A DNA stretch of 34,302 nucleotides from contig JACQYT010000129.1 of the NCBI GenBank assembly GCA_016208085.1, positions 1 through 34,302 of the forward strand, in the 5' to 3' direction. Source of the DNA: Elusimicrobiota bacterium (lineage in GTDB: Bacteria > Elusimicrobiota > Elusimicrobia > Elusimicrobiales > UBA9959). Made by a program: the position numbers and the translations under genes. Below, one piece after another: positions 1 through 34,302 of the stretch (the stretch's first letter is position 1; the number at the start of each line of letters is the position of its first letter). The notes under the pieces are model-generated. The model saw only the letters and a program-made list of their open reading frames with translations, did no database searches and had not been told where the DNA came from.

Positions 1-32
1 CAGCAATTCCGCAAACCGTCGCGGAATTGCTG
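1..32. repeat. Left palindromic inverted repeat of the IS
   Basis: Arms CAGCAATTCCGC and GCGGAATTGCTG pair over 12 bp around an 8-base loop. The reverse complement of the right-end copy at 1926-1957 matches this sequence at 29 of 32 positions, with the mismatches confined to the loop edge. It can therefore act both as a terminal inverted repeat and as a hairpin. Confidence 0.85.
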
Positions 33-207
33 CGCGGGGATGTTTTACAGGGCCTGGCGGGGCCGCATGGCTGATTTTTGCCCGCACACCGCCGCTGTTC
101 CCGCCGCCAAATCCCCAAAAACAGGGCTCCCGCCAACGCCGCCGCCCCGGTGGGGTCAACCGCCGGGGACAATTGCCGTGAAACATTACACATATTGATA
201 TTTCGGA

Positions 208-1516
208 TTACGTCGGGGCAGCCGGCCAGAAACTTCCCTCATAAGGCAAAACTAAATCGTCCATAAGCAGCCGGGCCAATGCCACCCGCGTAAAACTCCG
301 CCATATGCCTTTAAGATTTCTCTGAAAAAAGATTGTCGTCAGTGTAAACGCCATAAATAATATCATCAAACACGCAAGCATCGCGGTAGCGTTATGCCGG
401 TAGCAATGGTCTAAATGCCAATACTGCGTAAGTTCGAAAAAACCCCGCGTTTCCTCGTCCCATCGCGCATGCCCCCATTTCACTGTCAACTCACCGTCCG
501 GTTTTTCTCCGCCCTCCGGCGAAATTATGCACCAGATCCAGTCTTTTGTTTCTTCCTTGTAAACCCACTCCCCGTTTTTCTGTTTCTTCCCTTTCAATTG
601 CTTCTCAATAGACCTGACAACCCTTACCTCCCGTTCAAGCTGCGTCCAGGTCTGCATTGCGCCCAAATCCCAGAATCGGATTTCTTTCGTTACCACCTTC
701 GTAATTTTAACCGGCACGCTTGCGCATAAACCAACCGCGTCCTGGTATAGTTCGCGATTCTCCTGTTTCAATACAATCAACAAATGTAGCCCGTATTTCA
801 GTAATTTCTTCACAAACGGCGCCTGCAGATAAAACGCGTCCATGGTAATCGCATCCAGATACCGGGGATGCCGCTTTAAAAATCTCTCTAAAAGCCGCAT
901 TCCGGCCGCCGCTTCCGTTTCACCGGGTTGTAACGCTTCAACATCCAGAAAAACAGCCGGTGTCACCCCTACCATCTGTAGCACAACATAGCGATGGTAG
1001 TATTCCGTAATATACTCATCGTCAACCAAAACCCTGCGCGAAAGGCAATGCTCACAATCGTCTTTCTCGCGGCTTTTGTAGGTTTCTATGCCGTCCAGCG
1101 CTGCAACCCAGTGGGTCTCAGGGAATAATCGCTTGAAAATTTTCTTTCTTTTACATAATACGGCAATCATCCATAACATCGCGCGCAGCAACTTGAGATT
1201 AAACCTGTCCAGCGCATACGCAATTGTGTCCGCTGAAGGTTTTATGGAACCGACCCATCTTTCCCAGCGGCCGCAAATCTTAAACTGCGTCCACAACTGA
1301 TTGGAGGCTGCCAAGCCGGACTGAAAGCATCCCGAACACCCCAAGGAAAACAGAAGCGGTCGGCATTGGCGGGTTTTTACGTCCGTCTTTCAACTTCCGG
1401 ACAAGTTTACTGAAGCCCCACACCCTGTCCAGATATTTCGCCAACCGCCCCATGCCGGGAACTGGAAGCGCCGCCTTAGCCTTTTTGTTTGTCGCTGAAC
1501 TCATGCCAGTATTCAT
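208..1516 (-). pseudogene. DDE transposase, split by a frameshift
   Basis: Two minus-strand frames make one protein. The N-terminal part (1280-1516, 78 aa) contains a KYLDRVWGFSKLVRKL segment. The rest (from about 1344 down to 208, up to 378 aa) has the catalytic-type regions ALDGIETYKS and ITMDAFYLQAPFV, a LKQENRELYQDA stretch, and a YWHLDHCYRHNATAM region that may hold the acidic third residue. The frames meet near LGSL/NQLW, where reading CTC then AAT requires skipping one C. This looks like a 1-base insertion, since I see no obvious slippery run, although programmed frameshifting is not excluded. The N-terminal part overlaps the end of the DUF6788-like gene by 41 bases. The element is probably not autonomous unless frameshifting is real. 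Confidence 0.75.
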
Positions 1517-1811
1517 CGCCTATTATCGCCAACAGTTCCCGCGCCTCTTTGTAAGTTTTGGTTTTTATCTTAAGCGCTTTAACATACTCCAGGGGAACAG
1601 ATTTCATCCGCTGTTTCCCGTCTTTGCTCTGGCTGATATACCAGTTCGTGTGCCAGTACTTTTTGCCTTTGGCGCATTTACATCCGCCTTTACCGCAAGG
1701 ATGTATCATTTTTATCCAGCTGGCGCGTAGTATTTCCGCGTTGGAATTAACTATTTGCCTAAGCCGGGATGCCGCCCGCTTAAACCGGACGGAAGTCGGT
1801 TTTATTATCAT
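1476..1811 (-). CDS. DUF6788-like small protein carried by the IS
   Basis: This 111-residue basic protein has a Cys/His-rich centre (WIKMIHPCGKGGCKCAKGKK) followed by a YWHTNWYIS strand, a layout I associate with DUF6788-type proteins that accompany transposases. The start chosen is the ATG at 1811, because AGGAGG lies about six bases upstream; a longer frame to 1859 would run through the promoter. It is the first gene of the element, is followed by and overlaps the transposase, and has its own strong promoter with a 12-bp dyad. A role as DNA-binding regulator or transposition helper is inference from position and the metal-binding look of the CGKGGCKC cluster. The family name is from memory and only moderately certain. 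Confidence 0.6.
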   Translation of the reverse strand: MIIKPTSVRFKRAASRLRQIVNSNAEILRASWIKMIHPCGKGGCKCAKGKKYWHTNWYISQSKDGKQRMKSVPLEYVKALKIKTKTYKEARELLAIIGDEYWHEFSDKQKG

Positions 1812-1818
1812 GTTGCCT

Positions 1819-1859
1819 CCTGTCTTATATTTATATAATATATAAGACAGGCATGTCAA
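1819..1859 (-). promoter_or_regulatory. IS promoter with overlapping 12-bp dyad
   Basis: Reading the minus strand, TTGACA (1859-1854) is followed after 16-17 bases by TATATA or ATATAA (about 1837-1831), then AGGAGG and the ATG at 1811. A perfect dyad CCTGTCTTATAT (1819-1830) and ATATAAGACAGG (1840-1851) with a 9-base spacer straddles the -10 region and the spacer. That geometry suits an operator that blocks the promoter, or a hairpin at the 5' end of the mRNA. Which protein would bind it is unknown; the DUF6788-like product is the obvious candidate. Confidence 0.65.
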
Positions 1860-1925
1860 GCGTTATTTTGGGTTAAATGCGAATTTGCTTTCAGATTTTT
1901 ATGTTGTTATTACCGAAGGCGTGGA

Positions 1926-1957
1926 CAGCAATTCCGCGGTCGTTTGCGGAATTGCTG
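1926..1957. repeat. Right palindromic inverted repeat of the IS
   Basis: Same 12-bp arms as the left end around an 8-base loop. It marks the boundary between the IS and the leader of the ribosomal operon. The flank to the right starts GGGGTTTTGG; no matching duplication can be checked because the left flank is outside the window. Confidence 0.85.
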
Positions 1958-2000
1958 GGGTTTTGGTAGAATAATCTGGTAACCTTAACCGCAGTATCTT

Positions 2001-2028
2001 TTGAGTAAGGTTGTTTTTATTATATAAG
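2001..2028 (+). promoter_or_regulatory. Candidate promoter for the ribosomal operon
   Basis: TTGAGT (2001-2006), a 16-base spacer and TATAAG (2023-2028) resemble a sigma-70 promoter about 175 bases ahead of rplC. A 7-bp inverted repeat, AACCTTA (1981-1987) with TAAGGTT (2006-2012), overlaps the -35 side. It lies just outside the right end of the IS, so transcription could begin here independently of the element. This is a consensus match by eye only. Confidence 0.35.
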
Positions 2029-2202
2029 GCCGTCGCGTTCTTTGAGAATACGGGCGGCCGGTCCTATAGGCGGAGCGGCCTAAAATTCCCTCCGACTGCG
2101 GACTTTATAACATAAAAACAAAACATAACGAAGCATAATTATCACCGGAAGCCGCAAGGCGCCCGGAAAGTCTTTTTTGTCGTTTTTCAGGAGCTACCTA
2201 TT
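2029..2202 (+). other. Leader region ahead of rplC
   Basis: This non-coding stretch can form a hairpin near 2055-2080 with GGCCG pairing with CGGCC and an internal CCTATAGG palindrome. It ends in the rplC ribosome-binding site (AGGAG at 2189). I see no rpsJ gene or fragment here. S10-operon leaders in enterobacteria are targets of L4 autoregulation; whether this leader works that way is unknown. Confidence 0.4.
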
Positions 2203-3021
2203 ATGACAGAAGAAAACAAGAACGAAGGTGTTCAGCCCCAGGCCGAACTCGATGCCCCGCAGCCCGAACAGGCCGCCAAGCCCGAACCGGTTGAAATGCC
2301 GGCGGCTTTCAAGATCATGATCGGTGAAAAAGTCGGCATGACCCAGATGTTCGATGAGAAAGGCGACGTCTTCGGAGTCTCCGTGGTCAAAGCCGGACCC
2401 TGCCGCGTCGTGCGCGTCCGGACCCCGGAAAAGGACGGCTACAAGGCCGTCTGCCTCGGCTTCGGCCATAAGAAAGAATCTCACACCAATAACGCCGCCA
2501 AAGGGATCTTCGCGAAACTCAACATGAAGCCCATCAGGCACATGAAAGAATTCCGCGTCAGCGACATTGCCGGCGTTCAGGACGGCCAGACCGTCACCGC
2601 GTCCGCCAGGTTCGCCGCGGGCGAATATGTGGACCTGCAGGGCGTCTCCAAGGGCAAAGGCTTCGCCGGCGGCATGAAAAGGCATAATTTCAGCGGCCAG
2701 CCCGCCGGCCACGGCGCGTCGGACAGGGAAAGGGCGCCGGGTTCGCTGGCTTCCAGAAGGTCGCTTGGCCGCGTTCTGCCCGGGCAGCGCATGGCCGGAC
2801 ATATGGGCGTAGACACCGTAACCATGCAGAAGATAAAGATAATCAAGGTCATACCCGAAGAGAACCTGCTGCTCCTGAATGGCAGCGTGCCGGGCCCCAG
2901 CGGAAGCCTCGTTTACATCACCAGGACCGTAAAGGCCCTGCCCAAGCCCGTGGTTCTCCTTCCGAAGAAAGGCAAGGCCGCCGCAAAAGCGGCGCCCAAA
3001 GCCGCGCCCGCTAAAAAATAA
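2203..3021 (+). CDS. rplC: 50S ribosomal protein L3, with extensions at both ends
   Basis: L3 binds 23S rRNA early in 50S assembly, and its long loop reaches toward the peptidyl-transferase centre. The core begins near residue 37 (KIMIGEKVGMTQMF) and includes the GKGFAGGMKRHNF and SGQPAGHG segments. At 272 aa it is about 60 longer than usual: an acidic, Pro/Gln/Ala-rich N-terminus of about 36 residues and a Lys/Ala-rich tail. AGGAG nine bases before the ATG at 2203 supports the long start, though Met32 or Met39 would give a canonical N-terminus. It is the first ribosomal gene seen here, where rpsJ would normally come before it. rplD follows 23 bases downstream. Confidence 0.96.
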   Translation: MTEENKNEGVQPQAELDAPQPEQAAKPEPVEMPAAFKIMIGEKVGMTQMFDEKGDVFGVSVVKAGPCRVVRVRTPEKDGYKAVCLGFGHKKESHTNNAAKGIFAKLNMKPIRHMKEFRVSDIAGVQDGQTVTASARFAAGEYVDLQGVSKGKGFAGGMKRHNFSGQPAGHGASDRERAPGSLASRRSLGRVLPGQRMAGHMGVDTVTMQKIKIIKVIPEENLLLLNGSVPGPSGSLVYITRTVKALPKPVVLLPKKGKAAAKAAPKAAPAKK

Positions 3022-3044
3022 AGGACGGATTAAGGATATTATTT

Positions 3045-3734
3045 ATGGAAACAAAACTTCTGAACTTAAGCGGCCAGGAAGTAGGCAAGTACCAACTGCC
3101 GGAATTCCTTTTCTCCAGAAAGCCGGACCCGTGCTTCCTGCATGAAGCGGTGAAGTATTACCTGGCCAATAAGCGGCGCGGCTGCGCTTCAACCAAGACC
3201 CGCAGCGAAGTTTCCGGCGGCGGCCGCAAGCCGTGGAAGCAGAAAGGCACCGGCAGGGCCAGAGCGGGAAGCAACAGGTCGCCGGTCTGGCGCAAAGGCG
3301 GCATCGTGTTCGGACCCCGCCCCCACTCCCATAGGGAATCCATGCCCGGGACCAAGCGCAGGAGCGCCCTGCTGGAAGCCCTCGCGGCCAAACACGCCGG
3401 CGGCGCGGTTCTTGTGATGGAAAATTTAGATATAAAAGAGGCCAAGACCAAAACCCTTAAAGAGATGTATAAAACTCTCGGCCTTGCCGGCAAAAAGACG
3501 CTCTTTATCATGGATAAGCCCGTGAGGAACTTTATCCAGGCCTTCCGGAATATTCCCGGCGCGGGCTGGAGCATGGTCGGCAATCTCAACGCTTATGAAG
3601 TGCTTCACCACGATTTTCTGATCTTCACCGTGGCGGGCGTCGGCGCGATGGCCAATTACCTGGATAACGCACAGATGGCTGCAGATGGGCAGACGCAGAT
3701 GAGCGCAGATAAAAAAACTGAAGGTCCCAGATAA
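3045..3734 (+). CDS. rplD: 50S ribosomal protein L4, repeat-derived C-terminus
   Basis: L4 binds domain I of 23S rRNA and lines the exit tunnel; in some bacteria it also represses the S10 operon. The basic loop with GGGRKPWKQKGTGRARAG and the following GGIVFGPRPHSH are diagnostic. The natural protein seems to end near AVAGVGAMANYLDNA-type residues (here VAGVGAMANYL). The last 20 or so residues, from AQMAADG onward, are encoded by a run of GCAGATG/GCAGACG-type words (3669-3710) and look like repeat sequence that has become coding. A short complementary word (AATCTGCG) follows at 3735, before the rplW ribosome-binding site. Confidence 0.96.
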   Translation: METKLLNLSGQEVGKYQLPEFLFSRKPDPCFLHEAVKYYLANKRRGCASTKTRSEVSGGGRKPWKQKGTGRARAGSNRSPVWRKGGIVFGPRPHSHRESMPGTKRRSALLEALAAKHAGGAVLVMENLDIKEAKTKTLKEMYKTLGLAGKKTLFIMDKPVRNFIQAFRNIPGAGWSMVGNLNAYEVLHHDFLIFTVAGVGAMANYLDNAQMAADGQTQMSADKKTEGPR

Positions 3735-3759
3735 AATCTGCGTGTTTAAAGGAGGATTG

Positions 3760-4056
3760 ATGAACAGGTCAGTTTCCGAAGTGCTGCTGAAGCCGGTGTT
3801 GAGCGAGAAAAGCGTCGCCATAAAAGACGCGCAGAACCGCTACACTTTCAAGGTGAACCCCAAAGCCAATAAAGTTGACATTAAAAAGGCCGTGGAAGCC
3901 CTGTTCAAGGTGAAGGTCGAAAATGTCAGGACCATGAATTTCATGGGTAAAATGCACAAGGTCGGCCGGTATGAGGGCAGGCGTTCCGAATGGAAAAAAG
4001 CCATAGTCACGGTCAAGACCGGACAGAAGATAGATCTGACCGATCTGCCGAAGTAG
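3760..4056 (+). CDS. rplW: 50S ribosomal protein L23
   Basis: L23 sits at the tunnel exit and docks trigger factor, SRP and the translocon. The sequence shows the family start (SEVLLKPVLSEKS), the KVNPKANKVDIKKAVEALF helix and the VRTMNFMGK loop. AAAGGAGGA directly ahead fixes the ATG at 3760, giving 98 aa, the normal size; an in-frame GTG at 3742 lies before the ribosome-binding site and is not used. It follows rplD by 25 bases and is separated from rplB by a heptad repeat element. Confidence 0.97.
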   Translation: MNRSVSEVLLKPVLSEKSVAIKDAQNRYTFKVNPKANKVDIKKAVEALFKVKVENVRTMNFMGKMHKVGRYEGRRSEWKKAIVTVKTGQKIDLTDLPK

Positions 4057-4060
4057 GATG

Positions 4061-4136
4061 GAAGATTAAAGATTGAAGAAGGAAGATTAAAGACAATTGC
4101 CTCAAATTCGGAATCTTGAATCTTCAATCTTGAATC
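4061..4136. repeat. Heptad inverted-repeat element, rplW-rplB gap
   Basis: The left arm (4061-4093) reads as 7-base words of the type AAGATTA, AAGATTG, AAGAAGG. The right arm (4111-4136) is the reverse complement of words GATTCAA and GATTGAA. The spacer is AT-rich. The arms can fold into a long imperfect hairpin between the two genes. Confidence 0.75.
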
Positions 4137-4151
4137 GAAAAGAGAGGATAT

Positions 4152-4994
4152 ATGCCAGTAAGATCATTTAACCCCTATACCCCGTCCAGAAGGACCATGC
4201 AGGTGAGCGATTTTTCCGATATCACCAAATCGTCGCCTGAGAAAAAACTGACCGTCGGTATGCGCAAGCGCGGCGGCCGCAACAACACCGGCATGGTGAT
4301 GGTGCGCCATCACGGCGGCGGACACAGGCGCAGCTACCGCGCGGTGGACTTCCGGCGCGAGAAATTTGGCGTGCCGGCCAGGGTCGCGTCCATCGAGTAC
4401 GACCCCAACAGGAACGCCCGCCTAGCGCTGCTGTTCTACGCGGACGGCGAAAAACGCTACATCCCGGCCCCGCTGGGCCTCGACGTGGGCGCCGCCGTCA
4501 TGAGCGGCCCCAAGGCGGAAATAAAACTCGGCAACGCGCTGCCGCTGATAAATATCCCGGAAGGCACTTTCGTCCACGCGATAGAAATGATACCCGGCCG
4601 CGGCGCGCAGTTTGTCAGGGCCGCCGGCACGCAGGCGCAGTTGATGGCTAAAGAGGGCGGTTATGTCCTGCTGAAGATGCCCTCCGGAGAAATAAGAAAG
4701 GTTTTGAAGGACTGCCTGGCCACCATAGGGCAGGTGGGCAACATCGAGCATAACACCATAACGCTGGGCAAGGCCGGCCGCCAGCGTCATATCGGCGTAA
4801 AGCCGACGGTCAGGGGCGCGGCCATGAACGCGGTGGACCACCCGCTCGGCGGCGGCAGGGGCCACTCCAAAGGCAATAATGTGCCGCGTTCCCCGTGGAA
4901 CCAGCCGTCCAGGGGCTTTAAGACCAGGGCCAAGAGGAAGATCTGGGGCTGGATGATAGTGCAGGACAGGCGCAAGTCACAAGTGACGGGGTAA
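4152..4994 (+). CDS. rplB: 50S ribosomal protein L2
   Basis: L2 supports the peptidyl-transferase centre and joins the subunits. Visible signatures are [14 protein letters not shown] at the start, [13 protein letters not shown], the SH3-like core, and the C-terminal [18 protein letters not shown] with the conserved histidine. Length 280 aa is typical. The last residues (RKSQVTG) are encoded by AAGTCAC and AAGTGAC words at about 4974-4988, the same word type as in the PBP2 tail, so the end of the protein may be repeat-derived. A GAGAGGA ribosome-binding site precedes the ATG, and a heptad-rich gap follows before rpsS. Confidence 0.98.
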
Positions 4995-5065
4995 GCCGGT
5001 AATAAGCAGCCGGTAACCGGTTGCCGAATACCGGATACCGCAGCAAGGTTACCGCAGTTAATACG
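4993..5065. repeat. Heptad word array, rplB-rpsS gap
   Basis: Words such as CCGGTAA, CCGGTTG and CCGAATA succeed one another every seven bases, starting right at the L2 stop codon. A GGTTACCGCAG piece near the end gives a short complementary arm. The array ends before the ACGGAGG ribosome-binding site of rpsS. Confidence 0.65.
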
Positions 5066-5078
5066 GAGGTTTTTCACA

Positions 5079-5366
5079 ATGAGCAGATCGTCTAAAAAAG
5101 GCCCTTTTGTGGACCTGAAACTGGCCGAGAAGGTTCAGAAAATGAACCAGACCGGGGACAAAAAGCCGGTCAAAACGTGGTCCCGGTCTTGCACCATCAT
5201 CCCCGAATTCGTCGGGCATACTTTCCTGGTGCACAACGGCAGGAAGTTCCTGCAGGTCTACGTCAGCGAGCAGATGATAGGGCACAAGTTAGGAGAATTC
5301 TCTTTTACCAGGCTGTTCAAGGGCCACGGCGCGGCGCATACGAAGGAAGCCACGGAACTGACATAA
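5079..5366 (+). CDS. rpsS: 30S ribosomal protein S19
   Basis: S19 binds 16S rRNA in the 30S head and makes intersubunit contacts with the 50S. The 95-residue sequence opens [12 protein letters not shown] and carries the family signatures [23 protein letters not shown] and [11 protein letters not shown]. Its length is normal. ACGGAGG, about ten bases upstream, is a strong ribosome-binding site. It lies between rplB and rplV as in most bacteria, with repeat arrays in both flanking gaps. Confidence 0.97.
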
Positions 5367-5370
5367 GGGA

Positions 5371-5450
5371 GGACAGCGGTCAGCGGACAGCGGTTGGCGG
5401 TCGGCCATGAGTTTTCTGACCCCTGACCTCTAACCCCTGATCTCTGATTT
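5371..5450. repeat. Heptad inverted-repeat element, rpsS-rplV gap
   Basis: The left arm (5371-5404) has words GCGGTCA, GCGGACA and relatives at a 7-base step. The right arm (5417-5450) is made of words CCCTGAC, CTCTAAC and relatives, which read GTCAGGG and GTTAGAG on the other strand. The element fills the gap almost up to the rplV start and leaves no ribosome-binding site there. Confidence 0.75.
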
Positions 5451-5455
5451 GAATT

Positions 5456-5812
5456 ATGGATGCCATTTGCAAACTGAAGTATCAGAGATACGGCCGTAGA
5501 AAGGTCGCCCGGCTTCTGGACCAGATCAGGGGCAAGTCGCTTTTCGAGGCGCAGCACATCCTGGCCGGCATCCCCATGCGGGCGACGGAACTGGTGCATA
5601 AAGCGGTGAAATCCGCCGGCGCCAATCTCTCGGTCAAACTGGGAAAAAAGCTGGACATTAAGAACATCTGGGTAAAAACCGCCTTCGCCGACCAGGGCCC
5701 CATGAAGTTTTTGAGAAGGGTGCAGCCGGGGCCCCAGGGCCGGGCCATGCCGTTCAAAAGAAAAATGTGCCATATTACGGTGGCCGTTTCCGACACAAAA
5801 GGAGGAAAGTAG
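5456..5812 (+). CDS. rplV: 50S ribosomal protein L22
   Basis: L22 spans the exit tunnel and touches every 23S rRNA domain. Signatures are the RRKVARLLDQIRGKSLFEAQHIL helix region and the C-terminal hairpin around PGPQGRAMPFKRKMCHITV. At 118 aa it is normal length. The ATG at 5456 follows a heptad repeat element directly, and no purine-rich ribosome-binding site is visible before it, so initiation may rely on something else or on readthrough from upstream. It keeps its usual place ahead of rpsC. Confidence 0.95.
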   Translation: MDAICKLKYQRYGRRKVARLLDQIRGKSLFEAQHILAGIPMRATELVHKAVKSAGANLSVKLGKKLDIKNIWVKTAFADQGPMKFLRRVQPGPQGRAMPFKRKMCHITVAVSDTKGGK

Positions 5813-5885
5813 AGATTAGCGTATAGCGTATAGCGTATAGGGAAGTATCTTGCCCTATCCCCTAGCCCCTAACCGCTATCCTCTG
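5813..5885. repeat. Heptad inverted-repeat element, rplV-rpsC gap
   Basis: Left arm (5813-5842) consists of GATTAGC followed by three GTATAGC/GTATAGG words at exactly seven-base steps. The right arm (5851-5885) on the opposite strand reads CGGTTAG, GGGCTAG, GGGATAG. The short core GGAAGTATCTTGCC lies between. Every word holds a TAG, so all three frames are closed within 21 bases. Confidence 0.8.
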
Positions 5886-5893
5886 TTTTTATT

Positions 5894-6622
5894 ATGGGTC
5901 AAAAAATTCATCCTAGAGGCATCAGACTTGGCTATATCCAGGACTGGCAGTCCAGGTGGTTTTCCCTTAAAAAAATGCCGGAACTTATCGGCGAAGATTT
6001 CGAGATCAGGAACATGATCCGTGAGCGCTTTGCTCTTGCTTCCGTAAGCTGGGTGGATATAGAAAGAGCCGGCTCTTATATTAAGCTGACCATCCACACG
6101 GCCAGGCCCGGCGTGGTCATAGGCAGGAGGGGCTCCGATATCGAAAATCTCAAAAAAGACGTGGAAGCCATGACCGGCAGGAAGATCTTCATTAATGTCT
6201 CCGAGATAAAGATACCCGAAATGGATCCCCGGCTTGTCGGGCAGGCCATAGCCCAGCAGCTTGAAAAGAGGATCGGCCATAAAAAGGCCATCAAAAGAGC
6301 CATGGAACGTACTATTGCTTCGGGTGCCCAGGGCATAAAGGTGATGGTTTCCGGGCGCCTGGGCGGCGCCGAAATAGCGCGCCGGGAATGGTTCCGGAAG
6401 GGTCGGGTGCCGCTCCAGACTCTGTCGGCCGATATAGATTACGGCCTGAGCGAAGCCATGACCGTGATGGGTAAGATAGGCGTAAAAGTATGGATCTTTA
6501 AAAAGCTTTTCTTCGCCAAGACGCCCAGGGAGCTTATGGAACAGCTGAAGAAACTCCAGGCCGAGACCCCGCTTGAGGTCCCGGTTGATATTGAGCAGGC
6601 GAAAGAGCAGGACGGCAAATAA
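5894..6622 (+). CDS. rpsC: 30S ribosomal protein S3
   Basis: S3 forms part of the mRNA entry channel and helps unwind mRNA. It has the MGQKIHPRGIRLG start, a KH domain with the VIGRRG loop near residue 78, and the C-terminal domain with GVKVWIFKK. At 242 aa it is within the family range, with an acidic tail. No Shine-Dalgarno sequence is visible before the ATG at 5894, which lies only about nine bases after the end of a heptad element; CTCTGTTTTTATT precedes it. It is followed by rplP after 30 bases. Confidence 0.97.
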   Translation: MGQKIHPRGIRLGYIQDWQSRWFSLKKMPELIGEDFEIRNMIRERFALASVSWVDIERAGSYIKLTIHTARPGVVIGRRGSDIENLKKDVEAMTGRKIFINVSEIKIPEMDPRLVGQAIAQQLEKRIGHKKAIKRAMERTIASGAQGIKVMVSGRLGGAEIARREWFRKGRVPLQTLSADIDYGLSEAMTVMGKIGVKVWIFKKLFFAKTPRELMEQLKKLQAETPLEVPVDIEQAKEQDGK

Positions 6623-6652
6623 GGGAAGCATAACTTAAGGAGAATAATTTTC

Positions 6653-7066
6653 ATGTTGATGCCAAAGAGGGTTAAATACAGAAAGACGCACTCCTCGCCG
6701 CGGATCAAGGGCAACACCAAGGGCGGCGCCGCGCTTCTTTTCGGCGAGTACGGCCTTAAAGCCCTTCAACCGCGGTGGATCACGGCCAGGCAAATAGAGT
6801 CCTGCCGCGTGACCATTATGCGCTATATGCGCAAGAAAGGCAAAATGTGGGTGAGGATCTTCCCGGATAAAGTGATTACCAAGCATCCGGCCGAGACCAG
6901 GATGGGCAAGGGCAAAGGCGCGCCGGACCATTGGGTGGCTGTCGTGAAGCCAGGCAGGATCTTGTTCGAGCTGGAAGGCCTGGATAATGTGTCGGCCAGG
7001 GAAGCGATGACCAGGGCCGGCCACAAGCTGCCGATAAGGACAAGATTTGTCGCGAGGGAATACTAG
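6653..7066 (+). CDS. rplP: 50S ribosomal protein L16
   Basis: L16 helps position tRNA in the A and P sites. The 137-residue sequence starts [11 protein letters not shown] like other L16s, and AAGGAG ten bases upstream favours this ATG over the one two codons later. Further signatures are the [23 protein letters not shown] helix and [19 protein letters not shown]. The stop codon TAG lies inside the left arm of a 21-bp perfect inverted repeat, so the 3' end of the gene abuts or is partly formed by that repeat. Confidence 0.97.
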
Positions 7067-7112
7067 TGTAGCGTCCCGCAAATAACTGGACATTTGCGGG
7101 ACGCTACACTAG
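7063..7112. repeat. Perfect 21-bp inverted repeat after rplP
   Basis: Arms at 7063-7083 and 7092-7112 are exact reverse complements (core TAGCGTCCCGCAAAT) around an 8-base spacer. The left arm contains the rplP stop codon. There is no following T-run, so a simple intrinsic terminator is unlikely. It reads as a small hairpin repeat distinct from the heptad class. Confidence 0.85.
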
Positions 7113-7242
7113 GAGCCTGTCCGACATAAGGCTTTCATGGCGAAATTGACGATTTTGATGACGAGCCGAAGCGACGCGAAACGAGCAGGCTCGTCGGAGC
7201 CTGTAAATTGAGCGGCGCAAAGGCGTAGTCCAAAAGCGACAA
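7111..7242. repeat. Repeat-like segment abutting the 5' end of rpmC
   Basis: This 130-base stretch is bracketed by a direct repeat GGAGCCTGT (7112-7120 and 7195-7203) and contains an internal GCAGGCTCGTCGGAGCCTG dyad. It holds only a 24-codon frame (7137-7211) of no recognisable function. It occupies the place where the rpmC ribosome-binding site and first codons should be. No second copy occurs in the window, so calling it a mobile repeat is inference. Confidence 0.45.
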
Positions 7243-7443
7243 TTGCCTCAGCTCAGGGACCTTGAGAAACATCTCTTCCGGATAAAATTCAAGAGGTCTT
7301 CCTCCCCGCTTGAAAACCCCATGCAGATCAGGCACGCGAGAAGGCAAATTGCGATGATCAGGACCTGGCTCAGGGCGAAGGAACTTGCGCCCGCCCTCCC
7401 AGCCGCTGTGGGCGGCAAATCTTCATCAGAGGTCAAAAAATAA
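7243..7443 (+). CDS. rpmC: 50S ribosomal protein L29, altered N-terminus
   Basis: L29 sits at the exit tunnel near L23. The helix pair is clear from QLRDLEKHLFRIKFKR through SSSPLENPMQIRHARRQIAMIRTWLRAKE. The usual first dozen residues (an M-K-x-x-E-L-R type start) are missing. The frame continues upstream only to a stop at 7204 with no ATG or GTG, so the best start is TTG at 7243; ATT at 7207 would be the only longer and very unusual choice. No ribosome-binding site is visible at either. An upstream repeat-like segment seems to have replaced the true start. The stop overlaps the rpsQ start (TAATG), so the two are translationally coupled. Confidence 0.8.
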   Translation: MPQLRDLEKHLFRIKFKRSSSPLENPMQIRHARRQIAMIRTWLRAKELAPALPAAVGGKSSSEVKK

Positions 7444-7715
7444 TGAACGAAATCAAACCTTCCAGAACCGGCAGAAAAGTTTTCCGCGGAGTCGTGGTTT
7501 CCGATAAGATGAACAAGACCCGCGTGGTCAACGTGGAGCGCACTACGCGCCATCCCGGCTACGCCAAGACAATGAAAAAGAACGGGAAGTTTTACGCCCA
7601 TGACGAAGCCAACGAGTCGCGCGCGGGCGACACCGTGGAGCTCATGAGCACAAGGCCGCTGTCCAGCCTCAAAAGATGGAGGGTTTCACGCATTATCGAG
7701 AAGGCTAAAAACTAA
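7443..7715 (+). CDS. rpsQ: 30S ribosomal protein S17
   Basis: S17 is a primary 16S rRNA binder with an OB fold. Signatures are RKVFRGVVVSDKMNKTRVV, the H-P-x-Y-x-K-x-M segment (HPGYAKTMKKNGKFYAHDE) and SSLKRWRVSRIIEKA. At 90 aa it is normal size. Its ATG shares a base with the rpmC stop (TAATG), so its translation probably depends on ribosomes finishing rpmC, whose own start is abnormal. rplN follows after 33 bases. Confidence 0.96.
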   Translation: MNEIKPSRTGRKVFRGVVVSDKMNKTRVVNVERTTRHPGYAKTMKKNGKFYAHDEANESRAGDTVELMSTRPLSSLKRWRVSRIIEKAKN

Positions 7716-7748
7716 AAGCAGTATACAGTAAAATCTGGAGAATGCTTT

Positions 7749-8117
7749 ATGATACAGTTGAGAACGATACTTAACGTGGCAGACAACTCCGGGGCCAGGA
7801 AACTTCAGTGTTTCATGGTCCTGGGGGGGAGCACCCGGAGATACGCCTTCCTGGGCGATATCGTGGTGTGTTCGGTCAGGGACGCCATACCGCACGGCGC
7901 CGTCAAGAAAGGCGAAGTAGTAAAAGGCGTGGTGGTCAGGACCAGAAAGGAATCCAGGCGCAAAGACGGGTCTTATATCCGCTTTGACGACAATGCCGTC
8001 TGCCTGCTGGATATAAACGGCGAACCGCGGGGCACGCGCGTTTTCGGCCCCGTGGCCAGAGAGCTGCGGGCCAAGAATTTCCTGAAGATAATTTCGCTGG
8101 CTCCCGAGGTAATTTAG
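7749..8117 (+). CDS. rplN: 50S ribosomal protein L14
   Basis: L14 lies at the subunit interface and contacts 16S rRNA. The 122-residue sequence begins [21 protein letters not shown] and contains [30 protein letters not shown] and the family end [13 protein letters not shown]. Length is exactly typical. A GGAG eleven bases ahead of the ATG serves as ribosome-binding site. It is the first gene of the classical spc operon and follows rpsQ with no repeat in the gap. Confidence 0.98.
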
Positions 8118-8139
8118 CTCAAAAAAAGGTAACGATATT

Positions 8140-8451
8140 ATGATCAGACTCAAAAAGAAAGACATGGTGATGGTGATAGCGGGCAAAGATAAGGGCAAGA
8201 AGGGCGAGATAAAAGAAGTGCTGCCCCAGGACGACAGGGTGATAGTGATGGGGATCAACATAGTCTTCAAGCACAAGCGCTCGACAAAGGATAAGCCCGG
8301 CGGCATCCACAAGCTCGAAGCCCCCATGCATATTTCAAACGTGCAGCTGATCTGTCCCAAGTGCGCCAAGCCGGTGAAGATCAAGGTCGCTAAAATCCAG
8401 TCCGGCGAGAAGCTGCGCGCCTGCCGCAAGTGCGGAGAAGCCATACTATAA
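8140..8451 (+). CDS. rplX: 50S ribosomal protein L24 with C-terminal zinc-ribbon motif
   Basis: L24 starts 50S assembly and folds as a KOW domain. The MIRLKKKDMVMVIAGKDKGKKG opening and the VMGINIVFKH segment are diagnostic. The C-terminal half carries two Cys pairs, CPKC and CRKC, forming a small zinc-ribbon-like knuckle that many L24s keep. At 103 aa it is normal. AAAAAAAGGT precedes the ATG as a modest ribosome-binding site. rplE follows after 13 bases. Confidence 0.96.
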   Translation: MIRLKKKDMVMVIAGKDKGKKGEIKEVLPQDDRVIVMGINIVFKHKRSTKDKPGGIHKLEAPMHISNVQLICPKCAKPVKIKVAKIQSGEKLRACRKCGEAIL

Positions 8452-8464
8452 GGGGTGTCTCTAA

Positions 8465-9148
8465 ATGATGAAGGAAAACAAGGAAATCAGAAAGGGAAAA
8501 GAGCCGAGAGAGCGCAAGGAAACTAAAGAGACCAAAGAAACGGTGAAACACGGCAACGTGATGCCCAAGGGCTACACGCCGAGGCTTAAGACGGCGTATG
8601 TCCAGAAAATAGTTCCCGCCATGATGAAGGACCTGTCCGTCGGGTCTCCGATGGCCGTGCCCAAGATGACCAAGATTGTCATCAATATCGGGGTAAGCGA
8701 GGCCAAGGAGAACATCCAGGCGCTGGACCTCGCCAAGGAAGACCTGACCCAGATAGCCGGCCAGGCGCCGCAGATCAGAAGGGCCAAGAGGTCTATTTCC
8801 AATTTTAAATTGAGGCAGGGCATGCCGATAGGCGTAAGGGTGACGCTCCGCGGGGCCATGATGTACGAGTTCTTCGACAGGTTCGTAGCCCTGTCGGTGC
8901 CCAGGATCCGCGATTTCCAGGGCATAGACGTCAGGTTTTTCGACGGCCGCGGCAACCTGAACATCGGCCTGAAGGAGCATCACATTTTCCCCGAAATTAA
9001 TGTGGAAAAATCGCCCAAGGCGCGCGGCATGAACATCACTTTCGTCACCACGGCCGGCAATGACGACCACGCCAGGGCGCTGCTGGAGTACCTGGGCATG
9101 CCGTTTAAAAAGGCGGAGAAGAAAGAGTCTAAAGTGGAGAGTAAATAG
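8465..9148 (+). CDS. rplE: 50S ribosomal protein L5, extended at both ends
   Basis: L5 binds 5S rRNA and forms an intersubunit bridge. The core runs from about residue 35 (MPKGYTPRLKTAYVQKIVPAM) to GMPFKK, with the P-K-M-T-K-I-V-I-N-I-G strand and FDGRGNLNIGLKEH. The protein is 227 aa against about 180 normally. The first 34 residues are a Lys/Glu/Thr stretch encoded by repetitive AAGGAAA/AAAGAGA-like sequence. The last seven (ESKVESK) and the stop are the first words of a heptad element (GAGTCTA, AAGTGGA). An internal ATG at codon 33 could be the ancestral start; GGGG before 8465 gives weak support to the long form. Confidence 0.95.
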   Translation: MMKENKEIRKGKEPRERKETKETKETVKHGNVMPKGYTPRLKTAYVQKIVPAMMKDLSVGSPMAVPKMTKIVINIGVSEAKENIQALDLAKEDLTQIAGQAPQIRRAKRSISNFKLRQGMPIGVRVTLRGAMMYEFFDRFVALSVPRIRDFQGIDVRFFDGRGNLNIGLKEHHIFPEINVEKSPKARGMNITFVTTAGNDDHARALLEYLGMPFKKAEKKESKVESK

Positions 9149-9278
9149 AACAGAAGTCTAGAGTAATAACGCAAGTCGAGAGTGGAGAGTCTAAAGTAAA
9201 CACAGTGGTATTTCTGCACTCTACACTTTAGACTCTAGACTTTAGACTCTAGACTTTAGTCTCTACACTCTACACTGG
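9124..9278. repeat. Long heptad inverted-repeat element, rplE-rpsN gap
   Basis: The left arm begins inside the L5 reading frame with GAGTCTA and AAGTGGA words and continues past the stop to about 9205. The right arm (9217-9278) has eight successive 7-base words, alternating types GACTCTA and GACTTTA. The core between carries GTGGTATTTCTGCAC, and GGTATTTT recurs just after the right arm. The right arm closely matches the one at 11854-11896. Confidence 0.85.
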
Positions 9279-9295
9279 TATTTTAGGAGAACAGA

Positions 9296-9481
9296 ATGGC
9301 TACATACGCTTGGATGGCGAAAATGCGCAAACCCCAGAAATTTTCCACGCGCTTCAGGAACCGTTGCCAGATATGCGGAAGACCGAGGGGATATTACAGG
9401 GATTTCGGCCTTTGCAGGATCTGTCTCAGAAAGATGGCCCATGAGGGGCTGATACCGGGCCTAAAGAAGTCCAGCTGGTAG
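9296..9481 (+). CDS. rpsZ: 30S ribosomal protein S14, zinc-binding type Z
   Basis: S14 is needed for 30S head assembly. This is the short, zinc-binding form: 61 aa with CQIC and CRIC pairs (C-x2-C, 12 residues, C-x2-C) and the [23 protein letters not shown] signature. TTTAGGAGA ahead of the ATG is a good ribosome-binding site. It lies between two long heptad elements, in its usual place between rplE and rpsH. Confidence 0.97.
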
Positions 9482-9485
9482 CATA

Positions 9486-9633
9486 ACAGCAGCGAATAGC
9501 AAATAGCGAATAGGGAATAGCGAATGACAAAGTGGCGAACGGAGAACAAAAAAACCATCAAAATCCGTATTTCCACCCCTATTCGCTGTTCGCTAACCCC
9601 TATTCGCTGTTCGCTAACCCCTATTTGCTAACG
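9486..9633. repeat. Long heptad inverted-repeat element, rpsZ-rpsH gap
   Basis: Left arm (9486-9546) steps through AGCGAAT, AGCAAAT and close variants every seven bases. The right arm (9574-9633), read on the other strand, gives eight successive words of three types: TAGGGGT, TAGCGAA, CAGCGAA. The core (about 9548-9574) on the minus strand contains GGAAATACGGAT, which also occurs in the element near 30583. Confidence 0.85.
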
Positions 9634-9657
9634 ATTTAGTTTTTCAAAGGAGGGAAA

Positions 9658-10065
9658 ATGGACCCTATATCGAATATGCTGACCTCAATACGCAATGCCG
9701 TGGCGAAAAATAAGGAAAGAGTGGATGTGCCGTTTTCAAACATTAAGGCGTCAGTGGTGAAATTGCTTAAGGACGAGGGGTTTGTAGCCAATTACAAAGT
9801 GATAGACCCCAGGACCGATAAGAGCATAGACAGGCGCGGCCTTATCAGGATCACGCTGAAGTACACCCAGGACGAAAGACCCGTTATCACCGGCATCAAA
9901 AGGGTCTCCAAGCCCGGCTTGAGGATATACCGCCCTTATGACTCCATCCCGAAGGTCCGGGCCGCGTTCGGCGTGAGCATCCTGTCCACTTCCCGGGGCC
10001 TCATGACCGACTCGCAGGCCAAAAAACAGAAGATCGGCGGAGAAGTGCTTTGCCAGGTGTGGTAA
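9658..10065 (+). CDS. rpsH: 30S ribosomal protein S8
   Basis: S8 binds the central domain of 16S rRNA and, in enterobacteria, represses the spc operon. The start MDPISNMLTSIRNAVAKNKERVDVPFSN and the C-terminal GVSILSTSRGLMTDSQAKKQKIGGEVLCQVW are diagnostic. At 135 aa it is normal. AAAGGAGGG is a strong ribosome-binding site. A single-arm heptad array follows the stop. Confidence 0.98.
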   Translation: MDPISNMLTSIRNAVAKNKERVDVPFSNIKASVVKLLKDEGFVANYKVIDPRTDKSIDRRGLIRITLKYTQDERPVITGIKRVSKPGLRIYRPYDSIPKVRAAFGVSILSTSRGLMTDSQAKKQKIGGEVLCQVW

Positions 10066-10069
10066 AAAG

Positions 10070-10114
10070 GCAGGGTATAGGGTTTAGGGGATAGGGTAGA
10101 GGGTGTCAGAGAGA
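10070..10114 (+). repeat. Single-arm heptad array, rpsH-rplF gap
   Basis: Words GGGTATA, GGGTTTA, GGGGATA and GGGTAGA follow one another without slippage. No complementary arm is visible before rplF. The same word family occurs at 15796-15871 and 27266-27290. Confidence 0.8.
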
Positions 10115-10140
10115 AGAAAAGTAATTTAAGAGGGAAAAAT

Positions 10141-10710
10141 ATGAGCAGAATCGGAAAAAAACCGGTGGTGGTGCCCGACAAAGTGAAGGCCAGAATAGAA
10201 AACAGGACGGTCTTAGTGGAAGGCCCGCTGGGCAAACTTTCCTATTGCCTTCCCGACTGTATTAACGCCGAGGTGAAAGAAGGCAGGATAAATCTGAGCG
10301 TGGCCGCCGGTGCCGCCGGCAAAGGCGCCCTTTTCGGCACCACGAGAGCCAGAATAAACAACATGGTGAGCGGTGTTACCAGCGGTTTCGCCAAAATGCT
10401 TGAGATCAGCGGCGTAGGCTTTAAAGGAGCCGTGGAAGGCTCCAAGCTTATCATGCAGCTCGGTTTCTCGCACCCGGTTATCCTTGACATCCCCCAGGGG
10501 ATCAAGATGGCGTTCGATCCCAAGGCGGTCGTGCTGACCATCAGCGGCATAGACAAGGAACTGGTGGGAAACCTTACGGCCCAGATAAAAAGAATAAGGC
10601 CTCCCGAGCCCTACCAGGGAACCGGAATTAAGTACAGGGGGGAACATATTATCCGCAAAGCCGGCAAGACCGCGGCCGGAGCGGGCGCGGGCGGCGTTAC
10701 AGCTAAATAG
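10141..10710 (+). CDS. rplF: 50S ribosomal protein L6
   Basis: L6 lies near the factor-binding site of the 50S and has two related domains. Signatures are MSRIGKKPVVVPDKV at the start, GVGFKGAVEGSKLIMQLGFSHPV in the middle and IRPPEPYQGTGIKYRGEHIIRKAGKTA near the end. At 189 aa it is slightly long because of a Gly/Ala tail. The stop TAG lies inside a GGGACTGTCCC repeat (AAATAGGGACTGTCCC), so the 3' end is probably repeat-derived. GAGGGAAAA precedes the ATG. Confidence 0.97.
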   Translation: MSRIGKKPVVVPDKVKARIENRTVLVEGPLGKLSYCLPDCINAEVKEGRINLSVAAGAAGKGALFGTTRARINNMVSGVTSGFAKMLEISGVGFKGAVEGSKLIMQLGFSHPVILDIPQGIKMAFDPKAVVLTISGIDKELVGNLTAQIKRIRPPEPYQGTGIKYRGEHIIRKAGKTAAGAGAGGVTAK

Positions 10711-10722
10711 GGACTGTCCCTT
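10703..10722. repeat. GGGACTGTCCC repeat at the rplF stop
   Basis: The sequence from CTAAATAGGGACTGTCCC matches, with two differences, one arm of the hairpin ahead of rplQ (18745-18767), including the TAAATAG lead-in. It supplies the rplF stop codon. A third occurrence of the palindrome lies within queE near 33195. Confidence 0.65.
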
Positions 10723-10740
10723 TAAGGAAAACGACCATAT

Positions 10741-11103
10741 ATGATCAGCAAACGGGAAAAATACCGGTTCAGAAAGGATCGCACCAGGAAAAATCTGCTG
10801 TCCGCCGGCTCTGCCAGGCCGCGGCTCAGCGTTTACAGGAGCGATAAGTACCTCTACGCGCAGGTCGTCGACGACGCCAAGGGCCTGACCCTCGCCTCGG
10901 CCTCCAGCGTGGAAAAGGAACTTAAAGGCAAGGCAAAGTCCGGCAAAAACCTGGAAGCCGCCAAGGGCGTCGGGGCGCTTGTGGCCAAACGGGCCATGGA
11001 GAAAGGCGTCACAAACGTCTGCTTCGACAAGGGCGGCCGAATCTATCACGGCAGGATCAAGGCTCTTGCCGACGCCGCCAGGGCGGCGGGGCTCAGGTTT
11101 TAG
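10741..11103 (+). CDS. rplR: 50S ribosomal protein L18
   Basis: L18 brings 5S rRNA to the 50S. The 120-residue sequence has the basic N-terminus (REKYRFRKDRTRKNL), RPRLSVYRSDKYLYAQVVDD and the C-terminal VCFDKGGRIYHGRIKALADAARAAGLRF. Length is normal. The ribosome-binding site is weak (TAAGGAAAA some ten or more bases upstream). It follows rplF across a repeat and is separated from rpsE by an octad element. Confidence 0.97.
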   Translation: MISKREKYRFRKDRTRKNLLSAGSARPRLSVYRSDKYLYAQVVDDAKGLTLASASSVEKELKGKAKSGKNLEAAKGVGALVAKRAMEKGVTNVCFDKGGRIYHGRIKALADAARAAGLRF

Positions 11104-11108
11104 TGAGG

Positions 11109-11214
11109 GTAGTTGATAAGTGAAAGACAATAGTTGATAAGTTGACAAGCGGGGAACGGCAGTTGATAAGTAAGAAAGTTGCGGCACTTATCAACCGGTC
11201 AACTTGTAAACTTG
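11109..11214. repeat. Octad inverted-repeat element, rplR-rpsE gap
   Basis: The left arm has the 8-base words AGTTGATA and AGTTGACA; the right arm has CTTATCAA and GTCAACTT. From about 11141 on it is nearly the same sequence as the element at 13906-13987, including the shared core AAGTNNCGGCACTTATCAAC, so the two are copies of one element. Confidence 0.85.
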
Positions 11215-11238
11215 AATTTTGGTAAGGAGAATTGAATA

Positions 11239-11790
11239 ATGCTTAAAAACCAGAAACAATTGAAAACCGCGAAAGAACTCAACGCCGACGGCTCGCCCAA
11301 AGTGGAAGCGGACCTGCTTGAACTGGAAGCCGCGCTCCCGGAGGAAAAGACCGTGGTCGTCGCCATCAACAGGGTCACCAAAGTCGTCAAGGGCGGCAAA
11401 AGATTCTCTTTTAACGCGCTGGTCGTCGTGGGCGACGGCGCCGGTTCGGTCGGCGTAGCGCTGGGCAAGTCCAACGAGGTGCAGGTCGCCATACAGAAGG
11501 CCTCTTCCGCGGCCAAAAAAGAAATGATGAGCTTCCCGCTGTCGGGGACCACGATCCCGCACGAGGTGGAAGGTTATTTCGGCGCCGGGCACGTATGGAT
11601 GAAGCCCGCCGTCGGCGGCACCGGCCTGATAGCCGGCGGCGGGATCAGGGCGGTCCTTGAAGCCGGCGGCGTCAGGAACATCCTGACCAAGAATCTCGGC
11701 ACGAGAAATTCTTTCAATACCGTCTACGCCACGCTTGACGCCTTGCAGCGGCTGAGGAGCCGGGAAGAAGTTTTAAAGATGAGAAAATAG
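11239..11790 (+). CDS. rpsE: 30S ribosomal protein S5
   Basis: S5 lines the mRNA entry channel and affects decoding accuracy. The core includes [38 protein letters not shown] and the C-terminal [20 protein letters not shown]. At 183 aa it has an N-terminal extension of about 25 residues before the core. GGTAAGGAGA is a good ribosome-binding site. The next gene would normally be rpmD (L30), but a heptad element and then rplO follow. Confidence 0.97.
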
Positions 11791-11798
11791 GGATAACA

Positions 11799-11896
11799 AA
11801 AGTCTAAAGCGGAGAGTCTAAAGTCTAAAGATTGTAAGGAAATCCGATTCATACTTTAGACTCTAGACTTTAGACTCTAGACTTTAGACTCTAGAC
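11799..11896. repeat. Heptad inverted-repeat element, rpsE-rplO gap
   Basis: The left arm (11801-11830) has AGTCTAA and AGTCTAA-like words. The right arm (11854-11896) is six perfect steps alternating CTTTAGA and CTCTAGA. The core reads GTAAGGAAATCCGATTCAT, related to cores at about 9560 (minus strand) and 30583. The right arm is shared with the element at 9217-9278. Confidence 0.85.
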
Positions 11897-11912
11897 TATT
11901 AGGAGAAACAAT

Positions 11913-12365
11913 ATGATAGGTCTAAACAATCTGCGGCCCAAACCCGGTTCTTTTCATAAGAGAAAAAGACTCGGCACCGGCCAGGGTTCCGGGCACGGCC
12001 AGACCTCCACAAAGGGCCAGAAGGGCCAGAACGCCACCGCCGGCGGCTCAAAGCGCGACGGCTTTGAAGGCGGACAGATGCCGCTGCTGCGGCGCATTCC
12101 CAAAAGCGGGTTCAGCAACGCCAGGTTCAGGACCGTATTTGAATGGATAAACGTTTCGGTCCTTGAAAAGCACTTCGCCGGCGGCGCCGAAGTGACACCC
12201 GAGGTTCTGGTCTCTAAAAGGCTTATAAAAAAAGGCGTCTGCCTCAAGGTTTTGGGCGACGGGGACTTTACAAAACCGCTGACCGTAAAAGCCCACGCTT
12301 TTTCCGCGTCCGCCAGGGAAAAGATAGAAAAAGCCGGCGGGAAGGCCGAATTGATCGTTAAATAG
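11913..12365 (+). CDS. rplO: 50S ribosomal protein L15
   Basis: L15 joins late in 50S assembly. The N-terminus has the Gly/Lys-rich loop (GTGQGSGHGQTSTKGQKGQNA) and FEGGQMPLLRRIPKSGF; the C-terminus carries the KAHAFSASAREKIEKAGGKAEL fold. At 150 aa it is normal. TTAGGAGAAAC precedes the ATG. It follows rpsE directly since rpmD is absent, and is followed by three repeat hairpins and then secY. Confidence 0.97.
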   Translation: MIGLNNLRPKPGSFHKRKRLGTGQGSGHGQTSTKGQKGQNATAGGSKRDGFEGGQMPLLRRIPKSGFSNARFRTVFEWINVSVLEKHFAGGAEVTPEVLVSKRLIKKGVCLKVLGDGDFTKPLTVKAHAFSASAREKIEKAGGKAELIVK

Positions 12366-12552
12366 TTCTACAGCCGCACTTTACCAATGACCGACTTGCT
12401 TATGCTTTACGAGAGAAAGTGCGGCTGTAGAAATAGTTAGTCCTGAAAAACTCAAGGACTAACTATGATTACGGTGATTTTAAAACCGATGACAGCGATA
12501 CTTCGGTTGGGAAAGCTTATCACTGTAATCGTTTTTGTCATCACTGTAATCA
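12366..12552. repeat. Three consecutive inverted repeats, rplO-secY gap
   Basis: First pair: TTCTACAGCCGCACTTT (12366-12382) with its exact complement at 12416-12432. Second pair: TAGTTAGTCCT (12434-12444) with AGGACTAACTA (12455-12465). Third pair: TGATTACGGTGAT (12466-12478) with ATCACTGTAATCA (12540-12552), one mismatch, plus a second copy of ATCACTGTAATC at 12519-12530. They are packed end to end and fill the gap. No T-run follows, so termination is not indicated. Confidence 0.8.
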
Positions 12553-12570
12553 TTAAATAATGGGGAAAAA

Positions 12571-13899
12571 ATGCAAGCATTAACGGACTTATTCAAGATT
12601 CAAGACCTCAAGAAAAGAATATTATTTGTTATCGGGGCGCTGGCTGTTTATAGGCTTGGCGCCACCATCCCGATCCCCGGCATCAACACCGCGGCCCTGC
12701 AGGCCATCTTCCAGAGCAATCAGGGAAGCCTGCTCGGGTTCCTGGATATTTTCTCGGGCGGCGCGCTGGGCAAGTTTTCTATTTTCTCTATGGGTGTTAT
12801 GCCTTACATCAACGCTTCCATCATCATGAGCCTGGTGCAGGGCGCGCATATCTTCCCGCTGCTGGACCATCTCCAGAAAGAAGGCGAATCGGGCCGCAAG
12901 AAGATCACGCAGTTCACCAGGGTGTTCACGCTTTTCCTGTCCGCTTTTCAGTCGCTGGGCCTGACCATAGCCCTGACCAAGATGTCGCCTGCCGGCGGGG
13001 TTCCGATAGCGCCCAACGCCGATTTCATGTTCTACTTCGTCACCGTGCTGACCCTTACCACCGGCACTATCTTCGTCATGTGGCTTGGCGAGCAGATAAC
13101 CGAGCGCGGCATAGGCAACGGCATCTCCCTGATAATATTCGCCGGCATAGTGGACCGCCTGCCCAGCGCTATCGCCAGCATGGTGAAACTGGTGCAGATA
13201 GATGAAATAAGCCTGCTTGCCGGGCTGACGATAATCGCCGTAGTGCTGCTGGTGGTCGCGTTCGTCGTGTGGGTGGAGACCGCGCAGCGCAAAATCCCCA
13301 TTCAATACGCGCAGCGCCAGGTGGGACGCAAAACTTACGGCGGGGTCAGCACTTTCCTGCCGCTTAAGGTTGACCAGTCCGGCGTTATAGCCGTTATTTT
13401 CGCGGTCTCGCTCCTGAGCGTGCCTTATACCATAACCCAGTTCAACGCCGACTCCGTTTGGGCGCAGAAGATTATATCCTTCCTGAACCCCGGCAATCTG
13501 CTCTATCAACTTATATATGTGGCGCTTATCATCTTTTTCTGCTACTTTTACAATTCGGTCAGCATCAACCCCAAGGACCTGGCCGAGAACATGAAGAAGT
13601 GGGGCGGGTTTATCCCCGGCATCAGGCCGGGCGAGCCCACGGCCCATTACATAGAATGGGTGATGAACAGGATAACGCTCGGCGGCGCCCTTTTTGTGGC
13701 CCTGATAGCGGTCCTTCCCGATTATATGCGGGCCAAGCTCAATGTGCCGTTTTATTTCGGCGGCACGTCGCTGCTGATAGTGGTCGGCGTCGCGCTGGAC
13801 ACTGTCGCCCAGATGGAAGCCCACCTTATCATGAGGAATTACGAAGGGTTCTACAAGAACTCCAAGATCAAGGGCCGCTGGTTCAACGTGGGAAGCTAA
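12571..13899 (+). CDS. secY: Protein translocase subunit SecY
   Basis: SecY is the membrane channel for Sec-dependent export and insertion. The 442-residue sequence has about ten hydrophobic segments and the family landmarks RLGATIPIPGIN early, GVMPYINASIIMSLVQ, the ITERGIGNGISLIIFAGIV segment, and the cytoplasmic loop with RKIPIQYAQRQVG. NPKDLAENMKKWGGFIPGIRPG precedes the last segments. Length is normal. GGGGAAAAA before the ATG is a weak ribosome-binding site. It sits in its usual place between rplO and adk. Confidence 0.98.
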   Translation: MQALTDLFKIQDLKKRILFVIGALAVYRLGATIPIPGINTAALQAIFQSNQGSLLGFLDIFSGGALGKFSIFSMGVMPYINASIIMSLVQGAHIFPLLDHLQKEGESGRKKITQFTRVFTLFLSAFQSLGLTIALTKMSPAGGVPIAPNADFMFYFVTVLTLTTGTIFVMWLGEQITERGIGNGISLIIFAGIVDRLPSAIASMVKLVQIDEISLLAGLTIIAVVLLVVAFVVWVETAQRKIPIQYAQRQVGRKTYGGVSTFLPLKVDQSGVIAVIFAVSLLSVPYTITQFNADSVWAQKIISFLNPGNLLYQLIYVALIIFFCYFYNSVSINPKDLAENMKKWGGFIPGIRPGEPTAHYIEWVMNRITLGGALFVALIAVLPDYMRAKLNVPFYFGGTSLLIVVGVALDTVAQMEAHLIMRNYEGFYKNSKIKGRWFNVGS

Positions 13900-13901
13900 A
13901 A

Positions 13902-13987
13902 ACAACAGTTGATAAGTTGACAAGTAAGAAACGACAGTTGATAAGTAAGAAAGTCTCGGCACTTATCAACTTGTCAACTAATCAACT
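13902..13987. repeat. Octad inverted-repeat element, secY-adk gap
   Basis: The left arm (13906-13955) has AGTTGATA and AGTTGACA words; the right arm (13959-13987) has CTTATCAA and TTGTCAAC words. It is a close copy of the element at 11141-11214, including the core and the second AGTTGATAAGTAAGAAAGT block. Two such copies 2.8 kb apart show that the element has moved or been copied as a unit. Confidence 0.85.
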
Positions 13988-14020
13988 TTCCCAACTTCCT
14001 TGCAATACGGAGGCAGGAGC

Positions 14021-14671
14021 ATGAACATAGTTCTTCTGGGGTTTCCCGGTTCGGGTAAAGGCACGCAGGCAAAAGCAGTGAGCGAAAAATTCTCGCTTCT
14101 TCATCTCTCAACCGGCGATATTTTCAGGGAGGCCATCGCCTCGGACACCCCGCTGGGCCTGGAAGTCTCCGACTATCTGGCGGCGGGCCGGCTGGTCCCG
14201 GATAAGCTTGTGCTGAAGATCATAAAAGCCAGGCTCGCCGCTGAAACCAAGGGCCTTCTGTTTGACGGATTTCCGAGGACTGTGGAACAGGCCCAGGGCC
14301 TGGACGATTATTTTACCGCCAGAAATCAGGCCGTGGACGCGGCGCTGTTTCTGGACGTGGAGGAGGCGGAAGTGGTCCAAAGGCTCGGTTCCAGGCGCAC
14401 GTGCCCCAAATGCCGGAAAATATATAATTTACTTTCTTCTCCGCCGCTCAATATGGGGCTCTGCGACGGCTGTGGTGGAACGCTTGTGCTGCGCGACGAC
14501 GATAAACCTGAAGTGATCTACAAACGGCTCAGCGTTTACAAGGACCAGACGGAGCCGCTGGTCGCCTACTATAGGGGCCTGGGGAACTTTCATCGGGTAA
14601 AAGGCGGCAGGGCTCCGGAAGAAATCACGGCCGAGATCTCGACCATTCTGGGGAACAGCGTGAAAACGTGA
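14021..14671 (+). CDS. adk: Adenylate kinase, zinc-LID type
   Basis: The enzyme converts ATP and AMP to two ADP and keeps the adenylate pool balanced. It has the P-loop GFPGSGKGT at residues 6-14, LSTGDIFREAI, and the FDGFPRTVEQAQ segment. The LID holds four cysteines, C128, C131, C148 and C151 (C-x2-C, 16 residues, C-x2-C), typical of zinc-binding long-form kinases. GGAGGCAGGAGC just ahead fixes the ATG at 14021 (216 aa); a frame from 14000 starts before it and is not used. Its stop overlaps a possible GTG start of map. Confidence 0.97.
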   Translation: MNIVLLGFPGSGKGTQAKAVSEKFSLLHLSTGDIFREAIASDTPLGLEVSDYLAAGRLVPDKLVLKIIKARLAAETKGLLFDGFPRTVEQAQGLDDYFTARNQAVDAALFLDVEEAEVVQRLGSRRTCPKCRKIYNLLSSPPLNMGLCDGCGGTLVLRDDDKPEVIYKRLSVYKDQTEPLVAYYRGLGNFHRVKGGRAPEEITAEISTILGNSVKT

Positions 14672-14673
14672 AC

Positions 14674-15423
14674 ATGGTGGAAATTAAAACCGCCGCCGAG
14701 CTTGAAAAAATAAGGCAGGCGTCAAAGATAGTGGCCAGGACGCTGGCGCTTTTAAAGAACGAGATCCGGGCCGGCGTTTCCACCGCCGATTTAAACGCTC
14801 TGGCGGAGAGCGAGATCAGAAAATATAACGCAGTTCCCGCTTTTCTCGGTTACCGCGGTTATCCCGCAACGCTTTGCGTGTCCATAAACGAGGAAGTGGT
14901 TCACGGCATACCGAACGCCCGGAGATTCTTGAAAAACGGGGATGTGGTAAGCCTGGACCTCGGAGTCGTTTACGAGGATTTTTACGGCGACGCGGCCCTG
15001 ACGGCGGCGGTCGGCGCAGTGTCGCCCGAGTGTTCCAGGCTGATTTCGGTCACGGAGCAGGCCCTTGCCAGGGCTATCTCAGCCGTTAAAAACGGCGCGC
15101 GCCTGGGGGATGTGTGCCACGCGGTGGAAAGTTTTGTGGTCCAGAAAGGGATGTCCGTGGTCAAGGAATTCACCGGGCACGGCATAGGGCGCCGCCTCCA
15201 TGAAGAGCCATCCATCCCTAACTACGGCAGGCCCGGCTCGGGCGTAGCGCTTAAAGTCGGGATGACGCTTGCCATCGAGCCGATGGTGTGCCTGGGCCGG
15301 CCGGAAGTGCTTATAAAGAACGACGGCTGGACGGCTGTTTCCGTGGACGGCAGCTGCGCTGCGCATTTCGAACATACCGTAGTCGTGACCGAAAACGGCT
15401 GCGAAGTATTAACCGTGGTTTAA
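14674..15423 (+). CDS. map: Methionine aminopeptidase, type I
   Basis: The enzyme removes the initiator methionine from new proteins. The metal ligands are visible: aspartates in LDLGVVYEDFYGDAAL, the histidine of FTGHGIGRRLHEEP, and the glutamates of AIEPMV and FEHTVVV. At 249 aa it matches type I enzymes without an N-terminal extension. ATG at 14674 gives the usual MVEIKT start; a GTG two codons earlier (14668) would overlap the adk stop. No clear ribosome-binding site is seen, so coupling to adk is likely. infA follows after 19 bases. Confidence 0.97.
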   Translation: MVEIKTAAELEKIRQASKIVARTLALLKNEIRAGVSTADLNALAESEIRKYNAVPAFLGYRGYPATLCVSINEEVVHGIPNARRFLKNGDVVSLDLGVVYEDFYGDAALTAAVGAVSPECSRLISVTEQALARAISAVKNGARLGDVCHAVESFVVQKGMSVVKEFTGHGIGRRLHEEPSIPNYGRPGSGVALKVGMTLAIEPMVCLGRPEVLIKNDGWTAVSVDGSCAAHFEHTVVVTENGCEVLTVV

Positions 15424-15442
15424 TTTTGTATAATATACAGAT

Positions 15443-15664
15443 ATGCCTGAAAATAGCGAAAAGGTAGAAGTGGAAGGGATCGTCAGAGAAGCCCTTCCGA
15501 ACGCCACTTTCAGGGTTGAGATCTCTGCCGGCAAGATAATACTCGGCCATATCTCCGGCAAGATGCGCATCAACCATATAAAGATACTTCCCGGCGACAA
15601 GGTGAAACTGGAGCTTTCGCCTTATGATCTGTCCAGGGGTCGGATAGTTTACAGGGAGAAATAA
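15443..15664 (+). CDS. infA: Translation initiation factor IF-1
   Basis: IF-1 blocks the A site during initiation. The 73-residue OB-fold protein shows [41 protein letters not shown] and the ending [16 protein letters not shown], all typical. A TATAAT (15429-15434) lies just before the start, so a near-leaderless transcript could begin here, but I see no good -35 box. It keeps the usual order map-infA-rpmJ. Confidence 0.97.
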
Positions 15665-15679
15665 CAGGAGCTTGTTAAA

Positions 15680-15793
15680 ATGAAAGTGAGGGCAAGCGTA
15701 AAAAAGATCTGCAATAAGTGCGTAATAGTCAAAAGAAAAGGCGTAGTCAGAGTTATCTGCAAAGATCCCCGCCATAAACAGCGGCAGGGCTAA
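15680..15793 (+). CDS. rpmJ: 50S ribosomal protein L36, zinc type
   Basis: This 37-residue gene was found by reading the gap between infA and rpsM. It translates [14 protein letters not shown], then [15 protein letters not shown], then PRHKQRQG. The zinc ligands C11, C14, C27 and H32 (C-x2-C-x12-C-x4-H) are intact. CAGGAG ten bases ahead of the ATG is the ribosome-binding site. Size and place between infA and rpsM are canonical. L36 stabilises 23S rRNA folding at a late stage. Confidence 0.97.
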
Positions 15794-15795
15794 AA

Positions 15796-15871
15796 CGGCA
15801 GGGTAGAGGGTAGAGTTGCAGAAATAAGGAACTCCTTACCCTATACCCTATCCCCTCTGCCCTATACCCTG
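15796..15871. repeat. Heptad inverted-repeat element, rpmJ-rpsM gap
   Basis: The left arm has GGGTAGA words; the right arm (15838-15871) reads GGGTATA, GGGCAGA and GGGGATA on the other strand. The core TAAGGAACTCCTTA is a near palindrome that recurs with one change at 27301-27313. Confidence 0.8.
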
Positions 15872-15889
15872 TAGTTTTAAGGAGAAAGT

Positions 15890-16288
15890 ATGGCAAGAAT
15901 AGCGGGTGTGGATTTACCGAGAGAAAAAAGGATAGACATCGCGCTTGCGTATATCTACGGCATAGGCCGTCCCCTGGCCGGCAAGATCCTGGAAGGCCTG
16001 AAAAGCCAGGTGGCCCCTTCCACCAGGGTTAAGAACCTCACCGAGGACCAGATCGGCATGCTGAACACGATAATCTCCAAAGAATACAAGGTGGAAGGCG
16101 AGCTGAGGAGAGAAGAGACCGCCCATATCAAAAGGCACATCGAAACAGTCAGTTACCGCGGTTACCGCCACAGAAGGTCGCTCCCCGTCAGGGGCCAGCG
16201 CACCAGAACCAACGCCCGGACAAGGCGCGGCAGGAGAAAGACTGTCGGCTCGACGGCAAAAGCTCCGGCCAAACCGGCGATTAAATAA
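15890..16288 (+). CDS. rpsM: 30S ribosomal protein S13
   Basis: S13 contacts the P-site tRNA and bridges to the 50S. The start [26 protein letters not shown] and the C-terminal [25 protein letters not shown] are diagnostic. At 132 aa it is a little long, with a Lys/Ala/Pro tail. TAAGGAGAAAG is a strong ribosome-binding site. It begins the alpha-operon part of the cluster. Confidence 0.97.
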
Positions 16289-16310
16289 TATCAGGCAGGT
16301 AAAATTTACC

Positions 16311-16754
16311 ATGACCGAAGAAAAAAAACAGCAGCAACAGCAGCCTGTCTCCGACAGCTCCAAAAAACAGGAGCATAAGCCCCAGCCGAAAAGAAGATAT
16401 CACGGTTCTGTGACTTTTGCGAAGGTCTTCATCAACTGCTCCTTCAACAACACCATAGTCACCATTGCCGACGAAAAAGGGAATGTGCTGGCCTGGTCCA
16501 CTTCCGGCGCCAACGGCTTCCGGGGAACCAAAAAAGGAACCCCTTTCGCCGCGCAGATAACCGCCTCCAAGGCGGCCGGCCGGGCGGTGGAATACGGCGT
16601 GAAACAGGCCCTAGTATTCGTCACCGGGCCCGGCAACGGCAGAGAAACGGCGATCAGGGCGATAGCCTCCAGCGGCATCCATGTGCTCTCGATAAAAGAC
16701 ACCACGCCGATACCGCATAACGGCTGCAGGCCGCCCAAGCCGAGGAGAGTGTAA
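16311..16754 (+). CDS. rpsK: 30S ribosomal protein S11
   Basis: S11 lies in the 30S platform near the E site. The core contains [42 protein letters not shown] and the ending [18 protein letters not shown]. At 147 aa it carries an extra N-terminus of about 25 residues rich in Gln and Lys (run of five Gln). The ATG follows directly on a small palindrome GGTAAAATTTACC, with only weak Shine-Dalgarno potential. Two repeats separate it from rpsD. Confidence 0.97.
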
Positions 16755-16756
16755 AC

Positions 16757-16797
16757 AGCGGTAACCGGTAACCAGTAGCTGTTACTGTTTACTGATT
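16757..16797. repeat. Heptad element after rpsK
   Basis: Left words are GGTAACC repeated; the right side has TGTTTAC and TGATTAC, which read GTAAACA and GTAATCA on the other strand. It starts two bases after the rpsK stop and is followed by the composite repeat at 16805. Confidence 0.65.
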
Positions 16798-16804
16798 ACT
16801 TTGG

Positions 16805-16974
16805 TTAAAAATTTTTGCGGCAAAAATTTTTACCATACCCCGCCCTTTAGGGCGGGGTAATCTTGGGGTAAGGGGGAGTTTGAGGGGGAAAGAAATTTCC
16901 CCCTCATCTCCGGCAAGGTGTTGAAGAAAACCCCGTGCCGGGTAGGATAAAATGTTGTCGGACAACATTTTATT
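16805..16974. repeat. Composite hairpin repeat, copy 1 (ahead of rpsD)
   Basis: Three hairpins in order: AAAAATTTTTGCGGC with its complement, then CCCCGCCC-TTTA-GGGCGGGG, then a near-perfect palindrome around TGTTGTCGGACAACA (16953-16967). A second copy with the same order lies at 32878-33066 ahead of queE. The last palindrome contains ATG TTG TCG, which opens the rpsD frame further upstream and would add MLSDNILF to the protein if used. Between the hairpins is a Gly-rich GGGGGAGTTTGAGGGGG stretch. Confidence 0.9.
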
Positions 16975-16987
16975 TTACGGAGGTTTG

Positions 16988-17626
16988 ATGTCCAGATACA
17001 CGGGACCCAGCTGCAAAAAATGCAGCAAAATAAGTCAGAAGCTGTTCCTTAAAGGGAACAAATGCTTCACCAACTGCGCGGTGGACAAAAAACAGAAGGC
17101 GAGCCGCGATAGAAAGTTTTCTTCAGGCCACAGCCAGGCCAAACAGTCCGACTACGCCAAGCATCTGCGCGAAAAGCAGAAGGCCCGCTTTATGGCGCAG
17201 ATCGGAGAGGCCCAGTTCAAGAGATTCTTCTCGATGGCTTCCAAAGACAAAGGCAAGACCGGCGAAGCGTTGCTGCGCTTTTTAGAGGTGCGGCTTGATA
17301 ACGTCGTCAGACGCCTGGGATTCGCGGTCTCGCTCAAGGCCGCCAGGCAGCTCGTTAACCACGGGCATATTCGCGTCAACGGCCGCCAGACGGACATACC
17401 GTCGGCCCTGGTCAAACCCGGAGACGTTGTAGCCATAAACCCCAAGGTCGCCCAGACGGTTCTCGTCAGGCAGGGGCTTGAGCACGCGGAGAAGTCCGCT
17501 CCCCGGCCGAGCTTTCTTGCCTACGACCCCGGCGCCATGACGGGCAAGATGGTGCGCTGGCCGGACCGCGGGGAAGTCTCAATAAACGTCGACGAACAGT
17601 TGATAGTGGAATTTTATTCCAAGTAA
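16988..17626 (+). CDS. rpsD: 30S ribosomal protein S4, zinc type
   Basis: S4 nucleates 16S rRNA folding and forms part of the mRNA entry helicase. The N-terminal cysteine cluster (GPSCKKCSK and CFTNC) marks the zinc-binding form. The S4 RNA-binding domain runs from FLEVRLDNVVRRLGFAVSLKAARQLVNHGHIRVNG. ACGGAGG directly ahead fixes the ATG at 16988 (212 aa); the longer frame to 16952 is encoded by the composite repeat. rpoA follows after an octad element. Confidence 0.97.
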   Translation: MSRYTGPSCKKCSKISQKLFLKGNKCFTNCAVDKKQKASRDRKFSSGHSQAKQSDYAKHLREKQKARFMAQIGEAQFKRFFSMASKDKGKTGEALLRFLEVRLDNVVRRLGFAVSLKAARQLVNHGHIRVNGRQTDIPSALVKPGDVVAINPKVAQTVLVRQGLEHAEKSAPRPSFLAYDPGAMTGKMVRWPDRGEVSINVDEQLIVEFYSK

Positions 17627-17630
17627 ACAT

Positions 17631-17715
17631 AAGCAAGACAGCAAGAGAGCGAAAGAGCAAGAGAGTAGGATGCAGACACTATCGGGCTGTCCCGCTGTCC
17701 GGCTATCGCGCTAAT
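17631..17715. repeat. Octad inverted-repeat element, rpsD-rpoA gap
   Basis: The left arm steps through AGCAAGAC, AGCAAGAG and AGCGAAAG at eight bases. The right arm reads GCCGGACA, GCGGGACA and GCCCGATA on the other strand. The words of the two arms are related but not strictly complementary. The array ends before the AGGAGG of rpoA. Confidence 0.75.
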
Positions 17716-17734
17716 TCAGGAGGTTGTTCAATCA

Positions 17735-18712
17735 ATGTCTAGTTTTTCAAAACAACTGATAATCCCCGAAGCCATAAACTCGGAGGAAAAGACCAGAACC
17801 GGGAATTATTCCAAGTTCACCGCCGAGCCCTATGAAAAGGGCTACGGCCACACCATAGGAAATTCCTTAAGACGCATACTGTTGTCCAGCCTTGACGGCG
17901 CGGCTATGGTGGCCGTCAGGATAAAGGGCGCCAGGCACGAGTACTCCGCCATCAACGGCGTCGAGGAAGACGTCATCAACGTGCTCTTAAACCTTAAAAA
18001 ACTGCGGGTCCGCCTGACCGGCGAAGGCCCTGAGACGCTTACGCTGTCGGTGTGCGGCAAAAAAGAGGTGAAAGCCGCGGATATCCGTGAAAACGCCAAC
18101 GTTATGGTCATCAACAAAGACTTGGTAATCGCGCACGTGGAATCGGGCGCCGTTTTTGAGGCGGAGCTTGAGATCGCCAGGGGCGCCGGTTACCTGACCT
18201 CGGAAGAGATCCGGGCCCGCATGAACCTCCCGATGGACTTTATACCTATGGACGCGCTCTTTTCTCCCATACAGAAAGTGCATTATACCGTGGAAAACGC
18301 CAGGGTCGGCCAGCGCACGGATTATGATAGGCTGGTCCTAGAGGTGTGGACCGACGGCAGCATCACGCCGTTGGAAGCGGTGACGAAGACCGCCAGTCTT
18401 TTGCGCCGTTCCATCATCCCGTTCCTGCCCGAAGCCGAAGCGTCGGCGGAGCCGGCCAGGGAAGCGGCGGTAGATGCCGGGGAGAAGGGGACCGAGCTCA
18501 AAAACACGCTGGAGCAGGGCGTGGAAATGATAGAACTTTCTTCGCGCGCTTCCAATTGCCTTAAAGTCGCCGGCATACGCACGATAGGCGAGCTGGTGGA
18601 GAAGACCGAAGACGATCTGTTGGCCGTTAAGAATTTCGGCAAGAAATCGCTGGACGAGATCAGGGAAAAACTCAAAGAAATGGGGCTTGAACTCGGGCTG
18701 AAGCCGCAATAA
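17735..18712 (+). CDS. rpoA: DNA-directed RNA polymerase alpha subunit
   Basis: Alpha dimerises to start RNA polymerase assembly and contacts activators and UP elements. The N-terminal domain has GYGHTIGNSLRRILLSSLDGAAM; the C-terminal domain (from about residue 265) has IELSSRASNCLKVAGIRTIGELV and KNFGKKSLDEIREKL. At 325 aa it is normal. AGGAGG about ten bases upstream supports the ATG. It is followed by a strong hairpin and rplQ, as usual for the alpha operon. Confidence 0.98.
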   Translation: MSSFSKQLIIPEAINSEEKTRTGNYSKFTAEPYEKGYGHTIGNSLRRILLSSLDGAAMVAVRIKGARHEYSAINGVEEDVINVLLNLKKLRVRLTGEGPETLTLSVCGKKEVKAADIRENANVMVINKDLVIAHVESGAVFEAELEIARGAGYLTSEEIRARMNLPMDFIPMDALFSPIQKVHYTVENARVGQRTDYDRLVLEVWTDGSITPLEAVTKTASLLRRSIIPFLPEAEASAEPAREAAVDAGEKGTELKNTLEQGVEMIELSSRASNCLKVAGIRTIGELVEKTEDDLLAVKNFGKKSLDEIREKLKEMGLELGLKPQ

Positions 18713-18719
18713 GAGGGTT

Positions 18720-18767
18720 GGGGACAGTCCCTATTTACCGGCTTGCCGGTAAATAGAGACTGTCCCC
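18720..18767. repeat. Near-perfect 23-bp hairpin between rpoA and rplQ
   Basis: Arms at 18720-18742 and 18745-18767 pair over 23 positions with one mismatch and a 2-base loop. The outer part is GGGGACAGTC and the inner part TATTTACCGGC. It ends at most 12 bases before the rplQ start and leaves no room for a ribosome-binding site. Relatives occur at 10703 and within queE near 33193. Confidence 0.9.
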
Positions 18768-18779
18768 GTGCCCGTATTT

Positions 18780-19124
18780 ATGATAAAAAACCTTGGACAC
18801 AGAAAACTTTCAAAGACAGGCTCTCACAGGCGCGCCATGTTCGCGAATATGGCGGCCAGCCTTCTGCTGCATGAGAAGATACAGACCACCCTGCCCAGGG
18901 CCCTGGAGCTCAGGCGCGTGGTGGAAGGGATCATTAATGACGCCAAAAAGGGGCGGAGGCTCCAAGTCAGGAAGGCCGTGCATAGCAGGGACGTCTATCA
19001 TAAACTCTTCGATGTGATAGCCCCCAGGTACAAGGATCGCGACGGCGGCTGCACCAGGATCCTCAGGCTGGGCGCTAGGAAAGGCGACGCCGCTGAAACA
19101 GCCATGATCAAACTAGTAGACTGA
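18780..19124 (+). CDS. rplQ: 50S ribosomal protein L17
   Basis: L17 binds near the exit tunnel. The sequence shows [43 protein letters not shown] and [21 protein letters not shown]. At 114 aa from the ATG at 18780 it has the normal length; a GTG at 18768 would add four residues and lies directly after the hairpin arm. Neither start has a visible ribosome-binding site because the hairpin occupies the place. mreB starts two bases after its stop. Confidence 0.95.
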
Positions 19125-19126
19125 AA

Positions 19127-20170
19127 ATGTTCTTCGATTATTTCTTCAGCCTTTTTTCCAACGACATAGGCATAGACCTGGGCACGGCCAACACGCTGGT
19201 CTATGTCAAGGGCAAGGGCATCGTGCTGCGCGAGCCCTCCGTTGTCGCTATCGACAAGAACCGGAGAAAAGTACTGGCTGTGGGCAGCGAGGCCAAGCTG
19301 ATGCTGGGGCGCACGCCGTCCAATATCGCGGCCGTAAGGCCCTTGAGGAACGGCGTTATCGCCGACTTTGAAGTCACCCAGGAAATGATCAAGTATTTTA
19401 TCAGGAAAGTGCACAACAGGCGGAGCCTTTTGCACCCCAGGATAGTTATAGGCATCCCCTCGAGCATAACTGAGGTGGAAAAGCGCGCGGTGCAGGAATC
19501 GGCGGAGCAGGCGGGCGCGCGGGAAGTTTATCTTATAGAAGAGCCCATGGCCGCGGCCATAGGCTCAGAACTGCCCGTCTCGGAGCCCCATGCCAGCATG
19601 ATCTGCGATATAGGCGGCGGCACTACCGAGGTGGCCGTCATCTCTTTGGGCGGCATGGTGGTGGCTAAAGCCATTGATGTGGCCGGCGACGAGATGGACG
19701 ATTGCATAGTCCAGTATTTCAGGAGAAAACATAATCTGGTAATAGGCGAAACTACCGCAGAAGAGGTAAAAATACAGATCGGCTCGGTTTTTCCGCTAAA
19801 AGAAGAAAAGACCATAGAGGTCAAGGGTAGGGATCAGGCGAAAGGCCTGCCCAAAACAATTCTTGTGACTTCGGAAGAGATAAGACAGGCTCTGCTGGAG
19901 CCGGTCCAACTCATAGTTGACGTTATAAAACAGGTTTTGGAAGAAACCCCGCCCGAACTTTCCTCCGACCTTGTGGACAGAGGCATGATACTTGCCGGCG
20001 GAGGCTCCTTGTTAAGGGGCTTTCCGGAGCTTATAAGGCAGGAAACCGAATTGCCGGTCCACAGGGCGGCCGATCCGCTTAGCTGTGTCGCTTTAGGATG
20101 CGGCAAGTACCTTGAAGAACTGGACACGATACAGCAGAGACCCGATTTTTTGAAGTCATACCGCAGTTAA
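19127..20170 (+). CDS. mreB: Rod shape-determining protein MreB
   Basis: MreB is a bacterial actin that guides side-wall synthesis. Nucleotide-binding landmarks are [20 protein letters not shown], the phosphate-2 loop [17 protein letters not shown] and [11 protein letters not shown] near the end. A hydrophobic N-terminus ([10 protein letters not shown]) suits membrane binding. At 347 aa it is normal. Its ATG lies two bases after the rplQ stop with no separate ribosome-binding site, so it is probably co-transcribed and coupled with the alpha operon. A 343-base gap with repeats separates it from mreC. Confidence 0.98.
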
Positions 20171-20513
20171 CCGGTGGCGCTTGGAGCTTTCGTATTCTGC
20201 CTCCAGTTTCGCACAGGTCAGGCGTTACGGGGCTTGAGGCGCTTAAGGTTTCCCGCTTAAAATCGAGTCTTTTCCGAAAATTGTATAACAATTTTCGGAA
20301 TATTGTTCGCCTGATTACCAGCTTTGGGCCGATGAATTTACCAATCAACACCCATAAAATTTTATGTTAACCTGAAAGTTTCAATTGGAAATAATTTTTT
20401 TCGGCTTCTTTCCTGACCGGCGATGCGAATTTTATATTGCGTTCATTGGTAAAATACGGGGCGAAAGTTGTTTGACAGGCGAACGGAAATCCGTCCGCCT
20501 GAGGCGGACGGAT
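20171..20513. other. Gene-free stretch with three hairpins, mreB-mreC
   Basis: No gene is seen here. There is a perfect 13-bp hairpin TTCCGAAAATTGT (20272-20284) with its complement at 20288-20300, followed four bases later by GTTCGCCTG (20305). An inverted copy, TTTGACAGGCGAAC, lies at 20471-20484. A perfect 11-bp hairpin ATCCGTCCGCC/GGCGGACGGAT (20489-20513) ends exactly at the base before the mreC ATG. An extended -10-like TGGTAAAAT occurs at 20447-20455, without a clear -35. A related hairpin plus GTTCGCCTG occurs after the amidase gene at 28977-29020. Confidence 0.7.
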
Positions 20514-21374
20514 ATGAACAGGGAAAAAGACTTGGCGAATTACGCTTTCGTCTTTTTCGTCTTTCTTTCGGTCCTTTTGCTGCTGTTCCCTTCCACCAGA
20601 ATCGCCCAGACCGCCAGAATATTGGCGAGTTACAGCCTCTACCCTTCGCTGCATTACGGCGCGAAATACGACCACTATATTCGAAACGTGCCGGAAAATT
20701 TCCTCAATATCCTGAAAACCGACCAGGAAAACCGGGACTTGAAAAACAAAATAAAAGAGCTGGAGATCTCCGTCAAAGCCGCCCAGGCGGCCGAGGCCGA
20801 AAACCAGCGCCTTACCGGAGAGCTGGGGCTTTCAAGGAACCTGGGTTTGAAGGGCGTATGGGCCAGGGTGATTAACAGGAATCCGCTGGACTGGCACGGG
20901 GCTTTCTTCATAGACAAGGGTGTTAAAGCGGGCATCACGCCGAACGCCACCGTAATGGGGTTTGAAAACGCCCGCCTCGGCCTGGCCGGCCGGGTATTAG
21001 AAGTCTATCCGGATTTTTCCAAAGTGCTTCTGATAACCAACGGGGTTTCATCGGTCATCTGCTCCGCGCCGGGCGCCAGGTTCGAAGGCCTGGCCGAGGG
21101 AAAGGGTACCTGGCTTTTAAAGGTGAATTATATTCCCGAAGGCTCCGAGATCGCCGAAGGCATGGAACTTATGACTTCTCCGGGCGGGCTCCTGTTCCCG
21201 CAGGGGCTGCCGGTGGGCCGGGTGGCCAGGGTCCATCCGAAAGAGTCGTTCATGAATTTTATAACCGCCGATGTGGCGCCGGCCGTAAGCATCAACTCGC
21301 TTAAAGAAGTATACGTGATAAAAAGGGAACTACCCGCGGACCTTTACGGACTCTCGGAAGGCGTGAAAAAATGA
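20514..21374 (+). CDS. mreC: Rod shape-determining protein MreC
   Basis: MreC is a periplasmic scaffold that activates PBP2/RodA. It has one N-terminal membrane segment (YAFVFFVFLSVLLLLF), a coiled coil (about residues 65-105, NRDLKNKIKELEISVKAAQAA) and the beta-barrel domain with VINRNPLDWHGAFFIDKGVKAGI. From the ATG at 20514 it is 286 aa, a normal size; the frame remains open to 20385, but that part does not look like MreC. A repeat hairpin ends directly at the ATG, so no ribosome-binding site exists. Its stop overlaps the mreD start (ATGA). Confidence 0.94.
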   Translation: MNREKDLANYAFVFFVFLSVLLLLFPSTRIAQTARILASYSLYPSLHYGAKYDHYIRNVPENFLNILKTDQENRDLKNKIKELEISVKAAQAAEAENQRLTGELGLSRNLGLKGVWARVINRNPLDWHGAFFIDKGVKAGITPNATVMGFENARLGLAGRVLEVYPDFSKVLLITNGVSSVICSAPGARFEGLAEGKGTWLLKVNYIPEGSEIAEGMELMTSPGGLLFPQGLPVGRVARVHPKESFMNFITADVAPAVSINSLKEVYVIKRELPADLYGLSEGVKK

Positions 21375-21850
21375 TATTTACAGGCGATCTTCTTTTATAC
21401 GCTATGACCGGTCTCGTCCACTGGTGGTGGGCGGCCAACCTTTCCATTTTCGGCGTGGCGCCGAATATAGCGTTCATGGCCGCGCTGACGGCGGCCATCC
21501 TCGCCCGGCCGGCCAAAGCCATGTCGTACGGTTTTTTCTTCGGCGTTTACCTCGACCTTCTGGGCTCCAACATCTTCGGGGCTTACGCGCTTACCTACAC
21601 GCTGATGGCTTACGGCGTCTACATCCTTAAAAGGCATTTCGACCTGATAGGCGGATTCTCGCAGATAATAGCGGCGCTTATGCTCTCGATGCTTACCATG
21701 CTGTTCTATCAGGGCCTGTCGCTGGTCTTCGCGAAAATAAATCCGCTTGAGCTTAAGGCGTTTCTTGTGGAGCCGTTCCTGAACGCCGCGCTCGCGCCTT
21801 TCGTCTTTTATCTGTTCGCGCGGCTCAAAAAAAGGTTCGGCATCTTATGA
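21371..21850 (+). CDS. mreD: Rod shape-determining protein MreD
   Basis: MreD is a small integral membrane partner of MreC. The 159-residue sequence has about five hydrophobic segments, including NIAFMAALTAAILA, GYGFFFGVYLDLLG-like YGFFFGVYLDLLGSNIFGAY and IIAALMLSMLTMLFYQG. The F-G-x-x-x-D-L-x-G pattern is typical of the family. Overlaps of four bases on both sides (ATGA with mreC and with mrdA) show tight translational coupling. Primary sequence is weakly conserved in this family, so context carries much of the call. Confidence 0.93.
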   Translation: MIFTGDLLLYAMTGLVHWWWAANLSIFGVAPNIAFMAALTAAILARPAKAMSYGFFFGVYLDLLGSNIFGAYALTYTLMAYGVYILKRHFDLIGGFSQIIAALMLSMLTMLFYQGLSLVFAKINPLELKAFLVEPFLNAALAPFVFYLFARLKKRFGIL

Positions 21851-23751
21851 TAGAGCGGGGAATATCGCAGGAGAGGCTTGAGATCTTATGGCTGTGCGTG
21901 GCCGCCGTCAGTTTGGTATTTTTCCTGCGCCTGATCAATCTCCAGATCCTAAGGCACGTCTATTACAGGGAGATAGCGGAGAAAAACAGGACCCAGGTCC
22001 TGCCGCAGTCCGCGCCCAGGGGCAGGATCTTCACGCGGGATTCGGCGGCAGTGGCCGCCAACAAGCCGTCATTTAGCCTCATCTATTTTCCCGGCCGGCT
22101 CCGGTCGGTGGACGCCATGGATAAAATGGCCCAAAGCCTATCCAAACGCCTGAACGCGCCTTTTGAAGAGCTGCGCGCCGGTCTTTACAAGGCGGTGAAA
22201 AAAGAAGCGCCCATGCGCCTGGCGGAAAATCTTTCCTCAAAAGCCATGTTTTCCCTTTCCGAGCTTAAAACCATGTATGAGGGGATAGACATCATCGTGG
22301 AGGCCCGGCGTTATTATCCTTTCGGAAAATACCTGAGCCACCTTACCGGCTACATAAGCAAGATGGACTCCAGAGAGTGGGCGCTGTACGGAAAGAACAA
22401 GGATTACGGCATGGACTCCCGCGTGGGCAAGGCCGGCCTGGAAAAAACGTACGAGAAAGACCTCAAGGGCAGGGACGGCGGCATTTACCTTGAAGTGGAC
22501 TCGCGCGGCAAATTGAACAGGATCCTTGAAAGCAGGAAATGGGCGCCCGGAGCGGATATATACCTGACCGTAGATTCAAAGATACAGGCCGCCGCCGAGG
22601 AGGGGCTTAAAAGATCTTCCACCAGCAGGGGGGCGGTGGTGGCCGTAGATCCCCGGACCGGGGCGGTCCTGGCCATAGCCTCCATGCCCGACTATGACCC
22701 GAACAGGTTCGTGTCCTATTCGGACGAGAAAATCGCGGACGACTTTAAAGAGCTGCCGGAATTCAATGTCGCCATCCAGGGAACCTACGCGCCCGGGTCA
22801 ATCTTCAAGATAGTGAGCGCGGCCGCCGCCCTTGACTCCGGAAGGCTGGACCCCGCGGAGACTTTTTTCTGCCCCGGTTACTACGACGCCGGGAGCCGCG
22901 TCTTTAAGTGCTGGGAGAAAAAAGGCCATGGCCGCGTGGATTTCATGCAGGGGCTGACCCACTCCTGCGACGTCTATTTTTACAATCTGGGCTTGAAAAC
23001 TGGCGCGCTGAACATAGAAAAATACGCCAGGGCTTTCCGCCTGGGCCTGCCGACCGGCATTCCGCTGCCGGACGAGAAAAGCGGCAACATCTTCGGCCCC
23101 AGCATCAGGGCGGCCAAGAAAAGCTACTGGTTCATAGGCGACACTCTGAATTTAAGCATAGGGCAGGGGGAGATGCTCGTGACCCCGATACAGATGGCCC
23201 AGATGGCAGCGGCGGCGGCCAACGGCGGAATTTTCTGGCGGCCGTATTATGTGGAACGGATCGTCAACAGCGCGGGGGAGGATATTTTTAAGGGCAAGCC
23301 GGAAATGCTGTCCAGAGCGGTTTTAAAAGACAGTACCTGGGCCTCCTTGAAGGACGGACTGAAACAAGTCGTCCTTGAAGGCACGGGACGGGCCGCTAAA
23401 ATAAACGGCGTTGACGTGTTCGGCAAGACCGGCACGGCCCAGAACCCGCACGGCAAGGACCATGCCTGGTTCGTGGCTTTCGCCGGGCTTGCGGGCGAGA
23501 CTTGCGAGATCGCGGTCGCGGTGCTGGTGGAATATGGCGAGCACGGCGCTTCTTCGGCCGCGCCCATAGCCAGGGACGTCATTCTGGCCGCTTTGCGCGG
23601 CAAATTGCCGGAAAACCGGGAGAAGTCACAGGTCACAAGTCACAGGTCACAGGCCTTGCGGGAAGTTGTCGGGACGACTGTGCCGGCCGCTCAAAGCGGC
23701 CTTAAAGAGCTTTCTGTTTCCACGGCCGCGGCCGCCGAGGAGGGGCGATGA
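21847..23751 (+). CDS. mrdA: Penicillin-binding protein 2 (elongasome transpeptidase)
   Basis: PBP2 crosslinks side-wall peptidoglycan with RodA. One N-terminal membrane helix (about residues 10-30), a dimerisation/pedestal domain, then the transpeptidase: S318-I-F-K321 holds the acylated serine, SCD starts at 373, and K527-T-G-T-A closes the site. At 634 aa it is normal. The last 45 residues are unusual: SQVTSHRSQ is encoded by four 7-base words AGTCACA/GGTCACA (23624-23653), followed by a tail with no family likeness. Stops and starts overlap with mreD and rodA. Confidence 0.97.
   Translation: MIERGISQERLEILWLCVAAVSLVFFLRLINLQILRHVYYREIAEKNRTQVLPQSAPRGRIFTRDSAAVAANKPSFSLIYFPGRLRSVDAMDKMAQSLSKRLNAPFEELRAGLYKAVKKEAPMRLAENLSSKAMFSLSELKTMYEGIDIIVEARRYYPFGKYLSHLTGYISKMDSREWALYGKNKDYGMDSRVGKAGLEKTYEKDLKGRDGGIYLEVDSRGKLNRILESRKWAPGADIYLTVDSKIQAAAEEGLKRSSTSRGAVVAVDPRTGAVLAIASMPDYDPNRFVSYSDEKIADDFKELPEFNVAIQGTYAPGSIFKIVSAAAALDSGRLDPAETFFCPGYYDAGSRVFKCWEKKGHGRVDFMQGLTHSCDVYFYNLGLKTGALNIEKYARAFRLGLPTGIPLPDEKSGNIFGPSIRAAKKSYWFIGDTLNLSIGQGEMLVTPIQMAQMAAAAANGGIFWRPYYVERIVNSAGEDIFKGKPEMLSRAVLKDSTWASLKDGLKQVVLEGTGRAAKINGVDVFGKTGTAQNPHGKDHAWFVAFAGLAGETCEIAVAVLVEYGEHGASSAAPIARDVILAALRGKLPENREKSQVTSHRSQALREVVGTTVPAAQSGLKELSVSTAAAAEEGR
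23624..23653 (+). repeat. Heptad array inside the mrdA reading frame
   Basis: Four words alternating AGTCACA and GGTCACA in exact 7-base steps, then GG. It lies 98 bases before the mrdA stop and is translated. A two-word relative (AAGTCAC, AAGTGAC) encodes the L2 tail at about 4974-4988. Because this word happens to lack a stop in the frame used, the protein continues beyond it. Confidence 0.85.
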
Positions 23752-25088
23752 TCTTTACTTCTTCCAGCGGGCTTAAGAAGAACCGGATGGACTGGCTGCT
23801 CTTTTTTGCGGTCCTAGCCCTTTTAATTCTGGGGTCCTTCGCCGTTTTCTCTTCGGTTGCCGTTTTGCCGCAGCAGGCGCGCATCATAAGGACCCATCTG
23901 ATAGCGATCCCTTTGGGGTTTGCGGCTTTCTCAGTCATCTGGAGCCTCAATTACCAGATTTTCCAGGACCAGTGGAAATTCGTATACGGGGCGGCGCTCC
24001 TTATACTCCTGGGCGTGCTTATATTCGGCGTGGTGGATAAGGGGTCCAGGTCCTGGTACCGCCTGCCTTTATTTTCCGTCCAGCCTTCCGAGTTCGCGCG
24101 CATAGGGCTGATACTCGCGATCGCCAATTATCTGGATAAGAGGATAGCCAGGATCCGGGAATTTGCGGTGGCGCTTGGGGCGATATTTTTAAGCCTGCCG
24201 GTGTTCCTGCTGCTTATAAAACAGCCGGATTTCTCCGCCGTCCTTATAACGCTGCCGGTAGTGCTTATAATGCTTTTCGCGGCCGGAGCCAATCTCTTCC
24301 ACCTGTCCGTCATTCTGGGCTACAGTTTTATCTCGGCGCTTTTCCCGGTGCTCTGGACCGTCATAACTCTTAATTCCGAGCTGCTGGGAAGCCCGCTGAT
24401 AAATTATTTTTTCCATCTTTCGGATTTCGGCTGGAACACGCTGTTCTTTACGGCGGGCGTGGGCGTCGGCGCCTATTTGCTGTGGATCCTGTCGGTAAAG
24501 CTTTACTCCAATATCTCGGGGATGTTTTTCGCCGGGGCGGCGGTCGTGCTGGTGCTGGGTTTTTTTTCGGGCATTATGCTGAAGAATCAGATGAAGGATT
24601 ATCAACAGAAGCGTCTTGAGGTGTTTCTCTCCCCGGAGTCCGACCCCCGCGGCGCCGGGTATAATCTGCTGCAGGCGCGCATAGCCATAGGTTCAGGCGG
24701 GCTGTTCGGCAAAGGCATATTTTCCGGCACCCAGTCCCGGCTCGGTTTCGTGCCCGAGCGGCATACGGATTTTATCCTGGCGGTCATAGGCGAGGAGCTG
24801 GGGTTCTGGGGCGCCATGCTCGTCATGGGGCTTTATGTGCTTATTATGGGAAGGCTGAGGGCCTGCGCGCATCTTGCCCGCGACCGGTTCGGCTACCTGG
24901 TCGTCTGCGGGATCTTCGGCATGTTCATGGTGTATTTTTTTATCAATTTCGGAATGCTGCTGGGCTTAAGCCCCGTGGCCGGCGTGCCCCTGCCGCTTTT
25001 GTCCTACGGCGGGTCGAACCTGGTAGCCACGCTTATGGCGCTGGGCCTGGCGCAGTCGATCTATGCCAGGAGGTACGCATTAGTGTAG
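23748..25088 (+). CDS. rodA: Peptidoglycan glycosyltransferase RodA
   Basis: RodA polymerises glycan strands from lipid II together with PBP2. It is a SEDS-family protein with about ten membrane helices. Landmarks are GSRSWYRLPLFSVQPSEFARI, the large external loop with FVPERHTDFILAVIGEELGF, and the ending LLSYGGSNLVATLMALGLAQSI. At 446 aa it is longer than the usual 370-420; the extra length lies in the middle between the VQPSEF and VPERHTDF parts. Its start overlaps the mrdA stop. The last codons and TAG stop are the first bases of a heptad array. Confidence 0.96.
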   Translation: MIFTSSSGLKKNRMDWLLFFAVLALLILGSFAVFSSVAVLPQQARIIRTHLIAIPLGFAAFSVIWSLNYQIFQDQWKFVYGAALLILLGVLIFGVVDKGSRSWYRLPLFSVQPSEFARIGLILAIANYLDKRIARIREFAVALGAIFLSLPVFLLLIKQPDFSAVLITLPVVLIMLFAAGANLFHLSVILGYSFISALFPVLWTVITLNSELLGSPLINYFFHLSDFGWNTLFFTAGVGVGAYLLWILSVKLYSNISGMFFAGAAVVLVLGFFSGIMLKNQMKDYQQKRLEVFLSPESDPRGAGYNLLQARIAIGSGGLFGKGIFSGTQSRLGFVPERHTDFILAVIGEELGFWGAMLVMGLYVLIMGRLRACAHLARDRFGYLVVCGIFGMFMVYFFINFGMLLGLSPVAGVPLPLLSYGGSNLVATLMALGLAQSIYARRYALV

Positions 25089-25110
25089 AGTGGAGAGTTG
25101 AGAGTGTAGA
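25083..25110 (+). repeat. Single-arm heptad array at the rodA stop
   Basis: Words GTGTAGA, GTGGAGA, GTTGAGA and again GTGTAGA follow in exact steps. The first word contains the rodA stop TAG. No complementary arm is present before the next gene. Confidence 0.8.
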
Positions 25111-25127
25111 TAATTTGTTTTTACTTT

Positions 25128-25799
25128 ATGAACGATGGACCTAAAGTCAGGATACGGCTGAAATTCGCGAGGCTTGCCCCTGCCAGGAATCTCTCGCATC
25201 TGGAGCAGATAAAGGCCCTGAGGAACCTGGTTGCCGCTTCGGGCTTGAGGTACTGCCCCGTTAAATGCGGCCGCGGCCGCTCGCCCAGGATGGCTTTCGG
25301 CCCGGCCATCTCCGTGGGGTATGAAAGCCGCTGCGAATACGCGGACCTTTACCTGGCCGAGTTTGCCGGGGACGAGGAAGCGGGGCAAAAAATAAAGGCC
25401 GTCAGCTCCGGCCTCTATGAGCTGATCGCGGCAAAAAGAGTGCCGATGTTCTTTCCGTCCATAGAAGCGAGCGTAAACGCCGCGGAGTATCTCATAGAGG
25501 CTGGTTTTCCGGCCGGTTTTTCGCAAAAAGAGGTGGACGGCTTCCTCTCCCGGCCCCAGGCGCTTTATGAAAAAGTGAAGCCTTCCGGCGCAAGGGAGAC
25601 GATAGACGTAAAACCGCTGGTGCTTTGCGCGCAGCACGACCCGGCGGCCAGGGTTTTAAAACTGGTGCTGAAATTTGAGCCCAAAAAAAACGTTAAACCG
25701 GAGATCGTGCTGAATATGATCGCCCGGGCGGAGATAAACAGGATAGTGAGAAAAGAATTATACTGGCTTGACTCCAGGGGCAGGCTGGAGGTTTTATAA
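25128..25799 (+). CDS. DUF2344 (TIGR03936-type) protein
   Basis: The 223-residue protein matches the family often found fused to or beside radical SAM proteins and next to RNase E/G genes. Seen are RIRLKFARLAPARNLSHLEQIKALRN, the SPRMAFGPAISVGYESRCEYADLYL signature, and a C-terminal half that runs up to LKLVLKFEPKKNVKPEI. Its biochemical role is not established. Here it stands alone without a radical SAM domain and is followed after 16 bases by the RNase G gene, the usual neighbour. No strong ribosome-binding site is visible; TTTTTACTTT precedes the ATG. Confidence 0.85.
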   Translation: MNDGPKVRIRLKFARLAPARNLSHLEQIKALRNLVAASGLRYCPVKCGRGRSPRMAFGPAISVGYESRCEYADLYLAEFAGDEEAGQKIKAVSSGLYELIAAKRVPMFFPSIEASVNAAEYLIEAGFPAGFSQKEVDGFLSRPQALYEKVKPSGARETIDVKPLVLCAQHDPAARVLKLVLKFEPKKNVKPEIVLNMIARAEINRIVRKELYWLDSRGRLEVL

Positions 25800-25815
25800 G
25801 GAGAATTTACATAAT

Positions 25816-27267
25816 ATGAACAATCAGAAAGCGCCGAAAAAAGAGATCTTCGCGAACACGTCGTTTGAGGAAACAAGGATAGCGATACTGGAAGACGGCC
25901 GGCTGGCCGAGCTTTTCTGGGAGCGCAGGAGCAACACCAATATAGTGGGGAATATCTATAAAGCCGCGGTGGAAAACGTTCTGCCGGGCATCTCAAGCGC
26001 TTTTGTCAATATCGGCCTGGACAAGAACGCCTATATCTACATCTCAGACGTCCTGGGCGGCCAGCGCGACCCCATAGAGCGGTTGCTCTGCAAGGATCAG
26101 GAGGTAATGGTCCAGGTGACAAAGGACGCCATAGGCACGAAAGGCATGAAGGTTACCATGGATGTGTCGCTGCCGGGGCGCTATCTGGTGCTGACCCCGT
26201 TCCAGGAGTTCGTCGGCGTTTCCAAAAATATCGAAAATCCTGAAGAGCGGCAAAAGCTTTCCGAAATAATCAAAAAGATCACGGCGGCAAACGTTCTGGG
26301 CAAAAAAGGCTGTATTGTCAGGACCGAGGCTGAAGGCGCCACCGAAGCGGAACTGGAGCGCGAGCTTAAATACCTGATGCGGCTCTGGGATTCCATTCAG
26401 AAACGTTTTGAAACCGCGCGTCCGCCGCATCTCCTGCATAAGGACATGGACCTGACGCTCCAGGTGGCGCGGGACATACTTTCAGACGATGTCTCCATCT
26501 ATATGCTGGACAACAAGGACGGCTTCCATGAAACCTTGGAATTTGTGGCGAAGATCTCGCCCGATCTCAAGGAGCGGGTAAAATATTACGACGGCAAGAC
26601 CCCGGTTTTCAAGGCTTTCAACATAGACAAAAGCATAGAGGAGCTGAGGTCTATAAAAGTGGAACTGGCCAACGGCGGCAGCATCATTATCCAGGAAGCC
26701 GAATCCCTTTGCGCCATAGATGTCAACACGGGCCGCTTTACGGGCTCACGCTCTCAGGAGGAAACGGTCACCCAGACCAATATTGAGGCGGCCCAGGAAG
26801 TGGCCAGGCATCTACGGCTGCGGAACATCGGCGGCATCATAGTCATAGATTTTATAGACATGAAAAAAGCCTCCAACCGCCACAGGGTGGTGGACACCCT
26901 GGAGCGCGCTGTCAAGCGCGACAGGGCCAAGATCAGGATCCTGCCTATAACGCGGCTCGGCCTGGTGGAGATGACCCGGGAGAGGAAGCGCGAGAGCACG
27001 TTCAGCCTGCTTACCGAGGAATGTCCGGAATGCCGCGGCTCGGGCCGGGTGCTTTCCAGCGAAAGCATCAGGATAAAGATACAGCGCGAGATCCTGAATT
27101 TGACGCTCGGACGCCCGGGCGGCAGCCTGCGGCTGGTGGTTCATCCGCTGCTGGCCGACGTCTTCAGGAAAAAACAGGACCTAATGGAAAAGAACGTGCA
27201 CAGAAGCGTGAAGATATTTTCAGACCCCCAACTGACCTGGGAGGATTACAGAATAATATTAGAATAG
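25816..27267 (+). CDS. rng: Ribonuclease G/E family
   Basis: RNase G/E cuts single-stranded AU-rich RNA and matures 16S rRNA 5' ends. The S1-like domain is near residues 35-120. Catalytic aspartates D302 (AIDVNTGRF) and D345 (VIDFIDM) and the zinc-link cysteines C403 and C406 (CPEC) line up almost residue for residue with the E. coli RNase E set. At 483 aa, without a long degradosome tail, it is of RNase G size. TAAGGAGAA fixes the ATG at 25816. It is adjacent to DUF2344, a common pairing. Given the hairpin-rich mRNAs here, it is a natural candidate for processing them (inference). Confidence 0.95.
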   Translation: MNNQKAPKKEIFANTSFEETRIAILEDGRLAELFWERRSNTNIVGNIYKAAVENVLPGISSAFVNIGLDKNAYIYISDVLGGQRDPIERLLCKDQEVMVQVTKDAIGTKGMKVTMDVSLPGRYLVLTPFQEFVGVSKNIENPEERQKLSEIIKKITAANVLGKKGCIVRTEAEGATEAELERELKYLMRLWDSIQKRFETARPPHLLHKDMDLTLQVARDILSDDVSIYMLDNKDGFHETLEFVAKISPDLKERVKYYDGKTPVFKAFNIDKSIEELRSIKVELANGGSIIIQEAESLCAIDVNTGRFTGSRSQEETVTQTNIEAAQEVARHLRLRNIGGIIVIDFIDMKKASNRHRVVDTLERAVKRDRAKIRILPITRLGLVEMTRERKRESTFSLLTEECPECRGSGRVLSSESIRIKIQREILNLTLGRPGGSLRLVVHPLLADVFRKKQDLMEKNVHRSVKIFSDPQLTWEDYRIILE

Positions 27268-27316
27268 GGTATAGGGTAGAGGGTTTAGGGTATAGGGTTA
27301 TAAGGAATTCCTTTTA
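27266..27316. repeat. Heptad array with palindromic core after rng
   Basis: Words GGGTATA, GGGTAGA and GGGTTTA start within a base of the rng stop. They are followed by the core TAAGGAATTCCTTTTA, nearly the same as the core at 15825-15838. The complementary arm is missing. Confidence 0.8.
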
Positions 27317-27360
27317 TCGGAGCCTTTGAAACGAACTTCAAAATTAAGAGGTAACGGATT

Positions 27361-28977
27361 ATGATGAGGAAACTTTTAAGACGCAGCTTGGGCCTGGCCA
27401 TAGTTCTGGGTCTGGCCGCCGCGGCGCATGCCAAAGTGGATGAAGTGACCTACATGAAGAACGGGGCCTATATCGGAAAGATCGGAACCTATATCCTGAA
27501 CGGGAACCTTTACCTCAACGCCGCCGCGTCCGCCAAGCTTATGGGGGGGAAAATCTACTGGTACCCGGTCAGCGGCAAGCTTATGCTGCAGAACAAAGGC
27601 AACAAAGTCGTGTTCTTCATGAAATCGGACGAGGTTATGCTGAACGACTCCAGCGTGTCCATGCCCAATCCCCTTATAGTGCGCGGCGGGAAAGCGTTCC
27701 TTGTCATGGATTTTTTCATCTCGCGGCATTTTGCCCGCGCCTTCGGTTTTAAGCTGGATTATAATTCTTCTATAGGCGTGCTCGCGGCCCAGCAGAAGAT
27801 TAATATCAATTCCGTGAATTATTTTTCGTATAAGGATAAGACCAGGGTCGTGATATATCTCCAAGAAGCGCTGGGTTACCAGACCTCCCAGAAGGAAAAT
27901 AATATTTTCGCCATAACCGTGCCCGGAGGCATAGTGGAGGCCGAGGATAAAATAACCATAGCCGACGGCATCATCAAAAGCGTGGAGATTTTCCAGGAGA
28001 ACAAGATGGCGCGCATCATACTCACGCCGGACGATAATTTCGGAAAAGCATCGTCATTTGCGCTCACAGGCCCTGACCGCCTGGTATTCGATATTGCGAA
28101 AGCGGTGAAACCCATATCCCAGGGCATAAACACTGCGGGCCCGGACGCGGGGCTGCCGCTACTCGGCGAATCCGTAAAGGCGATAGACCCGCAGGCTCCG
28201 GGCCCGGACGCGGCGGGGCCGGCCGTTTCCACCAAAGCCGCCGACGTCGGCGGGGCGGTCGTAAACATCCCCGATAAGATCATACTTGATAAATCAGGCC
28301 ATAAAAGGATCGTGATAGACGCGGGGCACGGCGGCAAGGACCCGGGCGGCAAGAGGGCTTTCGGGCTCAAGGAAAAGGAGCTAAACCTTCTTATCGCCAA
28401 AGCGCTCTATGATATACTCAAAGACGAAGACATCTTTGACGCGCTTATGATTCGCACCTCCGATGTCTTTATCCCGCTGGCCGACCGTTCCAAAATAGCC
28501 AATGATTTTAAAGCTGATATCTTCATTTCCATACACGCGAATGCCTGCCGCGACCGCAGGGAAAAAGGTTTTGAGGTCTATTTTATGTCGGAAAACGCCT
28601 CGGACCCCTGGGCTGCTGAAGTGGCCGACTATGAAAACTCGGTCATAGGCCTTGAGGAGGGGGAGACCGCAAACGATCCCACCGCGTTATTGCTGCATTC
28701 CCTGGCCAGGAACGAATATATCAATGAAGGCAGCCAACTGGCCGGCCTTATCTCGCATGAGTTGGAGAGAAGCACGCCTTTCGTGAACAGGAACGTTAAA
28801 CAGGCGGCTTTTTATGTCTTAAGGGGGACTTACGCCCCCGGCGTGCTGGTGGAAATGGGTTTCATGACCAATGCCAAAGACCAGAAAAACCTCAACGATA
28901 AAAAAGTTAGGGCTAAAACAGCCAATGCCATATCTAAAGGCATAATGAAGTACGCGCAGATGAAGAAGTGGAAGTGA
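27361..28977 (+). CDS. N-acetylmuramoyl-L-alanine amidase (AmiC/Amidase_3 type)
   Basis: The enzyme cleaves the amide bond between N-acetylmuramic acid and L-Ala and helps split cells. A signal peptide ends near AAAAHA (about residue 24). The middle region (about 25-250) includes a copper-amine-oxidase-like/AMIN-type beta domain, then a Gly/Pro/Ala linker. The catalytic domain (about 314-538) shows all zinc-site residues: H323 (GHGGKDPG), E338, H392 (SIHAN) and the catalytic E498 (VEMGFMTN). At 538 aa it is a typical diderm amidase. The final A of the stop codon is already part of a perfect 11-bp hairpin. Confidence 0.94.
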   Translation: MMRKLLRRSLGLAIVLGLAAAAHAKVDEVTYMKNGAYIGKIGTYILNGNLYLNAAASAKLMGGKIYWYPVSGKLMLQNKGNKVVFFMKSDEVMLNDSSVSMPNPLIVRGGKAFLVMDFFISRHFARAFGFKLDYNSSIGVLAAQQKININSVNYFSYKDKTRVVIYLQEALGYQTSQKENNIFAITVPGGIVEAEDKITIADGIIKSVEIFQENKMARIILTPDDNFGKASSFALTGPDRLVFDIAKAVKPISQGINTAGPDAGLPLLGESVKAIDPQAPGPDAAGPAVSTKAADVGGAVVNIPDKIILDKSGHKRIVIDAGHGGKDPGGKRAFGLKEKELNLLIAKALYDILKDEDIFDALMIRTSDVFIPLADRSKIANDFKADIFISIHANACRDRREKGFEVYFMSENASDPWAAEVADYENSVIGLEEGETANDPTALLLHSLARNEYINEGSQLAGLISHELERSTPFVNRNVKQAAFYVLRGTYAPGVLVEMGFMTNAKDQKNLNDKKVRAKTANAISKGIMKYAQMKKWK

Positions 28978-29020
28978 CCCGAAAATTTGCAATTTTCGGG
29001 TGCTCGTTCGCCTGTCAGAC
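28977..29020. repeat. Hairpin plus GTTCGCCTG repeat, amidase-murI gap
   Basis: ACCCGAAAATT (28977-28987) pairs exactly with 28991-29001 around a 3-base loop. GTTCGCCTGTCAGAC begins five bases later. The same arrangement (CCGAAAATT hairpin, short spacer, GTTCGCCTG) occurs upstream of mreC at 20272-20313. No T-run follows the hairpin. Confidence 0.8.
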
Positions 29021-29043
29021 AGTTATAGCCGCGTGGTTTACCT

Positions 29044-29919
29044 ATGAGCGCCTATAAAAATTTGTGTCGCCGGTCAGGAAAGGACCCGAAAAAATCAGTT
29101 CCAACTAAAACTCCCGGGTTAAGCGAAAGAAATCGTCCGATCGGTATTTTTGATTCAGGGCTCGGCGGGCTTACGGTTTTTAAGGCCGTCAGGCGCCTTC
29201 TGCCCGGCGAGAATATTATTTATTTCGGGGACACGGCGCGCGTGCCGTACGGCACAAAATCAAAAGAGGCGGTGATAGCTTTTTCAAAGGAAATAGCGGA
29301 ATTTCTTTCCGAGCGCGGAGTAAAGCTCCTTGTTATCGCCTGCAATACCGCAAGCTCGCTCGCGCTTGAGGAAGTGCGGGGGATAACGCGCGTGCCGGTC
29401 ATAGGCGTTATAGAGCCCGGCGCCCGCGCGGCGCTTGGCGCCACTTCGAACGGCCGGATCCTGGTGACCGGGACCACGGCTACCATAACAAGCGGCGCCT
29501 ACCGGAAACTCATTAAAAAGCTCGACCCCGGCGCCTTTATTTTTGAAAAAGCCTGTCCGCTTTTTGTGCCTCTGGTAGAGGAAGGCTGGTGCGGCAAGAA
29601 GATCACGGAGCTTGTGGCCGAAGAATATCTGGCGCCTTTGAGAAAAAGCGGCTTTGACACCGTAATACTCGGCTGCACCCATTATCCGCTGCTCAAAAAA
29701 ATGATAGCCCGGGCGCTGGGCGGCCGGATAAAAATAGTGGACTCAGGCCCCGCCACCGCTTCCGAGGTCAGGGCCGAGCTGCGGGCCAGGGGCCTTCTGA
29801 ATCCGGCGCGCCGCGGGCGCGAACGCTATATAGCAAGCGACGCCCCGGATAAATTTAAGGCGCTCGCTTTAAGGCTTTTGAACCTCCGGGTGGAAAATGT
29901 GAAAGTAAAAAGGTTTTAA
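29044..29919 (+). CDS. murI: Glutamate racemase
   Basis: The enzyme makes D-glutamate for the peptidoglycan stem. The conserved FDSGLGGLTV segment holds D37, and the two catalytic cysteines are C100 (ACNTASS) and C211 (GCTHYPLL). At 291 aa it is about 30 longer than usual, because the frame starts 30 residues before the family start at RPIGIFDSG. That extension (SAYKNLCRRSGKDPKK...) resembles no known part of MurI, and no ribosome-binding site precedes 29044, so the true start could be an alternative codon further in. It continues the peptidoglycan theme of the neighbouring genes. Confidence 0.95.
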   Translation: MSAYKNLCRRSGKDPKKSVPTKTPGLSERNRPIGIFDSGLGGLTVFKAVRRLLPGENIIYFGDTARVPYGTKSKEAVIAFSKEIAEFLSERGVKLLVIACNTASSLALEEVRGITRVPVIGVIEPGARAALGATSNGRILVTGTTATITSGAYRKLIKKLDPGAFIFEKACPLFVPLVEEGWCGKKITELVAEEYLAPLRKSGFDTVILGCTHYPLLKKMIARALGGRIKIVDSGPATASEVRAELRARGLLNPARRGRERYIASDAPDKFKALALRLLNLRVENVKVKRF

Positions 29920-29951
29920 CCAAAAGAGCGCGCGGATTATATAAAATAAGG

Positions 29952-29990
29952 AGAGAGTTGAGAGTTCAGAGATAAGAGATTAGAGTTTAA
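29952..29990 (+). repeat. Single-arm heptad array after murI
   Basis: The words GAGAGTT, CAGAGAT, AAGAGAT and TAGAGTT follow in exact 7-base steps. It sits in the 111-base gap between murI and the next gene, before its GGGGAGG ribosome-binding site. No complementary arm is visible. Confidence 0.75.
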
Positions 29991-30030
29991 TGTTTTTCAG
30001 TTTACTCTTTGGTATATGGGGAGGATTATT

Positions 30031-30531
30031 ATGAAAATGATGATTGTTTTTCCGGTTTTGCTGGCGCTGGGTTTGAACCTTGGCGCCCAACCTGGAGAAA
30101 GCGCTCCGGATACGGTGCAGAAGAACGAACCTGCAGCGGCTAAATCCCCGGTCAAAAACGCAAAACAGTCGCCCCTGGCGGCGAATGAGGAGAAAAAACC
30201 GCCCCAGCCCCAGAAGAAAGAACCAGCCAATGCCGGCGCCGAGCAGGAAGGCGATGAAGGCAGCGTGATGATAGATTCCAGGGCTGACGAAGATTACGCG
30301 GAGCGGCCCAAGTACGCCAAGCCCCGTTACCTGATCGAGACCGAAGAGTCAAACGCTCCGGACGGCATGCCGGCATCCTACGGCCAGCTTAAAGGCGCGT
30401 TCAATGACGGCGGACGGAGCATTCTGGTCTTTGAAAACGAAGAGGGCGTCATGGCCTTTGTGCAGGTTTTTGTGGGTAAAAACGCCGTCAGCTGGAAACT
30501 TATCTCCAGGATACGCAGGAGCGGGGATTAG
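30031..30531 (+). CDS. Secreted hypothetical protein with Lys/Pro-rich linker
   Basis: I do not recognise this 166-residue protein. It starts with a signal peptide (MKMMIVFPVLLALGLNLGAQ), then a low-complexity region rich in Lys, Pro, Ala and Glu (about 22-75). After an acidic patch, a small C-terminal domain (about 105-166) contains GRSILVFENEEGVMAFVQVFVG and ends in basic residues. GGGGAGG nine bases upstream fixes the ATG at 30031. A periplasmic or surface location is likely. It might be a cell-envelope accessory given the neighbours, but nothing shows its function. Confidence 0.75.
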   Translation: MKMMIVFPVLLALGLNLGAQPGESAPDTVQKNEPAAAKSPVKNAKQSPLAANEEKKPPQPQKKEPANAGAEQEGDEGSVMIDSRADEDYAERPKYAKPRYLIETEESNAPDGMPASYGQLKGAFNDGGRSILVFENEEGVMAFVQVFVGKNAVSWKLISRIRRSGD

Positions 30532-30892
30532 GGGCAGTAGGCAGGGGATAGTAGATGGTAGGTAGCAGGTGGTAGGTGGGGAAGGAAATACGGATCTCAT
30601 TAACCTACCTCTGTATATCATTGCATAAATAAGGCGACATAAATCATTATTGTAGTTGCCGAGCTTGCTCGGCTTGGCATAAATTAGGCTTGCCAGGGGC
30701 AAGCAACTACAAAGCGTTACGTAGCGGGCGATGTAAATCGCCCTAATTTCGCGGACTTACGTCCACCGCTACAACAACCCTGTAGTTTCACGCCCCTGAC
30801 GTGATATCATTGAAATTCCTGTACATCAAGCCTATATATCTATCACCTATTATCTACTGCTTAAATTGGTAAAATAGCTTTAGAGGTGGATT
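30532..30892. repeat. Gene-free stretch: heptad element split by nested hairpins
   Basis: The left heptad arm (30534-30581) has GCAGTAG, ATGGTAG and GTGGTAG words in perfect 7-base steps, then the core GGAAATACGGATCTCATT. The matching right arm lies at 30833-30860 and reads GCAGTAG, ATAATAG and GTGATAG on the other strand. About 150 bases of other hairpins lie between them (30651-30805), as if inserted later. An extended -10-like TGGTAAAAT (30867-30875) lies before the HicA-like gene. Confidence 0.7.
30651..30805. repeat. Nested hairpin repeats inside the heptad element
   Basis: Unit 1: TGTAGTTGC (30651) to GCAACTACA (30711), with the inner hairpins CCGAGC-TT-GCTCGG and GCTTGCC-AGG-GGCAAGC. 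Unit 2: GTAGCGG (30721) to CCGCTAC (30772), with inner GGGCGAT-GTAA-ATCGCCC and a GGACTTACGTCC dyad. Unit 3 starts with TGTAGTT at 30781 and holds CACG...CGTG. Each unit is a hairpin made of smaller hairpins. Confidence 0.75.
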
Positions 30893-31081
30893 ATGAAAAG
30901 AAAAGATCTTGTGAGATATCTTGCGCAGAACGGCTGCGTGCTTTCAAGAGAGGGGGGAAAATACTCTGTTTTCAGCAACCCTGCCACTAATAAGGAAATC
31001 CCGGTGACCAGACATAACGAAATCGCCGATTTTACCGTAAAGAAGATATGCAAAGAGCTGGGTTTAGAGCCTCCAAAATAA
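30893..31081 (+). CDS. hicA: HicA-like mRNA interferase, no HicB partner
   Basis: The 62-residue protein fits the HicA (YcfA) double-stranded-RNA-binding fold: KRKDLVRYLAQNGCVLSREGGKYSVFSNP, then PVTRHNEIADFTVKKICKELGL. HicA toxins cut mRNA and are normally paired with a HicB antitoxin. The family's usual catalytic histidine lies in a G-x-(S/G)-H segment; here the matching position reads REGGKYSVF with Lys and no His, so activity is doubtful. No HicB-like gene follows; instead a lipoprotein gene overlaps its 3' end by 34 bases. AGAGGTGG supports the start. Confidence 0.8.
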   Translation: MKRKDLVRYLAQNGCVLSREGGKYSVFSNPATNKEIPVTRHNEIADFTVKKICKELGLEPPK

Positions 31082-31461
31082 TTTTGTTTTCCGCGGTTCT
31101 TGCGCTCTCTGCCGCCTGTTCCGCTTCCCGGCCGGACATTATCCAGGTAGGCCCGTGGTTTGAGTCCAGACCGCCGGATGAAGTCGCGCTGTTTTTTTCC
31201 AGAGAGGAGACTGCAAAACCCTGGGGCGCCATAGCGATAATACACAGCTCCAGATTCCCGCCGAACGATAAAAGCGCCATAGCCAACAGCAAAAAACAGG
31301 CCAGAATCATGGCCGCCGAGATCGGCGCGGACGGCCTTATTTTGACGGAGGAGACCGTCAAGGGCGATCCTCAAATCGGAGTTTACCAGGAACCGGAAGT
31401 TTACATAAGCGCATTGGCTTTCAAATATGCCGCCGACATCTCCACTGCCCCTCAAAAATAG
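31048..31461 (+). CDS. Putative lipoprotein of unknown function
   Basis: The 137-residue protein has a basic N-terminus, a hydrophobic stretch and a lipobox LSAAC with Cys24, so it is likely lipid-anchored. The mature part contains AIAIIHSSRFPPNDKSAI followed by IMAAEIGADGLIL, an alpha/beta pattern seen in small envelope proteins of unknown role. I do not recognise the family. The frame starts within the hicA-like gene (34-base overlap) and ends within the ComB-like gene (35-base overlap), so the three are likely one transcript. A later start is possible, but would shorten the signal peptide. Confidence 0.75.
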   Translation: MQRAGFRASKIILFSAVLALSAACSASRPDIIQVGPWFESRPPDEVALFFSREETAKPWGAIAIIHSSRFPPNDKSAIANSKKQARIMAAEIGADGLILTEETVKGDPQIGVYQEPEVYISALAFKYAADISTAPQK

Positions 31462-32149
31462 CGTCACGGTAAAAGTCGCCTATGAGCCCGGGGAGGCCCG
31501 TCTCTGGACGGGGCGGGGCATTGTAATAGACCTTTTCAGATTTTCTAATACCGTCTGCGCGCTTTTAAAAAGCGGCAGGAAAGATATCCGGGTCTACTCA
31601 AGTCCCGGCCACGCTGCCGCGGTCAAAGCCCTGGAAAAAGGAGCGGATCTTTTTTCCGAGATAGAGTTCCCTCCCGAGGTGGATAAATACGATAACTCCC
31701 CGCACACGGCCCTTTACGGTTCCGACGCGTCCCGGCCGGCGCTTATAGTCACCAATTCCGGTTCCCCGGCTGTCATGGCTCTTGGCTGCGCCCCCGAAAT
31801 CCTTATAGGGTGTTTCGCTAACATGCCGTATCTCGCCGAATACTGCTGCAAGCTCCCCATGGACACGCTGCTGGTGCCGGCCTGCCTTTATTACGACAGG
31901 ACGCATGTGGAGGATTTCATCTGCGCCCGGAGTTTGGCCGACGCCATAGAGGGCCGGGATTCTTTTGAGGCCGCCGTTGAGGAGATACACAGCAGTTCCA
32001 GGGCGCTGGATTTCATGGCATACCGGCCCGAAACCGGCAAAAAGGACCTGAAACTCATCCTGAAAAAGGGAAACATGGCCGTGCTGCCCCGGATCCAAAT
32101 GCAGGATGTGTTCGGCAAAGTGGAAGACGCAATTTCAGAGAAAACATAA
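31427..32149 (+). CDS. ComB-like 2-phosphosulfolactate phosphatase family protein
   Basis: Family members dephosphorylate 2-phosphosulfolactate in coenzyme M or sulfolactate pathways. Matching segments are GIVIDLFRFSNTVCALL (family: VIDVLRATT), DNSPHTALYG, LIVTNSGSPAVMAL (family: TTNGT), LIGCFANMPYLAEYC and VEDFICARSLADAI. At 240 aa the length fits. Several usual residues differ (FSN for ATT, NSG for NGT), so the substrate may differ. The start overlaps the lipoprotein gene, and its stop shares a base with the queC start (TAATG). Nothing else for coenzyme M synthesis is in the window. Confidence 0.75.
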   Translation: MPPTSPLPLKNSVTVKVAYEPGEARLWTGRGIVIDLFRFSNTVCALLKSGRKDIRVYSSPGHAAAVKALEKGADLFSEIEFPPEVDKYDNSPHTALYGSDASRPALIVTNSGSPAVMALGCAPEILIGCFANMPYLAEYCCKLPMDTLLVPACLYYDRTHVEDFICARSLADAIEGRDSFEAAVEEIHSSSRALDFMAYRPETGKKDLKLILKKGNMAVLPRIQMQDVFGKVEDAISEKT

Positions 32150-32183
32150 TGCAAAATTTAAAATGCAAAATGCAAAATGCAAA
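32149..32183 (+). repeat. Heptad array forming the 5' end of queC
   Basis: Five 7-base words: ATGCAAA, ATTTAAA and then ATGCAAA three times. The first word is the queC start codon and the array encodes QNLKCKMQNAK. It is the single clear case of an array at a gene start rather than an end. No complementary arm is visible. Confidence 0.85.
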
Positions 32184-32865
32184 ATCCGGGGAAAAAGCCG
32201 TCATTTTGTTTTCCGGCGGCCTTGATTCTACCACCGCACTTTGCTGGGCCCTGAAACGGGGGTATGAATGCCGGGCGGTCTCTTTTGATTACGGCCAGCG
32301 GCATATTAAGGAACACAGGAGCGCCGCGAAGATCGCGCGCCTGCTCGGCGTGAAGCTTTATGCGATAAAGCTGGAATTCCCCTGGCTGGCCGTAAGCTCG
32401 CTGATAGACGCTCACAAGCGTCTTCCGGAGATCAAAACATCCGGAATAGGCGCTGCCCGGAGTCTCCCATCCACTTATGTGCCGGGCAGGAACCTGGTAT
32501 TCGCCTCAATAGGCGTGTCGCTGGCCGATTCCATAGGGGCGGCGGCCGTTGTCATGGGGCCTAATGTTATAGATTACTGCGGCTATCCGGACTGCCGTCC
32601 CGCTTTTTACAGGGCGCTTGAAAAAGCGGTTTGGGCCGGCACAAAGCTCGGCATACGGGGCAAAAAAATAAAGTTTTTAACGCCGCTTATCCGCATGAGC
32701 AAGAAGGATATCATCAGGCTGGCGGTAAAACTTAAAGCCCCGCTCAAATATACCTGGTCCTGTTACGCCGGCGGCGCGCGGCCCTGCGGCCGCTGTGATT
32801 CCTGTAAGCTGCGGGCAAAAGGATTTAGGGATGCCGGCATGATTGACCCAGCGTTCGAAAAATAG
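32149..32865 (+). CDS. queC: 7-cyano-7-deazaguanine synthase
   Basis: QueC converts 7-carboxy-7-deazaguanine to preQ0 with ATP and ammonia, a step in queuosine synthesis. The PP-loop S22-G-G-L-D-S27 follows AVILF, and the zinc site is C205, C213, C216 and C219 (C-x8-C-x2-C-x2-C). At 238 aa it is normal apart from about 13 extra N-terminal residues (MQNLKCKMQNAKS) encoded by a heptad array; the ancestral start probably lay just before EKAVILF. The ATG overlaps the ComB-like stop. queE lies 200 bases downstream across a composite repeat. Confidence 0.96.
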   Translation: MQNLKCKMQNAKSGEKAVILFSGGLDSTTALCWALKRGYECRAVSFDYGQRHIKEHRSAAKIARLLGVKLYAIKLEFPWLAVSSLIDAHKRLPEIKTSGIGAARSLPSTYVPGRNLVFASIGVSLADSIGAAAVVMGPNVIDYCGYPDCRPAFYRALEKAVWAGTKLGIRGKKIKFLTPLIRMSKKDIIRLAVKLKAPLKYTWSCYAGGARPCGRCDSCKLRAKGFRDAGMIDPAFEK

Positions 32866-32877
32866 CATAGATATTGA

Positions 32878-33066
32878 TTAAAAATTTTTGCGGCAAAAAT
32901 TTTTACCATACCCCGCCCTTTAGGGCGGGGTAACCTTGGGGCAAGGGGGAGTTTGAGGGGGAAAGAAATTTCCACCTCATCTCCCTGTCTGCCGGCAGGC
33001 AGGCGGCGCGGGACGCGAGAAAACCCCGTGCCGGGTAGGATAAAATGTTGTCGGACAACATTTTAT
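32878..33066. repeat. Composite hairpin repeat, copy 2 (ahead of queE)
   Basis: Same order as copy 1 at 16805: AAAAATTTTTGCGGC hairpin, CCCCGCCC/GGGCGGGG hairpin, purine-rich stretch, CCCCGTGCCGGGTAGGAT, and the TGTTGTCGGACAACA palindrome. About 20 extra bases in the middle include a CTGCCGGCAG hairpin. The small frame ATG TTG TCG GAC AAC ATT TTA TTA ends at a TGA overlapping the queE ATG. Confidence 0.9.
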
Positions 33067-33067
33067 T

Positions 33068-33748
33068 ATGAACGCCAATATATCGGAAATCTTTGTTTCT
33101 ATTCAGGGCGAGGGGCTTTACGTCGGCCAAAAGCAGGTCTTCGTGCGCTTCGCCGGCTGCGATCTGGCATGCTCTTACTGCGACGAAAAAAGGGGACTGT
33201 CCCCTTTAATATCCGCCGCTGCCGCGGCAGAGGAAGTGATCAGACTTGCCCGGAAAAACCGGGCCAAAGCGGTTTCCCTTACGGGGGGGGAGCCGCTTCT
33301 GAACCGGGAATTCATAAAAGCGATGGCTCCCGCCCTCAAGGATGCCGGGCTGGCCGTACATCTGGAAACCAACGGCATACTTTACCGGGAATTGGACAAA
33401 GTGAAAGATCTGGCGGATGTTATCGCCATGGATATAAAACTGCCGTCTTCCACTGGGGGAAAGGCTTTCTGGCGCGAACACTCCATGTTTATTAAAGCCG
33501 CGCCGGAAAAAACTTTTGTGAAAGTTGTGGTTACTTCCGGGACGTCCGCCGCCGACTTCGGAAAAGCGGTAAGCCTGGCAGCCAGGGCCTATAAATCCGT
33601 TCCTTTTTTTATTCAGCCGGCGACCCCGGAAGGCGGAGTAAAACCTCCTTCGCGGGGGAAACTGGACGTTTTCTACAGGAGAGCGTCGGCGCGGCTTGAA
33701 AACGTCAGGATACTGCCCCAGTTGCATAAGCTGTGGGGGATAAAATAG
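33068..33748 (+). CDS. queE: 7-carboxy-7-deazaguanine synthase (radical SAM)
   Basis: QueE makes 7-carboxy-7-deazaguanine from 6-carboxytetrahydropterin, the step before QueC. The cluster motif is C31-x3-C35-x2-C38 (CDLACSYC), preceded by EIFVSIQGEGLYVGQKQVFVRFAGC and followed by VSLTGGEPLLNREF. At 226 aa it is normal. A GGGGACTGTCCCC palindrome of the same class as the rplQ hairpin lies in frame at 33194-33206 and encodes RGLSPL just after the cluster motif. No ribosome-binding site is visible at the ATG, which follows directly on the composite repeat. Confidence 0.95.
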   Translation: MNANISEIFVSIQGEGLYVGQKQVFVRFAGCDLACSYCDEKRGLSPLISAAAAAEEVIRLARKNRAKAVSLTGGEPLLNREFIKAMAPALKDAGLAVHLETNGILYRELDKVKDLADVIAMDIKLPSSTGGKAFWREHSMFIKAAPEKTFVKVVVTSGTSAADFGKAVSLAARAYKSVPFFIQPATPEGGVKPPSRGKLDVFYRRASARLENVRILPQLHKLWGIK

Positions 33749-33751
33749 ATG

Positions 33752-33840
33752 CGTAGCAATTTGGAGGCGTAGCAATTTAGAAAGGATTTGTTTAATCCGG
33801 CTAAATTGCTATGCGTCTAAGCATCCACGCATCTATACAT
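33752..33840. repeat. Word-type inverted repeat after queE
   Basis: GCGTAGCAATTT occurs twice in the left arm (about 33752-33780); the right arm has CTAAATTGCTATGCGTC and then ACGCATC and ATACATC words. The core reads AGGATTTGTTTAATCC. It fills the gap to the next gene, whose GGAGG lies after it. Confidence 0.7.
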
Positions 33841-33860
33841 CTGGTGTTACCGGAGGCTTT

Positions 33861-34166
33861 ATGAACGAGGAATCTTATCTGATAGATTGTCCGGTGTGCA
33901 AGGCGCGCATTGAGGTGGAGAAGAAGACCGGCAGGGCGCTGCGGCACTGGGAAAAGCCGCAGGTGAAAGAGGGGATCGACCCGATGCAGGAAGCGCTCAA
34001 AAAGATGAAGAGCGATAAATCCAGGCTCAACGATTATTTTTCCAGGGCCAGGGGCTCCATGGAAGAAAAGAAGAAAGAGCTGCTGGACAAATTTGAAAAG
34101 GAAAAAAAGCGCATCAAAGACTCCGGCGACACGTCCAGACCCCTGAACCCGATGGACCTGGACTAG
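33861..34166 (+). CDS. Conserved-type hypothetical: zinc knuckle plus coiled coil
   Basis: I do not recognise this 101-residue protein. It opens with CPVCKAR (residues 10-16), half of a possible zinc ribbon with no second Cys pair, and then EVEKKTGRALRHWEKP. The rest, from about residue 42, is a charged helix rich in Lys, Glu and Met (QEALKKMKSDKSRLNDYF, then EEKKKELLDKFEKEKKRI), likely a coiled coil, ending in a Pro-containing tail. ACCGGAGG, eleven bases upstream, is a good ribosome-binding site. It is probably cytoplasmic; function is unknown. Confidence 0.75.
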   Translation: MNEESYLIDCPVCKARIEVEKKTGRALRHWEKPQVKEGIDPMQEALKKMKSDKSRLNDYFSRARGSMEEKKKELLDKFEKEKKRIKDSGDTSRPLNPMDLD

Positions 34167-34193
34167 CCTGGATTTCCACGGCGCGGAGTTGAC

Positions 34194-34302
34194 CTAATGT
34201 TTTTGGGGTGGGCTCATGTAGGTGGACAGGCGCAGAGGGCGGTTATTCCACCAAGGTATAGGGATGCTTTTGTGGAAGAGATCGGACGCGAGAAGGATCG
34301 GC
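34194..34302 (-). pseudogene. Possible C-terminal end of a transposase (partial, runs off the window)
   Basis: Read on the minus strand from the window edge, an open frame ends at a TAG at 34194-34196. Its last residues, WWNNRPLRLSTYMSPPQ, resemble the N-x-R-P-x5-Y-x-(S/T)-P tail of IS3/IS481-type integrase-core transposases. The following TGACCTAATG-like sequence could be the end of the element. Only 36 codons are in the window, so this is tentative, and whether the gene is intact cannot be told. Confidence 0.35.

Follow-up and report, generated by a model that had tools for sequence, protein, structure and literature searches.

The window, a 34,302-nucleotide stretch of an Elusimicrobiota MAG, consists mainly of a ribosomal-protein operon, and it raises the question of what the short tandem words in its intergenic gaps are and how they came to be there. 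The original prediction placed words with a 7-base period, or an 8-base period at three sites, at 17 places. Each place was compared with 300 dinucleotide shuffles of its own gap or, for 5 of the 17, of a stretch cut around the array. The observed period score was reached by no shuffle at any place (p = 0.003 each, the floor of the test), with a best lag of 7 at 14 places and of 8 at exactly the three sites named for it (11109, 13902 and 17631). Tandem Repeats Finder reported period 7 or 8 at 15 of the 17 places, missing 4993 and 11109. Pooled identity at lag 7 was 0.332 in intergenic and 0.249 in coding sequence, with echoes at 14 and 21. Across 340,365 bases of the source genome (G000), segments scoring at least 14 numbered 81 at lag 7 and 9 at lag 8, against a mean of 0.0 in five local shuffles; lags 5, 10 and 11 gave zero such segments, and lags 6 and 9 gave 5 and 4, every one in sequence called coding. 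A crude ORF caller also assigned 29 of the 81 lag-7 segments to coding sequence. From rplC onward, arrays occupy 17 of the 22 gaps of at least 60 bases, namely 16 of the predicted places and the gap at 33749-33860; the gap at 25083 is shorter than 60 bases. The rpsN-rpsH element is present in four separate assemblies (G000, its congener and sister species G001, G011 and G019), so this element is not an artefact of assembly; nor is the period of the arrays reproduced by shuffling. The heptad and octad arrays are thereby confirmed as a real feature of the gaps. The individual arrays are as follows, with the strand given where one was assigned.

4050..4136, two-armed element, rplW-rplB gap; period 7, word GAAGATT/AAAGATT
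4995..5078, degenerate two-armed element, rplB-rpsS gap; period 7, word CGGTAAC; related sequence at the equivalent gap of G011 and G019
5371..5448, two-armed element; period 7, AGCGGTC in the left arm and AGGGGTC/AGAGGTC in the right arm, the latter read from the opposite strand
5805..5884, two-armed element; period 7, AGCGTAT in the left arm and AGGGGAT as read in the right; predicted to fold as a rod with regularly spaced mismatches
9149..9276, two-armed element, rplE-rpsN; period 7, word AGTCTAA/AGTGTAG; kept in G001
9491..9629, two-armed element, rpsN-rpsH; period 7, word AGCGAAT, core ATCAAAATCCGTATTTCC; also in G001, G011 and G019
10072..10104, + strand, one-armed array; period 7, word GGGTATA
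11111..11215, two-armed element; period 8, word AGTTGATA, core AGTAAGAAAGTTGCGGCACTTATC
11799..11897, two-armed element; period 7, word AGTCTAA; the G001 gap holds a period-8 GGACAGCT element
13905..13990, two-armed element; period 8, word AGTTGATA, core AGTAAGAAAGTTGCGGCACTTATC with 2 mismatches; the G001 gap holds a period-7 AAGGCTA element
15800..15873, two-armed element; period 7, word AGGGTAG, core AAATAAGGAACTCCTTA; the G001 gap holds a CAGTAAC element
16759..16800, two-armed element; period 7, word CGGTAAC; one word common to the G001 gap
17632..17713, two-armed element; period 8, word AGCAAGAG; absent from G001, whose gap is 29 bases
23625..23653, + strand, coding array in a penicillin-binding protein gene; period 7, word GTCACAG; G001 reads GTCAGAG
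25082..25110, + strand, one-armed array; period 7, word AGTGTAG; overlaps the end of a RodA-like gene
27264..27298, + strand, one-armed array; period 7, word GGGTATA; G001 reads GGGATGA there
29953..29995, + strand, one-armed array; period 7, word GAGAGTT; its place in G001 is taken by a two-armed AGTCTAA element, with words within one base of each other
30533..30860, element; left arm 30533-30579, period 7, GGTAGGT (kept in G001); second arm about 30837-30860, with about 257 other bases between the arms that G001 lacks
32145..32185, + strand, array additional to the original prediction; period 7, word AAAATGC; at the start of ORF 32149-32865
33749..33860, array gap, likewise additional; period 7 or 8, words like GATGCGTA by eye

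Inverted arms exceeded 300 dinucleotide shuffles at 12 of the 17 predicted places (p 0.003 to 0.020); at 10070, 25083, 27266 and 29952 they did not rise above 300 shuffles of the gap or cut stretch. Tested against the rest of its gap, the second arm at about 30837-30860 in the 30534 gap was also significant (p = 0.007), and adding it to the 12 gives 13 two-armed and 4 one-armed places, in line with the inverted arms proposed for many of them. Of 81 inverted pairs, some of which are orthologous and hence not independent, 79 begin with the purine-rich arm, as does every pair where the purine bias is strong (76:0). Sorted by flanking genes as given by the crude ORF caller, purine-first pairs prevail between codirectional (43:1), convergent (9:0) and divergent (4:0) neighbors. 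Within one bacterial family only, the purine-rich arm is thus first on both strands, however the neighboring genes are oriented. In distant Elusimicrobiota, eight inverted pairs divide 5 to 3, and the rule may therefore be local. This regularity was absent from the original prediction. Selection acting on the operon was rejected as its source, as elements between convergent genes and those between divergent genes do not differ in polarity. Identity is 0.78 within arms and 0.73 between them, and in 17 of 80 inverted pairs there is a word position at which each arm is fixed for a base of its own. Between the arms, AAGGA..TCCT-like cores occur in 5 of 66 loops (0.03 expected from shuffled loops), and AAGGA or TCCTT in 20 of 66 (5.3 expected); four of the five strict cores have GGGTAG-type words on either side, and recurrence under other words was seen by eye. 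A common left end, AACRGCAG, is present at only 9 of 208 arm ends, against about 0.2 expected.

The words themselves form dispersed families. Allowing up to 3 mismatches, the core AGTAAGAAAGTTGCGGCACTTATC was found at 16 places in G000, 7 in G001 and 0 in the 23 other relatives searched, with 0 hits for the reversed-pattern control; for this one family, a fixed core is well established. A nearly identical right arm is carried by 4 of the 10 AGTTGATA copies read with their flanks (C3 12163, C3 126099, C40 and C123 41532), and a 24-base module (3 x 8) recurs within some left arms. The order of word variants within an arm is common to several copies of this family, which argues that whole elements have been copied. 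Single-linkage clustering of words at one mismatch arranges 96 arms into 21 groups; since it merges 65 of the 96 arms, family borders drawn by word are fuzzy, and these chained groups were left out of the family counts. Much of the apparently free word is a matter of different families in different gaps. The original prediction of a single architecture with a word that differs by locus stands as far as the many words, the one build and the strict spacing of 7 or 8 are concerned; words do not vary freely from locus to locus but belong to dispersed families, one of them with a fixed core and, in several copies, a repeated order of variants.

Comparison of orthologous gaps, which had been proposed along with the prediction, revealed both presence or absence of elements and changes of word or period. 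In the 17 gaps with an array in both congeners, a list that holds 30533 twice, the period differs at 5, no word lies within one base at 2, words are one base apart at 3, and at least one exact word is still common at 7, the last being a lax test. By a rule-based count, word or period differs at 7 of the 17. At the three gaps with words one base apart, replacement explains the difference no better than drift in place. Some elements are present in G000 only (e.g. rpsD-rpoA) and others in G001 only (e.g. map-infA, rpoA-rplQ and C105 25803). The right arm of the rplE-rpsN element differs between the two genomes by indels of 7, 21 and 7 bases, and that of the rpsN-rpsH element has one indel of 21 bases, an extra unit in G000; all four indels read in orthologous right arms thus measure 7 or 21 bases. 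Indels that are not multiples of 7 were found in the left arm of rplE-rpsN (32 and 18 bases) and in the coding array at 23656 (31 bases). Of the suggested mechanism acting in seven-base steps, length changes by whole words are supported in the arms that were readable.

What has to be explained is the observed combination of period, arms, a dispersed family with one core, differences of word, period and presence between congeners, and 7- and 21-base indels in right arms. We postulate, at roughly even chances, that the arrays in the 17 gaps belong to several families of hairpin elements that are non-autonomous, spread between gaps and change in length by whole-word slippage. Whole elements would have been inserted into gaps by some enzyme or recombination route, probably via a hairpin DNA intermediate. 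Once in place, the arms would grow and shrink by replication slippage in whole-word steps, which would keep the period while changes spread along the arm. Purely local slippage, with each array arising where it now lies through tandem duplication of a stretch of 7 or 8 bases and template switching between arms, would require no movement at all. It fits the whole-word indels, the arm-specific word changes, the three shared gaps with words one base apart and a published general excess of heptamer repeats in bacteria; we nevertheless consider it unlikely, given that a single word recurs together with its core at many loci, that 4 of the 10 copies read have a like right arm, and that elements are present or absent at orthologous gaps such as rpsD-rpoA and C105 25803. 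The arrays may instead be selected sites, either evenly spaced words bound by a protein or transcript hairpins that set operon expression, with the word changing along with its binder. The filling of 17 of the 22 longer gaps is consistent with this, as are the RNA folds of 11 elements, with z from -7.3, -5.8 and -5.1 to weak values, and a core at rpsN-rpsH that is kept over G000, G001, G011 and G019 while four-fold sites of rpsH agree at only 20 of 47 between G000 and G019. These codon-site counts were kept in place of loose gap alignments, whose identities are inflated for unrelated pairs (0.7 to 0.8). For a like architecture in Geobacter, global-regulator (IHF/HU) sites were proposed (PMC2700814). 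The many words in one genome, the different words or periods at some equivalent gaps of the congener, and a polarity unchanged between convergent genes (9:0) all speak against such selection; some folds are unremarkable (z -1.2 at 5367 and -1.4 at 27260), and the window contains no Rfam match at gathering score. Selected sites are hence a tentative and rather doubtful account of the arrays as a whole. The conservation of rpsN-rpsH across two genera nonetheless suggests that some copies may have become useful RNA hairpins.

The analysis turned up no mover for the elements. MITEs are characterized by a target-site duplication and a common terminal inverted repeat, and REP elements with a RAYT flank the gene of their Y1 transposase. 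Direct flank repeats of at least 7 bases were found at 0 of 68 two-armed elements, where mismatched pairs lead one to expect about 1.5. This is what the RAYT class would predict, and Y1_Tnp occurs in 23 of 41 genomes, more often in the family that bears arrays. Yet only 3 of 18 Y1 genes have an array within 200 bases (one of the arrays a weak octamer; 2 of the 18 genes have a flank cut by a contig end), the palindromes that flank several inspected Y1 genes are, by eye, of a different kind, and G012 and G020 have Y1 matches but no array at the S10 locus. We therefore deem it very improbable that the arrays are REP-like elements moved by Y1 transposases. Little credence is likewise given to healed chromosome breaks, in which a telomerase-like polymerase would add purine-rich words of 7 or 8 bases to both broken 3' ends before these are joined head to head. 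Such healing would leave a short junction flanked by arms that are purine-first on both strands, would duplicate no target, and would be expected to yield one-armed and chimeric forms too. Reverse transcriptase was rejected as a driver on the weak ground that no RVT_1 match was found in the incomplete MAGs G008, G019, G004 and G002, all of which have S10-locus arrays. BLAST with the low-complexity filter on returned no plasmid match for the 9149-9296 element. Among viral contigs, 19 stretches carry the AGTTGAYA word and 3 carry AGGGTAG, a few of them inverted-armed by eye.

Cyanobacterial STRR are heptamer tandem repeats between genes, and heptameric SSR/STRR-type repeats use one or a few fixed words per genome. 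The present arrays are also intergenic tandem 7-base units, with 8-base units at three sites, but differ in their words, the 96 arms remaining in 21 groups even after single linkage. REP/REPIN and MITE are short palindromic intergenic elements in many copies. In contrast to these, we found no fixed palindromic head and no target duplication of at least 7 bases, and the arms consist of periodic words. Nor do the arrays have the near-identical, coreless units of a simple microsatellite. Their many words, cores and periodic arms agree with the original view that they are neither fixed-sequence REP nor microsatellite. The accompanying view that known heptameric repeats are devoid of inverted arms does not hold, since the GGGAATC arrays of Xanthomonas form close convergent pairs in 70 and 75 cases (PMC4692102) and paired arrays on opposite strands exist in Geobacter (PMC2700814). 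Both GGGAATC and the Nostoc word GGGGA(C/T)T form imperfect tandem heptamers that are mostly intergenic (PMC4692102). The convergent Xanthomonas pairs, read as G-rich word first on both strands, resemble the 79 of 81 purine-first pairs found here, whereas the Xanthomonas and Nostoc arrays use one type of G-rich word studied as a G-quadruplex former (PMC4692102). Here there are many words with periods of 7 and 8, most without GGG: GGGTAGA-type words contain it, while AGTCTAA, AGTTGATA, AGCGAAT and CGGTAAC do not. In Geobacter metallireducens, tandem 8-mers or 7-mers occur in pairs, one on each strand and a variable distance apart, with several word classes in the one genome; the consensus TWGTTGAY is close to AGTTGATA, and TCTCCGTS resembles the adk-map element of G001 by eye (PMC2700814). 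Belonging to another phylum and having few repeats per arm, they are presented as putative regulator-binding sites, and orthologous-gap turnover, polarity and word-step growth are not among the features described in the considered portion of that account (PMC2700814). TAACTGA repeats form intergenic heptamer arrays in Beggiatoaceae, Cyanobacteria and Bacteroidetes, patchily over distant lineages, and the outline of the paper includes a section on ribosomal protein operons (PMC4679880). According to its abstract, they differ in having one favored word and mostly direct repeats upstream of start codons, with a single indirect repeat, only in the BOGUAY genome (PMC4679880). Because two-armed heptad arrays have been published for Xanthomonas and Geobacter, the arrays described here are a many-word form of a known, unnamed kind.

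If our reading is true, a class of bacterial intergenic repeat known from scattered reports would come together as one architecture with many words. This architecture would be present in several families of one phylum and would change between congeners even inside the ribosomal-protein operon. Its rules, a period of 7 or 8, the purine-rich arm first and whole-word steps, are simple enough for scanning any genome and for a laboratory test, and they pose the question of why the step is seven or eight bases long and what sets the polarity.

The window is an entire contig (C105) of the metagenome-assembled genome G000, which comprises 3,142,571 bases in 136 contigs and has Elusimicrobia MAGs as its closest named relatives. 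It carries the S10-spc-alpha ribosomal-protein operon, followed by MreB, MreC, a penicillin-binding protein, a RodA-like protein, RNase E/G and an N-acetylmuramoyl-L-alanine amidase (Pfam); the ribosomal gene names follow our own reading and tblastn of these proteins in relatives. The original prediction of tandem words with a strict period at 17 intergenic places holds at all of them, with a best lag of 7 bases at 14 and of 8 bases at 11109, 13902 and 17631, matched by none of 300 shuffles. Inverted arms, which it had described at many of these places, exceed chance at 13 (12, plus 30534 when tested on its whole gap); 10070, 25083, 27266 and 29952 are one-armed. A scan of 340,365 bases of G000 yields 81 lag-7 segments, nine at lag 8 and none at lags 5, 10 or 11, and shuffled sequence gives 0.0 to 0.4 segments per lag. 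The five segments at lag 6 and four at lag 9 all lie within called-coding sequence. A crude gene caller also places 29 of the 81 lag-7 segments in coding sequence, which we take to be partly erroneous ORFs. Altogether 67 elements were called. A period-7 array of the word GTCACAG occupies 23625-23653, within the penicillin-binding protein coding sequence near the C terminus; the congener G001 has GTCAGAG there and is 31 bases longer.

The elements follow a common architecture. Adjacent array pairs, 95 in all from G000, G001 and ten other loci, are inverted in 81 cases, and an arm matches the complement of its partner with a median identity of 0.79 over 30 bases. The purine-richer arm lies on the left in 79 of the 81 inverted pairs, and in 76 of 76 where the bias is strong, counts that include orthologous and thus not wholly independent pairs. 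As a palindrome, the element reads purine arm first on either strand. This polarity is independent of neighbouring gene direction, the purine-first ratio being 43:1 between codirectional, 9:0 between convergent and 4:0 between divergent genes (57 of 80 pairs, those that could be placed). The loops between arms span 6 to 106 bases (66 loops taken). Under a strict rule, five of these 66 hold a AAGGAACTCCTT-like core (0.03 expected), four of them between GGGTAG-type words; more such cores are seen by eye under other words. The left end AACRGCAG marks 9 of 208 arms, with about 0.2 expected. In the 30533 element, a stretch of about 257 bases with other palindromes (30580-30836), absent from G001, separates the two arms and may have been inserted there later.

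Comparison with G001, a congener whose RpsE is 95% identical to that of G000, reveals how the same gap is filled in two genomes. Among 37 gap pairs examined, a list that enters 30533 twice, 17 were comparable, with an array scoring 12 or more in both. The period differs at five (rplR-rpsE, rpsE-rplO, secY-adk, C3 17396 and C3 20349), no word lies within one base at two (rpmJ-rpsM, C3 19135), and words are one base apart at three (25088, 27264, 29959). At least one exact word is common to the other seven (rplE-rpsN, rpsN-rpsH, rpsK-rpsD, 30533, C3 23522, C3 30273 and C3 31629), a lax criterion, as the main words at C3 23522 and C3 30273 look different. Further gaps hold an array in G000 only (for example rpsD-rpoA) or in G001 only (for example map-infA, rpoA-rplQ and 25803). 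Over 21 genomes, orthologous gaps contain arrays at lag 6, 7, 8 or 10, or are only 10 to 30 bases long; at rpmJ-rpsM, seven of the nine genomes displayed hold, by eye, five types of word between them, including one with lag 6.

Words group into families dispersed through the genome. The clearest case is the octamer AGTTGATA, found together with the core AGTAAGAAAGTTGCGGCACTTATC 16 times in G000 and seven times in G001, and absent from 23 other relatives searched. In ten copies read out, the right arm is near-identical in four (C3 12163, C3 126099, C40 and C123 41532); the remainder have other right arms, or in one case none, and in some left arms a module of 24 bases recurs. Such near-common right arms at dispersed places argue that whole elements were copied. 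The AAGGCTA-word elements of G000 and G001 (e.g. comparison locus L014:6050-6146) often lie, by eye, within a larger palindrome bounded by CCCGAAAATTGC and GAATTTTTCGGG, and this family may ride in its own MITE-like unit. A chimeric element with arms AGCGAAT and AGCGGTC round GGAGTTCCTT occurs at locus L018:4086-4182 and in the rpsS-rplV gap of G019, and is common to both genomes of the G019 genus.

Arm length also changes in place. In elements kept between G000 and G001, right-arm indels measure 7, 21 and 7 bases (rplE-rpsN) and 21 bases (rpsN-rpsH), but indels of 32 and 18 bases (rplE-rpsN left arm) and 31 bases (coding array at 23656) are not whole words. A word position is fixed differently between the two arms in 17 of 80 inverted pairs, and word identity within arms (0.78) is slightly above that between arms (0.73). 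Slippage inside arms would give such arm-specific changes and higher within-arm identity; steady copying of one arm from its partner would yield neither. RNA folding of 11 elements gave best z values of -7.3, -5.8 and -5.1, and worst of -1.2 and -1.4. Four genomes (G000, G001, G011 and G019) hold a recognisable rpsN-rpsH element, with at most two changes in its core ATCAAAATCCGTATTTCC, and similar sequence lies in the rpsE-rplO gap of G011. As only 20 of 47 four-fold degenerate sites of rpsH agree between G000 and G019, the element is better kept than those sites, and from this sequence conservation we infer that it probably has a use.

In a search for what might move the elements, no target duplication of at least 7 bases was found at their flanks. 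Y1 transposases were detected in 23 of the 41 genomes; of the 18 Y1 genes inspected, three have arrays nearby. RVT_1 occurs in 13 of 41 and is missing from several array carriers. Other repeats were noted in passing. A strong hairpin in the rpoA-rplQ gap (18720-18767; GGGGACAGTCCCTATTTACC...GGTAAATAGAGACTGTCCCC) is, by eye, of a kind found beside some Y1 transposase genes. A second dispersed element, by eye lacking a 7- or 8-base period, has two copies (16805-16985 and 32888-33066), starting TTAAAAATTTTTGCGGCAAAAATTTTTACC and ending near ACATTTTATT. Positions 1-1970 look like an insertion sequence bounded by hairpins, CAGCAATTCCGC...GCGGAATTGCTG; they encode a DUF6788 protein and another with a weak, sub-threshold likeness to DDE_Tnp_1. 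A longer repeat starting AGGAGCCTGTCCGACATAAGGC is, by eye, common to the gap at 7105-7240 and locus L060 near G000:C3:21740.

Elsewhere in the phylum, we sampled 20 stretches of other Elusimicrobiota, two of them unreadable and seven picked for a word hit in the genome. Arrays mainly at lags 7 and 8 are present in G043, G045, G049, G055 and G057, and one to three arrays each in G067, G097, G103 and G199; the sampled stretches of G059, G065, G181, G142, G146, G033, G012 and G022 contain no lag-7 or lag-8 arrays. The S10 locus is more densely filled with arrays in some genera than in others. Polarity in these stretches is five purine-first to three pyrimidine-first, and the polarity rule is therefore supported for the home family only. 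The AGTTGAYAAGTTGAYAAG doublet occurs in 7 of 198 Elusimicrobiota genomes, namely G000 and six from distant families, and in none of the 17 other members of G000's own family in that draw (G001 not among them); a reversed-pattern control matched four genomes, including G055, which is among those six. The published Geobacter consensus TWGTTGAY (PMC2700814) is close to this word, and its occurrence in distant lineages may reflect transfer or convergence. By eye, the CACGGAG-word element in the adk-map gap of G001 (L014) is near TCTCCGTS, the consensus given for class 2 in Geobacter metallireducens.

Published work already describes tandem heptads that form convergent pairs, as well as several classes of word in one genome (Rehm 2015, PMC4692102; MacGregor 2015, PMC4679880; the Geobacter metallireducens genome paper, PMC2700814). 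Such repeats in Elusimicrobia, their polarity or their turnover were not found in the literature titles searched, a scope mostly outside subscription journals. The feature is real and striking, and the arrays belong to a known but unnamed kind of intergenic repeat, of which they are a variant with many words. The elements are likely hairpins copied whole from gap to gap, whose arms would then lengthen or shorten by slippage.
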